Shown here piece by piece: positions 1 through 64,000 of a stretch of DNA of 64,000 nt. The first letter of the stretch is position 1, and every line of letters starts with the position of its first letter. The translations under genes and the position numbers were made by a program. The notes beneath the pieces were generated by a model that had not been told where the DNA came from, did not search any database, and saw only the letters and a program-made list of their open reading frames with translations. This DNA is from Clostridium massiliamazoniense (GTDB lineage Bacteria > Bacillota > Clostridia > Clostridiales > Clostridiaceae): NCBI RefSeq assembly GCF_001403635.1, contig NZ_LN879467.1, positions 248,001 to 312,000 of the forward strand, written 5' to 3'.

Positions 1-113
1 AAACCTCCTAAAACAACTATTAAAAATAGCATTACAAACCATTGAATTACTATATCAGCATTTATAGCTAGAGGTCCTATATGCCAAATGAACAAGGGTC
101 CAAAAACATTCAT
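1..113 (-). CDS. atpB: ATP synthase F0 subunit a, N-terminal fragment
   Basis: This is the first 37 codons of a gene that runs off the left edge. The start is the ATG at 113-111, behind an AGGAGGTGAG ribosome site. The peptide begins MNVFGPLFIWHIGPLAINAD and continues into a hydrophobic stretch, which fits the N-terminus of the F0 a subunit, the membrane protein that forms the proton half-channels against the c ring. The rest of an atp operon would lie to the left. No atpI is seen upstream; instead there is a 1.3-kb gene-free stretch. The call rests on a short fragment, but the FGPLFIWHIGPLAIN pattern is characteristic. Confidence 0.7.
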   Translation of the reverse strand, partial: MNVFGPLFIWHIGPLAINADIVIQWFVMLFLIVVLGG

Positions 114-1020
114 CTTCTCACCTCCTAATATAAAAATTATAAAATTGATACTTTAGTACCTAAAAGGTTCTCTAATTTAATAATTATCAATTTTATTTCG
201 CATTAATAAACATTTGCAATATTTTTATTGCAAAGTTTCATTTTATTTAATACAAGTACTTAATACCTGTATTATTTTGTACTTAAAAGGATTAAAATGA
301 ATAAATTTACATATTTTTAATTATTTCATTCCTATTTTTCTTGTATTTTTATCCTTTTTTTAATACAAAACGCCTTAGATTTTCCTTTAATTTCTAAGTG
401 CACTTCATGTTTTTTATTATAGAACTATATTTCTTCTTTTTTAAATCTTAAATTTAACAGTATTAAATTAAATATAAATCTAAATTCTCGTTAAAGTAAA
501 TTATATTTATTTTTCTCTATTTTTCTTTGTATTTCTTATATTTTAATATAAATATTCTATTTTTGAATTTATTAAATAATATAATTCATTTTTCAGAATA
601 TTCAATATATTTTTATGACAATTCTGGTTTTTAAAATATTTTAATGCTAATCGTATACATTTATTTTTTTCATTTTATTTACTTATTAAAAATAATTATC
701 AATAAATTTTTAATAAATATCTCTAACTTAAAATTAAATTTATTTTTTAATTTAAATAAATACTTTTGAACATCATCTTTTCTTTTCATTCACAAAATTT
801 ACATTTAATTTAATAAAAATACATAAAAATCTATTTTTTCACTTTTATATCCATTGAAACCATCTATTTTATCTTATTTATAATTATTTAAATATAGCCT
901 TTAAACTCTACTCTTCTTATATCCTTAAATACTAAAAGTAATTTAATTAATATGCATATTAATTAAATAATTATAAAAATGCTTTATATTTTTACAAATT
1001 ATTTATGATTTATATAATTC
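114..1020. other. Gene-free AT-rich stretch upstream of atpB
   Basis: No reading frame with a ribosome site is visible on either strand. The sequence is extremely AT-rich and presumably holds the atp operon promoter on the minus strand. Apart from the palindrome at 213-234 nothing recognisable was seen. Confidence 0.5.
213..234. promoter_or_regulatory. Perfect palindrome in the atp leader/promoter region
   Basis: A 9-bp perfect inverted repeat, TTTGCAATA and TATTGCAAA, with a 4-base loop lies about 100 bp upstream of the atpB start. It has no T-run on the atp-sense strand, so it looks more like an operator or leader hairpin than a terminator. Its function is not known. Confidence 0.3.
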
Positions 1021-1024
1021 TAAA

Positions 1025-1200
1025 ATAAGTGTAGCAGAAATAAGCAGTGAATATGGCATGCAAAATCAACTATAAATAGATAGCTAAAGAATAATAAAAA
1101 AGTTAGTTATAAGAAATTTATGGCAATTAAATAAATTGCTAAAGAAAGATAAAATCCCTAAAATTAAAGAAACAAACTCATTCATCAAGCCTTATAATGT
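1025..1200 (+). pseudogene. Remnant of an IS3-type transposase (OrfA helix-turn-helix)
   Basis: One plus-strand frame reads ISVAEISSEYGM, which matches the start of the helix-turn-helix of IS3/IS150-type OrfA proteins (family pattern SVAEISREYGV followed by a WIKKY helix). Stop codons follow within a few codons, then a lysine-rich degenerate stretch. There is no start codon, no ribosome site and no terminal inverted repeat that I could find, so this is a decayed remnant. The call rests on one 12-residue match. Confidence 0.4.
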
Positions 1201-1215
1201 AATTCATATTCCTCA

Positions 1216-1342
1216 GATTAAGACTGTGTCTTCAATTTCCTTCAGATTCCATCTCATACTAGATACACTTGTTATTGAGTATTGATTCCCTATAACAAGT
1301 CCACAATTGACTTTCACCGTCAAGTTATATACATACCAGGCA
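1216..1342 (-). ncRNA. Group II intron 5'-domain-like remnant
   Basis: Read on the minus strand, this begins GTGCCTGG, has GACGGTGAAAGTC shortly after and further on TATCTAGTATGAGATGGAATC followed by TGAAGGAA. These blocks resemble the 5' part (domain I) of a class of bacterial group II introns, as recalled from consensus. No intron-encoded reverse transcriptase and no 3' domains V/VI are present, so it would be a decayed fragment. It lies directly beside the transposase remnant, which suggests an old insertion site. Confidence 0.35.
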
Positions 1343-1343
1343 C

Positions 1344-1378
1344 GAAAAAAATAACCACTCATAAACTAAGTGATTATT
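1344..1378 (-). terminator. Terminator of the sigma-PadR-membrane protein operon
   Basis: On the minus strand AATAATCACT pairs with AGTGGTTATT (one G-U pair, 9-base loop) and is followed directly by seven Ts. It lies about 65 bases past the stop codon of the membrane protein gene ending at 1445. Confidence 0.8.
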
Positions 1379-1444
1379 AAATACTAGAATATTATATTTA
1401 ATTAGGAAACCAAAAATCCATCTAACATTTTATTAAAGAATTAA

Positions 1445-2728
1445 TTAGTCAGTTATGGTTTTCCCCTTATATATATTTATTAATAAACCTATTAAAAATA
1501 AATTTAATACAATACTTTGTCCACCAGTATTTACAATACTAGTTGCTGCTGAAGTAAAAGGAAGTATATTAAGATTCATAAATATGCTCCATATTACTTC
1601 AACTGATATTATAGTTGCTATTACAAATCCTAAAGACTTTCCATAATTACTTTTTGAAACATAAGCAATTCTTATTATTCTCCATAAAAAATACAATAAA
1701 CTTAAAATTATGATTATCCCCACTAACCATCCATAATTATAGATAACATTTGTTATTGGATACCCTTGTCCTAGCATAAATTTGCTATTTCCTCCTGCTC
1801 CTATTAATTTTGAATTAGTGAGAACAGTTCTTACCCCTTGAAAGTTCCATGAATTTTCATAAATCATATTTATTGTTATACCTAAAGTTGTTATGAAAAA
1901 AAGTGTAATATTTATAATCGATACTATTATTGTATATTTTTTATTTTTACTATTTATATAAGTGATAATAGAGTAACTTATTGCATAATACGCAAACATA
2001 ATAGCAGAATTAGTTGTATACCTCATAAGTATTAAAGGAAATATACCTATAAATCCAGCTATCCATAAGTTTCTATGACTATTCCAATCTATTTTTTTAT
2101 AGAATCCTGAAATAGCAAATAAAAATAAAATTGCTACTATTGGTAACATATATAAATTTATTGGTCCACACACAAACATCGGATCTGGATGCGCCATTCC
2201 TTTTTGATTAAAATATACAAGTATACATAATATTATAGATAATATATACATTCCTATTGAAAGTCTTCTTATTTTTCTAAAATCAAAGAATATTCCACCT
2301 ATTAAAAATAGTATTCCTAATCCTATAAAAAATAAGTCCCTAACTACAATTTCACCACTTGGAAGCTCTATTCCATGCCAAACTAAACTTATTGTGCCCC
2401 AAGTCCCAGGTTGAAAACTATTTTCAAAACTATAAGCACTTAAAACACCAAAAATAAGGAGTATAAAAGAACATACTATTAGTTTAAAATCAATTTTAGC
2501 CTTATGCACTTTATTAAGTTTTTTTCCTATGTCTGTGGGATTCCCCATCTCTTTTAAGGCTAATTCCATAGCCTTATCTCCTTCTATCCCCTTTCTTTTA
2601 TATTGATTTTCTAAATCCTCTATATGAGATTTCATTTCTAATTTTATTTCTTCATGTACTCTTTTATTTTTTATCAAAGAACAAACTCTATTTAAATACA
2701 TGTTGACCTTATCTTCCTTTAACTCCAT
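1445..2728 (-). CDS. Membrane protein: HAAS-like prefix + FtsW/RodA-like C-terminus
   Basis: The 427-residue protein starts with a soluble charged region (about 1-80) ending in ALKEMGNPTDIGKKLNKVH, the short helical prefix (HAAS/permease-prefix type) often found on membrane proteins encoded beside PadR regulators. About nine or ten membrane segments follow. The C-terminus, with a TGGQSIVLNLFLIGLLINIY segment, resembles the end of FtsW/RodA/SpoVE cell-shape proteins, the SEDS glycosyltransferases that build peptidoglycan. The middle part is diverged and I do not see the usual PDLG-type catalytic segment, so enzymatic activity is doubtful. The start overlaps the end of the PadR gene by 10 bases, so the two are translated together. 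A close paralog lies at 4040-5251. Confidence 0.75.
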   Translation of the reverse strand: MELKEDKVNMYLNRVCSLIKNKRVHEEIKLEMKSHIEDLENQYKRKGIEGDKAMELALKEMGNPTDIGKKLNKVHKAKIDFKLIVCSFILLIFGVLSAYSFENSFQPGTWGTISLVWHGIELPSGEIVVRDLFFIGLGILFLIGGIFFDFRKIRRLSIGMYILSIILCILVYFNQKGMAHPDPMFVCGPINLYMLPIVAILFLFAISGFYKKIDWNSHRNLWIAGFIGIFPLILMRYTTNSAIMFAYYAISYSIITYINSKNKKYTIIVSIINITLFFITTLGITINMIYENSWNFQGVRTVLTNSKLIGAGGNSKFMLGQGYPITNVIYNYGWLVGIIIILSLLYFLWRIIRIAYVSKSNYGKSLGFVIATIISVEVIWSIFMNLNILPFTSAATSIVNTGGQSIVLNLFLIGLLINIYKGKTITD

Positions 2729-3141
2729 ATAAACGCCTCCCTATTTATTAATTTTCTATCACTTTTTATATCTTCAACAACTTCTTCTTTTTCCTTTAAA
2801 TAAGCATGTCCTTTTCTTGTCACCTTATAATACTTTCTTTCTGTATCCTCTTCTTTAATCCAATAGGAACTTATAAATCCTTTATTTTCTAAAGAATGTA
2901 GAGTTGGATATATACTTCCTTCTTTATTATTTAGTCTTTTACTAGCAATTATATTAACCTCTTTTACTAAACCATTTCCATAATTATCAGAGCGTTTTAT
3001 TAAAAGTAATAATAAAATTGGTAAGTTATTTTTAATCCATTCATTACTTTCCTCTTCTCTTATTGTCCCTAATATATTACTTAATATTTCATCTTTACTA
3101 GCTATATTCTTATTAATAGATTTTTTTAATAAAGCCTTCAA
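2719..3141 (-). CDS. PadR-family transcriptional regulator
   Basis: A 140-residue winged-helix protein. The signature is EGSIYPTLHSLENKGFISSY, the recognition helix and wing start of PadR proteins, followed by TERKYYKVTRKG. The N-terminal 50 residues are an extra, poorly conserved segment. I place the start at the TTG at 3141, six bases after AGAGGTG; an upstream GTG at 3150 overlaps that ribosome site. It sits between the ECF sigma gene (12-base gap) and the membrane protein gene (10-base overlap). PadR proteins paired with HAAS membrane proteins usually repress their own operon, so the palindrome TTAAGCGCTTAA upstream of the sigma gene is a candidate site for it. Confidence 0.85.
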   Translation of the reverse strand: MKALLKKSINKNIASKDEILSNILGTIREEESNEWIKNNLPILLLLLIKRSDNYGNGLVKEVNIIASKRLNNKEGSIYPTLHSLENKGFISSYWIKEEDTERKYYKVTRKGHAYLKEKEEVVEDIKSDRKLINREAFIWS

Positions 3142-3152
3142 AATAATCACCT

Positions 3153-3668
3153 CTATATATTAAATTTATCTTTCAATTCTTTTATTTTTCTATATAATCT
3201 ATTTTTTACAGTAGATTCACTCACAGAAAGTACCTTTGCAATTTCCTTTATCTTCATATCCTCTTTAAAATAAAAAATAAATATTTTCAAAGTTAATAGA
3301 TTTCCACCTTCTAAAAAACTCCATATTTCATCACAAAGAATATTATCTTCATAATTCTCTGTTATTTTTAATGCATCATCTATTACATACTCCTGAATAT
3401 CATTTCCTAAAGAAAATATAGGTATATGGTTCTTTGCTAATGCTACTATTCCGTAAGTTTTATAAATTTCATTTCTAGCAATAGTTATAATGTATTTTTT
3501 AGGTTCTTTTATTTCTTTCTTTTTCATAGCTTTGTAAAAATTCAAATAAGTATTTTGAATCAAGTCCTGAACATCATCTATATTTTCACATTTTGATACT
3601 ATATATCTGAAAACATCCTTATATGTTTCTTCATATATCTGAACTAATTTTTCTTCTAAATTTTCCAA
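3153..3668 (-). CDS. ECF-type RNA polymerase sigma factor
   Basis: A 171-residue sigma-70 family protein with only regions 2 and 4. Region 2 covers about residues 10-75 (YKDVFRYIVSKCENIDDVQD, then TYLNFYKAM); region 4 covers about 120-165 (MKIKEIAKVLSVSESTVKNR, the helix-turn-helix that reads the -35 element). The start is TTG at 3668, nine bases after AAAGGATG. It is the first gene of the sigma-PadR-membrane protein operon. Its upstream 86-bp sequence is copied in front of the second membrane paralog (5251), which suggests that this sigma factor reads both promoters. The signal it senses is not evident. Confidence 0.88.
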   Translation of the reverse strand: MENLEEKLVQIYEETYKDVFRYIVSKCENIDDVQDLIQNTYLNFYKAMKKKEIKEPKKYIITIARNEIYKTYGIVALAKNHIPIFSLGNDIQEYVIDDALKITENYEDNILCDEIWSFLEGGNLLTLKIFIFYFKEDMKIKEIAKVLSVSESTVKNRLYRKIKELKDKFNI

Positions 3669-3686
3669 TTAGTAACACATCCTTTG

Positions 3687-3772
3687 TTAAGCGCTTAATT
3701 AGCATGTACACCTATAATGATATATAATTTTCCTATTTAGTTTCAAAATTTTTAATATTTTTATTAATATTA
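3687..3772 (-). promoter_or_regulatory. Duplicated promoter/operator, copy 1 (sigma factor operon)
   Basis: This 86-bp block differs from 5288-5373 at one position only. On the minus strand it holds a -35-like TTGAAAC, an AT-rich -10 region with TTATATATCATTATAGG, GTGTACATGC, and then the perfect 12-bp palindrome TTAAGCGCTTAA just before the ribosome site. The layout suggests a promoter with a downstream operator. The TGAAAC core is compatible with an ECF-type -35 element, so autoregulation by the sigma factor is plausible. Confidence 0.65.
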
Positions 3773-3784
3773 CCTAAAAAGTAA

Positions 3785-3957
3785 GATGAGGATGTATCAA
3801 ATTACAGATACATCCTCGCTGCCTTTTATCTAGCTATATAGGTTCATCATTTGTGACCACTCACTTACGTAAAGAAGCTCTAATATTTTTTCTACAACAG
3901 TTTCTAAAATAAAGAACTTCTAATACTAGTATTTTGTATCTATATAGCTATCTCAGC
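3785..3957 (-). repeat. R2 dispersed element, full copy (b)
   Basis: Read on the minus strand, it begins CTGAGATAGCTATATAG, contains GTAAGTGAGTGGTCACAAAT and CTATATAGCTAGATAAAAGG, and ends in a hairpin GAGGATGTATC/GATACATCCTC. It matches 27039-27200 closely over its full length. It lies just downstream of the 4040-5251 gene in the same orientation, so the final hairpin could end that transcript. Confidence 0.75.
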
Positions 3958-4039
3958 AGATAAAAAAATACATTTATAAAAGTAATATAAATTAAGGTAC
4001 TAATTTGATATACTCCCACCTTTGATTAAATATATTATT

Positions 4040-5251
4040 TTATTGTGTAAGAGTTCTTCCCTTATAAATGTTTATTAATAGACCTATTAAAAATAAATTT
4101 AATATCATTTCAACACCTGAGTAAGTTATAAATATTGTTGATAATTGCACAAATGGAACTATATTTAAATTCATTAATATACTCCATATTATTTGAACAG
4201 AAATTATTATAGAAATTGAAGCACTTATTGATTTTCCATAGATACTTTTAACTAAATAAGGTATTCTAATTATTCTCCAAGTGAAATACAATAAACTCAA
4301 TATTGTAACTACACCAAAAAGCCAGCCGTAATTATATATAATATTTACTAAAGGATAATGTAATCCCAATACTAAATCCCCAACCTTTGTACCTGTTCCT
4401 ATAATCTTAGCCTTATCAAATATATTATTTAATTCAAAGTAACCTGTAATAATAATTTTCTTTCTCACTAAATTAGTTCCTAAAAATATTATTATCTCCA
4501 TTATTCCTGTTATAAATATTATAATTTTGTTTTTACTATTAAAATATATTAAAGTCATTAATACTATGCTATAACATACGTACATAGGCAGAGATTCTAT
4601 ATCTAATCTCATTGCTTCTAATGGAATTAATCCTAAAATAATAGCTATAGCTACATTTATTTTTTTGTTCCAATTTATTTTTATATATAATCCTGAGAGA
4701 GCAAATAAAGTCATATAGGGCACCAAAAGCATAAAAGGTGATGATGCCATTCTTCCAGTTGGTATGTTTATTCTTATATAAGACCATATTTCTATTATTA
4801 AAGCAATACAATACAAGAAAATTGAATATTTTTTTATTTTTCTAAAATCCCACAAAAGTCCTATTATAAAAAATATAATACCTATAATTATATAAACAAT
4901 ATTATTCATAAGATATGTATTTCCCATAATGCTACTTTGTCCCTTATCAAAAGTGGCTACCCCTAAGAAACCAAAAATAACTAGAAAACATGCAGTTATT
5001 ATTAATTTAAAGTCTATTTTAGCACTGTGAATTTTATTAAGATTCTTACCTATTTCTTTAGGATTTCCTAAGCTTTTTAATGCTAAATCAGTAGCTTCCT
5101 CTTCCCTCTTTCCATCTCTTTCGTAGCCTCTCTCTAATTCTTCTAAATGAGCTTTAATTTCTGATTTTACTTCTTCATGTACTCTTTTGTTTTTTATTAA
5201 TGAACAAATATTATCTAAATATCCATTAACTTTATCTTCCTTTAATGACAT
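4040..5251 (-). CDS. Membrane protein, paralog: HAAS-like prefix + FtsW/RodA-like C-terminus
   Basis: A 403-residue paralog of the 1445-2728 product, with the same prefix (KVNGYLDNICSLIKNKRVHE to about residue 80, ending LGNPKEIGKNLNKIH) and the same hydrophobic body of about nine or ten segments ending GVEMILNLFLIGLLINIYKG. ATG start at 5251 behind AGGGAGGA. It has no regulator of its own but carries the same 86-bp promoter/operator as the sigma operon, so the pair looks like a gene-plus-promoter duplication in which both paralogs stayed under the same control. Substrate and activity are unknown; the FtsW likeness is limited to the C-terminal part. Confidence 0.75.
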   Translation of the reverse strand: MSLKEDKVNGYLDNICSLIKNKRVHEEVKSEIKAHLEELERGYERDGKREEEATDLALKSLGNPKEIGKNLNKIHSAKIDFKLIITACFLVIFGFLGVATFDKGQSSIMGNTYLMNNIVYIIIGIIFFIIGLLWDFRKIKKYSIFLYCIALIIEIWSYIRINIPTGRMASSPFMLLVPYMTLFALSGLYIKINWNKKINVAIAIILGLIPLEAMRLDIESLPMYVCYSIVLMTLIYFNSKNKIIIFITGIMEIIIFLGTNLVRKKIIITGYFELNNIFDKAKIIGTGTKVGDLVLGLHYPLVNIIYNYGWLFGVVTILSLLYFTWRIIRIPYLVKSIYGKSISASISIIISVQIIWSILMNLNIVPFVQLSTIFITYSGVEMILNLFLIGLLINIYKGRTLTQ

Positions 5252-5287
5252 ATTAAATCCTCCCTATAAAAGCTATAACAAATCTTA

Positions 5288-5373
5288 TTAAGCGCTTAAT
5301 TAGCATGTACACCTATAATGATATATAATTTTTCTATTTAGTTTCAAAATTTTTAATATTTTTATTAATATTA
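5288..5373 (-). promoter_or_regulatory. Duplicated promoter/operator, copy 2 (membrane paralog)
   Basis: This is 85/86 identical to 3687-3772, including TTGAAAC, the -10 region and the palindrome TTAAGCGCTTAA (5288-5299). The identity stops abruptly at both ends. The block lies between the divergently transcribed paralog and the HD-domain gene. Confidence 0.65.
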
Positions 5374-5425
5374 ACTTATAATACAATTTACATGATATTA
5401 TATTTTTAAAAGGAGGGAATTACTT

Positions 5426-6403
5426 ATGATTATAAAGGATTGTATTTATGGAGAATTTGAAATTGATGATATCTTATCTCAAATTATTGAAACACCTGAA
5501 ATTCAAAGATTAAAAAATATATATCAAGGAGGTTCAAGTGTTTTAGTTAATAAATATTGGGATGTTACTAGATATGAACATTCTATTGGTACTATGCTTT
5601 TAATAAAAATGTTAAATGGTAGTGTAGAAGAACAAATTGCTGGGCTAATACATGATATTTCACATACAGCTTTTTCTCATGTTGTTGATCGTGCCCTTGA
5701 TTATAAAAATGAAGATTATCATGAATACTTATTTGAAAATATAGTTAAAAATTCTGATATTCCAAAAATTTTAAAAGCTAATGGTTTTAATATTGAAAGG
5801 ATATTAAATGAAAGCAATTGGTCTATTCTCGAAAAGAAAGCTCCAAAGCTATGCGCAGACAGAATTGATTATACTTTAAGGGATTTATATCATTATAAAA
5901 AAATAAACAAGAAAGAAATAGAAACTTTTTTAAATTCTTTAATTTTTAAAAATAATGAAATTATGATTAATTCCGTAGAAAGTAGCATTTGGTTTGTTAA
6001 TACCTATTATAAAGAAGTCATAGGCTATCTTATGAATCCTCTAAATTTATATGCTTCTCATAATCTTTCTGAAGCAATAAAAATTGCTCTTAAGTTAAAA
6101 ATTTTAGATAAATCTGATTTGCTTAAAACTGATAGTGAAGTACTCAATATTTTAAAAAATTCAAATAACCAATCTATATTAAATTTAATAAATGAATTAG
6201 ATACTAACTTAATTGTTATTGAAGATAAAACTAATTATTCTATATACCAAAAAATAAAAATGAGAATTGTTGATCCTACTATTTATATTAATAATAAGCC
6301 TTATTTGTCCTCAGAAAAATCCAATATAATAAAAGAAATTAACACTAAAATGATAGAAAAACTTACAAATGGAATTTGCATTAGAAAAATTTCTATTAAA
6401 TAA
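5426..6403 (+). CDS. HD-domain phosphohydrolase (dGTPase/SAMHD1-like)
   Basis: A 325-residue cytosolic protein with the HD metal-site residues in order: TRYEHSIGT (His52), GLIHDISHTAFSHVV (His76-Asp77) and a late Asp in LCADRIDYTLRD. This matches the HD superfamily branch that contains dNTP triphosphohydrolases, which strip triphosphate from dNTPs. The ATG start follows AAAAGGAGGG. It is a single gene, divergent from the membrane paralog and convergent with the sialidase gene. The substrate cannot be told from sequence; proteins of this size in Firmicutes are usually listed only as HD-domain proteins. Confidence 0.8.
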   Translation: MIIKDCIYGEFEIDDILSQIIETPEIQRLKNIYQGGSSVLVNKYWDVTRYEHSIGTMLLIKMLNGSVEEQIAGLIHDISHTAFSHVVDRALDYKNEDYHEYLFENIVKNSDIPKILKANGFNIERILNESNWSILEKKAPKLCADRIDYTLRDLYHYKKINKKEIETFLNSLIFKNNEIMINSVESSIWFVNTYYKEVIGYLMNPLNLYASHNLSEAIKIALKLKILDKSDLLKTDSEVLNILKNSNNQSILNLINELDTNLIVIEDKTNYSIYQKIKMRIVDPTIYINNKPYLSSEKSNIIKEINTKMIEKLTNGICIRKISIK

Positions 6404-6433
6404 AAAAAGTTCCTTGAAATTAATTAATAGTAA

Positions 6434-6486
6434 AGACTGTGTATTCACTGAATATTGTACTACCAAAATTTAGTTTTACACAGTCT
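6434..6486. terminator. Bidirectional hairpin between HD gene and sialidase gene
   Basis: AGACTGTGTA (6434-6443) pairs with TACACAGTCT (6477-6486) around a 33-base loop, between two convergent genes. The U-tracts are weak on both sides, so termination efficiency is uncertain. Confidence 0.45.
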
Positions 6487-6535
6487 ATTATACATACTTT
6501 ATAAAAAATTTATTCTTTCATCTAGAAAATCCACC

Positions 6536-8947
6536 CTAACTTTCTATTCTTATTGATAATCCTGTATCTAATCCTTTAGATAAATCTATAACTTTTCCAG
6601 CAATATTTGTAATCTCTAAATTATTGTTAGAATTTAAGTCTAATTTATAATCACCCTTAGAAGTATTTTCAGGAATAATCCCTTCTAAAATTACTTCTGT
6701 AGCTTGTTTATTTTCTTTTACATCGAATTTAATTTCATTATTATTTAATGTAGCAGTAAAATTAGTATTTCCAAATAAACTTACAGCTTGATCAAATTTT
6801 AGTTTAAGAGTAATTTTATCTAAGGACTTATAGCTGTCTTTATTATCCATAAGTTCAGCAAAAGATAACTTAGCTGGTTGAATATTTTCAGTGAAATCTG
6901 ATTTTATATAATCTAAATTCATTTGAACAAATTCTAAAGAAAAATTTGTATCACCTTCATAAAACAATCCAATATTCCCATTTGATAATTGACTTATAGA
7001 TGAATATGCAAATTTTCCTGGAACAATAACTTGATTATATTTCCAATCTATTTCATATTTTTTTCTTCCATTACTATAAACTCCACTTTCATTTAATAAA
7101 CCTATTCTTACTGTTCCATTTGTTCTATTTGATGAATTTGGATTTGAAAATATAATAGCTTTTTTCTCATCAATTAATCCATTATAATTAATTACACTTA
7201 ATTGACAATAAGGTTCCCTTAAATTTTTATCTTCATAAACATCACTATCCCACGTTTCTCCTCCATCAAAACTAGTTGCAATCCTAACATAATTTCCTGT
7301 ATTTCGCATAAACATTTTTAGTTGACCATCAGGCATTTCAACAACTTGAGCCTCTGTTAATTGATTTCCACTACTTATAGTGTCTGAATTTTCACTTTGT
7401 CCATCTCTTGAATCATTAGGAGACTCCCCTAACTCCCAAGTATCACCATGATCATCACTATACATTATAGCACTGGATTGAAAACCTTTAGAATTCGTAT
7501 AATATAAAGGAAATACAAGTCTTCCTGATTTTTCCCCATTTTTTATTTGTATCCCTACTCCAGGGCCAGCTCCGATAAATCGCATCCACTCTTTTTTTAC
7601 CATTCCAGATATTATTTTAGGTTCGCTCCAAGTTTCACCTTCATCAGAACTTTCTATTATACTTAAATAAGCTGTACCTAGTGCCTTTAAAGGTGACTCT
7701 GCTAAAAATGTATTTGATATTTTTACACCGTTCTTATATAAATTATTATTACAATCTACTGTATACTCTGTTTTTTCTCCATTATTCTTATATATATTGC
7801 CATCTGGCTTAATGTAATATTTATTTCCTTCCCCCCTTTGACCTAATGTTCCAGCTCCATCATATAAAAGCATACATTGTTCACCTTCAAACATTTCAAA
7901 TCCTGTAACTGTTTTATCGCATTGAGGGAATCCATAATTTTCAGGAAATGCAGTTATAAATAAAAATACTTTTCCTGTTTCTTCATCCTCAACCATGCTT
8001 GAATCTATTACAGATGCATTACCTGGATAATCAATAACTCGCTTTGCTTCTTCCCAGTTTTTTCCCCCATCCTTACTTATTCTTATCCCTGCATCAATAT
8101 TTGCTGGTGAGTCTCCTGCATGATTATTTCTAATATCTGCTGCCGCAATAGTGGTTCCTGATTTAGTTGTTAATAATGATGGAATTCTAAAATTTTTTGA
8201 ATTTAAGTCTCCAGTATTAAATATCTTCTTTGTATCTGATATAAAAACATTTTCAGGAAGTGGTGCTTTATTAGTATGAGTTTCTAAAGTCTTCTGAATT
8301 ATATCTTCATCATTTATTAATGTTGAATAAAAATTTAAAAAATCAATATTACCATTCATCAAATATTTATTAGCTGTTCCAGCTCTTTCTGTTTTACCAA
8401 TATTAATACTATTTAAATTATTTATGTTTTTTAAAAATTTTGTAGCACTTGAAGCATCAAACTTTATTTTTTCACCATTTAAAAATAATGAATACCCAAT
8501 ATTTTTTTCTACTTTAAAAGCAAGAGTATTTATCCCTTTATTTAAATTACTCCCTATAGATCCCTTAGTATTTCCAGATTCATTTCTTATTTCATAGCCA
8601 ATCTGAGTCCCATCTGTCCATATATGAAAATGTTGATTTTCTTCATTCTTATTACTTACACTAATTAAAGATTGAATTTTTCCAACATTATCTAATTTAA
8701 ATCTTGTTATAATGGTGCCTTCTTCTAAACTTTCTACTTGACTTAAGTATTTATTTAAATTCATCCCATCACCATTTGTTATTTTAATATTATTAACTGA
8801 AAATATCTCTTCTTCTGCCATAATCTCTTTACTCTTATTAATTCCTGTTGTGGAATTTAAATTTGTCATAGCAAATGTAGTACTAGAAATTATATTATTA
8901 ATAATTATAGCTGTAAGTATTACTTGTACTATTTTTCTTTTATTCAA
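6536..8947 (-). CDS. Secreted exo-alpha-sialidase (GH33) with N-terminal lectin domain
   Basis: The enzyme would cleave terminal sialic acids from host glycans outside the cell. I start it at the TTG at 8947, eight bases after AAGGGG, rather than at the GTG at 8956 which overlaps that site. Numbered from the GTG: signal peptide to about 30; a LamG/CBM40-like domain about 50-215; then the six-bladed sialidase fold with FRIP (Arg257), four Asp-boxes (SKDGGKNW 294, SSDEGETW 436, SDDHGDTW 500, SFDGGETW 562), a nucleophile region with TEAQVVEM, two further triad arginines (about 551 and 617) and Tyr651 in FAYSSISQL. About 100 residues at the C-terminus form an extra beta domain. It is longer than the 694-residue NanI of C. 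perfringens. No LPXTG anchor, so it is probably secreted. The sialic-acid operon starts 6 kb away. Confidence 0.93.
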   Translation of the reverse strand: MNKRKIVQVILTAIIINNIISSTTFAMTNLNSTTGINKSKEIMAEEEIFSVNNIKITNGDGMNLNKYLSQVESLEEGTIITRFKLDNVGKIQSLISVSNKNEENQHFHIWTDGTQIGYEIRNESGNTKGSIGSNLNKGINTLAFKVEKNIGYSLFLNGEKIKFDASSATKFLKNINNLNSINIGKTERAGTANKYLMNGNIDFLNFYSTLINDEDIIQKTLETHTNKAPLPENVFISDTKKIFNTGDLNSKNFRIPSLLTTKSGTTIAAADIRNNHAGDSPANIDAGIRISKDGGKNWEEAKRVIDYPGNASVIDSSMVEDEETGKVFLFITAFPENYGFPQCDKTVTGFEMFEGEQCMLLYDGAGTLGQRGEGNKYYIKPDGNIYKNNGEKTEYTVDCNNNLYKNGVKISNTFLAESPLKALGTAYLSIIESSDEGETWSEPKIISGMVKKEWMRFIGAGPGVGIQIKNGEKSGRLVFPLYYTNSKGFQSSAIMYSDDHGDTWELGESPNDSRDGQSENSDTISSGNQLTEAQVVEMPDGQLKMFMRNTGNYVRIATSFDGGETWDSDVYEDKNLREPYCQLSVINYNGLIDEKKAIIFSNPNSSNRTNGTVRIGLLNESGVYSNGRKKYEIDWKYNQVIVPGKFAYSSISQLSNGNIGLFYEGDTNFSLEFVQMNLDYIKSDFTENIQPAKLSFAELMDNKDSYKSLDKITLKLKFDQAVSLFGNTNFTATLNNNEIKFDVKENKQATEVILEGIIPENTSKGDYKLDLNSNNNLEITNIAGKVIDLSKGLDTGLSIRIES

Positions 8948-9106
8948 ATTACACACCCCTTTTACACTTTTTACATTATATTCTATTACACTACATCAAT
9001 TTATAGTAATATTTTTTTAAATTTTAAATTAAAAAGTTTTTTCATCCTCACTATCAAAACTATTTTAAATATTCTTGCACAACATCCACTCTTCTTTATA
9101 ATATAA

Positions 9107-9141
9107 AAACTAGAATTTCAATATTATTAAAACTCTAGTTT
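9107..9141 (-). terminator. Terminator of the YhfC-type gene
   Basis: AAACTAGA and TCTAGTTT (9107-9114 and 9134-9141) form the stem; on the minus strand a run TTTTTATAT follows. Confidence 0.6.
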
Positions 9142-9155
9142 CTTCTTTAATTATA

Positions 9156-9947
9156 TTAATTTATATTTATATAATAATTATCTAATTTTTCAAATACTTT
9201 TTTTGATTTTATAATCATAACCAACATTGCTAATGCTACTATGAAGAATCCTATTTCTACAATTAAGTTACTAACTCCATTACTCACTAAAGATACTGCT
9301 ATAAAATTTACTAAACCATGTAACATTATTGATACTAATAAATATACTTTTTTCCTTTCTTTTATAGCATATAAAATTATTATAGTTAAGAATACATGAA
9401 GTATCATTGCACTAATTCTTTCTACTCCACCTAAAACTACATCTAAATTAGTAATATTCTTAAATATATCTATTATTTCACTTTCAGATATACCAAATTT
9501 TGAACTATTAAAGGTTCCATTATTTATTGCATTAACTATGGACATATTACTTATATTAGTAAGTCCAACTATAAGCATGGCTTCTATTCCTCCATGACCT
9601 AACCCAAAAGCTATACCATCCTGCCATGTCCTATTCTTTTTCAAACCCTTAAATCCTATAAATCTACCTATTTCCTCAAAAATTCCTGCTGTAAATGATA
9701 AAAATATAATATATACTACAGGATAAAATATTTGCATATTTTCGTACCAAGGAAATTTAGGTAAAACCACTTGAATTATAGGTAATCTCAAAATTACTTG
9801 AGATACTACAAAAACAAGTACTCCCATAAAATATGGTTTAATATACCTTTTCTTTTTTAAAAGAATATAAATTAAAGAACATAATGGAATACCAACACTT
9901 ATAAATATAGACAATATAAAACTCCAATTTCCTATTGAAATTTTCAT
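9156..9947 (-). CDS. YhfC-family intramembrane glutamic-type protease
   Basis: A 263-residue protein with about seven membrane segments. It carries the paired motifs of the YhfC (DUF2324) family within the ABC/CPBP protease clan: GIFEEIGRFIGF (Glu91-Glu92) and LGHGGIEA (His118, Glu122). Members are predicted membrane-embedded proteases or structural relatives linked to bacteriocin or stress functions; the substrate is unknown. The start is the ATG at 9947 behind AAGGGGTG, not the longer frame from 9974. A double LytTR-type box (10054-10083) lies about 110-135 bp upstream, so control by the AgrA-like regulator at 12649-13353 is likely. Confidence 0.82.
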   Translation of the reverse strand: MKISIGNWSFILSIFISVGIPLCSLIYILLKKKRYIKPYFMGVLVFVVSQVILRLPIIQVVLPKFPWYENMQIFYPVVYIIFLSFTAGIFEEIGRFIGFKGLKKNRTWQDGIAFGLGHGGIEAMLIVGLTNISNMSIVNAINNGTFNSSKFGISESEIIDIFKNITNLDVVLGGVERISAMILHVFLTIIILYAIKERKKVYLLVSIMLHGLVNFIAVSLVSNGVSNLIVEIGFFIVALAMLVMIIKSKKVFEKLDNYYININ

Positions 9948-10053
9948 AAAAACACCCCTTATAGCTATTTTCACTCTATTTATATTTTTACTCCCCTAGG
10001 TTAATTCCATTATATGTTTGTAAATTATTCACTACAATCCCATTTACATTACT

Positions 10054-10083
10054 TACAGTTTTTTATACCTAATATACAGTCTT
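10054..10083. promoter_or_regulatory. Double LytTR-type binding site upstream of the YhfC gene
   Basis: Two 9-bp direct repeats, TACAGTTTT (10054-10062) and TACAGTCTT (10075-10083), are separated by exactly 12 bp. Two 9-bp repeats with a 12-bp spacer is the known architecture of LytTR response-regulator sites such as those of AgrA. A LytTR regulator is encoded 2.6 kb away. Confidence 0.65.
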
Positions 10084-10120
10084 TCCTGAATCCTAAACTT
10101 TTTCCTAATTATATTATTAC

Positions 10121-10257
10121 TATAAACATAGACTTAATTCAGGTGGAGTTTTGACTCCATCTCAACGCTTAGTCCTAGTTATCTAGAAACGCGAGGCTAT
10201 TTATCTCCTACTCTTATACAAGATAAGAGTATTACAACCTCTAGCTATGAGATAAAA
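10121..10257 (+). repeat. R1 dispersed structured repeat, full copy A
   Basis: It begins TATAAACATAGACTTAATTC, followed by the hairpin AGGTGGAGT-TTTG-ACTCCATCT, then TTATCTAGAAACGCGAG, TTATCTCCTAC, a short stem around GATAAGAG, and ends ACCTCTAGCTATGAGATAAA. The order of blocks is the same as in 26892-27019 and 39166-39300. Confidence 0.75.
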
Positions 10258-10297
10258 AACTCTAACAAAGACATATAAATAGTCCTTTGTTAGAGTT
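10258..10297 (-). terminator. Terminator of the small membrane protein gene
   Basis: AACTCTAACAAAG (10258-10270) pairs perfectly with CTTTGTTAGAGTT (10285-10297); on the minus strand TTTTTATC follows. Confidence 0.75.
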
Positions 10298-10311
10298 TTA
10301 CTTTCTAATTC

Positions 10312-10677
10312 TTATTTTTTTAATGTTATATTTTCATCATCTTTTTTTACAATTTTATAATTTCTTAGTTGATCCAATACTTTAACAGACCCTGCTGATG
10401 CTGCTATCTTCACAGCTGCTGTTGATGTTGATGCTCCAAGAATTCCAATAGCTGTAGGTACAGTAAATAAATTAGCAACATTAGAAAGTCCACCTGATGC
10501 TGGAGTTGCTAAAAGCGCTGCCACTGAAGTTCCTATGGCTGCAATGGCAATTGTCCAAGCCATTTTTTTAGTTGCCTTTATTCTTATGACTTTATTTTTT
10601 AAATCTCCTTCTATTATTATTTCATCCACATTATTTTTTATAGCATTTCCTAAGTCCTTTTCATTATTTACTCTCAT
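10312..10677 (-). CDS. Small membrane protein of unknown function
   Basis: The 121-residue product starts at the ATG at 10677, with AAGGTGGAG five bases upstream; a longer frame from 10725 would bury that site. A charged N-terminal half (MRVNNEKDLGNAIKNNVDEI, then GDLKNKVIRIKATKK) precedes a long glycine/alanine-rich hydrophobic stretch that could form two membrane helices, and a short basic tail. Small proteins of this pattern occur in many bacteria without known function. It has its own terminator and sits downstream of the lipoprotein/two-component operon with a 220-base gap. I do not assign a role. Confidence 0.6.
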   Translation of the reverse strand: MRVNNEKDLGNAIKNNVDEIIIEGDLKNKVIRIKATKKMAWTIAIAAIGTSVAALLATPASGGLSNVANLFTVPTAIGILGASTSTAAVKIAASAGSVKVLDQLRNYKIVKKDDENITLKK

Positions 10678-10789
10678 AACTCCACCTTCTTTAGTAAATC
10701 TTATTCTATTTAAATACAGTTTCAATTTATATTATTATTCTAACCACTATTAATAAAATTACCACCTCTACTTTTCTAAAAATAATAAA

Positions 10790-10844
10790 AGAGAATATAT
10801 TAAATTTATAGATATATTCTCTTCGCCCTTTAGCTAGCTATATA
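10790..10844 (-). repeat. R2-like element, 3' part (d), acting as terminator
   Basis: On the minus strand it reads TATATAGCTAGCTAAAGGGCG and then the hairpin AGAGAATATATC/AATATATTCTCT followed by TTTATTATT. It is a diverged 3' end of the R2 element (which has CTATATAGCTAGATAAAAGGC and then a hairpin). It lies 50 bases past the lipoprotein stop codon and would end that operon. Confidence 0.5.
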
Positions 10845-10894
10845 ATCTTTGTAAAGGTAAAATTAATATATTTATTCTATGTAGCTTTTTATAG

Positions 10895-11287
10895 TTACTT
10901 CATAAAAATCCCTGCTAATTTATTTTCCTTATTAAATGTTGTTGTTAATTGTACTTTTCCCTTTTCAAATTTTAAAACACTTATAACTATTGCAAGGTCA
11001 TCCTTTTCTTGAAAGACCATCTTTTCTATTTTCTCATACTTTCCAAGATTTTTAGTTACCTTTTCCCATGTCTCCTTAATTGCATTAACATTTTTTTCAC
11101 CCTTTACCTCCTCAATTCCATCTACAACTATTTCTTCATATTTTTGATTATTTAATTCATCAACTATGTTCTCTACAGCTTCTCTTAATGTTCCTTCATT
11201 AAAATTATCACTTAATTCTTCCACTCCACAACTAACTAATATTGTTCCTAATAACATTACAACTAAAACCTTGCAAATATTTTTCAT
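10895..11287 (-). CDS. DUF3887-like lipoprotein
   Basis: A 130-residue lipoprotein: signal MKNICKVLVVMLLGTILVSC with lipobox LVSC and acylated Cys20, so anchored on the outer face of the membrane. The rest is a small alpha+beta domain (EAVENIVDELNNQKYEEIVV to the end) of the DUF3887/NTF2-like type often seen beside regulators. It follows the AgrC-like kinase gene by 30 bases and is probably co-transcribed with it. A sensory accessory role is possible but not shown. Confidence 0.7.
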   Translation of the reverse strand: MKNICKVLVVMLLGTILVSCGVEELSDNFNEGTLREAVENIVDELNNQKYEEIVVDGIEEVKGEKNVNAIKETWEKVTKNLGKYEKIEKMVFQEKDDLAIVISVLKFEKGKVQLTTTFNKENKLAGIFMK

Positions 11288-11317
11288 TATTTTTTCCCCC
11301 TAAAAAATATGATAAAT

Positions 11318-12631
11318 TTACTTAAAATCAATTGGAATCACTATATTAACTTTAAAACAATTCTCTTCAGAACTAACCTTCATATTTCCACTATACTTTT
11401 CTATAGTAACCCTTACATTTTGTAATCCTAAACCACTATGATTTTTCTTTGTAGTTTTAAATTCATTTCCATCCTTTAAAGGCTTACTCTTTAATGAATT
11501 ATGAGTATTTATTACAAGAAAGTCATTAAACTTATCTACTTTCAAATATATTGCCTTATTTTCATCAAAGCCTTTAATCTCATCTATAGCATTATCTAAT
11601 AAGTTAGTAAATATTGTTGTTAGATCTATATCCTTTATAAAACCTAAATCAACATCACCTATTTTACAATCTAATTTTATCCCAAGCTTTTCAGCACACT
11701 CTGTTTTATCATTAATAATAATATTTAAAACTTTATTATAAGTATAATATTTCTGTTCAAGCTTATTAAATATTTCATATAAATCTTTAGTATAGGTAGT
11801 TGCTGCTATTTCTTCCCTATCTTTATATAAATTTTCAATAGTTTGAAGATGATTTTTTATATCATGAATTATTTTTCTAGAATTTTTATACTTATTCTCT
11901 AGAGAGTTATAGTATTCATAATTAAGATTAGCTTGTTGTTCGTATAATAACAATTCACTTTTCATTTCATTATTTTTTGATATAGATTCAAATACTTTAG
12001 TAATAAATATATTTAAAAAAATAATTGAAACTACATTAAAAAGCAAAAATAATGAATCCTCAAGAGAAAAATAAACTTGAATATACATAGTAAGTGTAGT
12101 TACATAGATAATACTAAACATAGGCAATATTAAGAAACTAAAAAATTGAACCTTATTTAATTTTTTAATCTTCTTCTTTTTATAGAAGGTTATAAATAAT
12201 CTTGATACAACTAATTTTGAGATTTGCAATATAATTGTAGATGCTAAGAAGAAAATTTCACTACTGTAAAAATTAATAGCTCCTCCCCAAAAAAACACGC
12301 TAATTACATAATTAACTATAATCTCCCATACAAGTAATAAAACAAAAAACAAACTATAATATAAAATATATATTTTATTATTATTATAAAGAAAATAACC
12401 TGCAATAACTGTAGAAACCAAGGTTATTATTATATGAATTATTCCATTATTAAAAACAATAGAACTAATTATTAACCCTAAAGTAAATACCAAATAACTT
12501 ATAACATAAACATACTTTTTCTTATATATGGTTCTTCCAAACTTGCTCATAAAATCAAAGACTATATAAGTAGAAAGAAATGCGCAAAAATAGCTTAAAA
12601 TTATAAGTATTACTTGAAATGAACCATTCAT
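11318..12631 (-). CDS. Sensor histidine kinase, AgrC-like (GHKL, HPK10)
   Basis: 437 residues. About six membrane helices fill residues 1-210, as in peptide-sensing AgrC/ComD kinases. The cytoplasmic part has a coiled segment, the HPK10-type phosphoacceptor SRKIIHDIKNHLQ (His256), the N box NLLDNAIDEIK and the G box HSGLGLQNV. It lies 17 bases behind the LytTR regulator gene. No agrB/agrD peptide genes are nearby, so the ligand is unknown. C. perfringens VirS and AgrC belong to the same class, but I do not equate this with either. Confidence 0.88.
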   Translation of the reverse strand: MNGSFQVILIILSYFCAFLSTYIVFDFMSKFGRTIYKKKYVYVISYLVFTLGLIISSIVFNNGIIHIIITLVSTVIAGYFLYNNNKIYILYYSLFFVLLLVWEIIVNYVISVFFWGGAINFYSSEIFFLASTIILQISKLVVSRLFITFYKKKKIKKLNKVQFFSFLILPMFSIIYVTTLTMYIQVYFSLEDSLFLLFNVVSIIFLNIFITKVFESISKNNEMKSELLLYEQQANLNYEYYNSLENKYKNSRKIIHDIKNHLQTIENLYKDREEIAATTYTKDLYEIFNKLEQKYYTYNKVLNIIINDKTECAEKLGIKLDCKIGDVDLGFIKDIDLTTIFTNLLDNAIDEIKGFDENKAIYLKVDKFNDFLVINTHNSLKSKPLKDGNEFKTTKKNHSGLGLQNVRVTIEKYSGNMKVSSEENCFKVNIVIPIDFK

Positions 12632-12648
12632 AAATAGCTCTTCCCCCT

Positions 12649-13353
12649 CTATGCCATAATACGTTTTTCTAAAAACATATTAAATTCATCCCTAAATTCT
12701 GTAGACTTTTTTTGTGATAATGGAATTATAGCTCCATCCATCATAAAAATATCATAACCTTTTATAGACTTTACATTAAATAAATTAACAGTAAAGCTTT
12801 TATGAGGCATACAAAAACCATATTCTTTCATTCTATTTGCTATATTTCCAATAGTCTCTTTTATAATATAACTTTCTGTTAGGGTCTTTAACTTAACACG
12901 TCTATTTATATATTCAAAATAACATATATCAGTTAAAGCTATTCTAACTACACCCTCTACAGTTATGAATTCTATAATTTCTTCTATCTCTTCACTTAAG
13001 TAAGCAAGAACTTCATCTAATTGATTATGAATATCCTCTTTTTTTATAGGCTTATTTAAATAGCCAAAAGCATGTACACTAAAAGCTAAATTCATATAAT
13101 CTGTATAACTAGTAACATAAATTATTTTTACATCCTTATCATATTTTCTTATAGCCTTAGCAGTTTCAATACCATTCATATTATTCATTTCTATATCTAA
13201 AAAAATAACATCAAATTGTTCTCCCGCACTTAAAAGTTCTTCCCCACTATTGTAAGTATTAATGCTAAATTTAACATCCTTGTACTCCTCTATAGCTTTC
13301 CTTATTTCATAAATAATCTTTTCATCATCATCACAAATTGCAATCTTAAACAT
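12649..13353 (-). CDS. LytTR response regulator, AgrA/VirR-like
   Basis: A 234-residue regulator: receiver domain 1-120 with the acidic pocket CDDDE and phosphoacceptor Asp53 in VIFLDIEMNNMNG, then a LytTR DNA-binding domain from about 130 (EFITVEGVVRIALTDICYFE; IKETIGNIANRM). The start is the ATG at 13353 (MFKIAICDDDE), nine bases after GTGGAG; the frame is open six codons further up. First gene of the regulator-kinase-lipoprotein operon. LytTR proteins bind two 9-bp direct repeats 12 bp apart; such a pair is present upstream of the YhfC gene (10054-10083) and a half-broken one upstream of the DUF1648 gene (14078-14107), making these its likely targets. Confidence 0.9.
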   Translation of the reverse strand: MFKIAICDDDEKIIYEIRKAIEEYKDVKFSINTYNSGEELLSAGEQFDVIFLDIEMNNMNGIETAKAIRKYDKDVKIIYVTSYTDYMNLAFSVHAFGYLNKPIKKEDIHNQLDEVLAYLSEEIEEIIEFITVEGVVRIALTDICYFEYINRRVKLKTLTESYIIKETIGNIANRMKEYGFCMPHKSFTVNLFNVKSIKGYDIFMMDGAIIPLSQKKSTEFRDEFNMFLEKRIMA

Positions 13354-13487
13354 ATACAAATATCTCCACAAATTAAAAGTTAATTTAGGAGAAAGTTTAA
13401 ACTTTTTTTAAATTTTATCCTAAATTTCCAAAATATTCATGTAAATATCATACTATATAATGGTATAAATTACAAATAATCATATCA

Positions 13488-13979
13488 TTATGAACACTTT
13501 TTAATTTTGAATTTAAACATGCAAACAGTAATCATTGCTATTGAACCTAATATTAAGCTAATCATTCCATTGATACTATTATTTCCATTTAAAACTGCTC
13601 TTGTAACCATAAATTGCATTGAACTAAAAATTATAACTAATTCTAAAGCCAAAACCTTCATAAATATTAATTTTATTTTTTGCTCTTTTTCTAATAACTC
13701 AACAACCCTCTTTGATTTTTTAGTAACATGAGCGAAGAAATTGCAAATAATTAAAGCAACAATACTAATAATTGAGTAAGTAAAAATAAAAAACTTATTT
13801 GAAACATATCCCCCCAATATTCCATCAAGTTCAAAGTGAGTTGGTACACTATTAGGAATGTTCCCTAAACTTAAGAAAGTATCTGTTGCTATGGCAACAA
13901 CAATTACTATTGATATAAAATCTATTACTCTATGATAACCCTTTCTTTCCTTATTAATTTTTAAATCACAAATTTCCAT
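13488..13979 (-). CDS. DUF1648-domain membrane protein
   Basis: 163 residues with four predicted membrane helices. The signature SLGNIPNSVPTHFELDGILGGYVSN is the DUF1648 motif, found in SdpI-like immunity/signalling proteins and in partners of YtrA-type regulators. ATG start behind GAGGGGGAA. A LytTR-type site (14078-14107) lies about 100 bp upstream. It is separate from the regulator operon (117-base gap). The function may be protection against a membrane-active peptide, by analogy with SdpI, but this is inference. Confidence 0.75.
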   Translation of the reverse strand: MEICDLKINKERKGYHRVIDFISIVIVVAIATDTFLSLGNIPNSVPTHFELDGILGGYVSNKFFIFTYSIISIVALIICNFFAHVTKKSKRVVELLEKEQKIKLIFMKVLALELVIIFSSMQFMVTRAVLNGNNSINGMISLILGSIAMITVCMFKFKIKKCS

Positions 13980-14077
13980 TTTAATTCCCCCTCAATTCCT
14001 TTTGATTTTACTCTGTTCCCTAGGTTGATTTTATTATATATTTTTAGGAAAAATAGTACAATATTACTTGCACAACA

Positions 14078-14107
14078 TACAGTTTTTAATACCTAAAGTA
14101 CATAAAC
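14078..14107. promoter_or_regulatory. LytTR-type site upstream of the DUF1648 gene, right half broken
   Basis: TACAGTTTT (14078-14086) is identical to the left repeat of the site at 10054, and the 12-base spacer holds the same ATACCTAA core. The right repeat position reads TACATAAAC: after TAC the sequence becomes the 5' end of an R1 repeat. The right half-site thus appears to have been overwritten. Confidence 0.5.
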
Positions 14108-14133
14108 ATAGACTTAATTTAGGTAGAGTTTTA
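14101..14133 (+). repeat. R1 dispersed repeat, 5' fragment J
   Basis: CATAAACATAGACTTAATTT followed by AGGTAGAGTTTTA matches the first 33 bases of the R1 family, after which the similarity ends. It abuts the LytTR site. Confidence 0.6.
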
Positions 14134-14216
14134 TAAATTACTATGATTTTGTACACACTATAAGCAAAAGTTTAGATTGCTTATTAATACACTAACCATT
14201 TTAAGGATGTGATTCT

Positions 14217-14552
14217 TTGGATATTAAATATATTTTAAAAATTGTAATTTATATATTATTTGCTTTAGCAATACTCATTGCTCTTTTTGGTGTTTTATTA
14301 ACTGTACTAGATTTTATAAAATCTGAATTAAAACCTAAATCATATATAGATGTTGTTAAAAAAAATACTATTTTAAAGAACAAACTTGCATCTTACATAC
14401 TTCTCTCATTAGAAATCCTTGTAGCTGGTGATATTATAAACTCTACAGTAAGACCAACTTTTGATGATCTTATTACTTTAGTAACATTAGTTTTTATAAG
14501 AACTCTAATTTCCTACTTTTTAAATAGGGAAATTAACTCCTCCGAACTTTAG
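14217..14552 (+). CDS. DUF1622 small membrane protein
   Basis: 111 residues with three predicted membrane helices: an N-terminal one (KIVIYILFALAILIALFGVL), then KNKLASYILLSLEILVAGDI and a C-terminal one ending RTLISYFLNREI. This pattern (a helix with LEILVAGDI followed by TVRPTFDDL) is that of the DUF1622 family. The start is TTG at 14217, a few bases after AAGGATGTG. Single gene with a bidirectional terminator downstream. Function unknown. Confidence 0.72.
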   Translation: MDIKYILKIVIYILFALAILIALFGVLLTVLDFIKSELKPKSYIDVVKKNTILKNKLASYILLSLEILVAGDIINSTVRPTFDDLITLVTLVFIRTLISYFLNREINSSEL

Positions 14553-14594
14553 AATTTTATATAAATATCTACTAACATTCAGATAAAATAATAA

Positions 14595-14632
14595 GCTGTA
14601 CTAGATTAATTACTTTATCATTCCAGTACAGC
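14595..14632. terminator. Bidirectional terminator between DUF1622 and RpiR genes
   Basis: GCTGTACT (14595-14602) pairs with AGTACAGC (14625-14632); T-rich sequence follows on the plus strand and AT-rich sequence on the minus strand. The flanking genes are convergent. Confidence 0.6.
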
Positions 14633-14651
14633 CTTCTTATATATTTATTTT

Positions 14652-15500
14652 TTAAATTTTTTTAAATTCTTCTAATGCATTTGTTGTGGCAACTTTCTTT
14701 TCTATTGCTTCATCATAATTTTCTTTAATTATTTCTGCATAAATCAACTCTAATATAAACATTTGAACAAACTTTGACATTATAGATCCAGTTTCAAAAA
14801 TAGTTTCCATACTTACATAACTTAAGTTTATATCTGAAAGTCCCTTAAGAGTATTTTCTCTACTTTCTGTCAATGAAATAACCTTTGCCTTTCTTGACTT
14901 TGCTAATTCTACAGCTTTTAAAATTTCTCTTGTTTCTCCAGTATGAGATATAGCAAATATTACATCTCCTCTTTCCATTATGGAAGATAACATCAGCATA
15001 GTGTGGCTATCACTTATTGCAACACTATTTATGCCAATTCTCATAAACTTATAATTTCCATCCTGTGCTACTATTCCTGAATTCCCCATGCCAAAAAAGT
15101 AAATTTTTTTCCCATTTAATATGGTTTCTCTAGCCCGTATTACATCCTTATAATTGAGTTTTTTCAATGTTTCCTCAATAATATTACTATGACTTACAAA
15201 TAGCTTCTGAGCTGTTTCTTCAACTGGCTCATCTATACTTACCACTGTGTTGATAAAACTTTTTCTACTACTTTTGGTAAGTTGTTTTGCTAAAGCTAAC
15301 TTGAAGTCTTGATATCCAGAAAACCCTATTTTTCTTGTAAATCTAGTTATTGTTGCCTCTCCTAAAGATACTGCATTTGCTAATTCTGATATTGACATAT
15401 AAACACAATCCTGTGCATTTTCATTTATATATTCAATAAGAACTTTATCACCTTTACTTGCTCTAAATTTTGTATGACAAATACTTTCTATTATCCCCAT
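14652..15500 (-). CDS. MurR/RpiR-family regulator of the sialic-acid operon (NanR-type)
   Basis: 282 residues: an N-terminal helix-turn-helix (MSISELANAVSLGEATITRF) and a C-terminal SIS sugar-phosphate-binding domain (IYFFGMGNSGIVAQD; FAISHTGETREIL). RpiR proteins sense sugar phosphates; in Clostridium the RpiR-type NanR controls nan genes, with N-acetylmannosamine-6-phosphate as likely effector. The start is the ATG at 15500, since GGAGAG, which would be coding in the longer frame, is the ribosome site. Last gene of the nan cluster, 113 bases after nanK. The palindrome GAAAATTATTTTC upstream of nanE is a candidate operator. Confidence 0.88.
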   Translation of the reverse strand: MGIIESICHTKFRASKGDKVLIEYINENAQDCVYMSISELANAVSLGEATITRFTRKIGFSGYQDFKLALAKQLTKSSRKSFINTVVSIDEPVEETAQKLFVSHSNIIEETLKKLNYKDVIRARETILNGKKIYFFGMGNSGIVAQDGNYKFMRIGINSVAISDSHTMLMLSSIMERGDVIFAISHTGETREILKAVELAKSRKAKVISLTESRENTLKGLSDINLSYVSMETIFETGSIMSKFVQMFILELIYAEIIKENYDEAIEKKVATTNALEEFKKI

Positions 15501-15613
15501 AACTCTCTCCAAAATAATATTATAATCAAATATATGTCTTATATGGTTATATACATATTTTCAAATGATAATAACTATAAAAAGTCATATATAATTATAT
15601 TATATATTAAAAC

Positions 15614-16495
15614 TTATTTTTCAGTAAGCTTTATAAATTTATAAAGAGCTCCTATCAATCCTGCCTTATTACCAAGCTTAGCAAATCTTATTTTTGTATT
15701 ACTAATAAACTTTTCTGGCAATATCCTTTTTATTTCTTCCTCAAATAAAGGTTTTAAATATTCTTCTTGCTCCATTATTCCGCCACCAAGTATTATTACC
15801 TCTGGATTAACTATATAAACTATATTTTCAATAGCCTTAGAAATTGATTTAACAAGATTACCTATTTCTTCAATTGAATCCTTATCCCCCTCCTTTGCTA
15901 AATCAAAAATAATTCTTCCATTAATATTTTCTTTTCCTTTTCTTTCAGCTACAGCTTTAACTAAAGCTTTAGTTGATGCTACAGATTGTATATCTTTCCC
16001 TAATATTTTCATATATCCAATTTCTCCAGCTGAATCAGAAGCTCCTCTTATAAGCTTATTATCTATAATTAAAGCTCCCCCAAGTCCTGTACCAACAGTT
16101 AAACAAAATCCACTATTGAAACCTTCTCCAGCACCTTTCCAAAATTCTCCTAACGCTGCACTATTAACATCATTCTCCACTGTACAGGGAAGATTGTACT
16201 TTTCATTTACTAACTTTTTAAAATTAGTTCCCTTATAATTAGGAATAGTTGGTCCTGCATGAACTATTTCTGAAGTCTTTGAAGAGACAACTCCAGCAGT
16301 TGATATAGCTACTCCTGAAACTTGAAAGTCACTTATTAACTTACCTATTAAACTGTCTACATCTTCTAAAATAAAATTTTCAGTAACTGTTACCCTAGTT
16401 TTTATTTCACCAGTTCTTACTATAGTAGAATCTAAACTTAAGACTCCATACTTAATATTTGTCCCACCTATATCTATTGCTATTATATTTGACAT
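15614..16495 (-). CDS. nanK: ROK-family N-acetylmannosamine kinase
   Basis: A 293-residue ROK kinase, placed by its operon as the enzyme that phosphorylates ManNAc to ManNAc-6-P. Features: ATP-binding loop AIDIGGTNIKYGVL, catalytic base region ENDVNSAALGEFWKG, substrate loop TVGTGLGGALI and SAGEIGYM. The zinc-binding CxCGxxGCxE signature normally found after that last motif is absent (the sequence runs MKILGKDIQSVASTKALV), so this is a zinc-free ROK variant. ATG start with GGGGGAG upstream. It is preceded by a broken esterase gene in the same operon. Confidence 0.88.
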   Translation of the reverse strand: MSNIIAIDIGGTNIKYGVLSLDSTIVRTGEIKTRVTVTENFILEDVDSLIGKLISDFQVSGVAISTAGVVSSKTSEIVHAGPTIPNYKGTNFKKLVNEKYNLPCTVENDVNSAALGEFWKGAGEGFNSGFCLTVGTGLGGALIIDNKLIRGASDSAGEIGYMKILGKDIQSVASTKALVKAVAERKGKENINGRIIFDLAKEGDKDSIEEIGNLVKSISKAIENIVYIVNPEVIILGGGIMEQEEYLKPLFEEEIKRILPEKFISNTKIRFAKLGNKAGLIGALYKFIKLTEK

Positions 16496-16506
16496 TGTAA
16501 CTCCCC

Positions 16507-16950
16507 CTAATAAACTATTACCTTTTCTAAATTCTTAAAAATTTCTCTTGCTTCTCTTATACTCAAGTTACTAAAATTATTATGAATTTCCTCTTTTTGA
16601 TGGTATTTAGTTATTCTTTTCCCTCTTCCTTTAATTTATCACCTAATTTTATCAAATTCCTTTTATAATAAACAGGATCTGTTCCATACTTTCCATCACT
16701 TTCTCCTTGAATCCAAATAGCATACTTCTTATTTATATTATAAATTTTCCTAAGCTTTTCTAATGCTCTTTTGTATTTTCTCATGGCATCAACTAAATAA
16801 TTGTATCTATCATACCTCCAATTCTTTATTAAAGACCCCTCTATAGTACTTTATATAAAGCAGATTTTTTCTCCTACTTCTTTACTCCACTTAACTGAAA
16901 AACTCTGAGCTATAGTTCCATTACCTCTAGATAATTCTAAAAATTCCCCC
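16507..16950 (-). pseudogene. Broken sialate O-acetylesterase (SASA family)
   Basis: Minus-strand frames read FLELSRGNGTIAQSFSVKWS, then after an in-frame TAA a segment ending KKYAIWIQGESDGKYGTDP, and, after a frameshift near a run of As, a tail ending AREIFKNLEKVIVY and stop at 16507. WxQGESDG is the hallmark of SASA-type esterases, which remove O-acetyl groups from sialic acids so that the lyase can act. The catalytic N-terminus (GxSN block) is missing, and at least one stop and one shift remain, so the gene is inactive. It sits in the operon between nanQ and nanK. Confidence 0.8.
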
Positions 16951-17068
16951 CTATGAATCAAAGACTATATCAAATTAAACCCTTTAAATAAATGTTATAA
17001 ATATCTTTAAAACATCATATTTAAACTAAAGTTATTTGATATAGTCTAATTTGACCTTATATTATAAA

Positions 17069-17524
17069 TTAATTATTCAACTTAACCTTGAAAATTACCT
17101 TTTCTACTTTTTCTGGCTCATCAACTATTAATCCAGTCATATGAATATCCTCTGGATAAAATATAGCGAAATCACCCTTTTCTAAGATTAAACTCTGCTT
17201 ACTTCTTCCTTCAAAGGAAGCAAAGTCTCCTTCTTTATCATAATTTAATCCTTTAAGATTATTACTAAGATTATAATTTATTCTTTCCTTGCCATCTAAT
17301 ATAACATGAATATCTATATAATCTCTATGCCCTTCCCAGAATCCCTTAGAGTCTTCCTTTGTCCCATAAGAAACCCTATTAAAAAACATATCCTTTCCAT
17401 CAATATCATGTGTTCCCTTTTTGTAATCAATTAAATTATTTGAAATAGCATAATCTAAAGCTCTCAATATATTTTTATCTAGTTCATTAATTACAGATAT
17501 ATTATTTAAATTATTAAATATCAT
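17069..17524 (-). CDS. nanQ: YhcH/YjgK/YiaL-family protein (NanQ, sialic-acid anomerase type)
   Basis: 151 residues of the YhcH beta-barrel family, with metal-site region HRDYIDIHVILDGKERI and GDFAIFYPEDIHMTGLI, followed by the usual VIFKVKL end. E. coli NanQ (YhcH) speeds interconversion of sialic-acid anomers after cleavage, so that the lyase and transporter get the right form. The start is the ATG at 17524, seven bases after AAGGAG; the frame is open two codons further to a TTG. Placed between the symporter and the broken esterase in the nan operon, which supports this role. Confidence 0.85.
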   Translation of the reverse strand: MIFNNLNNISVINELDKNILRALDYAISNNLIDYKKGTHDIDGKDMFFNRVSYGTKEDSKGFWEGHRDYIDIHVILDGKERINYNLSNNLKGLNYDKEGDFASFEGRSKQSLILEKGDFAIFYPEDIHMTGLIVDEPEKVEKVIFKVKLNN

Positions 17525-17540
17525 AAACAAACTCCTTTAT

Positions 17541-17600
17541 TTCATAGCTTTCACTAAAATTCACCTATAGTTAAAACTTTACCTAAATTAAGTTCTATCC
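17541..17600 (-). repeat. R1 dispersed repeat, partial copy I
   Basis: On the minus strand GAACTTAATTTAGGTAAAGT, TTTAACTATAGGTGAATTTT and AGTGAAAGCTATG align with the 5' hairpin half of R1. It lies between the symporter and nanQ genes, inside the nan operon. Confidence 0.5.
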
Positions 17601-17604
17601 TATA

Positions 17605-19095
17605 CTACTCCTCTACCTCTGATATTAATTCACTTTCTGAATCATTTGCTGGTTGAGTTAAGTTACTTACAATAATTCCAACTATAACAGAAGTAGCTAT
17701 TGTAATAATTGAATAACACCATGCTGATACATCTGATACTCCATACTTTAATATAACTACTAATACAGCTGATGTAATAAATCCTGCATATGCACCTTGT
17801 TTTGTTGCCTTTTTATAGAATACTCCAAGTACAAATATTCCTGCTAAAACACCTAAAACTAATCCCATGAATCCATTAAACCACTCATAGGCAGATTTAA
17901 TGTTTCCATTTGCTAATACTATTGAAACTCCTATAGCAACTATACCAACACCTAATGATATATATTGAGCTATTTTTGTACATTTCTTATCATCCATATC
18001 TTTACTTATATATTTTTGTACATCTAATGTCCAGCTTGTTGCAACTGAATTTAATCCTGTTGATAAAGTTGATTGTGCTGCAGCATAGATAGCTGCAAGT
18101 AATAGTCCACTGATTCCAACTGGTAAATGATTAGCTATAAATGAAGCAAATATTTGATCCTGTTGAGCTGTTTGTAAAAATTGTGGGTTTTGATTATAAT
18201 ATACAGATAACCCTGTTCCTATTAAGTAAAATATTGTTGCTATAGTTAGAGATAATACTAAATTTCCATAAGTCATCTTTTTAAGTTGTTTCATATCTGT
18301 TGTTGTAGTAAATCTTTGAACAATATCTTGGCTTGACACATATGAAGAAAAAGTATTAAGTCCAGCACCAACTATTATTAAGAATACACTTGACTTTAAT
18401 ATATTTGGATTAAATAAAATATCTTCACTGCCTAAAAATTTTCCACCAGTTGTTAATGAAGACATTATTGAACTAAAGCCACCATCTATTGAACCAATTA
18501 AGAAGAATAAAGCAAATATAACACCTATGAATAAGACTGCACCTTGTACAAAATCTGTCCATAATACTGATTTAAGCCCACCTGTATAAGAATAAATTAT
18601 TGCTATAACACCCATTACAATTATTAATACATTTATATTGATTCCTGTTAAATTTGCTAAAACCATTGATGGAAGATACATTATAATAGACATTCTTCCA
18701 ATTTGATAAATTATAAACATTAAAGCTCCTAATATTCTAAGTCCTTTATCTTTATATCTTATTTCTAAATAATGATATGCTGTATCTATATCATATTTAC
18801 TATAAACAGGCAAGAAAAACCTTATAGTTAAAGGAACTGCTATAAGCATTCCTAACTGAGCAAACCATAATAACCAAGTTCCACTATAAGAATTTCCTGC
18901 TAAAGATAAGAAAGAAATTGGACTCAACAATGTAGCAAATATAGATACTGAAGTAACCCACCAAGGAATCTTACCATCACCTTTAAAGAATTCCTTTCCT
19001 TTCATTTCCTTTTTAGAAAAAGCAAGACCAACAAAAAGAACTGCTATAAGATAACCTACTAATATAATAAAATCTATAGTAGTAAACCCCTTCAT
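17605..19095 (-). CDS. Sodium:solute symporter (SSS), probable sialic-acid transporter
   Basis: A 496-residue membrane protein with about 13 helices and SSS family features: DFIILVGYLIAVLFVGLAFS, SIFATLLSPISFLSLAGN in helix 2 and YSYTGGLKSVLWTDFVQGAV in helices 5-6. SSS proteins are established sialic-acid importers in several bacteria, including C. perfringens, so its place between nanA and nanQ makes this the Na+-coupled uptake system for Neu5Ac. The start is the ATG at 19095, eight bases after AAGGAG; an upstream in-frame GTG overlaps that site. Confidence 0.87.
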   Translation of the reverse strand: MKGFTTIDFIILVGYLIAVLFVGLAFSKKEMKGKEFFKGDGKIPWWVTSVSIFATLLSPISFLSLAGNSYSGTWLLWFAQLGMLIAVPLTIRFFLPVYSKYDIDTAYHYLEIRYKDKGLRILGALMFIIYQIGRMSIIMYLPSMVLANLTGININVLIIVMGVIAIIYSYTGGLKSVLWTDFVQGAVLFIGVIFALFFLIGSIDGGFSSIMSSLTTGGKFLGSEDILFNPNILKSSVFLIIVGAGLNTFSSYVSSQDIVQRFTTTTDMKQLKKMTYGNLVLSLTIATIFYLIGTGLSVYYNQNPQFLQTAQQDQIFASFIANHLPVGISGLLLAAIYAAAQSTLSTGLNSVATSWTLDVQKYISKDMDDKKCTKIAQYISLGVGIVAIGVSIVLANGNIKSAYEWFNGFMGLVLGVLAGIFVLGVFYKKATKQGAYAGFITSAVLVVILKYGVSDVSAWCYSIITIATSVIVGIIVSNLTQPANDSESELISEVEE

Positions 19096-19127
19096 AAATT
19101 CCACTCCTTAAATTTAATTTTATTTGA

Positions 19128-19235
19128 TAAATAGTGTCTATAACACTCCAATCTTCTCCAAAACAAAGTTAAATAGACATGCACATCTAAATACCCTCTA
19201 CTAGAACCTAAATTCTATATTGATTAAATCTCATA
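19128..19235 (-). repeat. Possible diverged R1 copy L
   Basis: On the minus strand only blocks such as GAATTTAGGTTCTAGTAGAG and GAAGATTGGAGTGTTATAGA recall R1 (which has GAAGATAGGAGTATTACA). It is strongly diverged. It lies in the nanA-symporter spacer. Confidence 0.25.
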
Positions 19236-19277
19236 CTATAAAACCTTTACATAGAATAGCAAAATAATAAATCTTAA

Positions 19278-19336
19278 ATGGGGACTTTATGAAAATTATA
19301 CTTAAAATTCCCTGTTTCCAAATCTCATGTCCCCAT
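19278..19336 (-). terminator. Hairpin after nanA (attenuator or processing site)
   Basis: ATGGGGAC (19278-19285) pairs perfectly with GTCCCCAT (19329-19336) around a 43-base AT-rich loop, 22 bases past the nanA stop codon and 180 bases before the symporter start. There is no clear T-run, so it may partly end transcripts or stabilise the nanE-nanA message relative to the downstream genes. Confidence 0.4.
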
Positions 19337-19358
19337 ATCTTTAATTACATATTATATA

Positions 19359-20228
19359 TTATTGAAAATATTTTTCATTTATTTCTTTAATTCTTTTACT
19401 CATAGCCTCTGTAGGTGCTTTCATAGGTTGTCTACAATATCCAGCATCAACACCTTGCTCTTGAAGTAATCCTTTAAGTGTTTGATATAATCCATTTTCT
19501 AAAACATCTGTTATAAAGTCATTAGTTATATGCTGAATCTCTCTCGCCTTTTCTATATTTCCAGACTTAGCTGCTTCAAAAATTTCTTTAGCTCTTCTTC
19601 CATTAACGTTAAATGTTGAACCTATTGCTCCATCTACCCCAAGTACTGTTGCTGGCAACATCATTTCATCAAAACCAGCATAGATTAATTTATCTGGAAA
19701 AGTTTTTCTCATTCTTTCTAATAAATAAAAATCAGCTGCTGTAAATTTAACTCCAATTATTTTATCATTTTCAAATAACTCTCCAAATTGATCTAAAGAC
19801 ATATTTACTCCTGTTAAAAATGGGATTGAATAAATTATCATTTTATTATCAACAGAATTTATTATTGTTTCATAGTAATGTTTTATTTCACTAAAATCGA
19901 ATTTATAATAAAATGGTGTTACAGCTGATAAGGAATCATAACCTAAGTCTGTAGCAAATTTTGCTAATTCAACTGCTTCCTTTAAGTTTACAGAACCAAC
20001 TTGAGCTATAAGTTTAACTTGTCCCTTAGCTTCATCCATAGCAATTTCAAAAATTCTTTTCTTTTCTTCAGTAGAAAGCATGAAGTTTTCACCAGTACTT
20101 CCTCCAACATAAAGACCATCTACTTTACATTTATCAATATTGTGTCTTACTATTTCTCTAAGTCCTTTCTCATTTAAATTTCCTTCCTTATCAAATGACA
20201 CTAATAATGCTGTATATATTCCTTTCAT
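19359..20228 (-). CDS. nanA: N-acetylneuraminate lyase
   Basis: 289 residues of the DapA/NanA aldolase family. It splits Neu5Ac into pyruvate and ManNAc. Seen in sequence: GGSTGENFML (residues 42-51, the carboxylate-binding loop with the GSTGE form typical of sialic-acid lyases), Tyr133 in MIIYSIPFLTG and the Schiff-base lysine Lys161 in IIGVKFTAADFYLLE; then YAGFDEMMLPATVLGVDGAI. ATG start behind AAGGGGGA. 54 bases downstream of nanE, first step of the cytosolic pathway. Confidence 0.95.
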   Translation of the reverse strand: MKGIYTALLVSFDKEGNLNEKGLREIVRHNIDKCKVDGLYVGGSTGENFMLSTEEKKRIFEIAMDEAKGQVKLIAQVGSVNLKEAVELAKFATDLGYDSLSAVTPFYYKFDFSEIKHYYETIINSVDNKMIIYSIPFLTGVNMSLDQFGELFENDKIIGVKFTAADFYLLERMRKTFPDKLIYAGFDEMMLPATVLGVDGAIGSTFNVNGRRAKEIFEAAKSGNIEKAREIQHITNDFITDVLENGLYQTLKGLLQEQGVDAGYCRQPMKAPTEAMSKRIKEINEKYFQ

Positions 20229-20282
20229 TATTAAAATCCCCCTTTTTTATATTAATAAAATTATTTTAAATTTAATTATTTT

Positions 20283-20954
20283 CTAAATTATTATCTCTTC
20301 TATAAATCTTTCTGTTATTTCCTTAGGTCTTGTAATTGCTCCTCCTACTACTGCTGAATAAGCACCACATTCATAAGCTCTTTTTAAATCACTTGGTGAA
20401 TGTATCCTTCCTTCTGCTATAACTGGTATTTTAAGATCATTACTTAAACGCTTTACTAAATCTAAGTCAGGACTCTTCTCTTGCCTTGAATAGCTTGTGT
20501 ATCCTGAAAGAGTTGTAGATACACAATCAACTCCTAAATTCTCTGCATCTATTCCTTCTTCATAAGTTGATATATCTGCCATTACTAAAATATTATTGTC
20601 ATGTATATACTTTATTAAATCCTTTACATTTTCACCATTAGGTCTTTTTCTATGAGTTAAATCTAAAGCTATCATTTCACAGCATTTACTATCCACTAAT
20701 GCTTTAACTTCCTTCATTGTAGCTGTTATATATATATCAGAATCACTATAAGATTTTTTTATTAAACCTATAATAGGCATATTAGTAACTTTTTTTATTT
20801 CTATAATATCATCAATTCCCTGAGCTCTTATAGCCTTAGCTCCCCCTTCCTTAGCTGCCAATGCCATACGCCCCATTATAAAGGAACTAAATAAGGGTTC
20901 ATCCTCCAAGGCTTGACAAGATACTATAAGACCTCCTTTTATAAGATCTAACAA
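20283..20954 (-). CDS. nanE: N-acetylmannosamine-6-phosphate 2-epimerase
   Basis: A 223-residue TIM-barrel enzyme that turns ManNAc-6-P into GlcNAc-6-P, the product that joins amino-sugar catabolism. Signature blocks: LIVSCQALEDEPLFSSFIMG, GAKAIRAQGIDDI, MIALDLTHRKRPNGENV, LGVDCVSTTLSGYT and SAVVGGAITRPKEI. The start is TTG at 20954 (LLDLIKGG...), six bases after AAAGGGGGA; the nine upstream in-frame codons contain that ribosome site. First gene of the nan operon. Confidence 0.94.
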   Translation of the reverse strand: MLDLIKGGLIVSCQALEDEPLFSSFIMGRMALAAKEGGAKAIRAQGIDDIIEIKKVTNMPIIGLIKKSYSDSDIYITATMKEVKALVDSKCCEMIALDLTHRKRPNGENVKDLIKYIHDNNILVMADISTYEEGIDAENLGVDCVSTTLSGYTSYSRQEKSPDLDLVKRLSNDLKIPVIAEGRIHSPSDLKRAYECGAYSAVVGGAITRPKEITERFIEEIII

Positions 20955-21049
20955 CTTATATCCCCCTTTCATTTTTACCATTTATTACCTGTATTAATTA
21001 GATTATATAACATTAATTTTCATAAATCAATATAAATTTTATATTTTTA

Positions 21050-21062
21050 GAAAATTATTTTC
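21050..21062. promoter_or_regulatory. Candidate NanR operator upstream of nanE
   Basis: GAAAATTATTTTC is a perfect 13-bp palindrome about 100 bp upstream of the nanE start. Two further half-sites flank it in opposite orientation: TTAATTTTCAT at about 21013-21022 and ATGAAAATTAA at about 21100-21110. Clostridial RpiR-type regulators of nan genes bind AT-rich GAAA/TTTC inverted repeats, so this is a plausible site for the 14652-15500 product. Confidence 0.45.
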
Positions 21063-21198
21063 ATTTTTATTTATATTTATTACTTTTTAGCACTTTGAAA
21101 TGAAAATTAACTTTATATATATTTTATATTACCAAAATTTTAAAAATAGAATACTTTAAAGAAATTTTTTTTCATTTTTTATTCTCAATAATTTTAAA

Positions 21199-21411
21199 TT
21201 AATCTTTTAAATTCTTAAAGCTTTTAATGAAATCTTTAAGGCCCTGCTCTACTTCGTCTCTACTAAATGAACCTTTTTCTAAAGCTTCACCACTTTTAAG
21301 TGATAATTCATTATAAAACCACTCTTCAACTTCTTTTACTTCATTAAAAAGTGTTTTTCCTAGGTTTTTCCCAAAGGTTTCTACCAAATCTAACATATAA
21401 TCATTTTTCAT
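21199..21411 (-). CDS. Small helical protein, unknown function
   Basis: 70 residues, strongly charged and predicted all-helical (MKNDYMLDLVETFGKNLGKT ... EQGLKDFIKSFKNLKD). The start is the ATG at 21411, about eight bases after AGAGAGG; the frame is open 13 codons further up. Single gene between the nan operon promoter and the azoreductase operon, on the same strand as both. I do not recognise a family. Confidence 0.55.
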   Translation of the reverse strand: MKNDYMLDLVETFGKNLGKTLFNEVKEVEEWFYNELSLKSGEALEKGSFSRDEVEQGLKDFIKSFKNLKD

Positions 21412-21566
21412 AATTTCTATCCTCTCTTTAATCACTCTTTCTATTATCATTTTAAAAATTCACTAAATAGTCTATTTCATACTATTTATATTTTCACCAC
21501 GACATTTCCCATTTATCACCAATAATAACATATATATTGACCTTAATAAATAACCTTCTACCTAAA

Positions 21567-21602
21567 AAAAGTTGATTCCTGTTAATACAGAAATCAACTT
21601 TT
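21567..21602 (-). terminator. Terminator of the pirin-azoreductase operon
   Basis: AAAAGTTGATT (21567-21577) and AATCAACTTTT (21592-21602) pair perfectly; on the minus strand the stem runs into seven Ts. Confidence 0.85.
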
Positions 21603-21627
21603 ATCTAATTCAATATATTATTTGTTA

Positions 21628-22224
21628 TTAAAATCTTTTTGCAGCATTTGTTGCTTTTTCTATTCCTTCTTTAACTTTTCCTTCAACATCTGCTCCCATA
21701 ATATCTAAGTTTTCTATTGCTATAGTATCTATATCTTGAATTCCAAAGAAAGCTAATATTGTTCTTAAATATTTATCTCCCATTTCATAAGGTGCATCAC
21801 CATATTCTCCACCTCTAGCTACTATATGAACAGCTTTTTTTCCATTTAAAAGTCCAACTGGACCTTCAGCCGTATATTTAAATGTTATACCACTAACACT
21901 TACATAATCAATATATGCTTTTAATATAGCTGGAATACTTAAATTCCACATAGGTGCTGCAATTACATATTTATCAGCTTCTGCAAATTCATATGCATAT
22001 TTTAAAATTGGATTATTTTTGCTATTTTCGTCCTTTGGCCCGAATAATTTTCCTAAATCTTCTGGTCTTAAGAAGTCTATATTTTCTTTGTATAGATCTA
22101 ATGTTACTATTTCATCATTTGGATTATTCTTTTTATATTCCTCGATAAACGCATCTGCTACCTTAAAACTTCTTGATTCACCTTCTGCTTTTATGTTTGC
22201 TTTGATATATAAAACTTTACTCAT
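21628..22224 (-). CDS. azoR: FMN-dependent NADH-azoreductase / quinone reductase
   Basis: A 198-residue flavodoxin-like protein: N-terminal beta strand KVLYIKANIKAEGESRSFKV, the FMN phosphate and isoalloxazine loop AAPMWNLSIPAILKAYIDYV and the second loop HIVARGGEYGDAPYE. These enzymes reduce quinones and azo compounds by two electrons. ATG start behind AGGAGAA. It is 41 bases downstream of the pirin gene and shares its palindrome-bearing promoter. In Bacillus the same enzyme class is induced by quinones through HxlR/DUF24 regulators. Confidence 0.92.
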   Translation of the reverse strand: MSKVLYIKANIKAEGESRSFKVADAFIEEYKKNNPNDEIVTLDLYKENIDFLRPEDLGKLFGPKDENSKNNPILKYAYEFAEADKYVIAAPMWNLSIPAILKAYIDYVSVSGITFKYTAEGPVGLLNGKKAVHIVARGGEYGDAPYEMGDKYLRTILAFFGIQDIDTIAIENLDIMGADVEGKVKEGIEKATNAAKRF

Positions 22225-22265
22225 CTTCAGTTCTCCTATTCCTATAATTTATTTAAATTCTTTTA

Positions 22266-23147
22266 TTAAAAATTCATTGTGCCAAATTTACCATTTTCAA
22301 AATCATTATAAGCTTCATATATTTCATCTACTGTATTCATTACGAATGGGCCGTATGATACAACATTTTCTTTAATTGGCTTACCACTTAATACAAGAAT
22401 TAATGAATCTTCTGAAATTCCTTCTACTGAAATTTCACCTTCCACATTATCAAATAAAATGAAATCATCTTCTACATAATTCTTTTCATCATTGATTTTA
22501 ACTTTTCCTCTTAATACAAGTATTGCTGTATTAAAATCACTTGGCTCATTTAATGTTATCTTTCCCACATTTTTTAATTTTATGTTATAAAGATTTACAT
22601 CAGTGAAAGTACTTGCAGGTCCTTTTACTCCATTAACTTCACCTGAAACAATGCTAAGTTCAACTTTATCATCATCAAGATTTAAAGTTCCCATATTTTC
22701 TTTAAGTAATGTTTGATATTTAGGTTCACTCATTTTTTGGTCTTTAGGTAAGTTAACCCATAATTGAACCATATGAAGAACTCCACCATTTTTACTAAAT
22801 TCTTCTTCATGATATTCTTTATGCATTACTCCTGATGCTGCTGTCATCCATTGAACATCTCCAGGTCCTATAACTCCATGATTTCCTTTATTATCATGAT
22901 GTTCAACTTTTCCTTCATAAGCAAGTGTTACTGTTTCAAATCCTCTATGTGGATGAGCACCAACTCCTCTTCTTACTGCCGATGGTTCATAATAATGTGG
23001 TGCATGATAATCTAATAATAAGAATGGAGATAAACGTTCTGCTGTTTCTCTTCCTGGTGAAATATATTGAGATACTCTAAATCCATCCCCTACCATATGA
23101 AATCCTGATCCTTTAAACGCTTTTTCTATAGTTCTAAATTTTTTCAT
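22266..23147 (-). CDS. Pirin-family protein (quercetinase-like)
   Basis: 293 residues, a bicupin. The N-terminal cupin carries the pirin metal site: HAPHYYEPSAVRRGVGAHPH and HRGFETVTLAYEGKVEHHDN, then IGPGDVQWMTAASGVMHKEY; the C-terminal cupin continues to ENVVSYGPFVMNT. Bacterial pirins bind Fe and some act as quercetin 2,3-dioxygenases; the physiological role is usually linked to redox stress. ATG start behind AAAGGAAG. First gene of a two-gene operon with the azoreductase, preceded by two palindromes (23191-23202 and 23282-23299). Confidence 0.9.
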   Translation of the reverse strand: MKKFRTIEKAFKGSGFHMVGDGFRVSQYISPGRETAERLSPFLLLDYHAPHYYEPSAVRRGVGAHPHRGFETVTLAYEGKVEHHDNKGNHGVIGPGDVQWMTAASGVMHKEYHEEEFSKNGGVLHMVQLWVNLPKDQKMSEPKYQTLLKENMGTLNLDDDKVELSIVSGEVNGVKGPASTFTDVNLYNIKLKNVGKITLNEPSDFNTAILVLRGKVKINDEKNYVEDDFILFDNVEGEISVEGISEDSLILVLSGKPIKENVVSYGPFVMNTVDEIYEAYNDFENGKFGTMNF

Positions 23148-23190
23148 TAGTATTCTTCCTTTCTTACAAATTTTAAATATCTAAATTTAA

Positions 23191-23202
23191 CACTAATTAG
23201 TG
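23191..23202. promoter_or_regulatory. Palindrome CACTAATTAGTG, candidate operator 1
   Basis: A perfect 12-bp palindrome in the leader of the pirin-azoreductase operon, 44 bp upstream of the start codon. It shares the CACTA/TAGTG half-site with the palindrome 80 bp further upstream. Two related sites around one promoter suggest control by a MarR- or HxlR-type repressor. Confidence 0.55.
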
Positions 23203-23281
23203 ACAATTACTTAAAATTTTTATTTTATGTCAATTTACTTTATTTATTTTTATTTGTTGTTTATTTTCCTTACTCATAATA

Positions 23282-23299
23282 TATCACTAACTAGTGATA
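23282..23299. promoter_or_regulatory. Palindrome TATCACTA-AC-TAGTGATA, candidate operator 2
   Basis: A perfect inverted repeat with 8-bp arms and a 2-bp centre, about 135 bp upstream of the pirin start. The half-sites match those of operator 1. A regulator of the HxlR class is encoded at 43741-44073, but no direct link can be shown. Confidence 0.55.
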
Positions 23300-23496
23300 A
23301 AGTCAACACTATTTTTTTATTATAATAAATAATTCATAAAATAAAGAACCTCTCCCTAATATTATAAATCTTATAGCACTATATACACCTGTTAATTTAT
23401 ATATTATTTAGTCATTATCTAAAGAATTTCAACGTATATTAAAATAAATAAACTATATTTTAAATAAAATTTTTTAATTTAGGAGTGAACTAATTA

Positions 23497-24741
23497 ATGG
23501 ATGACAGTACTATTACCCTGATTATTTCAATTGCTATTCTTATTTTATTTTCTGCATTTTTCTCAGCAACTGAAACAGCTTTCTCTAGCTTAAGCAAAAT
23601 CAGGCTTAAAAATTTAGCTAATAACCATAATAAAAGAGCAAATGAAACCTTAAAATTAACAAATGATTTTGATAAAATTTTATCTACAATATTAATAGGA
23701 AATAATGTAGTAAATATCCTTTCTGCTTCTTTGGCAACTATAATTTTTACTAAATATTATGGAGATTTCGGTGTTAGCTTATCTAGTATAATTATGACTA
23801 TTATAGTTCTTATTTTTGGAGAAGTATCTCCTAAAAGTATAGCAAAGGAATCTCCTGAAACGTTTGCTATGTTTGCTACACCTTTTCTTAAAGTCCTTAT
23901 GTTAATATTAGGACCTATAAATTATTTTTTTGTACTTTTAAAAAAATTATTATCTATAGTGATAAAGGTAGAAAAAAATGCTGCTATTACAGAAGATGAA
24001 CTCCTTACTATTATAGAAGAAGCTGAAAATGATGGTGGAATTGGTTCTAATGAATGTAAGTTAATAAAATCAGCTATAGAATTCAATGACTTAGATGCTG
24101 GAGAAATAATAACATCTAGAGTTAATATAGTTGGAGTTCCTAAGGAAAGTACTATTAAAGAAGCAAAAGAACTTTTCCGTGAATCAGGCTATTCTAGACT
24201 TCCAGTTTATATAGATACTATTGATAAAATAACAGGTGTAATACATCAAAAGGATATCTATAATGAATCTTTTGATAATGATTCAAATATAGAAACTCTA
24301 GTAAAGCCTATAATTTGTACTACCCCAAACACTAAAATTTCTGAACTTTTAAGAAACTTCCAATATTCCAAAAATCATATGGCTGTTATTGTTGATGAAT
24401 TTGGAGGAACTGAAGGAATTGTCACTCTAGAAGACATATTAGAAGAACTAGTTGGTGAGATTTGGGATGAACATGATGATATTATAGAATATTTCAAAAA
24501 AATAAATGATAATGAATATTTGGTATTATGTACAGCTAGTTTATCTGATTTTTTTGAGACCTTCAATTTAAATGTAGATGAAGAAAAATATGAATCTCAA
24601 ACTATAAATGGTTGGGTTATCGAAGAGTTTGGTTATTTACCAAAAAAAGATCAGTCTTTTAAATATGAAAATCTACAAATTACAGTAGCAAAGATTGGTT
24701 ATAGAAAAGTTGAAGAAATTATTGTTCGCTTAATACAATAA
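23497..24741 (+). CDS. CNNM/CorC (HlyC-type) membrane protein with CBS domains
   Basis: 414 residues. Residues about 1-190 are a DUF21/CNNM membrane domain (ILFSAFFSATETAFSSLSKI, then GEVSPKSIAKESPE), about 205-330 a CBS pair (SRLPVYIDTIDKITGVIHQK; MAVIVDEFGGTEGIVTLEDI) and 340-414 a CorC_HlyC domain. The family is tied to Mg2+ and other divalent-cation export or homeostasis; the old hemolysin label is historical. ATG start seven bases after AGGAGTGA. Single gene. Confidence 0.9.
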   Translation: MDDSTITLIISIAILILFSAFFSATETAFSSLSKIRLKNLANNHNKRANETLKLTNDFDKILSTILIGNNVVNILSASLATIIFTKYYGDFGVSLSSIIMTIIVLIFGEVSPKSIAKESPETFAMFATPFLKVLMLILGPINYFFVLLKKLLSIVIKVEKNAAITEDELLTIIEEAENDGGIGSNECKLIKSAIEFNDLDAGEIITSRVNIVGVPKESTIKEAKELFRESGYSRLPVYIDTIDKITGVIHQKDIYNESFDNDSNIETLVKPIICTTPNTKISELLRNFQYSKNHMAVIVDEFGGTEGIVTLEDILEELVGEIWDEHDDIIEYFKKINDNEYLVLCTASLSDFFETFNLNVDEEKYESQTINGWVIEEFGYLPKKDQSFKYENLQITVAKIGYRKVEEIIVRLIQ

Positions 24742-24799
24742 TTTTTATCTATCGATTACTCTCTTTATTCCAATCTTTTATAAGTTAGAAATAAAGAAA

Positions 24800-24877
24800 T
24801 ACATGTCCTTATGTAGCTTTCATTAAAATTCAACTAGAGTCAAAACTCTTTCTAAATTAAATCTCAATTTATATAGT
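24800..24877 (-). repeat. R1 dispersed repeat, partial copy H
   Basis: On the minus strand GAGATTTAATTTAGAAAGAG, TTTTGACTCTAGTTGAATTT and TAATGAAAGCTACATAAGG match the 5' half of R1; the 3' half is not recognisable. Confidence 0.5.
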
Positions 24878-24883
24878 CATCAA

Positions 24884-24955
24884 ATAAAAAAGCCTTGAGA
24901 GGTACCGGCGAAGGACAACCTCTCAAGGCATATAGTGTTTTGCACTATGTCTCGT
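24884..24955 (-). ncRNA. Candidate small RNA with own promoter and terminator
   Basis: On the minus strand a strong promoter is followed seven bases later by a compact GC-richer segment: a first hairpin CATAGTG-CAAAA-CACTATATG and a second with a 12-bp perfect stem GCCTTGAGAGGT/ACCTCTCAAGGC (24892-24903, 24918-24929) closed by a 14-base C/U-rich loop (TGTCCTTCGCCGGT), then TTTTTTATTT. The expected RNA is about 65-72 nt. No reading frame is present. Base composition stands out from the AT-rich surroundings. It does not match a riboswitch class I can name; a faint likeness to part of a glycine aptamer on the other strand was set aside. It could also serve as terminator of the gene ending at 25013. 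Confidence 0.55.
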
Positions 24956-24959
24956 AAAA

Positions 24960-24988
24960 ATTATATTATAATTTCTGATAAAAATCAA
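24960..24988 (-). promoter_or_regulatory. SigmaA-type promoter of the candidate small RNA
   Basis: -35 TTGATT (24988-24983), 17-bp spacer, -10 TATAAT (24965-24960). The predicted start is near 24953-24955. Confidence 0.6.
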
Positions 24989-25012
24989 CACTTTTTTTCA
25001 TATTTATATTTT

Positions 25013-25234
25013 TTAATTTTTACAAATAAACTCTAATTCATTATCATCCTTAATATTATATGTTATCATTCTTAATTCATCATCTTCATAAGCAAATATT
25101 TTAACTTCCCTATCATGAATTTCAACATCAATATCCTCTTTACACTCTGCATCTGCCTCTATGTTTATTAAATTATACTTTTTCTTAAGTTTTAGTAAAT
25201 CTTTAATTAATTCATTGTTAGCATAATTATCCAT
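25013..25234 (-). CDS. Small acidic protein, unknown function
   Basis: 73 residues starting MDNYANNELIKDLLKLKKKY, a helical N-terminal third followed by alternating strands (DVEIHDREVKIFAYEDDELR). Acidic, no signal, no membrane segment. The ATG at 25234 follows GGAGTAAGAGGATGT; an 11-codon extension is possible but less likely. Unrecognised family. Its stop codon lies just upstream of the small-RNA promoter. Confidence 0.5.
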   Translation of the reverse strand: MDNYANNELIKDLLKLKKKYNLINIEADAECKEDIDVEIHDREVKIFAYEDDELRMITYNIKDDNELEFICKN

Positions 25235-25333
25235 ACATCCTCTTACTCCTTTTATAAAATTCAACAATTATATTTTACCTTTTTCTCTTATATATAAAAT
25301 ATATAAAATGGAAATATTGTATTAATAAATCGT

Positions 25334-25585
25334 TTAAATATCTAAAAGCAGTTCTGTATAATTTTCAATAACATCATCAACCATCATTTTAATAATACTT
25401 GGTTTAAAATCTAATTTTTCTGGTTTTATAACTATCCTTCTTATAAAGTTTATATATCCTTCATCATCCTTCTTAACCCCTGAAAAATATATTGCTTCAA
25501 TTAAAATTGGCTCCTTAAGATAATAACAGTTATCTATTATAGTGTTTTTTATACCTTCTATAGTTTTAAATCTTTTTTCTCCCAT
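25334..25585 (-). CDS. Small protein, unknown function
   Basis: 83 residues (MGEKRFKTIEGIKNTIIDNC ... DDVIENYTELLLDI), soluble, mixed helix and strand. ATG start behind AAGGAGAG. It lies 40 bases downstream of the acetyltransferase gene and 100 bases upstream of the next small gene, all on the minus strand, so the three may form one transcript. No family recognised. Confidence 0.55.
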   Translation of the reverse strand: MGEKRFKTIEGIKNTIIDNCYYLKEPILIEAIYFSGVKKDDEGYINFIRRIVIKPEKLDFKPSIIKMMVDDVIENYTELLLDI

Positions 25586-25625
25586 TTTTAAGACTCTCCT
25601 TGCACCAATTTAAAATTTGTATTAA

Positions 25626-26138
25626 TTAAACTATATTTCTATTATATCTTGCCATTATGAATTCATCATCATATTTACCATTTCTAATTGCAGCATACTT
25701 CTTTATTCCTTCTTCAACAAACCCTAAAGACTTATATAAATTTATGGCTCTCTCATTATCACAAAAAACTGATAATTCTAATCTAACAAGCATAAGCCAA
25801 TTATCTGCTAAATCTATTACTTTTTCCAAAAGCATTCTCCCAATTCCTTTTTTTTGATAATTTTTATTAACCATAATTCCAATTACTCCACAATGTTTTA
25901 ATCTAGGATTTTGAGAAATAGATAGTCCACAAATTCCAACTACTTTACTTTTACCATTTTCAAAAATTTCTGCTACATAAGTATGATCATTATTCCCTAG
26001 AGATTCTATAAATTCTTCTGATTTAGAAATTCTCTCACTAGTTATAGATAAAATATTTTCCTTAACCCCATCCATAACTCTCATTTCATTAATATCTTTA
26101 GCATCTTTAATATGAATTGCTCTAATAATTACTTCCAT
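25626..26138 (-). CDS. GNAT-family N-acetyltransferase
   Basis: 170 residues with the GNAT fold: VVGICGLSISQNPRLKHCGV (strands 3-4), the acetyl-CoA loop NKNYQKKGIGRMLLEKVIDL (Q/RxxGxG/A), and NERAINLYKSLGFVEEGIKK near the end. The pattern is like YhhY/RimJ-type amino-acid or protein N-acetyltransferases. The acceptor cannot be inferred. ATG start behind GGAGG. Confidence 0.85.
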   Translation of the reverse strand: MEVIIRAIHIKDAKDINEMRVMDGVKENILSITSERISKSEEFIESLGNNDHTYVAEIFENGKSKVVGICGLSISQNPRLKHCGVIGIMVNKNYQKKGIGRMLLEKVIDLADNWLMLVRLELSVFCDNERAINLYKSLGFVEEGIKKYAAIRNGKYDDEFIMARYNRNIV

Positions 26139-26388
26139 ACTTATTCCTCCATTTAATTACAAATATTATTATAAATTATAACACTTTCATAAATTTAATT
26201 ATATAACTAATTCTATAACTACTATTTTTTTCAAGATTACAAAATTGTAATTTAAAAGTAATGTTTTTCAATATCTAATAAAGAATACTCATCTTATAAT
26301 TAACATATAAATTCTATCTCTTTGTCTTAGACTTATAGAAAATTAGAATATTACTGATGATAAAACACTTACAAAGGGGGACATAATA

Positions 26389-26850
26389 GTGAATAGCACT
26401 CTTAAAGAAAATATCTCAGATATAAGAGTTACACATAATACTAAAAATTCTATAAAAGAAATTACTGCATTTATCTTTGTAGGAACAAGTAACACTTTAC
26501 TAGAAATAGGAACTATGAATTTATTGTGGTGGCTTACAGGTATTTATAGCGGAAATATAAATTACTTATTTAAAACTATAACATTTTTAATTTGTTCAAC
26601 TGTTGGTTATTTTTTAAATCAAAAGGTAACATTTAAGTCTAAAAGTGGACTTAAAGATTACCTTAAATATGCTGCTGTATTAGGTTGTTTATCTCTTATT
26701 GAAGCTGTGATAATATCAGAATTCACCAAAATATCAGTTTCATTTGTTTCCATTGAAGCTTGGGCAAATATTGTTAGCATTATTGCATCCTTTCTAACAG
26801 GTATACTAAATTTCTTTATTTCTAAATTTATAATTTTTAATAAAAAATAG
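26389..26850 (+). CDS. GtrA-family membrane protein
   Basis: 153 residues with four membrane helices after a soluble 25-residue head: EITAFIFVGTSNTLLEIGTM, FLICSTVGYFLNQKVTFKSK and a final helix ending NFFISKFIIFNKK, the GtrA layout. GtrA proteins move lipid-linked sugars or help polysaccharide decoration of the envelope; a partner glycosyltransferase is not adjacent. GTG start at 26389, eight bases after AAAGGGGG. R1 and R2 repeats follow directly downstream in the same orientation. Confidence 0.85.
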   Translation: MNSTLKENISDIRVTHNTKNSIKEITAFIFVGTSNTLLEIGTMNLLWWLTGIYSGNINYLFKTITFLICSTVGYFLNQKVTFKSKSGLKDYLKYAAVLGCLSLIEAVIISEFTKISVSFVSIEAWANIVSIIASFLTGILNFFISKFIIFNKK

Positions 26851-26891
26851 TCACTTAAAAATACATCATTAGAACTTGATATATCTATTTT

Positions 26892-27019
26892 TATAAACGT
26901 AGACTTAATTCAGGTGGAGTTTTAACTCCATCTGAATACTTAGTCAAACTTATCTAGAAGCGTGAGTTTGTTTATCTCCTACTTATAGAAGATAGGAGTA
27001 TTACATCCTCTAAGATAAA
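26892..27019 (+). repeat. R1 dispersed structured repeat, full copy B
   Basis: TATAAACGTAGACTTAATTC, hairpin CAGGTGGAGT-TTTA-ACTCCATCTG, outer pairing GACT/AGTC, TTATCTAGAAGCGTGAG, CTCCTAC-TTATAGAAGA-TAGGAG, ending CCTCTAAGATAAA. Best match is copy C (39166-39300). An R2 copy begins 20 bases later in the same orientation. Confidence 0.8.
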
Positions 27020-27038
27020 TATATTTTTTTCATCTACC

Positions 27039-27200
27039 GAGATAGCTATATAGTTGCAAAATGCTGTGACTATTGAACTAGCACTAGAAGCTCTTTATTT
27101 TTGAACAATAGTTTCGTAAGTGAGTAGTCACAAATGATGAACTTATATAGCTAGATAAAAGGCAGAGAGGATGTATCTGTAATTTGATACATTCTCTTTT
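27039..27200 (+). repeat. R2 dispersed element, full copy (a)
   Basis: It begins GAGATAGCTATATAG, has an internal pair TGTGACTA...TAGTCACA, then CTTATATAGCTAGATAAAAG pairing back to the start, and ends in the hairpin GAGGATGTATC/GATACATTCTC followed by TTTTT. Full-length match to 3785-3957. The end has the form of a Rho-independent terminator for the GtrA transcript. Confidence 0.75.
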
Positions 27201-27351
27201 TAATTACAATAATTAATATGTACTCTTCTAAAAATTAACATTTTTTTTATCTTAGTTTTATACTTTTTACATATTATTTCTATAAAATAATATTTAACTA
27301 ATATTGATTAATTAATTTATTTTTGTAATATTATTCAAATTAATTAATATA

Positions 27352-27413
27352 AAAATAAATTAAGACTTAGTTTTAGATAGAGTTTTAATTCTATCTAAAT
27401 TTTAGTCAAGACT
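27352..27413 (+). repeat. R1 dispersed repeat, 5' half copy K
   Basis: TAAGACTTAGTTTTAGATAG and AGTTTTAATTCTATCTAAAT then TTTAGTC. The stem TTTAGATAGAGTT/AATTCTATCTAAA differs from copies A-C on both arms yet remains paired. It ends just upstream of the next gene. Confidence 0.6.
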
Positions 27414-27444
27414 TTATTGTAATTTTTAATGGAGGGGTTCTATT

Positions 27445-28020
27445 TTGAAAAAAATATATATTTTATCTACCTATACAGGCACCATGTTATCATATTTAAT
27501 AAAGAAAAAAACAAAAGTACCGTACCCCCATGTTTCAATTGCTTTAGATAAAAATTTAGATGAAGTTTATTCTTTTGGAAGATTACATGTTAGTAATCCT
27601 ATTTTCGCTGGATTTGTTAGAGAATATATTGATGACGGTTTATATAAAAAGAAATTTAATACCCTATGTAGAGTTTACTCTATTAATTTAAGTAATGAAC
27701 AATATAAAACTTTAATAAAGAAATTAACTTACTTCAAAGAAAATGGACGTAAATTTAAATATGACGCCAAAGCATTACTTAAATTTCTATATAATGAACC
27801 GAAAGAAAATGATAAAAAATATGTTTGTTCACAATTTGTAGCTTATTTGTTAGAAGAAGCTGATGTAGATATTTTTTATAAACCTTATTACTTGATTACT
27901 CCTTTAGATTTTTATGAACTAGATAATCTAACAATTGAATATGAAGGTTTATTAAGTGAATATAGAACTAGTCTAAATAAAAGTACCCTTGAAAAAGACT
28001 ATATTTCTATACTTGTATAA
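27445..28020 (+). CDS. YiiX-like permuted papain-fold amidase/peptidase
   Basis: 191 residues. A histidine block KVPYPHVSIALDKNLDEVYS near residue 30 precedes the cysteine block KKYVCSQFVAYLLEEA near residue 133, which is the His-before-Cys order of the permuted NlpC/P60 (YiiX/YebB, DUF830) group. Members cleave amide bonds of lipid or peptide substrates. No signal peptide, so it is probably cytosolic. TTG start at 27445, ten bases after GGAGGGG. Single gene with a bidirectional terminator. Confidence 0.75.
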   Translation: MKKIYILSTYTGTMLSYLIKKKTKVPYPHVSIALDKNLDEVYSFGRLHVSNPIFAGFVREYIDDGLYKKKFNTLCRVYSINLSNEQYKTLIKKLTYFKENGRKFKYDAKALLKFLYNEPKENDKKYVCSQFVAYLLEEADVDIFYKPYYLITPLDFYELDNLTIEYEGLLSEYRTSLNKSTLEKDYISILV

Positions 28021-28031
28021 ACTAAAACTAA

Positions 28032-28072
28032 GACTCTATATAGGGTGATTCTTCATCAACCTATATAGAGTC
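28032..28072. terminator. Strong bidirectional terminator
   Basis: GACTCTATATAGG (28032-28044) pairs perfectly with CCTATATAGAGTC (28060-28072), and the inner bases extend the pairing (GTGAT/ATCAA). It lies between convergent genes. Confidence 0.8.
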
Positions 28073-28079
28073 ACTTTAT

Positions 28080-29834
28080 CTATTCTAGCAATATACTAAT
28101 AAATATATCTACTATTTTAGGATCAAATTGTGTTCCAGAACACCTTTTAAGTTCTTTTATTGCATCCTCTTTACTTTTAGCCTTTTTATTATATACCCTT
28201 ATATTAGTCATCACATCATAAGAATCACAAACATTTATTATTCTAGCTAACAAAGGAATTTCTTCGCCTTTAAGCCCTATTGGATAACCTTTTCCATCCC
28301 ATCTTTCATGATGATAAAGAACACTCTCAGCAATGTTTTTTAATTCACTTGATGCCATAACTATTCTATATCCCTTTTCTGAATGAGTTTTCATAATCTC
28401 ATATTCTTCTTCTGTTAAAGCTCCTGGTTTAAGTAATATTCTCTCACTCACTCCTATTTTCCCTATATCATGTAATTCAGCTGCAATTGTTAACTCATCT
28501 ATTACTGATCTTTCAAGTCCTAACTTTTCTCCAACTCGTATAGCATTAATCATTACTCTCTCTGTATGTTGTTCTGTCTCAACACTTCTTATTCCTAAGC
28601 CTATTTTTAAGGAATTTAAAACAGAACTTTTTATACTTCTATTTTGCAATAATTTTTTCCTATATACTTTATCTTCAGCTTCTTTTACTACTTGATATAT
28701 ATCCTTCTTATTGTTATATTTCACAGCTGTTCCTAAAGCTATACTTATATTGAATAAGTCATTATTATGTTCTTTACATCTCTCATATATCTTATATTCC
28801 AATTCTTCACAATATTTTAGTGAAGTATTTTTTATTGTTATTATAAATTCATCTCCACCAAACCTAAAGACTTTTCCACTTTCACCACAAACTTCTCTTA
28901 ATACTTTTGCCACAGCTTTTAAGAGCTTATCCCCTTCATTATGCCCTAAAGTATCATTCACTAATTTTAATCCATTTACATCCCCCATTATTACTCCTAG
29001 TGGAAAATTTTCTTTATTATTAAATTCTCTTTCACACTCTTCAAAAAATGTTCTATTTTTAGTCCCCGTCAAAATATCTGTATAACTCAAATATTCTAAT
29101 CGGCTTTGTATCCGCTTACTTTCACTAATATCAAGAGCTCTTCCTATTATTCCTTTCACATTACCATTAATATCTAAGAGAGACATTTTTACAACTTCTT
29201 TTACATTCTCCTTATCTTCCTCATCTAATACTATCTCTCTACATATAGTTTCTTTTGATAAAACTACTCTTTTATCATCTTCTAAAAACTCCTCAATTTG
29301 TTTTTTATCAATATTTAGCTCATAATCATTCTTTCCAATTATATTATCAAATCCTCGTTTTTGATAAAAATCTCTATATTCCTTATTTGCATAAATATAT
29401 TTGCTATTTTTATCTTTACAAAAAACCATGCCTGGAAGTATATCCATTATTTGCCTTGTTATATTTTTTTGAAATTCTATTTCTTTCTCTTTTTCCTTAA
29501 TTTCACCTACATCTGTTATTATTCCATATATAGCTATAATTTCTTTCTCCTTATTTTTTAAAGGTATCACTATACCCTTTTTATAGCCTTTATCTATGTA
29601 TAACTCTTCTATTTTAATTTCACCACTCTCTAAAACTGCAGCTGAACACTTAGTCAAAACCTTACTAATTTCTGGCTCATAAATTTCTTCATTTGTATAA
29701 CCAATTATATCTTCAACTTTTTTATCAGTTAAATCAGCATAACTTTTATTAGCAAAAATAAATCTTAAATTTGTATCTTTTATCCACATTGGAAAAACCA
29801 TATTTTCTGCTAATAATTTATATATATCTTCCAT
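28080..29834 (-). CDS. PAS-PAS-GGDEF-HD-GYP cyclic di-GMP protein (1)
   Basis: 584 residues, cytosolic. Two PAS domains (about 5-115 and 125-240), GGDEF domain 250-400 with intact GGDEF (326-330) and an HD-GYP domain 405-584 with HD (455-456), THSEKGYRIV, HHERWDGKGYP and the late LARIINVCDSYDVM. It could therefore both make and break c-di-GMP, gated by PAS ligands. The inhibitory RxxD site that normally precedes GGDEF is absent (the sequence is CGESGKVFRFGGDEF). ATG start at 29834. A paralog of the same design lies upstream on the same strand (30410-32185), with an R1 repeat between them. Confidence 0.92.
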   Translation of the reverse strand: MEDIYKLLAENMVFPMWIKDTNLRFIFANKSYADLTDKKVEDIIGYTNEEIYEPEISKVLTKCSAAVLESGEIKIEELYIDKGYKKGIVIPLKNKEKEIIAIYGIITDVGEIKEKEKEIEFQKNITRQIMDILPGMVFCKDKNSKYIYANKEYRDFYQKRGFDNIIGKNDYELNIDKKQIEEFLEDDKRVVLSKETICREIVLDEEDKENVKEVVKMSLLDINGNVKGIIGRALDISESKRIQSRLEYLSYTDILTGTKNRTFFEECEREFNNKENFPLGVIMGDVNGLKLVNDTLGHNEGDKLLKAVAKVLREVCGESGKVFRFGGDEFIITIKNTSLKYCEELEYKIYERCKEHNNDLFNISIALGTAVKYNNKKDIYQVVKEAEDKVYRKKLLQNRSIKSSVLNSLKIGLGIRSVETEQHTERVMINAIRVGEKLGLERSVIDELTIAAELHDIGKIGVSERILLKPGALTEEEYEIMKTHSEKGYRIVMASSELKNIAESVLYHHERWDGKGYPIGLKGEEIPLLARIINVCDSYDVMTNIRVYNKKAKSKEDAIKELKRCSGTQFDPKIVDIFISILLE

Positions 29835-30166
29835 TTATTTCCCCACCCTACTCATCATAAGTAAAAATTTTTTTATATTTTATAATATTTTTATACACTT
29901 ATATCAAAAAAATATAAAATTATTCCAGTAAAGAGATATAATATCTCTCTTTTATAATAATAAATATTCGTAACTGTGTAAAATTCTATATGAATTACAT
30001 TTTCTACTTTATATTAAATTAAGCCTAATAAATAAAGTACAACTTTATTTTCAAATAAAATTATAATAGATATTAAAAATTTTTAAAACTAGTTTTTTAT
30101 CATTCATTATATTTTTCTACAATAATTCCTATAGATACTTTAATTCTAAAATTTATCTTACAGTAA

Positions 30167-30296
30167 TTTATCTAATAACTAGAGGCTATCACTCCCATCT
30201 TCTATAAATAGGAGATAACAGCTTCATGCTTCTAGATAACTGTAACTAAATATTTAGATTGAGTCAAAGCTCCACCTAGATTAAATCTATATTTAT
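30167..30296 (-). repeat. R1 dispersed structured repeat, full copy D
   Basis: On the minus strand TAGATTTAATCTAGGTGGAG, CTTTGACTCAATCTAAATAT, then GTTATCTAGAAGCATGAAG, TTATCTCCTATTTATAGAAG and CCTCTAGTTATTAGATAAA. All blocks of R1 are present in order. Confidence 0.7.
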
Positions 30297-30341
30297 TTAT
30301 TGATGACTAATATCTGTATATTCAACTCTTCTATAAATAGA

Positions 30342-30394
30342 AAGGAGCCTATCATCAAAGAATGGATTTTAAATCCACATTTGAAATGCTCCTT
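30342..30394 (-). terminator. Terminator of the second PAS-GGDEF-HD-GYP gene
   Basis: AAGGAGC (30342-30348) pairs with GCTCCTT (30388-30394), with an inner stem TGGATTT/AAATCCA; T-rich sequence follows on the minus strand. Confidence 0.55.
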
Positions 30395-30409
30395 ATAATA
30401 AAACTCTTT

Positions 30410-32185
30410 TTAATTCTCCGCTTCCTCATTTAACAATTCTATAAATATATCAACAATTTTAGGATCAAATTGTGTTCCTGCACACCTTTGTAATTCTTTA
30501 ATTCCTTCCTCTTTGTTCATTGCTTTCTTGTAGGATCTCTCATTAATCATAACATCATAAGAATCACAAACATTTATTATTCTAGCCAATAAAGGTATCT
30601 CTTCTCCCTTTAATCCCATAGGATATCCTTTACCATCCCATCTTTCATGATGATACAATACACTTTCACCTACATCTTTTAATTCACTTGAAGCCATAAC
30701 TATTCTATATCCCTTTTCGGAATGGGTTTTCATAACCTCATATTCTTCATCAGTTAATGCTGTTGGCTTTATAAGTATACTTTCACATATTCCTATTTTC
30801 CCTATATCATGTAATTCTGCTGCTATGGTAAGCTCATCAATAGTAGATCTCTCAAGACCTAGTTTTTCTCCAACCTTGGCGGCACTACTCATAACTCTTT
30901 CTGTATGTTGCTCTGTCTCTACACTTCTAACTCCTAAACCAACTTTTAATGAATTCAATATTGAACTTTTGACACTCTTATTTTGTAAAAGCTTTTTCAT
31001 ATATAATTTATCTTCAGCTTCTTTAATAACTTCATAAATATCTTTATTTGAATCTTCCTTAACTGCTGCCCCTAAAGATATACTTATATTAAATAAATCA
31101 CTCTTATAAGCTCTACATCCTTCTATTATAACTTCAATTAATTTTTCACATTCTTTAATTGAACTATTAGGAACTAATATTACAAATTCATCTCCACCAA
31201 CTCTAAAAACTTCTCCTTTTCCATCACAAGAATCTTTTAAAACCTGAGCTACGGCTCTTAATAAATTATCTCCTTCTCGATGACCAAAAGTATCATTTAG
31301 TATTTTAAGTCCATTAACATCTCCCATAATAAGACCTAAGGGTAAATTTTCTTTCTTACTAAATTCCTCTTCTCTTTCTTCAAAAGATGTTCTATTATTA
31401 ACACCTGTTAATATATCTGTATAACTTAAATATTCTAATCTTTTTTGTATCATTTTATTTGCTGTAATATCTAAAGCTCGTCCTATTATTCCTTTTACTT
31501 CACCATTTTTTCCTATAAGAGGTATTCTTACAACTTCTTTTATTAACTCATTTCCGTCTTTTTCTTTAAAAACCATCTCATTATGTATTGTTTTTTTAGA
31601 TTCTATTACTTCTTTATCTTCTTCAAAAAAGCTAATAGCGTTTTCTATATATCCTTCTCTATTTATTTCTAAATCAGTTTTTCCTATTATATTATTCACA
31701 CCTATATTACGCTCATAAAAATCACGACATTCCTTATTTGCATAAACATATCTACTTTCTCTATCCTTAAAGAACACAATTCCAGGAAGCAAATCCATCA
31801 TTTGTTTAGTTAATCTTTTCTGAAATTCTATCTCTTCCTCTTTTTCCTTTATATCTCCTATATCAAGGAAAATTCCATATATAGCAATAACATTGTCATG
31901 CTCGTCTTTAAGAGGAACTATAGTTCCATATTTATAGCCTTTATTAGTATACATCTCACCAGCTACAACCTCTCCACTTTCTAAAGCAGCTTTAGAACAT
32001 GCAGTAAATATCTCACAAGTGGCTGGTTCGAAAATATCCTCATTTTTATATCCTATAATCTCATCAACAGTTCTATCATTTAAATCTGCATAACTTTTAT
32101 TAGCGAAAATATATTTCAACTCTGAATCCTTTATCCACATTGGAAAAATCATATTTTCAGCTAATAATTTAAATATATCATTCAT
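30410..32185 (-). CDS. PAS-PAS-GGDEF-HD-GYP cyclic di-GMP protein (2)
   Basis: 591 residues with the same domains as the 28080-29834 product and roughly two-thirds identity by eye: PAS (about 5-115), PAS (125-245), GGDEF with FRVGGDEFVIL, and HD-GYP with AAELHDIGKIGIC, THSEKGYRIV and HHERWDGKGYPMGLKGEEIP. The GGDEF I-site is again missing (DGKGEVFRVGGDEF). The two copies have their own spacers of over 300 bases, so they are probably separate transcripts. Divergence is higher in the second PAS domain, which suggests different input signals. Confidence 0.92.
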   Translation of the reverse strand: MNDIFKLLAENMIFPMWIKDSELKYIFANKSYADLNDRTVDEIIGYKNEDIFEPATCEIFTACSKAALESGEVVAGEMYTNKGYKYGTIVPLKDEHDNVIAIYGIFLDIGDIKEKEEEIEFQKRLTKQMMDLLPGIVFFKDRESRYVYANKECRDFYERNIGVNNIIGKTDLEINREGYIENAISFFEEDKEVIESKKTIHNEMVFKEKDGNELIKEVVRIPLIGKNGEVKGIIGRALDITANKMIQKRLEYLSYTDILTGVNNRTSFEEREEEFSKKENLPLGLIMGDVNGLKILNDTFGHREGDNLLRAVAQVLKDSCDGKGEVFRVGGDEFVILVPNSSIKECEKLIEVIIEGCRAYKSDLFNISISLGAAVKEDSNKDIYEVIKEAEDKLYMKKLLQNKSVKSSILNSLKVGLGVRSVETEQHTERVMSSAAKVGEKLGLERSTIDELTIAAELHDIGKIGICESILIKPTALTDEEYEVMKTHSEKGYRIVMASSELKDVGESVLYHHERWDGKGYPMGLKGEEIPLLARIINVCDSYDVMINERSYKKAMNKEEGIKELQRCAGTQFDPKIVDIFIELLNEEAEN

Positions 32186-32465
32186 TTATTTCCCACCTTG
32201 TTTTCTTTAGTAATATCTCATTAATTCATAGTAGTAAATAGAGTTCATAATATTTTTCAATTATATACAACATTTTTAAATATATTATAATAAAATTATA
32301 ATATACATTTGATAAAAATAAAACAATTTATTTTTATTATCAAACTATTTTACTAACAAATTAATTTTCTTCATCTTTTCTTTTCATTTGGAAATATTAT
32401 CTATAGATATATTTTATAACTCAGCTTTTAAAACCTGTTCCTTGAAAAATTTAGAATAAAAAAAT
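32186..32465. other. AT-rich spacer upstream of the c-di-GMP gene
   Basis: No reading frame, repeat or clear hairpin was seen. It presumably holds the minus-strand promoter of the 30410-32185 gene. Confidence 0.4.
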
Positions 32466-32487
32466 GACCTTATCTATTGATAAGATC
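32466..32487 (-). terminator. Terminator of the SH3b protein gene
   Basis: On the minus strand GATCTTATC pairs with GATAAGGTC around a 4-base loop, followed by a run of Ts. Confidence 0.75.
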
Positions 32488-32503
32488 ACTTTTTTCTATG
32501 CTA

Positions 32504-35023
32504 TTAAATAGCATTTACATAATTTCCATCTACCCACCCTATATTACCATTATAATTTACTTTATACCATCCATTTGAACTTCCAAGAACTGTAGCTACA
32601 CCATTATTGGGAATTGCTAATATAATTCTATTATTTGTTCCTGCTCCAGTTCTAAGATTTAATCCTATTGGTGAATTAACTCTAATTTTAGATACACTAT
32701 TATTAGTAGTATTGTTAGATGTATTATTATTTGTCATATTTGTTGTATATTGTGCAAATATCCAGCCTACACTTCCATTATAACTTACTTTATACCATCC
32801 ATTTGAACTTTCAATTACATTTACCACTACATTATTAGGTAATACTGTAATTACTGCACTATTTGTTGTTGCTCCTGCTCTTAAATTTAATCCTATTGGA
32901 GAATTAACTTTAACTTTCATAGCTTGATTTTGTTCAGGCTTACTTTCTGGAGTATTATTTTCAGGTTTTCCAGTGGAACTTATTACTTTTGTATATGCAC
33001 CATAAATCCATCCTGTAGTTCCATTATAATTTACCTTATACCACCCATTTGAACTTTCTATTACACTAACAACTACATTATTTGGTATAGCAGTTATTAC
33101 ATTTCCTGATGTACTTGGAGAAGTTCTTACATTTAACCCTATAGGAGATGTTATTTGAACTTTTGTTACTGAAGTTGATCCCTCTGGTTTCACTTCTGGT
33201 TTTACTTGGGGCTTCTCTTCTGGTTTTACTGTATTTCCGCCATTACTTGGATTGCTTACAACTGTTGTGTATTGTGCAAATATCCATCCTGTATTACCAT
33301 TGTAATTTACCTTGTACCATCCATTTGAACTTTCAATTACATTTACTACTGCATTATTAGGTAATACTGTAATTACAGCACTATTTGTTGTTGCTCCTGC
33401 TCTTAAATTTAATCCTATTGGAGAATTAACTTTAACCTTCATTGTTTGACCTTGTTCTGGTTTTGTTTCTGGTTTTACTTCAGGTTTTGTTTCCGGCTTT
33501 TCCTCTGGTTTTACTTCAGGTTTATTTTGTGCTTCAACCTGAACGTAATCAGCACTCACATAAGCTATTCTTCCATTATAATTTATTTCATACCAGTTTC
33601 CTTCTTTTTTAATTATTCCAACCTTATCACCTTTTTTCAATGAACCAATAATTGCTGAATTAGTTGATGCACCTGCTCTTACATTTAATTCATTTGCAGT
33701 TACAACTCCACTTTCCTTTGCTTCTGGTGCTGGTGTACTATTATCTGGTTTATTGGTAGAATTATCTGGATTTATATTTTCACCAGTTACAATTTTTTTA
33801 GGACTTATGTTTATACCATAAACATAACCTGTACCATTTTTATATTGTATCTTATACCAATTTCCTACTTGATCTATTATTTTGACCTCTGTATTATAAC
33901 TTAATGTTCCTAGAATTTCTCCTTTATCAGATGCAGAAGCTCTTACATTTAAAGTTCCTGAAGTAACATTTCCAAGCATTACTGTATTCTTACTTGGAAA
34001 ATTAACTTTGTTACCTGAATATCTATAAAAACAAGTAGTAGGATATTGATGTTGATCTTCATTTTCTGGATTTTGCCCATTTATATTTCTTTCATGATAA
34101 TGTGAATTTCCATAAGCAGCAGCTTGGTTATCAACAATATAAGCTAATCCTTTTTCTTTATCCTTCCATCCCATGAATACATAAACGTGATATGGTCCTG
34201 CAAAACATATGTCACCCTTTTGTATATCATCTAAGTTAGTACTTCTTACCCAACCTCTAGATAGAAGATTACCTTCTAATATTGTTGTATATGCAGTAGA
34301 TGTAGGAATATCTACCCCTATATTTCTAAGAGCTGTAGCTAAGAAATATACACATGTATCACTAGCATTTCCACCATGTAAATTAACAGCTTCTTTCATA
34401 ACAGCCTCTTGATTTGCTGTTGATGATAAGTAATTGTATAATTTTTGTTGAAGCTCTGGAACTTGTTCTTCAGCATATCCACTACCTGATTTGATTGGAG
34501 TTCCTATATAAGCAACTTCAACCTCTCCACCATCAATTCCTTTATTAGAATTTTCTCCATTATTACTAACATTTTTAACTTTTACTGAATTATTTTTTAC
34601 TCCATTACTTGATTCCTTTGATGCTTGTCCACTTTGATTTCCTTGTTGTTCTACTTTTGTAGAATTGCTTTTGCTTTCACTAGTACTCTCTTTTAAATTC
34701 TTACTATCATTTTTTGCTGAAGTTGAAGTTTTGCTATTTTCTTTAGTTATATTTGATGATGAATCTTTGCTAACTGCTTTTGAGTTAGCACTAGCACTTT
34801 CTTCAATATTACTCTCTACATTTGTTTGTGAATTGTTATTCTCTTCATTATTACTTTTATTATTTCCATTATTAGAAACTAAAAGAGTAATATTTTCACT
34901 TTTATTAAGGCTTTGACTAACTGCTGAAGTATTGTTAGCTGTAGTCTTTAAGCTCATAGCTCCTGGTATCATCACTGGTAATGCTGCTGCACATATTATT
35001 GTTAGTAACTTTGCTCTGTTCAT
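32504..35023 (-). CDS. Secreted cell-wall protein: CHAP/NlpC-like domain + six SH3b repeats
   Basis: 839 residues from the ATG at 35023 (MNRAKLLTIICAAALPVMIP), behind GGAGGG; a sigmaA-type promoter at 35088-35116 lies inside the longer open frame and confirms this start. Signal peptide, then about 130 residues of low-complexity Ser/Asn/Lys linker, then a domain with NASDTCVYFLATALRNIGVD and YHVYVFMGWK that fits a Cys-His amidase of the NlpC/P60-CHAP type, then six SH3b modules (typical core GLNLRAGATTNSAVITVLPN; SSNGWYKVNYNG) joined by PEVKPEEKPETK-like linkers. SH3b domains bind peptidoglycan, so this is probably an autolysin or wall-modifying enzyme. Repeats 3 and 5 are almost identical. 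Confidence 0.82.
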   Translation of the reverse strand: MNRAKLLTIICAAALPVMIPGAMSLKTTANNTSAVSQSLNKSENITLLVSNNGNNKSNNEENNNSQTNVESNIEESASANSKAVSKDSSSNITKENSKTSTSAKNDSKNLKESTSESKSNSTKVEQQGNQSGQASKESSNGVKNNSVKVKNVSNNGENSNKGIDGGEVEVAYIGTPIKSGSGYAEEQVPELQQKLYNYLSSTANQEAVMKEAVNLHGGNASDTCVYFLATALRNIGVDIPTSTAYTTILEGNLLSRGWVRSTNLDDIQKGDICFAGPYHVYVFMGWKDKEKGLAYIVDNQAAAYGNSHYHERNINGQNPENEDQHQYPTTCFYRYSGNKVNFPSKNTVMLGNVTSGTLNVRASASDKGEILGTLSYNTEVKIIDQVGNWYKIQYKNGTGYVYGINISPKKIVTGENINPDNSTNKPDNSTPAPEAKESGVVTANELNVRAGASTNSAIIGSLKKGDKVGIIKKEGNWYEINYNGRIAYVSADYVQVEAQNKPEVKPEEKPETKPEVKPETKPEQGQTMKVKVNSPIGLNLRAGATTNSAVITVLPNNAVVNVIESSNGWYKVNYNGNTGWIFAQYTTVVSNPSNGGNTVKPEEKPQVKPEVKPEGSTSVTKVQITSPIGLNVRTSPSTSGNVITAIPNNVVVSVIESSNGWYKVNYNGTTGWIYGAYTKVISSTGKPENNTPESKPEQNQAMKVKVNSPIGLNLRAGATTNSAVITVLPNNVVVNVIESSNGWYKVSYNGSVGWIFAQYTTNMTNNNTSNNTTNNSVSKIRVNSPIGLNLRTGAGTNNRIILAIPNNGVATVLGSSNGWYKVNYNGNIGWVDGNYVNAI

Positions 35024-35087
35024 TAAAAAAAATCCCTCCATAAATGTAAAACTCTTGTTGTCTCTAGAAACATGTTCTTTTTTCTCA

Positions 35088-35116
35088 ATAATAATACTCT
35101 TAACAATTACTTTCAA
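35088..35116 (-). promoter_or_regulatory. SigmaA-type promoter of the large SH3b gene
   Basis: -35 TTGAAA (35116-35111), 17-bp spacer, -10 TATTAT (35093-35088). The transcript would begin near 35080, downstream of the first in-frame start codon of the open frame and about 60 bases before the ATG at 35023. Confidence 0.55.
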
Positions 35117-35416
35117 CTTCCGTATTAACCTTTTATTATAATTAAAGTAAAATAATATATTTTTTGTATAAGTAAATTTGAATATTTGTAAATAAATAGA
35201 TAATAACTTATATAGTTAATAAATACAGGAAATATTTATTAATTTTTAAAATATTATAAAAGAAAATAATAAAATAATTGTTTATTCTACTTATATATTA
35301 ATAAATAAATTTACTAATATGTTATAAAAATTTATTTTTTTAGGATTTTTTGTTCATATAATAAATAATTAATAACTATTTATGAACAAAAGTTAACATT
35401 TAGGTTCTTTTACATA

Positions 35417-35541
35417 TTTTATCTCATAGATAACTCCTGTAATACTCCTCTCTTCTATAAGTACCTTCCCCTTCTAAATAACTATCACTACACGTTTAGA
35501 CAAAATCATAACTTTATCTAAATTAACTTTCAATTTATAAA
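35417..35541 (-). repeat. R1 dispersed structured repeat, copy E
   Basis: On the minus strand GTTAATTTAGATAAAGTTAT, GATTTTGTCTAAACGTGTAG, then GTTATTTAGAAGGGGAAGG, CTTATAGAAGAGAGGAGTAT and TTATCTATGAGATAAA. The whole order of R1 is present, with the hairpin arms changed on both sides (TTTAGATAAA / TTTTGTCTAAA). Confidence 0.65.
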
Positions 35542-35572
35542 ATTAATTATAAATTAACAATAAATTCATATT

Positions 35573-35617
35573 AAACCCCCCTTTATATAGTAATATATAC
35601 TATATAAAGGGGGGTTT
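35573..35617 (+). promoter_or_regulatory. 19-bp perfect hairpin enclosing the ribosome site of the DUF975 gene
   Basis: AAACCCCCCTTTATATAGT (35573-35591) pairs perfectly with ACTATATAAAGGGGGGTTT (35599-35617) around a 7-base loop and is followed by Ts up to the ATG at 35622. The only Shine-Dalgarno-like sequence (AAAGGGGGG) is fully inside the 3' arm. It has the form of a terminator and would also block translation; an alternative leader fold or a start inside the hairpin would be needed for expression. Confidence 0.75.
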
Positions 35618-35621
35618 TTTT

Positions 35622-36302
35622 ATGACTAGAATAGAAATCAAAGACAAAGCTAAATCAGCTTTAGAAGGAAAAAGAGGTAATGCAGCACTATTTTTATTTA
35701 TAGCTACCATTATTTTCATTCCACTCAATATCTTATTATCTCTTATACCTTTTGTTGGTGCCTTACTAAGAATAGTTCTTAGTGCTATTTTCATCTTATC
35801 CATAACATTATTTATTACAACCCTTTGTAATAGTAATGAAAAATTATCCTTTAAAGAAGGAATTCCTAATTCAAATTTAATTACAAAATCTATAATAGTA
35901 ACCTTTTTATTTTCTTTAATTATATTTTTAGTTATGCTTCCTACTATATTTTTTATGGTAATGTCTTTTTTCTTTAACTCTGTAGGATTATTAGCTATAA
36001 CTTCAATATTATTATTTTTGTTTGCTCTATTTATCCAAGTTCCTATGATATTTCTTAATTACATAATAATAGATAATCCTAATGCTTCTATTGGTTTTAT
36101 CATTACAGAAGCTTTTAAAATTTCTTTTAAAAATTTAAAAAGAATAGTTGTTATGTCATTGAGTTTAATTCTTTGGGATTTATTAATTGTAGTAACTTTT
36201 GGATTAGCTTATTTTTATGTTAGACCTTATATTGTATCAATATACTACTTTATGTATAAGGATATTATAGGAGAAAATAAAGCTTTGAATTTAGAAAAAT
36301 AA
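35622..36302 (+). CDS. DUF975-like integral membrane protein
   Basis: 226 residues with about five or six membrane helices. It starts MTRIEIKDKAKSALEGKRGN, a DUF975-type N-terminus, and ends with a re-entrant hydrophobic region and FYVRPYIVSIYYFMYKDIIG, the conserved end of this family. Function unknown. ATG at 35622, directly after a perfect hairpin that sequesters its ribosome site. Terminator at 36314-36367. Confidence 0.78.
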   Translation: MTRIEIKDKAKSALEGKRGNAALFLFIATIIFIPLNILLSLIPFVGALLRIVLSAIFILSITLFITTLCNSNEKLSFKEGIPNSNLITKSIIVTFLFSLIIFLVMLPTIFFMVMSFFFNSVGLLAITSILLFLFALFIQVPMIFLNYIIIDNPNASIGFIITEAFKISFKNLKRIVVMSLSLILWDLLIVVTFGLAYFYVRPYIVSIYYFMYKDIIGENKALNLEK

Positions 36303-36313
36303 ATACATATTAG

Positions 36314-36367
36314 AAAGAGTGTCTATACAAAAAAATCCATTTCTAGTAATAGATACTCTTTTTTTAT
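36314..36367 (+). terminator. Terminator of the DUF975 gene
   Basis: AAAGAGTGTCTAT pairs with ATAGATACTCTTT (one G-U) and is followed by a T-run. Confidence 0.8.
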
Positions 36368-36379
36368 TGACTTTAAGCT

Positions 36380-36410
36380 CTATCTGTTCTATATTATATA
36401 TAACAGATAG
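36380..36410. promoter_or_regulatory. Inverted repeat at the GntR gene start, candidate autoregulatory operator
   Basis: CTATCTGTT (36380-36388) and AACAGATAG (36402-36410) form a perfect 9-bp inverted repeat with a 13-bp spacer that contains TATATTATATAT, a likely -10 region. YtrA-type GntR regulators repress their own operons from such sites. Confidence 0.6.
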
Positions 36411-36415
36411 AAAGG

Positions 36416-36805
36416 GTGATAACTATATTAATTAAAATTGATTTTGAAAGCAACGTTCCCATTTACTTCCAACTAAGAAATGAAATAATAAAGGCTATAG
36501 CTAGAGGAGAATTGCTAGAAAATACCTCTCTTCCATCTGTTAGAACTCTTGCTAATGAATTAGATATAAATATGCATACAGTTAATAAAGCATATAATAT
36601 CTTAAAGGAAGAAGGCTATGTAAAAATTGATAGAAGAAAGGGGGCATTAATAAGCTATGCTTTTAAAAATTTTAATGAAGAATTCAAAAATACTTTAGAT
36701 GAAGAATTAGAAATATTTATAGCTCAATCTGTAGCTAGGGGTATAGAAAAAGATTTAGTCATAAATAAAATTAATAATATTTTTTCTAAATATATGAAGG
36801 AGTAA
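36416..36805 (+). CDS. GntR-family regulator, YtrA type
   Basis: 129 residues: winged helix with FESNVPIYFQLRNEIIKAIA, LPSVRTLANELDINMHTVNK and AYNILKEEGYVKIDRRKGAL, then a short helical tail of about 50 residues with no effector domain, as in YtrA. The start is uncertain. The GTG at 36416 abuts the AAAGG that should be its ribosome site; ATA 36425 or ATT 36431 have better spacing but would be unusual starts. The regulator is followed after 5 bases by the DUF1648 membrane protein gene, a common YtrA-operon pair. Confidence 0.85.
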   Translation: MITILIKIDFESNVPIYFQLRNEIIKAIARGELLENTSLPSVRTLANELDINMHTVNKAYNILKEEGYVKIDRRKGALISYAFKNFNEEFKNTLDEELEIFIAQSVARGIEKDLVINKINNIFSKYMKE

Positions 36806-36810
36806 TTTTT

Positions 36811-37926
36811 ATGGAAAAGACAACTTTAATACTAAACTTAATTGTTAATATGATTATACTTTTATCTATTTTTATGGCTTGCTACTATGTTAATGACTTA
36901 AAAGGTCAAGGAAGACTTTTATTTGGAATAAGGCTCCCTAAAGATTACAGTAATGATTCTAAAATACTTGCTTTGAAAAACAAATATAAAATAAACTTTT
37001 CACTAGCCTCCATATCTTTATTTATTCTAAGTTGTATTTTTCTAGGAAATATTAACTTAGAATTAGCAATGGTTACATCCACAGTTGGAATTGCAGTTAT
37101 TTCAATAATCTTTTATTACATTGGTTATAAGAAATTATTAAATATAAAAAATAGTGAAAATTGGAGTAAACTTTCTTCTAAAAAAGTTTATGTCTCCATT
37201 GAATCACCAGAAAATTCTCAATATATTAACCTTTATTGGTTTGTTATTCCACTTATTATGGGAATAATATCATTAATTTTAACTCTTTTATTAATTAACA
37301 AGCTTCCAAATGAAGTACCCCTTCATTTTGGTTTTAATGGTGCAGATGAATTTGCTATGGGCTCTAAGTTAAGCACTAAATTACAAGTTCTTATACTTCC
37401 TCTTGTAAATTTATTTGTTACTTTCATGACATTTGCTAGTGTTAAAAACCACATAAAAAAACCTGAAAAACTAAATGGAGGTAGTATTTCTGAAGCAAAA
37501 AATTATATATTAAAAGAGAAAAAAAACACATCCATCTTTACTCTTTTAACTAATTTTATAGTATCATCTATATTGCTATATACAAACTTAGCTGTAATAG
37601 GATTAACTAAAATGAATTTTTATAGTTTAATCCTTATAGTTTTACTACCAATCCTTGTTATTTTAATATCAATCCCTTTATTTGTTCATAATAATCACAC
37701 AAGCACAAATAAAATTAATGGGGATGAAGAAGATATTTATATAGATGATGATTCTTCTTATAAATTTGGTGGTCTTTTTTACTATAATAAAAATAATCCA
37801 TCAACTTTTGTTCCAAAAAGAATGGGTATTGGTTATACAATTAACTGTGCATCTACTGGGGGTAAATTATTTTGGATAGTTTTTGCCTTATTCATCATTG
37901 CTGTTATATTTTTAGGACATAATTAA
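36811..37926 (+). CDS. DUF1648/DUF5808 membrane protein, partner of the YtrA-type regulator
   Basis: 371 residues with about nine helices. A central DUF1648 motif (NKLPNEVPLHFGFNGADEFA) and a C-terminal DUF5808-like block (YKFGGLFYYNKNNPSTFVPK, then RMGIGYTINCAS) identify it; the N-terminal part has GQGRLLFGIRLPKDYSND, another block of the same family. Such proteins accompany GntR/YtrA regulators and are thought to act in envelope or antimicrobial-peptide responses. ATG start after AAGGAG, 5 bases behind the regulator gene. Confidence 0.8.
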   Translation: MEKTTLILNLIVNMIILLSIFMACYYVNDLKGQGRLLFGIRLPKDYSNDSKILALKNKYKINFSLASISLFILSCIFLGNINLELAMVTSTVGIAVISIIFYYIGYKKLLNIKNSENWSKLSSKKVYVSIESPENSQYINLYWFVIPLIMGIISLILTLLLINKLPNEVPLHFGFNGADEFAMGSKLSTKLQVLILPLVNLFVTFMTFASVKNHIKKPEKLNGGSISEAKNYILKEKKNTSIFTLLTNFIVSSILLYTNLAVIGLTKMNFYSLILIVLLPILVILISIPLFVHNNHTSTNKINGDEEDIYIDDDSSYKFGGLFYYNKNNPSTFVPKRMGIGYTINCASTGGKLFWIVFALFIIAVIFLGHN

Positions 37927-37936
37927 AAAACATAGT

Positions 37937-37967
37937 GGGGCTATATCAAACTTATAGATATAACCCC
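37937..37967 (+). terminator. Terminator of the YtrA-type operon
   Basis: GGGG-C-TATATC pairs with GATATA-A-CCCC, followed by TTT. Confidence 0.7.
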
Positions 37968-38066
37968 TTTAACATTTAAAATACCTTAACCCATAAAAGT
38001 AATTCATTTATAGAAATTACTTTATTCATCTTATGGCATTTTAATTTCTCTCTTTATTTTTTTATA

Positions 38067-39155
38067 TTAAGTCAAAATTTTTTCTCTTTCTTTATTTCTA
38101 ATAAAAATTTTATTCATTGGCACAGTAATAAGCTTATTGTAATATTCCTTTAACTTCAGTGATATAATGCAAGTTAATAAAAATAATAAAACTATATAGA
38201 TATTATAATTTATATAAAAACTAGAAATATACAAAATAACATTTGCAATTCCTATAGCTATGGGATGACTTATATATAACTCTAAATTAAATTTAAAATA
38301 CTTTTCCTCTAAAAAACTAATCTTATTATATTTATATTCTACAAATAACCATAAAGAAAAAAATCCTATTATATTGTAAATAAAATTTATTTTAGAATTT
38401 GGTGCCCCTATTAAATAATTAACAGCTCCACCCTTCCAATGATTATTTAAAATAATGGAATTATAAAAAATAAAATATCCACCTGTAAAGATATATATTA
38501 TATTTCTAAATTTAATTAACATCATAGCTGTCCAATCTGCTTTTTCTGAAATAACTCCCCCTAATATAAAATAATATAACCATATAATTAAACTTCTATC
38601 TCTATACTTATAATACAAACTTGGTAATACACTCTCTAAATTATGTATTTGGCTTATAATTATAAAATGTATTATTCCTAATAAAATCAATATTACTATC
38701 CACTGTTTATTCTTGCATATAAATTTAACTAACCAAAGGAATAATGGAAACAATAAATAAAATCTTATAAGAGTGTTAAGATACCACAAATGCGAAAAAG
38801 AGGACCCAAATAAAATATCATTTATAAATAGAGAAATAGAGTATTTCCCTGTAAATATTTTAGTTGGTGAAAAGATAACCACAGATGATATGTACACTAT
38901 AAGTATCTTTGTAAGTTTATTCTTATAAAAATCTTTTATAGATAAATTTTTATAATTCATCATCATAAGAAATCCACTAATAATCATAAAACTAGGAACT
39001 GCTATTCTAGTAAAATTAAATATAGTTCCAAATACTAAAGTTGTAAATCCATTAGCTTTATCTGATTCTAATAACCATCCTACTGTATGTTGATATATAA
39101 CCCCTACTGCTAATATAAGCTTCATAATATTAAAACTCTTTGTAAAACTCTGCAT
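38067..39155 (-). CDS. Acyltransferase 3 family membrane protein
   Basis: 362 residues with about ten helices. The N-terminus has the family layout (KLILAVGVIYQHTVGW, with the histidine of the catalytic region, then RIAVPSFMIISGFLMMMNYK). These enzymes O-acylate surface sugars or peptidoglycan precursors. ATG start behind GGGGGA. The R1 repeat copy C begins one base before that ribosome site, so its promoter must lie within or beyond the repeat. Confidence 0.85.
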   Translation of the reverse strand: MQSFTKSFNIMKLILAVGVIYQHTVGWLLESDKANGFTTLVFGTIFNFTRIAVPSFMIISGFLMMMNYKNLSIKDFYKNKLTKILIVYISSVVIFSPTKIFTGKYSISLFINDILFGSSFSHLWYLNTLIRFYLLFPLFLWLVKFICKNKQWIVILILLGIIHFIIISQIHNLESVLPSLYYKYRDRSLIIWLYYFILGGVISEKADWTAMMLIKFRNIIYIFTGGYFIFYNSIILNNHWKGGAVNYLIGAPNSKINFIYNIIGFFSLWLFVEYKYNKISFLEEKYFKFNLELYISHPIAIGIANVILYISSFYINYNIYIVLLFLLTCIISLKLKEYYNKLITVPMNKIFIRNKEREKILT

Positions 39156-39165
39156 ACAATCCCCC

Positions 39166-39300
39166 TATAAACATAGACTTAATTCAGGTAGAGTTAGGGC
39201 TCCATCTGAATACTTAGTCCAAAATTATCTAGAAGCGTGAGACTGTTTATCTCCTACTTATAGAAGATAGGAATATTACAACCTTTAGCTATCAGATAAA
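39166..39300 (+). repeat. R1 dispersed structured repeat, full copy C
   Basis: TATAAACATAGACTTAATTC, AGGTAGAGT-TAGG-GCTCCATCTGAAT, TTATCTAGAAGCGTGAG, CTCCTACTTATAGAAGATAG, ending CCTTTAGCTATCAGATAAA. It starts exactly at the ribosome site of the acyltransferase gene, on the opposite strand. Confidence 0.8.
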
Positions 39301-39408
39301 TCATCACAAACAATTATACTTCATTACTTTCCATCTAAACCATTATAAGGATAAAATTAACAATAAGTTAATTTGTATTTAGTTTAATTAACCTCAATTA
39401 TATCTATA

Positions 39409-39466
39409 GATGAACCTATATAGCTAGATAAAAGGTAGAGAGGATGTATCTGTAATTTGATATACT
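39409..39466 (+). repeat. R2 element, 3' part (c)
   Basis: GATGAACCTATATAGCTAG, ATAAAAGGTAGAGAGGATGT and ATCTGTAATTTGATAT match the last third of R2 copies a and b. It follows R1 copy C by 108 bases in the same orientation, as in the 26.9-27.2 kb locus. Confidence 0.65.
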
Positions 39467-39471
39467 GTAAA

Positions 39472-39506
39472 AGAAGCAGAATTCCAAATAATGAAATTCT
39501 GCTTCT
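39472..39506 (-). terminator. Terminator of the MORN-AAA gene
   Basis: AGAAGCAGAATT pairs perfectly with AATTCTGCTTCT; TTTTACAG follows on the minus strand. Confidence 0.75.
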
Positions 39507-39522
39507 AAACATATGTAAATTA

Positions 39523-40932
39523 CTATCCTATTAACTTATTTATATCATCTAACGTTATCATTTGCATTTCTTCTACATTTTCAAAATCCATTGTTTTGTT
39601 TTCCATTAATCTATTTGCTTGGATTTTAATCATATCTTCAAATAGATTTCTAACAAATCTTCCATTAGAGAAGTTTTCTGTCTTATTTTCTACAGTTTCT
39701 TCAAAGAATTGCTTCATCTTTTCTGCAGCTTCTTCTGATAACTTAAATTGATTTTTATCACAAAGTCCTTCAAATATTTCATTTAATTCCTCTGCATTGT
39801 AATCTTCAAACTTTATAAATTCTTTAAATCTTGATTTTAATCCTGGATTAGAATTTAAGAACTTTCTCATTTCATTTTCATATCCAGCAACTATTACGAC
39901 AAGATCTTCTCTATTATCTTCCATTAATTTAAGAAGAGTTTCTATAGCTTCTTGACCAAAATCATTAGCTGTATCTTTATATAAAGTATATGCCTCATCT
40001 ATAAATAAAACTCCACCAATAGCTTCATTTACTTTTTCTGTTACCTTTTTACTAGTTTGTCCTACATACTCAGCAACTAAATCAGTTCTGTCCACTTCTA
40101 TAAAATGTCCACTCTTTAATAAGCCCATACTTTTATATATTTTAGCTATAAGTCTTGCTATTGTTGTTTTACCTGTTCCTGGATTTCCTGTAAATACAAG
40201 ATGTGATGTCATAGGTATTACTTTAAGACCAGCCTTTGATCTTATTTTTTGCATATTAATTAAATTTATTAAGGTATTTACATTTTCCTTCACACTATGT
40301 AATCCAACATAAGAATTTAATTCTTCTAATAATTCTTCTAAGCTCTCACTCTTGTCGTTACTTTCATCATCTTCTTCATAATCAATCTCTATTACTTCCC
40401 CATTAGTTCTATACTCTTTTCCACTAACTAAATTCCCATTAAGAAAGAATCCTTCTTGTCTATCACCATTGCTGAAATAATATGTAGCTTCTCCTGTAGG
40501 GATTCCATCAACAAATTCACCTTCATATCTTTCCTCATCATCTAATAGGCTTAATATACCATAACCATGCATTTTATTATCAGAAAACTCTCCTTCATAA
40601 TAAATTTGTCCTGCTGAGTTTTTTATTGTCCCTTGACCATTTAACTTCCCATCTTTGAAAATACCTTCAAATTCATCCCCATTTTCTGTCCTAAGAACTC
40701 CAGGTCCTTCCATATCTCCATTTACAAAGCTTCCTTCATAGATTACTTCTCCATTAAAACTTCTATAAATTCCTTCGCCATGCATAAAATCATTTACCCA
40801 GTCCCCGTAGGCAACTGCACCATTATTCATAACAAATTTTCCCTTACCTTCTCTTACACCATTAACAACTTCACCCGTATAAGTTCCATTCTCATACTCA
40901 ATAACCTGAATCTCTTTTTTTTCACTCATCAT
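39523..40932 (-). CDS. MORN-repeat protein fused to a CbxX/CfxQ-type AAA+ ATPase
   Basis: 469 residues. Residues 14-175 hold seven MORN repeats (pattern YEGEFxDGxxxGxGxL, e.g. YEGSFVNGDMEGPGVL), an acidic linker follows (EEDDESNDKSESLEELLEEL), and residues about 225-469 are an AAA+ domain with Walker A GNPGTGKT (249-256), Walker B GGVLFIDEAYTLY and the sensor region VVIVAGYENEMRKFLNSNPG. This AAA group (CbxX/CfxQ, SpoVK, EccA) remodels protein complexes. MORN repeats bind membranes or scaffold proteins. No signal peptide. ATG start after AGGAG. Stand-alone gene; target unknown. Confidence 0.88.
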   Translation of the reverse strand: MMSEKKEIQVIEYENGTYTGEVVNGVREGKGKFVMNNGAVAYGDWVNDFMHGEGIYRSFNGEVIYEGSFVNGDMEGPGVLRTENGDEFEGIFKDGKLNGQGTIKNSAGQIYYEGEFSDNKMHGYGILSLLDDEERYEGEFVDGIPTGEATYYFSNGDRQEGFFLNGNLVSGKEYRTNGEVIEIDYEEDDESNDKSESLEELLEELNSYVGLHSVKENVNTLINLINMQKIRSKAGLKVIPMTSHLVFTGNPGTGKTTIARLIAKIYKSMGLLKSGHFIEVDRTDLVAEYVGQTSKKVTEKVNEAIGGVLFIDEAYTLYKDTANDFGQEAIETLLKLMEDNREDLVVIVAGYENEMRKFLNSNPGLKSRFKEFIKFEDYNAEELNEIFEGLCDKNQFKLSEEAAEKMKQFFEETVENKTENFSNGRFVRNLFEDMIKIQANRLMENKTMDFENVEEMQMITLDDINKLIG

Positions 40933-41104
40933 TAGCTACTCCTAACCTTTGTTGTCACTATCCATTATAAATTATATTATTAAAATTAGCCAAAATTTTT
41001 ACTAAAATCTGAATAATTTACTCATATATTATTTTATATCTAAAGTCAAATATATTAAAGATATAATATTAACTTTTCAACTAAAGTAATTTATAAATCC
41101 TTAC

Positions 41105-41839
41105 CTAATTATTAACTACAACTTTTTCTGTAGGTAAATTCTTAATTACTATATCTCTTACTCTCTCTGTAAGAGCTGCTTCCTCTTCTTTTGATAAATT
41201 CTTTGTTTCTATTGGCTCTCCATAAACAATTCTTATATGTGTTGGAACAAAATCCTTTGTGTCTTCATAAGCTCTTGAAGCTCTTTCTATACTTACAGGT
41301 ACTATAGGAACCTTTGCCTTTGTAGCAAGTTTAAAGCTTCCCTTTTTAAATTCTCCAACTTCTCCAGTTTTACTTCTTGTTCCTTCTGGGAAAATTGTCA
41401 TAGAATATCCATTTTTAATATTTTTAACTCCATCATTTATAGACTTAATGGCATTTCTAGGATTTTCTCTATCTATAAATATACTTCCAGTCTTCTTTAT
41501 CCAGTAACCTAATATAGGCGTTTTTTCAAGTTCTTTCTTTGCAATAAACCCTACATTCCTATCAACTGTATGAAATATTAAAGGTATATCTAATATACTT
41601 GTGTGATTTCCTATAAATACACAAGGTTCCTCTGGTATATTTTCGATACCTTCTACTTCTAAAGTTATCCCTATAATATCTAAAGTAAATTTACTCCAAT
41701 CCTGTGCTGCAACTTTAACATATTCTCTAGCTGCCTCTTCCCCCTTATGTTTAAGTAAGTAGTTACACTTAATCCCCTTTGCTCCTGTTCCTAACATATA
41801 TGCTAAATACTTAACTTTCTTTAATTGGTTAACTAACAT
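41105..41839 (-). CDS. plsC: 1-acyl-sn-glycerol-3-phosphate acyltransferase
   Basis: 244 residues of the PlsC/LPLAT family: NHTSILD (His79-x4-Asp84, the catalytic pair), ENPRNAIKSINDGVKNIKNG, FPEGTRSKTGEVGEFKKGSF (acceptor phosphate site) and KVPIVPVSIERASR. It makes phosphatidic acid from lysophosphatidic acid at the membrane. The most likely ribosome site, GGGGGA, is 13 bases from the ATG, which is long. Single gene. Confidence 0.9.
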   Translation of the reverse strand: MLVNQLKKVKYLAYMLGTGAKGIKCNYLLKHKGEEAAREYVKVAAQDWSKFTLDIIGITLEVEGIENIPEEPCVFIGNHTSILDIPLIFHTVDRNVGFIAKKELEKTPILGYWIKKTGSIFIDRENPRNAIKSINDGVKNIKNGYSMTIFPEGTRSKTGEVGEFKKGSFKLATKAKVPIVPVSIERASRAYEDTKDFVPTHIRIVYGEPIETKNLSKEEEAALTERVRDIVIKNLPTEKVVVNN

Positions 41840-42074
41840 AGTAACTTTTATCCCCCTTATGCTTAATAGTTTCTACATTAAAATATATTCTAAAAAAACA
41901 CTTTATATCCTCTCTGATTTTTAATTATTATATCAAATATTTATGAAAAAATTGAAAAAGTTTACTATTATTAAAAAATTATTAAAATAGAATTCTTAAT
42001 TTAATTCTACTTTTAATAGCTTTCTTAAATTCACTTCCTAAATTTTAAATAAATGTAATTTAAAAGCAAAAATT

Positions 42075-42115
42075 AAAGGATAGTTCAAAATCACATTTCT
42101 TTTGAACTATCCTTT
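42075..42115 (-). terminator. Terminator of the flavoprotein gene
   Basis: A 16-bp perfect stem, AAAGGATAGTTCAAAA with TTTTGAACTATCCTTT, followed on the minus strand by AATTTTTGC. Confidence 0.8.
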
Positions 42116-42119
42116 ATTC

Positions 42120-43511
42120 TTATATTTCTTTTATCATTGCTGGTGATAAAGCTTCATTAAGTGCTTCTGTCATTGTTGGATGTGCATATATTCTATCTCT
42201 TAAATAAGTATATTTGACACCTAAATCCATAGCAAGTTGAATTAAATGTATTATCTCACTAGATTCCTCACAAATCATAGTAGCTCCTAATATTTTTTCA
42301 CTTTTCTTGTCTATTATTATTTTTATAAATCCATCTGTTTTTCCTAACTGCTTTGCTCTAGGTATAGCTTCCGTTGGCATTTTAGCTACTAATATATCAT
42401 AATCTCTTGCCTTTGCTTCCTTTATATTTAGCCCAACTCTAGAAAATGCAGGATCTAAAAACATAGCGATTGGTACATTTTTCCTATCAGTAATTTTTCT
42501 AGTTTTATCTCCATATAAATTATTTATAACAATTCTATAGTCGTCTAAAGATATATAGGTAAACTGTGGACCTCCATTTATATCTCCTAATGCCCAAATA
42601 TTTTTAATATTAGTTTCTAATTTCTCATTTACTTTTACAAAGCCTCTATTATCTAACTCAATAGCTGCCTTTTCTAAGTTTAACCCCTCTGTATTAGCCT
42701 TTCTTCCTGTAGCAACTAAAATTATATCACTGTATAGTTCTACATCCTCTCCATTTTTTCTATATAATAATTTAGCTACCCCATCTTCATCCTTAACTTC
42801 TTTTATTTCAACATTATTTATTATTTTTACATTTCTTTTTTCTAGTATTTTTATTATTTCTTCTGAATCCTCTTCATCTTCTCTAGGTAATATTCCTTGA
42901 TGATTATTTAAAATAGTTACCTCACTTCCAAAAGAACTATATATTCCTGCAAATTCAAGACCAATAAATCCAGCACCTATTATTGTTAATTTCTTAGGTA
43001 GCTCTTTTAAATTCATTAAGCTCTCATTATCATAAATTCTTTTATTATTTTCAATACCTTTTATGTTAGGTATAAATGGCTTTGAACCTGTATTTATAAA
43101 TATTTTTTCACCTTCTAATAATAAAATCTCATCATTCATAGTTTTTACTTCTATTTTCTTATTATCTACAAAGGATCCAATTCCTTTAAATATAGTTATA
43201 TTTATATTATTATTTAATTTATTATAATTAGCTGTTCTCAACTTTTTAATTAAAGTGTCTTTATCCTCTATTGCTTTTATATATTTAATTTGTTTTTGTG
43301 AAAAATCATTAAAATTATTTCTTCTTATAATACTTGCTTCATTTTCTAACTTCTTAGTTGGAATACAAGCTTTATTTATACAAGTTCCTCCATACATTTC
43401 ATCTGACTTTTCTATTAATGCTACTTTTTCTCCTCTATTTGCTAAATCTACAGCAAGGGTTTTTCCTCCCTTTCCAAAGCCTATTATTATTGAATCAAAT
43501 TTATTTATCAT
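42120..43511 (-). CDS. Class-I FAD pyridine nucleotide-disulfide oxidoreductase
   Basis: 463 residues: N-terminal FAD loop DSIIIGFGKGGKTLAVDLAN, redox disulfide GGTCINKACIPTK (Cys44 and Cys49), NAD(P)-binding loop LTIIGAGFIGLEFAGIYSSF, second FAD block NIKNIWALGDINGGPQFTYI and the dimerisation domain ending YAHPTMTEALNEAL. The His-x-x-(T/M)-x-E end and CxxxxC place it with the mercuric reductase/dihydrolipoamide dehydrogenase-like group; Clostridium relatives are often listed as hypothiocyanite or unspecified reductases. No mer or lipoyl enzyme genes are adjacent. The acceptor is unknown. Confidence 0.87.
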   Translation of the reverse strand: MINKFDSIIIGFGKGGKTLAVDLANRGEKVALIEKSDEMYGGTCINKACIPTKKLENEASIIRRNNFNDFSQKQIKYIKAIEDKDTLIKKLRTANYNKLNNNINITIFKGIGSFVDNKKIEVKTMNDEILLLEGEKIFINTGSKPFIPNIKGIENNKRIYDNESLMNLKELPKKLTIIGAGFIGLEFAGIYSSFGSEVTILNNHQGILPREDEEDSEEIIKILEKRNVKIINNVEIKEVKDEDGVAKLLYRKNGEDVELYSDIILVATGRKANTEGLNLEKAAIELDNRGFVKVNEKLETNIKNIWALGDINGGPQFTYISLDDYRIVINNLYGDKTRKITDRKNVPIAMFLDPAFSRVGLNIKEAKARDYDILVAKMPTEAIPRAKQLGKTDGFIKIIIDKKSEKILGATMICEESSEIIHLIQLAMDLGVKYTYLRDRIYAHPTMTEALNEALSPAMIKEI

Positions 43512-43562
43512 ACTATTGCCCCCTTATTAGTTATATATAAGTTTCTTTGTTCTAAGAATATT

Positions 43563-43667
43563 TTTATCTCATAACTAGTACCTGTATCCACAATTTAAAT
43601 ATAAACAAATACATATCCCTAAATAACTTTTTCTAAAATTCAGATAAAATTAAAAATCTCAGTTTAT
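43563..43667 (-). repeat. R1 dispersed repeat, degenerate copy G
   Basis: On the minus strand CTGAGATTTTTAATTTTATC and TGAATTTTAG, then AAAAAGTTATTTAGGGATAT and at the end TACTAGTTATGAGATAAAAA. The end block matches copies A and E; the middle is poorly conserved. Confidence 0.4.
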
Positions 43668-43740
43668 TTTCTTATCTTACATACAATATAACAGCACATA
43701 TAAAACTTCTCAATTAGGCACTTTTTTGTAACCAGTATTC

Positions 43741-44073
43741 TTAATTGTCACAAATAAGATTTTTATCACTCCAAAATATCATTTTTTCCATAATAGGAAG
43801 TAAAGTTAATCCTGATTCACTCAAATAATATGTTGATTCAACCACATTGTTCATTAACCTTTTATCATTTATAATAATCCCTTGTTCTATTAATAAATCT
43901 AATTGTTGAGTAAGCATTTTTTTACTACATCCTTCTATTGCTCTTTTCAGTTCTCCAAATCTCATTTTTTTATCTTTTATTTCCCATATTATCGCAGCAA
44001 CCCACTTCTTTCCTAATATACCTGATAAAGCTTCAACTGGACATTCATATATGATTTTCTCTACACTATACAC
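43741..44073 (-). CDS. HxlR-family (DUF24) transcriptional regulator
   Basis: 110 residues, winged helix of the HxlR family: YECPVEALSGILGKKWVAAI at the start, MRFGELKRAIEGCSKKMLTQ as recognition region and YYLSESGLTLLPIMEKMIFW near the end. Cys11 in ECPVE corresponds to the redox-sensing cysteine of YodB/HypR-type members, which respond to quinones and aldehydes. GTG start at 44073, six bases after GGAGGG. It is next to the flavoprotein disulfide reductase gene on the same strand, with a 230-base gap. Possible targets include that gene and the pirin-azoreductase operon. Confidence 0.9.
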   Translation of the reverse strand: MYSVEKIIYECPVEALSGILGKKWVAAIIWEIKDKKMRFGELKRAIEGCSKKMLTQQLDLLIEQGIIINDKRLMNNVVESTYYLSESGLTLLPIMEKMIFWSDKNLICDN

Positions 44074-44298
44074 ATTATTCCCTCCACTTATACTTTTTAA
44101 AATTAATATATCATCAACATCTATTAATAACCATGTATTTTTTTTACTTATTATTTAATGCTCAAATGAGATTAATATATTTACTTAATAAACTTATACT
44201 ATATATTAATTTAAATTTACTTTATCTTAAATAATTACTAGGAATTATCATAGGAATATAATATAATCATAATATATTTGTGAGGAGGTTAATTTTCT

Positions 44299-44763
44299 AT
44301 GAACAACACGCTAACTGAGGAAAATATAAAAAAATTACAAGAAGAATTAGATTATAGAATGACTGTAAAAAGGGCTGAAATAGCAAAGGAAAAACTTATT
44401 GCTGCTGCCCATGGAGATAGATCTGAAAATGCTGAATATAAAGAAGCTTGCAGAAATTATAGAGAAAATGATAATAGAATCCAATATTTAATGACTATGA
44501 TTTCAACTGCAACAGTAATTGATAGTGAAAATGTAGATAAAACAGTACTTGGAATTAACAGTAAAGCAAAAATTAAATTTGTTGAAGATAATGATGAAGA
44601 TGTTATAACACTTGTTACAACACTAGATATGGACCCTGAAAATATGTGCATAAGCGTAGAATCAGACCTAGGCAAAGCTTTATACGGTAAAAAAGCTGGT
44701 GATGTAGTAGAAGTTATTGCCCCTGGAGATAAATATACTGTTGAAATATTAGAAATTCTGTAA
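44299..44763 (+). CDS. GreA/GreB-type transcript cleavage factor (paralog)
   Basis: 154 residues: N-terminal coiled coil (about 5-75) with AAHGDRSENAEYKEACRNYR at the tip, which holds the acidic DxxE pair that works in the RNA polymerase secondary channel, and a C-terminal FKBP-like domain (DVITLVTTLDMDPENMCISV; LGKALYGKKAGDVVEV). The core gene greA usually sits in a different context (upstream of lysS), so this may be a second Gre-like protein. ATG start behind GAGGAGG. Single gene. Confidence 0.87.
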   Translation: MNNTLTEENIKKLQEELDYRMTVKRAEIAKEKLIAAAHGDRSENAEYKEACRNYRENDNRIQYLMTMISTATVIDSENVDKTVLGINSKAKIKFVEDNDEDVITLVTTLDMDPENMCISVESDLGKALYGKKAGDVVEVIAPGDKYTVEILEIL

Positions 44764-44777
44764 ATTTCAATTAAAAT

Positions 44778-44852
44778 GCTGTATCTAAGTAACTGGTTAT
44801 ATCACTCTACTTTTGAAAAGTTATAGTATATAATAATTATCTTTGATACAGC
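44778..44852. terminator. Hairpin between convergent greA-like and ccdA-tlpA genes
   Basis: GCTGTATC (44778-44785) pairs with GATACAGC (44845-44852) around a long AT-rich loop. The T-runs are weak. Confidence 0.4.
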
Positions 44853-44873
44853 TTCTATTAATAAATTATTCTT

Positions 44874-46091
44874 TTATTTAGCACTTTCTATGAGCTTTTC
44901 CATAGTTTCTTTATTCATACCACCAGGGACATATTGTGTTATGTATCCCTCTTTATCAATTATAAATGTTGATGGGAATGCATAAACTCCATACTGAAAC
45001 ATCATGGAAGCTCCTTCATCAAAAACTACAGGAAAAGTATAACCATTTTTCTTAAGAAAGTTTTTAATATATTCTTCATTCCCTTCTTCACCTATATTAG
45101 GAGATGCAACTCCCAATATAACCACATCATCCTTATTGTAGTTATATTCTTTATATAATTGTTCTATATATGGCATTTCTTTTCTACATGGAGGACACCA
45201 TGTTGCCCAGAAATTTAAAAAAACTACTTTTCCTTTATAATCACTTAATTTATGTTCCTTTCCATATTGATCATATAAGGTAAAATCTATGGCTTTTATT
45301 TTTTCACTATTTTTCTGACTATTTATCGCCGAGTCACTTCTCTCTTGATTATTTATTTCTTTATTTCTCTCTATTTGATTAATAGTTTTATTCTTTATGT
45401 TAATCTGTTCTATTGCTCCACTATAAGCATTTACAACTATAACTCCCCCAGAAATCACAAGGATTACTCCACCTATGATTTTTATTTTATTCATATATTT
45501 TTTTACTTTATCTAAAGTGCCAAATAATTTATTATAAAATAAAGAAACTAATATAAAGGGCACTATAAACCCAAGAGTATAAACTAATATCAATCCATTT
45601 GAAGACCAAAAATTACTTGAACTTGATGCCATAATAAGAACTGAGGCAAGTATTGGTCCTATACAAGGAGTCCATCCAAAACTAAATGTAAAACCTAAAA
45701 TAAATGCACTTAAAGGATTCATTTTCTTTATTTTTGTACTAAATCTCTTTTCTCTATTTAAAAATCCCCATTTTATTATGCCCATATAGAATAATCCCAT
45801 AATTATAATGATTATTCCTCCTATTAGCATTATTATATCTTTATTATTCTTAAAAAATAAACTTAAAGCTTTTACTGATGACCCTAAAATAAAGAAAGTT
45901 GTTGAAATTCCTAAAACAAAAAATAAAGTATTTTTGAATAAAGAACTTCTAATAAATCTTTGACTTTTTAAATTTTCTACAGAACTATTAGATAATATAC
46001 TTAAATAAATAGGTATTATTGGTAGTACACATGGCGAAAAAAAAGAAAATATTCCTTCTAAAAATAATACTAAAACTTTCAACATTTCCAT
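44874..46091 (-). CDS. CcdA-TlpA fusion: membrane electron carrier with thioredoxin domain
   Basis: 405 residues. Residues 1-225 are a CcdA domain of six or seven helices with its two redox cysteines in FSPCVLPIIPIYLSIL (Cys21) and FGWTPCIGPILASVL (Cys143). A linker of about 40 residues follows, then a TlpA/ResA-type thioredoxin domain with ATWCPPCRKEM (Cys299, Cys302). Electrons would pass from cytosolic thioredoxin through the membrane to the extracytoplasmic CPPC site. With no cytochrome c genes in view, the likely role is reducing disulfides or methionine sulfoxide on exported proteins. Confidence 0.9.
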   Translation of the reverse strand: MEMLKVLVLFLEGIFSFFSPCVLPIIPIYLSILSNSSVENLKSQRFIRSSLFKNTLFFVLGISTTFFILGSSVKALSLFFKNNKDIIMLIGGIIIIIMGLFYMGIIKWGFLNREKRFSTKIKKMNPLSAFILGFTFSFGWTPCIGPILASVLIMASSSSNFWSSNGLILVYTLGFIVPFILVSLFYNKLFGTLDKVKKYMNKIKIIGGVILVISGGVIVVNAYSGAIEQINIKNKTINQIERNKEINNQERSDSAINSQKNSEKIKAIDFTLYDQYGKEHKLSDYKGKVVFLNFWATWCPPCRKEMPYIEQLYKEYNYNKDDVVILGVASPNIGEEGNEEYIKNFLKKNGYTFPVVFDEGASMMFQYGVYAFPSTFIIDKEGYITQYVPGGMNKETMEKLIESAK

Positions 46092-46136
46092 AACTTATAT
46101 TATCCCCCAACTTCACTCTTACTTAATGACTAATTT

Positions 46137-46254
46137 CTCGCATTTTTCTGTCTTCTATAACAAAAAGATAAATAGCTTTCTCTTTAAATAACTACCACTA
46201 ACCATTCAGATGAGGTCAAAACTACATCTAAATTAAATCTAGGTTTATATAAAC
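46137..46254 (-). repeat. R1 dispersed structured repeat, copy F
   Basis: On the minus strand CCTAGATTTAATTTAGATGT, AGTTTTGACCTCATCTGAAT, GGTTAGTGGTAGTTATTTAA, AAGCTATTTATC and TTATAGAAGACAG: R1 blocks in order. It lies between the CcdA-TlpA gene and the MATE gene. Confidence 0.65.
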
Positions 46255-46302
46255 TATACTAACACTTCCATAATTTATCAATTAGTTACTTTTTAGTAAC
46301 TA

Positions 46303-47646
46303 TCATTCTATTTCTACCTCTTTATAAATTCTTTTTTTATATTTATTTAAAAATATTATTCCTATAGTATCAGCTAATGCCCAACCTATAGGCACCGAAA
46401 ACCATATTCCTTTTTCCATTAAAAATGTTTCAGCTAAAATATATGCTAAAACAACCCTTGTCCCTAATGATACTATAGTTAGCAATATAGAAGTTTTTAG
46501 CTCTCCAAGCCCTCTAAATAAACCATAAAACATAAATAAAAATCCTATTAAAAAATAAAATATAGAAACTATAGAAATATATTCAACTCCAATTCTTATA
46601 ACTTCACTCTCACCTTTATTTACAAAAAGCAACATCAAATTCTTTGAAAATATTAAAATTAAAGAAGTTGTTATTATAGAAAATATTATTATAACTTTTC
46701 CAGCTGATTTTATTCCATCAATTATTCTCTCCTCAAGATTTGCTCCTTTATTTTGGGCAACATAAGTTGAAAAAGCATTTCCAAAATCCTGTACTGGCAT
46801 ATATGCAAAGGAATCTATCTTCACTGCGGCTGCAAAAGCTGCCATTACTATAACTCCAAAACTATTAACTAAACCTTGAACTATTAATATTCCTAAGTTC
46901 ATTATAGATTGTTGAATTGAAGTTAATACTGAATATCTTATTACTAATAAAAAACTTTCTTTTTTTAATTTTATATCTCTAATTGTAAATTTTATAAAAG
47001 TAATTTTTTTTAAAATATATATAACAACTAAAATTGCAGATATTCCTTGAGCAATAATAGTTGCTAATGCAACTCCCTTTACTCCTAAATTTAAGTTAAT
47101 TACAAATATTAAATCTAAAAAAACATTTATTATTGATGATATAATTAAAAAATATAATGGTCTTTTAGAATCTCCAATTGCTCTTAACAAAGCTGTTCCT
47201 AAATTATATACATAAGTAAATACTAATCCTACTAAAATAATAATTAAATATGACTTAGAATCTTCTATTAACTGTTGTGGCATATTAAATAAAGTCAAAA
47301 TATTGTCTATAAACATTAAAGAAACTATCATTAATATAATTGTAACAAAACCAATAACTATAGTTGCTGTTATAGTGGTTTCCTTCATTTTTTCCAATTC
47401 CTTCGCTCCATAAAATTGTGATAATAAAACAGAAACTCCCATAGACAATCCTATTATTATGGATGTTATAAATACAATTATAGCAAAAGAAGAACCTACA
47501 GCTGCTAAAGCATTAGAACCTATAAATTTTCCAACTACAATAGTATCTACTAGATTATACACTTGCTGAAATATATTGCCTAAAATCATAGGAAAAGCAA
47601 AATACAATATTAATTTACTTGGTTTTCCTTTAGTCATATCAATCAT
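46303..47646 (-). CDS. MATE-family efflux transporter
   Basis: 447 residues, 12 helices in two MATE halves. The family start is clear: MIDMTKGKPSKLILYFAFPM, ILGNIFQQVYNLVDTIVVGK and GSNALAAVGSSFAIIVFITS; the second half has an equivalent block near SFGVIVMAAFAAAVKIDSFA and PVQDFGNAFSTYVAQNKGAN. It exports drugs or metabolites by Na+ or H+ antiport. ATG start after AAGGAA. Single gene. Confidence 0.9.
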   Translation of the reverse strand: MIDMTKGKPSKLILYFAFPMILGNIFQQVYNLVDTIVVGKFIGSNALAAVGSSFAIIVFITSIIIGLSMGVSVLLSQFYGAKELEKMKETTITATIVIGFVTIILMIVSLMFIDNILTLFNMPQQLIEDSKSYLIIILVGLVFTYVYNLGTALLRAIGDSKRPLYFLIISSIINVFLDLIFVINLNLGVKGVALATIIAQGISAILVVIYILKKITFIKFTIRDIKLKKESFLLVIRYSVLTSIQQSIMNLGILIVQGLVNSFGVIVMAAFAAAVKIDSFAYMPVQDFGNAFSTYVAQNKGANLEERIIDGIKSAGKVIIIFSIITTSLILIFSKNLMLLFVNKGESEVIRIGVEYISIVSIFYFLIGFLFMFYGLFRGLGELKTSILLTIVSLGTRVVLAYILAETFLMEKGIWFSVPIGWALADTIGIIFLNKYKKRIYKEVEIE

Positions 47647-47768
47647 ATTAATTCCTTATCCCCTTTATTTTTAGATATTAATATAAAATGTGCTTCAATT
47701 TAGAAATAATTTTTAATCATTTACTAAATTAAAACACACTTTATATATCTAATTTTTAATCATTATAT

Positions 47769-48374
47769 TTAGAACTTTCCACAATTATTTATATATTCAT
47801 ACATCTCTTTATCATTTTTTTCTAACAATACTTTATCTAAATTATATTCATCAATAATCCTTACCCTATTTTCTTCTAGGATTTTTTTTACATAAATAAA
47901 AGATTCTCTAATATTCCCAGTCAATATTCTAATAACTTCACCATTTATCAATGTTATTTCTATGCTAAGTCTTCCATCATTTCTAAATCTTATTTCTTCT
48001 TCTTTCCCTTCATAATCATACCTTGGGTATATTCCCATTGCTTTAGTTTCATAGCTATTACCTATACTTAGCTTAACATTATTTATTTCTTCAAAAGGAA
48101 TTTCCCTTGAAGGTTTTAACACAGCATTAGTTATTAAATTCCTCCCAAATAATTGAAAACTATTATTAGTTAACTTACAAGAATAACTTGCTTCACTATA
48201 ATACTTACTTTCATTCATTTTTTCATCAATAAAAAGAATTGCCCTTACTGGTTTATTTGACTTAGAATCCTCATAAATTTTCATAAAATCCTCCTTAAAT
48301 TTCCTTTTCTTATAATTCTCTAACCCTTTATTAAACTTCTCTTCCTCTTTATTTTTCTCACCCTTTATTTTCAT
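47769..48374 (-). CDS. Unknown protein, possibly N-terminally reduced
   Basis: 201 residues from the ATG at 48374 (MKIKGEKNKEEEKFNKGLEN), with AAGGAG at ideal distance. The first 35 residues are a charged helix; the remainder is predicted mainly beta (FQLFGRNLITNAVLKPSREI ... SIEITLINGEVIRILTGNIR), compatible with a PH-like fold. Upstream of the start the frame stays open for 31 codons back to a TAG (KELWTTWFDYIEMVYIGIYT...), so an older, longer form of the protein is possible. No family recognised. Cytosolic. Confidence 0.5.
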   Translation of the reverse strand: MKIKGEKNKEEEKFNKGLENYKKRKFKEDFMKIYEDSKSNKPVRAILFIDEKMNESKYYSEASYSCKLTNNSFQLFGRNLITNAVLKPSREIPFEEINNVKLSIGNSYETKAMGIYPRYDYEGKEEEIRFRNDGRLSIEITLINGEVIRILTGNIRESFIYVKKILEENRVRIIDEYNLDKVLLEKNDKEMYEYINNCGKF

Positions 48375-48539
48375 ATAAGTCTCCTTATTGTATGTAGCTA
48401 CATCTTTAGTATATATTCCAATATAAACCATTTCAATATAATCAAACCAAGTTGTCCAAAGTTCTTTCTAAGATGCCAAATAACAAAAAAATAAGATGCT
48501 GTATGAAACAAACACCTTAAACTTCTATTGCTATATAAA

Positions 48540-49181
48540 TTAAACTACTTTTATAACTGTATTTTTTACTTTCAAATCTCCATACCCCTTTTTAGTTGAC
48601 AATGTACTTTTATCTTTATCTCCTGTTTCTGTTGCAAATACAGCTTCATTTAATTCTATCTTTATATTATCCTTTGGATTAGCTGAACTCTTTAATTTAA
48701 ATATTAATTTAAAAGGCATATCCTTTTCATCTTTTTTGAATCCATCTTTATTGTATGCATTTTTTCCTACTGTTGTATCCAAATACATTGCTTTTATTTC
48801 TCCTTCTTCATTAGCAAGTTTTGCATTATAGGTCCAATTTGGCACTTTAAAAGTAGCTTTACTCTCTCCTTTTTTATCATAATCATTATAAGTTTCCATT
48901 GTTCCTGATGCTAAACTTACAAATTCTAATTTATTACTATCAAATTTTATAGAAACACTTGCAGCTGGATAAATCCCTTCTGGTAACTTACTTAAAGTTA
49001 CTGGAACTACTATTTCATCCTTTGAATTTGCCTTTACTTCTTCCTTTGGTCCTTTTAACATCAAAGTTGGGACTAATGCTTTTGTCACTAAATATGATAA
49101 AGTAACCCCTACTATAACCAATAGAAAAATTATAGCTTTTATCTTCTTCTTTTTTAAATTCTCAATTAAAATTCCCTTCAT
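48540..49181 (-). CDS. Membrane-anchored cohesin-like protein
   Basis: 213 residues: a short basic head, one membrane helix (AIIFLLVIVGVTLSYLVTKA) and an outside domain of about 165 residues with the cohesin-like pattern VVPVTLSKLPEGIYPAASVS, IKFDSNKLEFVSLASGTMET and a late FKLIFKLKSSANPKDN. Cohesins bind dockerins in cellulosome-like complexes and in C. perfringens surface enzymes. The gene start overlaps the end of the YibE/F gene by 20 bases. The phosphatase two genes upstream ends in a dockerin, which makes it an obvious partner to test. Start taken as ATG 49181. Confidence 0.75.
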   Translation of the reverse strand: MKGILIENLKKKKIKAIIFLLVIVGVTLSYLVTKALVPTLMLKGPKEEVKANSKDEIVVPVTLSKLPEGIYPAASVSIKFDSNKLEFVSLASGTMETYNDYDKKGESKATFKVPNWTYNAKLANEEGEIKAMYLDTTVGKNAYNKDGFKKDEKDMPFKLIFKLKSSANPKDNIKIELNEAVFATETGDKDKSTLSTKKGYGDLKVKNTVIKVV

Positions 49182-50379
49182 CACTGCTCACTCCCCTATT
49201 TATAGCAAATATTTTTTCACAAACTTTCTTTTTATTTTTTCCTCCTACTAACCTAGATGCCAATATGGCTGTTATTGGTATGGATAATATTACTGCTATC
49301 CCTCCAGATAGACCTTGTACAACTTCAATTACTATTAAATCTATATTAATTAGTTGTACATAAGGGAATTTATACATGAAATACATTATTAAAATATTTA
49401 CACTACTTCCTGTAAAGGCTAAAATTAAAGTATTTGTCATGGTTCCCATAATATCTTTACCTATATTCATTCCAGATTTAAAAAGTTCATCTTTAGTCAG
49501 CTTATTATTTATACTTACTATTTCAAAAATTGACGATGTTATAGACATTGTAGTATCCATAATGGCACCTAAAGAAGATATTAAAATACCAGAAAAAAGA
49601 AGATTTTTCACATTAAGGGCCGTATTAGCTGCAATAAATAATAAATCTTCAGCCTCTGCTGTATTATAAGTAGAAATATTAGTAATTTTTCCAAAAACTA
49701 AAGCTATAATCCCTGAAATTATAGTACATAATATACAACTAAAAATTGCTACTGCAGTCTTTCTTGTTAATCCATTTAATACAATCATAGTAATGGCTGT
49801 TGATAATATAACAGTAATGGTTGATGCCATTATTGGATTAATCCCCTTAATAACTAAAGGTATAAATAAAAATATAACTAAAATCATAGTAAATATTAGT
49901 GAAAATAATGACTTAAAACCCTTCGATTTTCCAAATAAAAGAACTAAAAATACAAATATTCCTAATAAAATATAAATTGCATCCTCTCTATTATAATTAA
50001 CTATTATAGATGTCTTGAAATTATCATAGCTAGAAACTACTATTTTACTCCCAACCTTAACTGGTCTATTATCAACCCTTCCAACAAAATTAATAAGTTC
50101 AATAACCTTATTTTTGTTATTTCCAGTTGTTATTCTAGCTTTCACATACTGCTTTCCTATATTTATATACTTAAATACTGGATCTGGCTCTAATATCTCC
50201 TTGGAAATACCTATAATAACAGCTTTTTCGTATTTATTTCCTATTTCCGCATCCTCAGGAATCTTATAAGTTAGCTTACTATTTAACTTATATAAAAACA
50301 AAGAAAAAATTAGAGTAAAAATAGTCCATAAAATAATAGTCTTTCTTTTTTTAACAATTTCTATAAAAAAATTCCTCAT
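49162..50379 (-). CDS. YibE/F-like multi-pass membrane protein
   Basis: 405 residues. An N-terminal anchor and an outside beta domain (about 40-130, ILEPDPVFKYINIGKQYVKA; VGSKIVVSSYDNFKTSIIVN), then about eight helices with the YibE/F blocks VFLVLLFGKSKGFKSLFSLI, ISSLGAIMDTTMSITSSIFE and ALVNL-like segments ending in a basic tail. The family is widespread in Firmicutes and is a predicted transporter of unknown substrate. It lies between the phosphatase (136-base gap) and the cohesin-like protein (20-base overlap). Confidence 0.85.
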   Translation of the reverse strand: MRNFFIEIVKKRKTIILWTIFTLIFSLFLYKLNSKLTYKIPEDAEIGNKYEKAVIIGISKEILEPDPVFKYINIGKQYVKARITTGNNKNKVIELINFVGRVDNRPVKVGSKIVVSSYDNFKTSIIVNYNREDAIYILLGIFVFLVLLFGKSKGFKSLFSLIFTMILVIFLFIPLVIKGINPIMASTITVILSTAITMIVLNGLTRKTAVAIFSCILCTIISGIIALVFGKITNISTYNTAEAEDLLFIAANTALNVKNLLFSGILISSLGAIMDTTMSITSSIFEIVSINNKLTKDELFKSGMNIGKDIMGTMTNTLILAFTGSSVNILIMYFMYKFPYVQLINIDLIVIEVVQGLSGGIAVILSIPITAILASRLVGGKNKKKVCEKIFAINRGVSSDEGNFN

Positions 50380-50415
50380 CTAGAATTCCTCTCACCTTAT
50401 AACTTTTAATATAAT

Positions 50416-50475
50416 AGAAGGGATATATTAAATCTATAATTTCATAAGTAGAAATTTACTTTATACATCCCTTCT
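50416..50475 (-). terminator. Hairpin after the dockerin phosphatase gene
   Basis: AGAAGGGAT (50416-50424) pairs with ATCCCTTCT (50467-50475), extended by AT pairs. Weak T-run on the minus strand, so read-through into yibE/F is likely. Confidence 0.45.
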
Positions 50476-50514
50476 AAAAAAATAAATACCCTTAACTTAG
50501 TTCTGTCTAAGTCT

Positions 50515-52842
50515 TTACTTGCTTAAAATACCAAATTCTTTTCCTGATACAAAATTATCTACAATATTTATAGCATCCCTTGTATTCACTCTTCCATCTC
50601 CACTTACATTTATGGTAACCATATCTTTTTCATTTACATCAATTTTCCTTAACCATGCACTAACTGTACCCAAAGCATCTTGTGCATCTATTCCATCATT
50701 ATTTTTATCTCCAAAAATTAAATTATTGCTCTTAGTATTTCCTTCTGATAAGGTATAATTTTTTATATTTGATAGTTTTTCTAAGCTCTCATTTTTATTA
50801 ACTAATGCTACATAGGTTACTTTACCTGTTTTCTCAGTAAATTCAGGGCTATAATAAAATTCTACATCTCTATATTTAACAGATTTATCATTTGGAGTTA
50901 AAGTGAATTCTATTGCTACTGCTTTTTTATCCTTTGGGAGCAAGTCATTTTCTTCTGCACTATATAACTCTCTTGCAACTACAGTTCCTTCTTCCTTTTG
51001 AACAAATGTTATTTTACTTTTTGCCTTACTAGTATCATAATCTATATCAATATTGTCTTCACACCTTAAGGTTAATTGGGACATACTTACCAAAGTACTT
51101 TCATCTTTATTTTTATCTTCTTTCAAAGCTACTGTTAAAGTAACTACATTTTTATCTCCATCAATATTATTCACAAATATAGGTTCATCCTCTAAATTAG
51201 CAAGAGCTATACGGAGTTTATTTTCTGAAACATTATGATCCCAATTACTCGCCTTTATTACTTTATTATTTAACTGAACATCTTTTACCTCTAAATCTTC
51301 TGGTATATCCAAAACCATTTCTGAACTTCTTATTACAGAATCTGTTGGGAATTTATTTAGTGATACAGGTATTTTAAACTCAACTCCTGCTTTTCCTTCA
51401 ACATTATTAATATTAGACATTTTAGCCATATACCCATCCTTATTTCTAACCATAGTCATTGAATCATATAAGTATTTGTTTGTTGTTATTTCATCTTTTT
51501 CAGTATCATATTTAAACATATAAGTGTTTAGCGTTACTTCTTCCTTCGATACTTCCATTTCTACAATAACTTGTTCCTTTTTAATATCACTACCTGTATC
51601 TGTAGAGTTTACATCTAAAAAACTATAGCCTGGAGCTAAAATATCCCCTGTCCCAACTGTATAGTTCTTTTTTGAATACCACTTTAATCCCCCAGCATGA
51701 CCTCCAACCATATATAAAGGTGCATTTAAAGGATTTATCACATTATTATTTTCATCTTTAGATGGATTAGCATTATAACCATCTTCATTTATAAAACCTC
51801 TTGAATAAACATGGTCATGCCCTTGCATAACTACATCAACATCTAATTCTGAAAATACAGGAGCCCAGTATTTTCTTGCTTCAATAATGTCTGAATCCAC
51901 AATATGCGAAGCCCCAGTATATATAGACTTATGAAAGCCCACAAAAGTCCATTGATTTCTTGCTTTAGCCTCATTTACAGTTTCTATTAAATGTTGTTTT
52001 TGCTTTTCTCTAGCCTCAGCACTATATCTAGCTTCTTCAAGATTCAACATTATAAAAGTTGCTGGTCCATAATCATAGGAGTATACTATATTTCCTGCCT
52101 CTGCTGGTGCATTTATATGTCTCGTTAAACTATTATTATCATGATTTCCTTGTACTACTGAAATTAAGTAATTTCCAAACATATCTTGTCCACCAGTTGG
52201 AAAAGCTCCCTCATTATTAAATAATTGTTCCCATTGTGTTTCTGTTGTAGCTTTATCAGTTATATCTCCAGCTAAATATACAAATGATAAGTCCTCACTT
52301 TTATTTATCTCTGCTAAGGTTGCACCCAATGCCTTTGCATTACTTTCATTAGATACCTGTGTATCTGCTATATAAGCAAATTTAAAGCTATCTTTACTTC
52401 CTTTTGCTGGAGCTGTTTTAAATTTACCTTTAAAAATATTGTCTCCTGTTCCCACTATATATTCATAATTTGTATTAGCCTCTAAATTACTAACTCCTAT
52501 TTTATGAAAATACTTATTAGCATTTCCTACAGAATTTTCTCCCTTAACAATTACTTTTTCACTACTTCCAACTTTATTTAAGGTAACAATAGTTTCAAGA
52601 TTCCCCTCTACAGTGGTATAAGTAATATTAACCTCACTTGATGGATTATCTCCCATATGAACATTTACTTGCTTTGGAACTTTACTATCTTCAACTTTAA
52701 CCTCTAACTCTTTACTCTCTTCAGCCACTACTGCTACTCTAGAATCTTCTGCATAAGTTATCCTTCCATCCCCTAAAGAAATAACTGTTGAAAATGTTGC
52801 TAAAGCTAATAATAAACTAATTTTTCTATTCCTCTTAATCAT
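50515..52842 (-). CDS. Secreted metallophosphatase with cohesin-like and dockerin modules
   Basis: 775 residues. Signal peptide (1-30); purple-acid-phosphatase-type fibronectin fold (about 55-145); calcineurin-like phosphatase (about 150-400) with metal ligands in FAYIADTQ, YLAGDITDK, VQGNHDNNS and VVMQGHDHVYSRG; a cohesin-like beta domain (about 470-620, EFKIPVSLNKFPTDSVIRSS); and a C-terminal type-I dockerin with two calcium loops, FGDKNNDGIDAQDALG and NVSGDGRVNTRDAIN. It would release phosphate from an extracellular ester. It is the first gene of a group with yibE/F and a membrane-anchored cohesin-like protein. ATG start behind GGGGG. Confidence 0.88.
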   Translation of the reverse strand: MIKRNRKISLLLALATFSTVISLGDGRITYAEDSRVAVVAEESKELEVKVEDSKVPKQVNVHMGDNPSSEVNITYTTVEGNLETIVTLNKVGSSEKVIVKGENSVGNANKYFHKIGVSNLEANTNYEYIVGTGDNIFKGKFKTAPAKGSKDSFKFAYIADTQVSNESNAKALGATLAEINKSEDLSFVYLAGDITDKATTETQWEQLFNNEGAFPTGGQDMFGNYLISVVQGNHDNNSLTRHINAPAEAGNIVYSYDYGPATFIMLNLEEARYSAEAREKQKQHLIETVNEAKARNQWTFVGFHKSIYTGASHIVDSDIIEARKYWAPVFSELDVDVVMQGHDHVYSRGFINEDGYNANPSKDENNNVINPLNAPLYMVGGHAGGLKWYSKKNYTVGTGDILAPGYSFLDVNSTDTGSDIKKEQVIVEMEVSKEEVTLNTYMFKYDTEKDEITTNKYLYDSMTMVRNKDGYMAKMSNINNVEGKAGVEFKIPVSLNKFPTDSVIRSSEMVLDIPEDLEVKDVQLNNKVIKASNWDHNVSENKLRIALANLEDEPIFVNNIDGDKNVVTLTVALKEDKNKDESTLVSMSQLTLRCEDNIDIDYDTSKAKSKITFVQKEEGTVVARELYSAEENDLLPKDKKAVAIEFTLTPNDKSVKYRDVEFYYSPEFTEKTGKVTYVALVNKNESLEKLSNIKNYTLSEGNTKSNNLIFGDKNNDGIDAQDALGTVSAWLRKIDVNEKDMVTINVSGDGRVNTRDAINIVDNFVSGKEFGILSK

Positions 52843-52994
52843 TGCAAATTACCCCCAATAAATTTATTTGAAATACTTAAAATCTTAACTCTAAATATTT
52901 CCTTTTCTCTACATTTACAATGTTACTAAAGGAAATTTATCCCTATATTATATTAATGTTGTTTTTTGTTAATTAATTGTTATAAAAACTTCAA

Positions 52995-53038
52995 AAACTC
53001 TATGTAAAAATACCTTTAGATAAATTTACATAGAGTTT
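52995..53038 (-). terminator. Terminator of the OmpR-type two-component operon
   Basis: AAACTCTATGTAAA (52995-53008) pairs perfectly with TTTACATAGAGTTT (53025-53038), followed on the minus strand by TTTTTGAAG. Confidence 0.75.
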
Positions 53039-53057
53039 CATAGAATTCTATTAATTT

Positions 53058-53522
53058 TTAAAGCCCTAAGTGTAATATACTATAATTATCTTTACAAGCT
53101 ACATCACATAGGTTTATTAAATCATCAAAACATTTTATTACTGTTCTTTTTTCTAATTTAATTTTTTCATATTTTCCCTCTCCATCTTCTCCAGTAAAAG
53201 TATATAACCCTGTTAAAATAATTTCATTAGCCCCTTCATTAAATATAATTTTCCAACCTTTGAATATTTCCTTTATCTTTTTGACTTCCTTATTTTCTAT
53301 TACACTATAGCCACAATAAGCTAATTCATTTTTAATTTCACCATTTGGCCATTTGAATTTTATAAAATTTAAAGTATCTAAAATATATAAAATAACATTA
53401 TCATCTACATTAACATAGTTATATAAATTTAAACTATCCGAATTAAAAAAGTCGCTTATTAAGTTACTTATTTCATCTTCTTTTAAATCTCTATTCATTA
53501 ACACAAATTGATGTTTCTCCAT
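53058..53522 (-). CDS. Unknown soluble protein
   Basis: 154 residues (MEKHQFVLMNRDLKEDEISN ... NLCDVACKDNYSILHLGL), no signal, no membrane helix, mixed alpha/beta. It lies 20 bases downstream of the histidine kinase gene behind AAGAGGT and ends at the operon terminator. I do not recognise a family; size and character recall small immunity-type proteins, but nothing in the context supports that. Confidence 0.55.
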   Translation of the reverse strand: MEKHQFVLMNRDLKEDEISNLISDFFNSDSLNLYNYVNVDDNVILYILDTLNFIKFKWPNGEIKNELAYCGYSVIENKEVKKIKEIFKGWKIIFNEGANEIILTGLYTFTGEDGEGKYEKIKLEKRTVIKCFDDLINLCDVACKDNYSILHLGL

Positions 53523-53542
53523 TATATTACCTCTTAATTATC

Positions 53543-54844
53543 TTACCTTTTTTCTCTAATAGTAAAAAATATAGAAAGTCCATACTCCTTATTATTTTCT
53601 GCCCATATTTCCCCTGAATGAGATTCAACTATATTTTTACAAATTGATAGCCCTAATCCAGCTACCTTCCTACTTTTATCAGAAGTATATAAAGTTTCAA
53701 AAATTTTCTCTATATTTTCTTCTGAAACTCCTGTTCCATTATCACTAATCTGAAATAAAATATAGTCATTTACTTTTTTAGCCTTAATTTTTATATTTAA
53801 ATCATCTTCTCTTTTATATTTTATACTATTATTAATTATATTTCCAAAAACTCTTCTTATTTTAGCTATATCTATATTCAATCTACTATTTCTATTTTCA
53901 CATTCCATGAAAAATCCAACTCCAGCCTCAGTTAATTCATCACAATATTCATCTCTTATAATGTCACAAAATCTCCCAAGTTCTATTTCATCCATATTAA
54001 TATCTCGTTGAAGATTATAATCTAAATATTCATCAAATTCATTTATTATGTCTTTTATATGTTCTGACTTAGAATATATGATTTTTAAATATTTTTTTCT
54101 TCTCTCTTCCTCAATTTTTCCGCTTTGCAATCTTTCAGCAAATCCCATAACTGATGTAAGAGGTGTTTTAATATCATGTGATATGGATGCTATTATCCCA
54201 TTTTGTTTAGCTCTCTCCCTATCTATATCCTCAGCTAAGTCAACAAAACAATTGTGTAACCATCCAATTTCATCATGTCTTTCTATACGCTTTGGTTTTA
54301 ACCCTAGTTTATACTTCCCCATACTCCTACTAAGTTTTTCTATAGGTTTAACTAAATTAAAATATATCATAAGAGCAAGAAGCATCAATATACCACTTAA
54401 TATTACTAACTCAGCTTTTAATAATGTTTTTATAGGTTCTATAACTAATAATGTTTTAATATCTACTGGTTTTATAATCTTCACTAACATGTTCTTATTA
54501 TCTTTATTAAAGATTGCTGTAACTTGCTGATTTAGTATATCTTCATTACTCCTATTTTTCTTATAGAGTTCACTTTCATATAAACTACTCTTATTTTCAT
54601 CATTAAAGAAAAATATAAGATTACTATGATTTTTCTCAAAATCCTTTGCTATTTCCTCAATGTTTTTTCCCATTTCTATTTCTCTAACAACTTCATTGAT
54701 TTTATTATCTAACATTAACTGCTCATCTTTAAAATTTTGAATCATTTCCTTAGATACATTTATTTCAAAAAAACCTATAATAAATATTATATTTCCTATA
54801 AATGCTAATAATATGGATAAAATCAACTTTTTTCTAATACTCAT
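53543..54844 (-). CDS. Sensor histidine kinase with HAMP (OmpR-type system)
   Basis: 433 residues: two membrane helices (about 8-28 and 140-163) around an extracytoplasmic sensor of about 110 residues, HAMP linker, HisKA with ASISHDIKTPLTSVMGFAER (His223), and HATPase with IINNSIKYKREDD (N box), ISDNGTGVSEENIEKIFETL and GLGLSICKNIVESH. It overlaps the response-regulator gene by 11 bases. The system lies beside the MMPL exporter operon and probably controls it, an arrangement common in Firmicutes. Confidence 0.92.
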   Translation of the reverse strand: MSIRKKLILSILLAFIGNIIFIIGFFEINVSKEMIQNFKDEQLMLDNKINEVVREIEMGKNIEEIAKDFEKNHSNLIFFFNDENKSSLYESELYKKNRSNEDILNQQVTAIFNKDNKNMLVKIIKPVDIKTLLVIEPIKTLLKAELVILSGILMLLALMIYFNLVKPIEKLSRSMGKYKLGLKPKRIERHDEIGWLHNCFVDLAEDIDRERAKQNGIIASISHDIKTPLTSVMGFAERLQSGKIEEERRKKYLKIIYSKSEHIKDIINEFDEYLDYNLQRDINMDEIELGRFCDIIRDEYCDELTEAGVGFFMECENRNSRLNIDIAKIRRVFGNIINNSIKYKREDDLNIKIKAKKVNDYILFQISDNGTGVSEENIEKIFETLYTSDKSRKVAGLGLSICKNIVESHSGEIWAENNKEYGLSIFFTIREKR

Positions 54845-55529
54845 TATAACACTCTACAGGCTTAACAAACTTATAGCCAACTCCCCAAACAGTTTTTATA
54901 TATTTTGACTCCTTATCTATTTTATCTCTTAAGTTTTTTATATTTACTGTAACAGTACCTATATCTCCATAATCAAATCCCCAAATATGATCAAAAATTT
55001 GCTCTCTTGATAAAACTCTTCCAGCATTTTCACAAAGATAAGTCAATAATTGAAATTCCCTTGAAGATAGCTCCACCATTTTTTTATCAACAAAAACCTC
55101 GTAGCTTTCTTTATTAATTTCTATGTTTCCAATATTAATAATTTTCTCTTCAATTGTCTCTCCTCTTTTTTCTCTTCTCAAATGCGCTTTAACCCTAGCA
55201 ACTAGTTCTGCTACAACAAAGGGCTTTGTTATATAATCATCTCCACCCATTTCTAATCCAAGCAATGTATCTAAAGTATTTTTCTTAGCAGTTAAAAATA
55301 TTATTGGACAACTAACTTTATCTCTAACTTTTCTACAAAATTCCAATCCATCCATCTTGGGCATCATAATATCAAGTATAATTAATCCAAGCTTTTTTTC
55401 CTTTTTAACAATAGAAATTGCTTCCTCTCCATTATGTGCCTTAACAACTTCTAAACCTTCATCCATTAAACTATCTGAAATTAATTCTGTAATTTCTATA
55501 TCATCATCTACTATTAATATTTTTCCCAA
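54834..55529 (-). CDS. OmpR/PhoB-type response regulator
   Basis: 231 residues: receiver with VDDD, phosphoacceptor Asp53 in IILDIMMPKMDG, Thr/Lys switch residues (IFLTAKK; DYITKPF), and a winged-helix C-terminal domain with ELSSREFQLLTYLCENAGRV and YGDIGTVTVNIKNLRDKID. I place the start at the TTG at 55529 (LGKILIVDDD), four to six bases after GAGGTGG; a GTG three codons upstream overlaps that site. Confidence 0.92.
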   Translation of the reverse strand: MGKILIVDDDIEITELISDSLMDEGLEVVKAHNGEEAISIVKKEKKLGLIILDIMMPKMDGLEFCRKVRDKVSCPIIFLTAKKNTLDTLLGLEMGGDDYITKPFVVAELVARVKAHLRREKRGETIEEKIINIGNIEINKESYEVFVDKKMVELSSREFQLLTYLCENAGRVLSREQIFDHIWGFDYGDIGTVTVNIKNLRDKIDKESKYIKTVWGVGYKFVKPVECYNEY

Positions 55530-55584
55530 AGTAACCACCTCAACACTAATTAACTTTAAATTATATATTTATTTATATGTAGAT

Positions 55585-55619
55585 AGGATGTATCTCCCTT
55601 AATTATTTTGATACATCCT
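55585..55619 (-). terminator. Hairpin after the heptad-repeat gene (R2-like end)
   Basis: AGGATGTATC (55585-55594) pairs with GATACATCCT (55610-55619). The arms equal those at the end of R2 elements, but the rest of R2 is not present. No good T-run on the minus strand. Confidence 0.4.
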
Positions 55620-55631
55620 TAAACATTTTTA

Positions 55632-57182
55632 TTATTTTTTAAATATAGCCTTTATTCTATCAATGAATGTTTCACTTTTTTCTTCTTCCTTATTCTCTTG
55701 AACAGTTTCTTTTTTTTCTATAGCATTAGTTCTTATAACAAATTGTACCGCCCCTACATTGGTGTTTTTTTCAGAGACAAAGGATTTAGGTTTAAAATCA
55801 CTATTAGAATACTTTTCCATCATTTCATCTATTTTTTTATTAACTTCATCTGGTATATCTCCAGTTTTACTAGCCAATTCTCCAGTTCCAGATTTTATAG
55901 CTTTAGCCCCATCATTTATATCCTTTATTCCATTTGAAAGAGCATTAGCTCCACTCTTAAATGCTCCTGTTGCATCATTTAATGCACCTGTTCCTGCTGA
56001 AAGCCCACTTACTCCACTTTGTAATTCATCCATAGATTTATTTAAGGTACTTGCACCTGCACTAATATTTCCAATGCCATTATTTATTTGATTATAAGCT
56101 GCTGATAAGTCATTTGCTCCCTTTATAACAGATTTTATTTGGTTCATCTGCTCTGCTGGTATAACTGAACTAAATGAATTTGCTACACCTTCTAATTTGT
56201 TTAATGTAGCTGCATAATTATCTAATTGTGTCTTAAAATTATTAGAACCATCAGCAAGATTGCTTACTCCATTGCTTAAGTCATTTACTCCATTTTTAAT
56301 AGCTCCTATTCCTGTTTCTAATTCTTTAGCTCCATTATTTAAATCACTAACACCTTTTGTAAGTTCACCTGTCTTTTTAGATAATTCATCAACACCTTTT
56401 TTATATTGAGCAGTTCCATTTTCTAAGGATTTTGCCCCCTTATCTAAATCATTTATTCCCCCTGAAAGCTTATCCATTTTATCTATAATCTCATCCTTAC
56501 CATCAATTTCTACATCCATTCCCATAGTTATTCCATTTATTGATATAGGATCCATCTCAAAATTTGTTACATCAGCTGTAATCTTATAAGTCTTTTCTTC
56601 CCTTGGAAACTTTATATAGGTTATGCTTTTTGTTGCGCCTACATTTGCTAAAGTTCCCCCATCTGCCACTATATTTTTACAAAGTTCCGTATCTAGTGCC
56701 ATTGATATTTGAAGGGCATAATTATTAAAAAATATTTCATCAACATTAGGATTTTTCTTCACATCTAGTTCTATTTCTAGTTTTCCACTTTTTCCACCTA
56801 AATCTTCAGGAGCTATTTCCTTTCCATCTAGCTTATACTTTAAATTTATATTCCATGGAATATTCTTGTCCTTTAGACTTCCTTCATAATAAAATTTTCC
56901 CTTTTGTAAACTTGCATTAATTTCACCATTATTATATTTCACTTCATCTGTAGTTGATATATTTTTCACTTCTACATATTCTCCATAGTCTACTAAATCT
57001 CCTCCTTTTTCTAGATTAAAACTATTAACAACATAGGCACCTTCAGTATCTCCCTTATTATCTAAAGTTATATAAACTATTTCATCTTTTTTATAATTAT
57101 TTCCTTCTGCTAAAGCTGTAATATTTCCTAACATAGCTGCTGTAATAGTCATTGGTATTATAAATTTAATAGTTTTTTCCAT
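55632..57182 (-). CDS. Secreted heptad-repeat protein, partner of an MMPL exporter
   Basis: 516 residues: signal peptide, about 190 residues of beta structure (GGKSGKLEIELDVKKNPNVD), then a long stretch (about 230-460) of xxxLxxGxxxLxxG repeats such as LSNGVSNLADGSNNF and LSAGTGALNDATGAFKSGAN, forming a helical rod, and a charged tail. There is no clear C-terminal membrane anchor. YhgE/MMPL-associated proteins with such repeats are thought to bridge exporter and cell wall. It starts three bases after the MMPL stop codon. ATG start behind AAGGGGGAA. Confidence 0.82.
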   Translation of the reverse strand: MEKTIKFIIPMTITAAMLGNITALAEGNNYKKDEIVYITLDNKGDTEGAYVVNSFNLEKGGDLVDYGEYVEVKNISTTDEVKYNNGEINASLQKGKFYYEGSLKDKNIPWNINLKYKLDGKEIAPEDLGGKSGKLEIELDVKKNPNVDEIFFNNYALQISMALDTELCKNIVADGGTLANVGATKSITYIKFPREEKTYKITADVTNFEMDPISINGITMGMDVEIDGKDEIIDKMDKLSGGINDLDKGAKSLENGTAQYKKGVDELSKKTGELTKGVSDLNNGAKELETGIGAIKNGVNDLSNGVSNLADGSNNFKTQLDNYAATLNKLEGVANSFSSVIPAEQMNQIKSVIKGANDLSAAYNQINNGIGNISAGASTLNKSMDELQSGVSGLSAGTGALNDATGAFKSGANALSNGIKDINDGAKAIKSGTGELASKTGDIPDEVNKKIDEMMEKYSNSDFKPKSFVSEKNTNVGAVQFVIRTNAIEKKETVQENKEEEKSETFIDRIKAIFKK

Positions 57183-57185
57183 TTT

Positions 57186-59249
57186 CTATTCCCCCTTATA
57201 AAATGAAGTTTTTAAAGTTGTTTTTTCGATTATTTTATCGCATATTACAAGTAACATAGGTAAAAAGAATAAGACTAATATAGCTGATAAAACAGCTCCT
57301 CTCCCTAGTAACATTCCAATTTCTGCGATTACTCCATTAGTTGAAATTTTTCCTAAAATAAATCCAGCACTTGTCAATATAGAAGCTGATGTTAATATAG
57401 ATCCTGTAGTATCCATAATTGTCTGCTTAGCTGCATTAATTTTGCTTAAACTCTCTCTGTTCTCTATATATCTATTGGCTAGTAGTATTCCATAATCTAC
57501 TGTAGCTCCTAATTGAACAGAACTTATGACCATAAAACCTATATAAGCTATGCTAACCCCTTCAATATAAGGGAATGATAAATTTATCCATATAGAAGAT
57601 TCTATAGTTAAAAGTAATAAAATTGGTAAAGATAAAGACTTATAGGTTAATAAAATTATTAAACCTATAGCTAAAATTGATGCTATATTGATTATCTTAT
57701 TATCTGATATAACGACATTTTTCATATCATAAACACTAGAACTTGCTCCTGCTAAATATGCGTCTTTACCATAATATTTTTCTCCTAACGCCCTAATTTT
57801 TTCAACAATTTCAAAGGCAATATCACTTTCTTCTTCCATATTTAAGTCTAAAAGAATTCTACTATAGCCTTTAGAAACAAGAAGCTTTAAAGTGCTCTCT
57901 GGTACAAACTCCTCTGGTATTTCAGTTCCTACAGTCTCGGCATAAGCTGTTATTGAAGAAACCTTATCTAAAGATTTTAATTCTTCTACAAGTTCTTTTT
58001 CCTTCGCTGGATCATTAGATGGTATAAGCAATACCAATTGATTTGACTTTCCGAATAGTTTATTTATTTTAGCTTCTTCTCTACCAGCTTCTGTATCTTC
58101 TCCACTGGTCATAGATGACGCTCCATAGGTAAATTTATTGTTTCCTTGTGCCATATAGGTAGGTATTATTATAATAGCAATTATAATTAACACTGGTTTC
58201 CCAACTTTAAGTATTACTTTACTTAATCCACTAAAGGATGGTAAAAATGATCTATGCTTAGTTTTATCAATAATTTTATAGGTATATACAGTGAGAACTG
58301 GCAATAAGCACATTACTGATAATAAACTAAATATAATCCCCTTAGACAATACTAGTCCCATATCAGGACCTATTTTAAATCTCATAAGCATAAGAGCTAA
58401 AAATCCTAACATAGTAGTAAGTCCACTAGCAAATATTGAACTAAATGATTTTTTCATAGCTTCTAACATCGCCTCTTTTACATCAAGCCCTTCTTCTCTA
58501 AACTCAGAGAACCTGTGAAGTAAAAATATTGAATAATCCATAGAAACTGCTAATTGTAAAACCGCTGCTGTAGCCTTAGTTACAAAGGATATTTCCCCTA
58601 AAAATATATTTGTTCCAGAATTTATTAATATTGATATTCCTATAGTAAGCATAAATAATATTGGTTCAAAATAAGAGCTTGTACTTATAATAAGTATTAA
58701 AAATATTATAGGGATTACTATAGCCATTACCTTTGCAATTTCCTTAAGAGTAGTTGATTGAGCATATTCTATAGTTGCTGCTGATCCAGACATAGAACCT
58801 TTATCTCCTATAATATCCCTTATAGTATTTAGAGGCGTTGATAAATCACCTTCATCCACAAGAACAGTAAATAAGGCATTTCCATCCTTATACCATCCTT
58901 CAATATCACTCTTATTGATAAACTTCTCTGGTTGCTTTATATCAACACTATCATCAAGCCAAGTTACCTCTTTTACACCTTTTACCTTTTCTATTTTTTC
59001 TTTATAAGAAAGAGCTTCAGGAATAGATACATTTTCAACAAGAACCCTTACATTGGGTGGTTTCTTATCAAAAGCTTCATCCATTATATTTATAGCCTTA
59101 GTAGAACTCGAATCCTCTGGTAAATAATCCAAAATGTTATAATTAATATTTACAGCTGACATCGAAAAGATACTAATTATAGATAATCCTAAAAAAATTG
59201 TTAAAATAATTTTTTTATACTTTAATATTTTCTCTGCAAACCAATTCAT
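57186..59249 (-). CDS. MMPL/RND-family exporter
   Basis: 687 residues with 12 helices in the RND order: one helix, a large outside loop (about 35-170), five helices, a second cycle. Family blocks: DYSIFLLHRFSEFREEGLDV, ASGLTTMLGFLALMLMRFKI, and in the second half QLGATVDYGILLANRYIENR and GSILTSASILTSAGFILG. Firmicute MMPL proteins export lipids or lipid-like molecules. The start is the ATG at 59249, five bases after GGGGGAA. First gene of a two-gene operon with the heptad-repeat protein. Confidence 0.9.
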   Translation of the reverse strand: MNWFAEKILKYKKIILTIFLGLSIISIFSMSAVNINYNILDYLPEDSSSTKAINIMDEAFDKKPPNVRVLVENVSIPEALSYKEKIEKVKGVKEVTWLDDSVDIKQPEKFINKSDIEGWYKDGNALFTVLVDEGDLSTPLNTIRDIIGDKGSMSGSAATIEYAQSTTLKEIAKVMAIVIPIIFLILIISTSSYFEPILFMLTIGISILINSGTNIFLGEISFVTKATAAVLQLAVSMDYSIFLLHRFSEFREEGLDVKEAMLEAMKKSFSSIFASGLTTMLGFLALMLMRFKIGPDMGLVLSKGIIFSLLSVMCLLPVLTVYTYKIIDKTKHRSFLPSFSGLSKVILKVGKPVLIIIAIIIIPTYMAQGNNKFTYGASSMTSGEDTEAGREEAKINKLFGKSNQLVLLIPSNDPAKEKELVEELKSLDKVSSITAYAETVGTEIPEEFVPESTLKLLVSKGYSRILLDLNMEEESDIAFEIVEKIRALGEKYYGKDAYLAGASSSVYDMKNVVISDNKIINIASILAIGLIILLTYKSLSLPILLLLTIESSIWINLSFPYIEGVSIAYIGFMVISSVQLGATVDYGILLANRYIENRESLSKINAAKQTIMDTTGSILTSASILTSAGFILGKISTNGVIAEIGMLLGRGAVLSAILVLFFLPMLLVICDKIIEKTTLKTSFYKGE

Positions 59250-59261
59250 AATTTCCCCCAT

Positions 59262-59737
59262 TAAAACTAATATGAAAAGTTAATAACTTAATTTAAACAT
59301 ACCATTATAGTAAAAACTTTTTCTTAACTTCAAAATAAGTATAAAACTTAAAAATTAAAATTTAACAGGTTAAATATTAAAAATTATTAAGAAGAAATCT
59401 ACAAAAAATTATTCTATAAACTTTATTATTATTTTGCAATTATGTTATTATTTTTCTATTGCAAATATAATTTTTTAAAGTTAATTATAAAAATAATAAT
59501 ATCGATATAATAAAAGATTTTTTATTAAATTTTGATTTTCATAAAAATTTTTAATATCTATTTTTTTCTAATTAATTAATAATATATTCACATCATTTAC
59601 AGTATATCTTTAATATTCTTCAATATATTACCATAAAAATTTTCAAATAAATCAGCTGCATATATTTTGCAAATTGATTATGTTATGCTAATATTCATCT
59701 TGTTAAATAAAATACAATCACTAAGGAGATTAATATC
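59262..59737. other. AT-rich divergent promoter region
   Basis: 476 bases between the MMPL operon and the SH3b gene, without reading frames or repeats of the R1/R2 families. It must hold promoters for both divergent genes; no clear operator was identified. Confidence 0.4.
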
Positions 59738-60748
59738 ATGAAAAAAATTCAACTATCAAGTCTAATATTAGGGCTAGGATTAATAGGAAGCATGGGATTA
59801 GGAGTAGTTCATACACAAACATCTTCAACTGCTACTAATGTAAAAAATGTAAGATTATTAGTTAATTCTAGACATGCTTGCGTAATTAATGGAAATGGAG
59901 ATTTATCTTTAACTAACGCAAATGGACAAGTAATTGGATATGTTTCAGTGGGAGAAATGTTAACTTTAGGACAAAGCTCTAATGAAAAAACATTTGTTAC
60001 AGTTCAAGAAACAGGTGAAACAGGATACTTAGCAAATTCCAATATAAAAAATATTACAAGTGCTGTAGGAGAAAACCTTGTAAAAACAAATAGAAAAGGA
60101 TCTGTAATTAATGTTTCAACAATTCTCCATGTTAGAGCTAATGCAACTATGGATTCTCAAGTTTTAACTAATTTAACTAACAACACTAATCTAACTATTA
60201 CAGGGAAAATAGGAAACTGGTATCAAGTAAATGTTAATGGTGTTAAAGGTTATATATTTGATGAATATATTGCAGAAAGTTCAATTAATCAAAATAATAC
60301 TATAACAAATTCTAATAAAATAAAAGAAACATCAACATCTAAAGAAAATAAAACAGTTTCAAACAATACAGATATTTTAAATAATAATAATAATAATAAT
60401 AATAATAATTCAACTATACAAAAATCTAATTCTTCTCACAAGAAGACAACACAATCTAATACAATAAAAGCACAACATAAAAGTGTAACTGACACTTCTA
60501 AAAAAGCTTCTAGCAACACCAATAATAATTCAAATACTATAGAGGGTAATGGTATTGTAAAAAAATTAGGAACTGGCTACTATCATGCTAAACTTCATAG
60601 TGCTCCATCATCATCTTCTAGTGGATATGACCTTACACCTGGAACACAAGTTCAAATTCTAGGAGAAGTTAATGAATTTTATCATGTAAGATTAACTAAT
60701 GGAGACCTTGGTTACATCTACGCACCTTATGTAGAACGTACTAATTAA
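59738..60748 (+). CDS. Secreted SH3b-domain protein with poly-Asn linker
   Basis: 336 residues: signal peptide MKKIQLSSLILGLGLIGSMG; a degenerate SH3b-like segment (about 45-105); SH3b (about 120-185, NVSTILHVRANATMDSQVLT and GNWYQVNVNGVKGYIFDEYI); an Asn/Ser/Thr/Lys-rich linker (190-270) with a run of nine Asn; and a C-terminal SH3b (GTGYYHAKLHSAPSSSSSGY; LGYIYAPYV). No catalytic domain, so it probably binds peptidoglycan as an adaptor or wall protein. ATG behind AAGGAGA. Confidence 0.8.
   Translation: MKKIQLSSLILGLGLIGSMGLGVVHTQTSSTATNVKNVRLLVNSRHACVINGNGDLSLTNANGQVIGYVSVGEMLTLGQSSNEKTFVTVQETGETGYLANSNIKNITSAVGENLVKTNRKGSVINVSTILHVRANATMDSQVLTNLTNNTNLTITGKIGNWYQVNVNGVKGYIFDEYIAESSINQNNTITNSNKIKETSTSKENKTVSNNTDILNNNNNNNNNNSTIQKSNSSHKKTTQSNTIKAQHKSVTDTSKKASSNTNNNSNTIEGNGIVKKLGTGYYHAKLHSAPSSSSSGYDLTPGTQVQILGEVNEFYHVRLTNGDLGYIYAPYVERTN
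60379..60408 (+). repeat. AAT trinucleotide tract in the SH3b linker
   Basis: Ten or so consecutive AAT units encode poly-Asn in the linker of the SH3b protein. Slippage would change the linker length in frame. Confidence 0.7.
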
Positions 60749-60817
60749 TAAACGTAGAACCGTACTATAAATAAGTGCGATTTTTACTAAAATTGGATAA
60801 TTAAATATTATATAAAG

Positions 60818-60852
60818 TTCCTCAACGCAATAAAAAATTTAATGTTGAGGAA
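60818..60852. terminator. Bidirectional terminator between SH3b and deoC genes
   Basis: TTCCTCAAC (60818-60826) pairs with GTTGAGGAA (60844-60852); T-rich sequence follows on the plus strand and AT-rich on the other. Confidence 0.7.
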
Positions 60853-60861
60853 TCTTTATTA

Positions 60862-61596
60862 TTAGTAAGTATCTTTATTAGTTAATTCTTTATTTGAGAT
60901 ACCTAAAACTATTGGAGTTGATTTATATCCAATTCCCATACGGTCAATTCCCATGTCAATTAATTTTAAAAAGTGTTCTTGTGTTCTTATTGCACCAGAC
61001 CCCTTTACCTTACAACGTCCTTTAGCAGTATCCATCATTATCTGAATTATTTCTGGTGTTGCTCCTTTTCCTTCGAAACCAGTTAGGAAGCCAGTTGATG
61101 TTTTAATGAAGTCAGCGCCTGCTGAAATTGCTGCTTCAGTAGCATTTTTTACTTGCTCAACATTTAATGCATCTGTTTCAAAAATAACTTTAACGATAAC
61201 ATTATATCTATGACATACATCTACAACTGCTTTAATGTCTTCTTTAACTTTATCCCAAAGTCCACTTCTAATCCACCCATAATTAGCAACTATATCTAAT
61301 TCTTCAATACCATAAGAGCAACATTCTTCAGCTTGAATAACTTTGGATTTTGTAGTTGATGTACCAAATGGGAAATCACAAACTACACATATACCTGTTT
61401 TTGTACCTTTTGTTAACTCTTTTGCTATTTCAATTGATGATGGGTTTATACAAACAGTTTTGCATTTGTAGTCTATACCCTCTTGAATATATTTTTTTAT
61501 TTCTTCTTGGGTAAATTCAGGTTTTAAAACCGATTGGTCAATATAAGAACCTAATTCTTCTAGTGTCATTTCAATAGCTTTTTTTGTTGGTTTCAT
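60862..61596 (-). CDS. deoC: Deoxyribose-phosphate aldolase
   Basis: 244 residues of the class-I DERA family: IDQSVLKPEFTQEEIKKYI at the start, CVVCDFPFGTSTTKSKVIQA, EELDIVANYGWIRSG with the catalytic Asp101, Schiff-base Lys165 in DFIKTSTGF and Lys198 in KVKGSGAIRT. It cleaves deoxyribose-5-phosphate or a related sugar phosphate. The ATG at 61596 has no ribosome site nearby; a strong AAAGGAGGGTG lies 65 bases upstream (61661-61671), separated by a hairpin-forming AT stretch. It is divergent from the broken phosphofructokinase gene and shares with it two copies of a 13-bp motif. Confidence 0.88.
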   Translation of the reverse strand: MKPTKKAIEMTLEELGSYIDQSVLKPEFTQEEIKKYIQEGIDYKCKTVCINPSSIEIAKELTKGTKTGICVVCDFPFGTSTTKSKVIQAEECCSYGIEELDIVANYGWIRSGLWDKVKEDIKAVVDVCHRYNVIVKVIFETDALNVEQVKNATEAAISAGADFIKTSTGFLTGFEGKGATPEIIQIMMDTAKGRCKVKGSGAIRTQEHFLKLIDMGIDRMGIGYKSTPIVLGISNKELTNKDTY

Positions 61597-61660
61597 ATTT
61601 CATTATAGTGTTTAATTTTAAATTTAGTATTTATAAAATTAAAAAAAATACTATTTAAAC

Positions 61661-61671
61661 ACCCTCCTTTG
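61661..61671 (-). promoter_or_regulatory. Orphan Shine-Dalgarno upstream of deoC
   Basis: AAAGGAGGGTG on the minus strand is followed by a four-codon frame (GTG TTT AAA TAG) and an AT-rich hairpin (TAGTATTT/AAATACTA) before the deoC ATG 65 bases later. Either the deoC leader has acquired an insertion or this is a leader peptide site. Confidence 0.4.
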
Positions 61672-61684
61672 ATTTAAATTCTAT

Positions 61685-61697
61685 TGTAGTTTTACTA
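61685..61697. promoter_or_regulatory. TGTAGTTTTACTA motif 1 (candidate RpiR operator)
   Basis: A 13-bp motif that recurs at 62824-62836 exactly and at 61715-61727 as TGTAGAAAAACTA. All three lie in promoter regions of the deoC / phosphofructokinase / RpiR group. Confidence 0.5.
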
Positions 61698-61714
61698 CTT
61701 TGTCAATAATTATT

Positions 61715-61727
61715 TGTAGAAAAACTA
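61715..61727. promoter_or_regulatory. TGTAGAAAAACTA motif 2 (candidate RpiR operator)
   Basis: Same half-sites (TGTAG...ACTA) as motif 1, 30 bp apart centre to centre, just before the AAGGAGG of the broken phosphofructokinase gene. Confidence 0.45.
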
Positions 61728-61742
61728 TTTAAGGAGGATTTT

Positions 61743-62745
61743 ATGTTAAGAAATATTCTTGTAAGGCAATCAGCTGGACTAACTAATGTAATTAATGCTA
61801 GTCTATATGGAATCATTAAAGAAAGTAAAAGAAATTCGGAAAAGTTTAATAAATTATACGGAATGGTAAATAGGATAGAGTGATTTTTAAAAGATAATAT
61901 TATTGATTTTGAAAAATACATACCAGAAATTGAATATTTAAAAATGACTCCTGCTGCTTTTCTTGGGTCTTGTAGATATAAATTACTGGATAATTTTAAT
62001 GATAATATATATATAAAATTATTTTCAAAATTAAAAAAAATGAATATAAAATATGTACTGTACATAGGTGGAAATGATTCTATGGATACAGTACATAAAT
62101 TATTTCAATATTCAATACTTAATTGGTGAACGTATTTCTTTTATTGGTACTCCAAAAACGATAGATAATGATTTAGTAATCACAGACCATACACCAGAAT
62201 TTAGAAGAGAGCAAAATATGTTGCTACATCTGTAAGAGAGATTTCATTAGATTCTGAAGTTTATAATACTCAATCTGTAATTATTATAGAAATTATAGGA
62301 ATGTATACTGGATGGCTTACAGCTAGCACTGTACGTTCAAGAAAATATAAATCTGATAATCCAAAGTTGATTTATTTTATATAAATACCCTTTAATGTTA
62401 AAAATATAGCATAATTGGAAGAAAAGTTGAAAGAAGATAAAAATATAGTTGTTTGTGTTTCAGAAAATATAAGAGATAATAATGGGAAATTTATTTGTGA
62501 ATATAATGGTAGTTTAAATAAAGATATATTTAGTCATAAAAATTTGACTGTATATGCTAAATACTTAGAAACTATAATAAAAGATAGATTAAAAATAAAA
62601 ACTCGTTCTAGTTGATGTGAAGTGTGTTTGTAATCATAAAAAGCTATTTCCAAAAGATTGGATAACGATAAATGGTACCGATATACATAGTGATTTTCTT
62701 AAATATATAAATCCTTTAATTGAAGGAGAACTAGATAAAAAATGA
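61743..62745 (+). pseudogene. Decayed PPi-dependent phosphofructokinase
   Basis: An intact AAGGAGG and ATG open a frame (MLRNILVRQSAGLTNVINAS) that matches PPi-dependent phosphofructokinases, but it stops after 45 codons. In shifted frames further family blocks follow: TPAAFLGSCRYKL, YIGGNDSMDTVHKL, GTPKTIDNDLVITDHTPEF, VREISLDSEVYN, EIIGMYTGWLTAS, DKNIVVCVSENIRDNNGKF, and at the end INPLIEGELDKK. Several stops, frameshifts and a shortened C-terminal third (the part between TRSS and LFPKDW is missing) show that it is inactive. It follows the deoC promoter and precedes the RpiR gene. Confidence 0.85.
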
Positions 62746-62823
62746 AAAATGGACTACCGATATTTTGTTATAGAAAATAAATTATTTTATATTTATATAA
62801 AAAATAATACCAACCATAATTTT

Positions 62824-62836
62824 TGTAGTTTTACTA
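62824..62836. promoter_or_regulatory. TGTAGTTTTACTA motif 3 (candidate RpiR operator)
   Basis: An exact copy of motif 1, 54 bp upstream of the GTG and 63 bp upstream of the preferred TTG start of the RpiR regulator, as expected for autoregulation. Confidence 0.5.
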
Positions 62837-62889
62837 TTGAATAATGAGATATAATTAATAAAACTATTAAAATTAAGGATGTGTATAAT

Positions 62890-63765
62890 TTGGAAAATAA
62901 TGAATCATATGAACAAAAAATAAAGAATGTATATAATATTTTAAGTCCTTCAGAGAAAAAAGTTGCAGATTTTGTTTTGTCAAATGGTTATTCTATATCA
63001 ACGATGTCATTAAATAAATTATCTATAGAGATAAGATTAAGTGAACCGACTATTATTCGATTTGTAAAAAAAATAGGATTTACTGGATATAGTGAATTTA
63101 AAATGAATTTAATGAAAGAATGGGGTAAAGAATCTGTATCAGAAAAAGGTGAACGTAATGTGTTAGTAGACTTGCATATTGATAAAAATGAAAAATTAGA
63201 AGATATACCACAAAAGATGATAGGAATTACAATAAAAGCATTAGAGGATACCTTAAAATTGATTAACTTTAAAAAATATAGAGAAGCAATTGAGTTAATA
63301 TCTAATGCTAATATCATAGATGTATATGGAGTGGGGAATTCGGGAAGTATAGCAAGTGATATAATGAATAAATTAATTCGTATAGGATTAAATTGCAGGT
63401 CATATCCAGATAATCATGTACAACAAATTTATGCAAGTCACTTAACTGAGAAAGATGTTGCAATTGCAATATCTCATTCTGGAAATACCATAGATACAGT
63501 CAATGTATTAAAAATTGCAAAAGAATCTGGTGCCAAGACAATTGCACTAACAAATTTTAGGGCTGCGGCTATTTCTAAATATGCAGATATTATTTTTTAT
63601 ACTGGAGATACAGAAACAACATTTTATAGTGAAACAATGGTTTCACGTATATCACAATTAGCGATTGTAGATATGCTTTATATGGGAATATTATTAAATA
63701 ATTTTGATTCATCTATAAAGCGACTTGAAAAAGTAAATACATTGGTAAAAGAAAAAAATTATTAA
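62890..63765 (+). CDS. MurR/RpiR-family regulator
   Basis: 291 residues: helix-turn-helix STMSLNKLSIEIRLSEPTII-RFVKKIG near the start and SIS domain with IDVYGVGNSGSIASDI and VAIAISHSGNTIDTV. It is a paralog of the nan regulator (14652-15500) but clearly different. I prefer the TTG at 62890, six bases after AAGGATGTG, over the GTG at 62881 that overlaps it. Given the shared 13-bp motifs it probably controls deoC, the now broken phosphofructokinase and itself, in a sugar-phosphate pathway that is not defined here. Confidence 0.87.
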   Translation: MENNESYEQKIKNVYNILSPSEKKVADFVLSNGYSISTMSLNKLSIEIRLSEPTIIRFVKKIGFTGYSEFKMNLMKEWGKESVSEKGERNVLVDLHIDKNEKLEDIPQKMIGITIKALEDTLKLINFKKYREAIELISNANIIDVYGVGNSGSIASDIMNKLIRIGLNCRSYPDNHVQQIYASHLTEKDVAIAISHSGNTIDTVNVLKIAKESGAKTIALTNFRAAAISKYADIIFYTGDTETTFYSETMVSRISQLAIVDMLYMGILLNNFDSSIKRLEKVNTLVKEKNY

Positions 63766-64000
63766 ATTATAGTTAAAATATCCAATTATTGATTATAAAA
63801 AGTAAATATAGTTATCTATAATAAAAAAGAAATGTATATTATAAATTTGAAGACAATCCCCTTTTTGCGTTTAACCGACTTTTTATAGATTTTGTTTAAA
63901 ATATAATTATGCAAAAAACAAACAAAACCTATGATATAAATTTAACCATAAATACAGAAAATATTCTAGATAAAAATTGTATGGTGAGAACGCTAAATTG
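63766..64000. other. AT-rich right end of the window
   Basis: No reading frame with a ribosome site, hairpin or repeat of the R1/R2 type was seen. The next gene lies beyond the window. Confidence 0.4.

Follow-up and report, generated by a model that had tools for sequence, protein, structure and literature searches.

R1 is a repeat of about 135 bases that folds into two hairpins, and its copies in the window (the whole 64-kb stretch of DNA analysed here) are old, decayed members of a mobile family. A model search of 206 genomes from a single clostridial family found these repeats in 79, and R1 was found in 26 of 391 genomes sampled from the class. In some clostridial genomes its insertion is recent.

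A sequence-only reading of the window had described R1 as a dispersed repeat, and eight strong copies together with weaker pieces, recovered with nhmmer and a covariance model, bear this out. Copies A to F lie within a few bases of where that reading placed them, with the blocks present in the order given; its description of the hairpin, of the CTCCTA/TAGGAG stem and of TTATCT pairing with AGATAA is likewise correct. Copies A (10122–10257, running from ATAAAC to AGATAAA; 124.7 bits), B (26893–27019; 122 bits) and C (39167–39301; 118.7 bits) on the forward strand and D (30166–30296; 109.5 bits) on the reverse strand are full length. Also on the reverse strand, copy E (35417–35540; 74.8 bits) has partly lost hairpin 2, copy F (46119–46250; 88.8 bits) has a decayed right end and the copy at 24744–24873 (89.9 bits) is decayed in its right part. 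Two further reverse-strand copies are decayed, one between nanA and a sodium/solute symporter gene (19119–19239; 68.4 bits) and one without a left end (43563–43667; 34.6 bits). The forward-strand piece at 27355–27412 (33.4 bits) consists of the left end and hairpin 1 only, with GATAGAG/CTATC arms.

The last round of an iterated nhmmer search of the window gave 12 matches at E<1e-3, with copies A–F at 2e-20 to 5e-34. The alignment of A–F with 20-base flanks (six sequences) has a mean column identity of 73%. The covariance model returned eight copies at E<=1.1e-11 (A–F, 24744–24872 and 19119–19239), scores that are partly so by construction since all eight are in the model's own alignment, followed by 43563–43667 and 27355–27452 at E 1.4e-4 and 2.6e-4; the same search gave antisense matches of palindromes at E 0.006 and weaker. 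Two fragments were recovered by nhmmer and are weak in the covariance model: hairpin 1 and the centre on the reverse strand (17524–17593) and a left end on the forward strand (14101–14132, CATAAACATAGACTTAATTTAGGTAGAGTTTT). These pieces, matched at 17515–17603 and 14102, reached 7e-9 and 5e-5 in the third nhmmer round, whose training set included both, and 0.13 and 0.27 in the covariance model. The copies had been described as all intergenic, and against the called ORFs this holds for practically all of them, the sole contact being the piece at 17524–17593, which overlaps one ORF end by 7 bases. By eye, a terminator-like hairpin adjoins the right side of copy A. A second repeat, R2, begins just downstream of copy B, and a fragment of R2 lies downstream of copy C.

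R1 consists of two adjacent hairpins maintained by compensatory change. This was measured in an alignment of 52 copies, which took 42 of 46 listed copies (leaving out L110, L030, L203 and L200) and added L111, L097, L094, L103 and six window copies. Compensatory change was seen at 32 of 47 pairs; double-change cells numbered 203, where shuffles led to an expected 60, and none of 500 shuffles was as high as observed; the co-varying stems proposed from the window alone are thereby confirmed. Both hairpins covary strongly, and TTATCC/GGATAA is paired in 99% of cells. Both also carry unpaired bases, on either strand. The centre, GTTATCC, is able to pair with either end. Its pairing with the left end is present in 98.1% of cells, with five double changes at a C:G position, and 0 of 500 shuffles was as high for cells or for score; this support comes mostly from columns that do not vary, and one of the slid controls (-3) likewise produced five double-change cells.

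In addition, a module of about 51 nt in the loop of hairpin 2 is present in 0, 1 or 2 copies per R1, and at two shared loci the hairpin modules differ between the copies at one locus. A subfamily (L203, L204, L239) has the centre GAATCC and no TTAT guide, and keeps ATAAA at both ends; a TTAT guide rule for every R1 copy therefore fails. A palindrome consisting of hairpin 1 only was found at L324.

Comparison of related genomes shows R1 present or absent as a unit at ATAAA, the insertion polymorphism that the sequence-only reading had suggested looking for at syntenic loci. There are six pairs of filled and empty sites, four of them clean on both sides: L121 against L130, site 1461287 of genome G134 against G137 and G135, and sites 33160 and 54188 of G137 against G134. 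Sites 114721 and 157392 of G137 agree with G134 apart from one blemish each, a right pentamer of AGGAA rather than ATAAA in the former and about 10 extra bases on the left in the latter. Of 29 pattern hits in G134 and G137, nine (four and five, respectively) were set aside as not R1 on inspection by eye. The 18 sites compared amount to 15 distinct loci, of which five are filled in one genome and empty in the other, five are filled in both, and five are messy, partial or without a counterpart (1404561, 20662, 43061, 48027 and 199106). At 1404561 the G137 counterpart has neither R1 nor ATAAA, and at 20662 G134 has no R1 and the flanks do not align cleanly.

The side of the retained pentamer can be read from two pairs, 1461287 and 54188, the other four being uninformative. 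In both, the filled site has ATCAA on the left and ATAAA on the right where the empty site has ATAAA, so the target pentamer stays at the right end of R1 and the left ATCAA is the element's own. These pairs rule out ATAAA on both sides as a target-site duplication; the duplication anticipated in the earlier reading is only apparent, one of the two pentamers belonging to the element. That reading's choice of a mobile element or a structured RNA is supported on both counts, mobility by the filled and empty sites and structure by the compensatory change. The ends are highly uniform in 121 main-type full copies (near end-to-end model matches with 60-base flanks, ATCAA subfamilies left out), with ATAAAC in 109 and GGATAAA in 102. 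Their flanks have T at -1 in 66 of 121 and are otherwise unselected. Tandem copies share one ATAAA, and 113 copies remained after these were dropped. No terminal inverted repeats were seen in the aligned ends.

Copies beyond the window, for which a genome search had been proposed, were found in other clostridial genomes. One chromosome, that of G134, has more than 100 R1 sites: it gave 113 model matches, and two R1 patterns occur there at 128 and 183 sites compared with 1 and 4 for the reversed patterns. Mean pairwise identity is 0.958 among 41 copies that sit at different loci in two genomes. Haloimpatiens lingqiaonensis is one of the hosts of R1. Among 11 relatives found via nanA, ten had no DNA match to R1 and one had a 37-base partial match. 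A more sensitive model showed R1 to be present in G009, G010 and G011, and even this did not find it in G001, G004 and G005. No known family could be named from the window, and this still stands: Rfam gave no family at the gathering threshold there, low-scoring matches appearing only at permissive E-values, and no match above that threshold in 16 related R1 loci at E up to 1. An exact 28-base pattern from the window had zero matches in genome contigs or viral contigs, and a 19-base R1 pattern had zero in viral contigs. One R1 consensus gave no blastn match in 72,556 plasmid records, and none to phages.

R1 may be a small non-autonomous element with an IS200/IS605-like layout, moved in trans by a Y1 transposase, a reading that we favour tentatively and at a little less than even confidence. 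The insertion is read directly from the paired sites; the enzyme is what we infer. In IS200/IS605 elements the Y1 (HUH) transposase cuts folded single strands, and base pairing to an internal guide picks the sites. When its opposite strand is read, R1 would insert 3' of TTTAT and end with its own TTTAT or TTGAT, which would be the layout of these 'peel-and-paste' elements. A single central guide (GTTATCC on the R1 strand) would pair with the left end (ATAA[A]C or AT[C]AAGT, with one base bulged) or alternatively with the right end (GGATAA), never with both at once. The transposase acting in trans may now be missing from some hosts.

Several IS200/IS605 traits were found in R1, namely a pentamer on one side only without target duplication (at two loci) and hairpins near both ends without terminal inverted repeats. 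On this reading the AGGAA at 114721 must have mutated. There is a weak match between the core of hairpin 2 and a left-end hairpin in a tnpA–tnpB element (18.2 bits in G154, 9.4 bits in G012), and in this match the reverse complement of R1 runs with tnpA, as the IS200/IS605 model predicts; the same scan gave an unrelated 12.8-bit match in L122. PF01797 (Y1 transposase) has matches in eight of nine R1-rich genomes searched. G134, despite its many R1 copies, has no match at E<=1e-3, and yet its insertion at 1461287 is absent from both relatives. None of 37 Y1 loci in eight genomes is bounded by R1 ends, and the sole full R1 copy beside a Y1 gene, at L121, is absent from the relative L130, which removes it as an end of that Y1 element. 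The Y1 elements of G012 and G013 had been considered as a source of R1 ends, but by eye one multi-copy group of insertion sequences there (L113, L114, L116 and L118) has other ends. The tnpA–tnpB elements at L112 and L252, where the weak hairpin match lies, are not the partner of R1 either, since by eye their right ends are unlike hairpin 1. Long elements with an inner gene between R1 ends were also sought; of 32 left-end candidates lacking a near right end, none was recognised by eye as such an element, and a few have a right end 0.5–3.8 kb away. Lagging-strand HUH transposition is expected to leave a replication-strand bias. Among the matches listed, G134 gave p=0.60 for 57 copies and then p=0.093 for 90, G154 p=0.03 in the opposite sense, G103 p=1 and G149 p=0.10, with ori and ter checked by GC skew in G134 only. 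The bias is absent or inconsistent, which may count against a Y1 route.

Folded-strand recombination by a tyrosine recombinase, a host Xer or an integrase, into ATAAA would need no dedicated transposase, and is known for integron attC sites and Xer-using phages. The two strong hairpins and their unpaired bases on either strand, the lack of a Y1 or RVT_1 match in G134, the core common to tandem copies, and the AT and AA common to the left and right pentamers would all suit such a route. However, the many sites have ATAAA alone in common, and their flanks have none of the paired binding arms of dif and attI; we consider it improbable. Somewhat less probable again is a SINE-type retroelement, in which a nicked strand ending in TTTAT would prime on the 3' ...GGAUAAA of R1 RNA and a reverse transcriptase, from a group II intron or of another kind, would extend it. 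In this scheme the RNA end would pair with the pentamer that is kept on the right. In addition, insertions tend to lie at hairpins, a stem of at least 10 occurring in the right flank of 21 of 116 copies compared with 36 of 600 controls at intergenic ATAAA (p=9e-5), and group IIC introns favour terminators. RVT_1 is found in 19 of 24 R1-rich against eight of 20 R1-free genomes, both sets being hand-picked, but G134, G126, G012, G151 and G175, rich in R1 among the matches listed, have no RVT_1 match. The termini of R1 do not fit the boundary rules of introns, and for this reason an origin from a remnant of a group I or group II intron was rejected.

Were R1 a classical MITE, mobilised by a DDE transposase and flanked by a 5-bp target duplication of ATAAA, this would account for most main-type copies having ATAAA at either end, and the size, intergenic placement and folding are all MITE-like. 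This reading is nevertheless close to refuted, and we give it very little credence: in two pairs the left pentamer is ATCAA although the empty site has ATAAA, the aligned ends have no terminal inverted repeats, and the pentamer is nearly invariant over 121 copies where true duplications vary. It is just as hard to see R1 as a regulatory RNA or 3'-UTR element that selection maintains at scattered loci and that has spread chiefly by descent. The strong covariation, the presence of ORFs on both sides in only two of 121 copies against 77% ORF cover, and the excess of hairpins beyond the right end are in keeping with it, as are two copies at the ends of genes that we take to be codY-like and acyl-carrier-protein-like. 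Against it stand the precise insertion polymorphism between genomes 92–98% identical and the near identity of the 41 copies at different loci. The empty sites refute it as the sole explanation; exaptation of single copies, and a secondary role in transcripts, are possible.

Non-autonomous IS200/IS605 derivatives are called PATE-like. R1 resembles them, and the group A IStrons, in its one-sided pentamer, in TTTAT/TTGAT and in a hairpin near each end. One account gives TTTAT and TTGAT as group A IStron target sites under IS200/IS605 rules, with the pentamer on one side only, no duplication and no inverted repeats (PMC4227781). Unlike such derivatives, R1 has no autonomous partner with R1 ends among the 37 Y1 loci, one central guide would serve both ends, and the strand bias is inconsistent. 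REP/BIME elements, moved by RAYT proteins, are likewise intergenic palindromes, and Y1-type genes of 185–335 aa occur in several R1 hosts, although none of this size is among the G154 matches and G134 has no Y1 match at all. REP/BIME is described as a palindrome of 20–40 bp (PMC3733652), whereas R1 is about 135 nt with exact ends.

The kinds closest to R1 are the Bacillus cereus bcr repeats and pneumococcal BOX. Bcr1–bcr3, short intergenic repeats like R1, are termed MITE-like in PMC3446304, and bcr1-type elements share the TTTAT motif (the reverse complement of ATAAA) found at the R1 ends. The first BCR element was reported to be confined to the B. cereus group, whereas R1, compared by description, is in Clostridia. 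In BOX, of pneumococcus and Streptococcus suis, the 5' and 3' parts are constant and fold together round an internal module, absent or repeated; BOX is reported to have terminal inverted repeats and target duplications (PMC3049150). R1, with its hairpin 2 module in 0, 1 or 2 copies, is like this A-(B)n-C architecture, and is set apart, by description, in having neither inverted repeats nor a duplication. Efa-1 of Enterococcus (a pair of adjacent stem-loops), Clop-1 of Clostridium perfringens (93 bp) and Clot-1 of Clostridium tetani (74 bp) are, as outlined in PMC2267715, structured intergenic repeats like R1; the latter two are shorter and are set apart by description.

The mechanism of R1 is directly testable, given the filled and empty pairs, a polar five-base target, covarying ends and a copy-rich host in which searches for the two obvious kinds of enzyme gave no match. 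Short structured repeats of the bcr1, BOX and Efa-1 type are known, and their mode of movement is often unsettled. It is possible, though unlikely in our view, that this widespread clostridial mobile DNA is structure only, with two hairpins and one guide that, by pairing with each end in turn, would choose the target and both cut sites. It would then grow by module swapping, and a host enzyme might move it in cells that have neither a dedicated transposase nor a reverse transcriptase. Some chromosomes have more than 100 R1 sites, and hairpins at the right end are commoner than expected; R1 may in this way also reshape the 3' ends of transcripts. The hairpins beside its right end are often terminator-like.

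Alignment of the six principal window copies of R1, the intergenic repeat of about 135 nt, agrees with the description of copies A–F in the sequence-only reading. Mean column identity, with flanks, is only 73%, and for this reason the window copies look old on sequence grounds. An iterated profile search of the window added pieces at 24766–24872, 19119–19232, 43564–43659, 17523–17593, 27355–27412 and 14102–14132. A covariance model run on the window returned eight copies at E≤1.1e-11, all of them members of its own alignment, and two others near 1e-4, and an Rfam search of the window matched R1 to no family. A decayed copy lies within 19104–19359, between nanA and a sodium/solute symporter gene; this gap appears by eye to be shorter in ten related loci, with no R1 visible. 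Among the genomes compared, the window nanA is closest to that of Clostridium sardiniense (89% identity).

The order of parts in R1 is ATAAACA, hairpin 1, GTTATCC..., hairpin 2 and ...GGATAAA. In locus L121 of a related genome, which holds a well-preserved copy, folding prediction places two adjacent hairpins across nearly the whole element (z of -15.3 for RNA, and -15.8 and -13.7 for the DNA strands). Over 47 hairpin pairs in 52 copies, 88.4% of cells are standard pairs. The co-variation claimed for the stems is borne out: 32 of the 47 pairs change on both sides, and there are 203 double-change cells compared with 60 in shuffles (0/500 as high) and 27–46 in slid controls. This covariation fits DNA or RNA structure alike. 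Within the hairpin 2 loop there are zero, one or two copies of a stem-loop module of about 51 nt, the inner helix of which has three double-change cells in 11 copies. The 3' arm of hairpin 1 may also carry a second module of about 50 nt, a miniature hairpin followed by GTTATCC. The modules resemble the boxB modules of BOX elements (PMC3049150). Module content differs at two loci where genomes G134 and G137 both carry R1. In addition, a derivative in L324 (near 11148) consists of hairpin 1 only; it is bounded by ATAAA on one side and TTTAT on the other and is nearly a full palindrome. Seven loci (L273, L274, L281, L282, L284, L285 and L286) contain R1 right ends (GTAGTCATCGGATAAA, about 16 nt or slightly more) with scarcely any other R1 sequence; these may be deletion footprints.

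The left end, ATAA(A)C, can also pair with the centre, GTTAT, which excludes the centre's pairing within the main fold. Here 98.1% of cells can pair, five copies have U:A or G:C at the C:G position, and no shuffle reached the observed cell count or score. Support is moderate, because 250/500 shuffles equalled the number of double-change pairs and 33/500 that of pair types, and five double-change cells also arose in one slid control. Left ends ATCAAGT and ATAAAGT, read from the sequences and uncounted, are pairable with the centre ACTTAT with one base bulged; L203, L204 and L239, with the centre GAATCC, are exceptions to the rule.

R1 is also present in other genomes; the earlier reading had suggested looking in other Clostridium genomes. 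Of 80 nanA loci, a profile from the window copies matched two, in Haloimpatiens lingqiaonensis and Clostridium sp. KNHs214. The repeat is young there: among 41 copies taken from the two genomes, mean pairwise identity is 0.958 and 29 pairs are identical. A model built from the window copies and the copies of these two genomes detected R1 in 79 of the 206 genomes surveyed from the same bacterial family (E≤1e-6), many with at least 16 copies; of 391 genomes sampled from the class, 26 carried it (E≤1e-7). Thirteen of the 26 were new relative to the family survey, which had room for 300 genomes and took in 206, and therefore should fall outside that family. A deeper search of five genomes, in which at most the best 150 candidates per genome were scored, gave at least 113, 125, 62, 15 and 51 matches. 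On the 4.63 Mb chromosome of G134, the 5' piece occurs at 128 sites and the 3' piece at 183, against one and four sites, respectively, for reversed control patterns.

Comparison of loci with and without R1 reveals the insertion target, ATAAA. The first empty site, ATTAGC-ATAAA-AAAACAC, came from comparing L121 (filled) with L130. In G134 the filled site at 1461287 reads AAATAAT-ATCAA-GTGATTC...CGG-ATAAA-AATTCC, and its empty counterparts are AAATAAT-ATAAA-AATTCC in G137 and AAATAAT-ATAAA-GATTCC in G135. Four further pairs came from a 200-kb comparison of G134 and G137, which are mostly 92–98% identical where aligned. Both flanks are clean in pairs 33160 and 54188, the latter with ATCAA on the left and ATAAA at the empty site; pair 114721 has ATAAA on the left and AGGAA on the right, and pair 157392 has about 10 extra bases on the left. 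The 15 distinct loci of this region comprise five filled/empty, five filled in both genomes, and five that are messy, partial or without a counterpart. Since a filled ATCAA...ATAAA faces an empty ATAAA at two informative loci, the target pentamer there is the right-hand one and the left pentamer is R1's own. The proposed comparison of filled and empty sites thus yielded insertion pairs but not a true target-site duplication, and we are very nearly certain that R1 inserts by this target rule. One locus filled in both genomes, at the end of a gene that we take to be codY, has the left pentamer ATAAA in one and ATCAA in the other.

Read on the reverse strand, R1 would sit 3' of TTTAT and have TTTAT or TTGAT as its own end; hairpins lie close to both ends, and there is no true duplication. 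This layout follows the IS200/IS605 pattern. TTGAT, ATTAT and TTTAT are group A IStron sites (PMC4227781). Moreover, the left-end hairpin of two tnpA–tnpB (IS605-type) elements, in L252 and L112, resembles the core of R1 hairpin 2 (18.2 and 9.4 bits, respectively), in the orientation that the IS200/IS605 model predicts; the only other match in the same scan, at 12.8 bits, was taken as chance. The two elements, from two hosts, are 80% identical. Against movement of R1 by Y1 (HUH transposase) peel-and-paste, profile searches of G134 found no match to Y1 or to RVT_1 (reverse transcriptase), R1 orientation has no consistent bias with respect to replication, and R1 ends bound none of the 37 Y1 loci examined. 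On balance, the chance that R1 moves by peel-and-paste is put at a little under even.

ORFs lie on both sides in 2 of 121 full copies, compared with 77% ORF cover of the loci. Of 116 copies, 21 have a stem of 10 or more pairs within 60 bases beyond the right end, compared with 36 of 600 control intergenic ATAAA sites (p=9e-5); 3 of 113 have one ahead of the left end. Read on the opposite strand, some copies with a right-end stem have, by eye, inserted into a terminator's T-rich tail.

In the open-licence PMC literature searched, no description of clostridial R1 was found; this holds apart from the stem-loop families Clop-1 and Clot-1 (PMC2267715). In kind, R1 is closest to the bcr and BOX repeats. 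A target on one side only, a putative guide shared by both ends and the exchange of modules make R1 distinct within this known kind.

A second repeat, R2 (about 180 bp), is present at 3779–3968 (-), 27025–27205 (+) and 39409–39462 (+), 3' of R1 copies B and C in the latter two cases. Its copies are 85–96% alike where aligned and by eye are unlike R1; across 80 nanA loci, R2 gave a single chance-level match only. A 97-nt repeat at 3684–3780 and 5285–5381 (95% identical) lies near two paralogues whose products have a permease prefix domain. The gene at 32504–35116, encoding a large protein that matches SH3-type wall-binding families, contains a fourfold repeat of about 210 nt.
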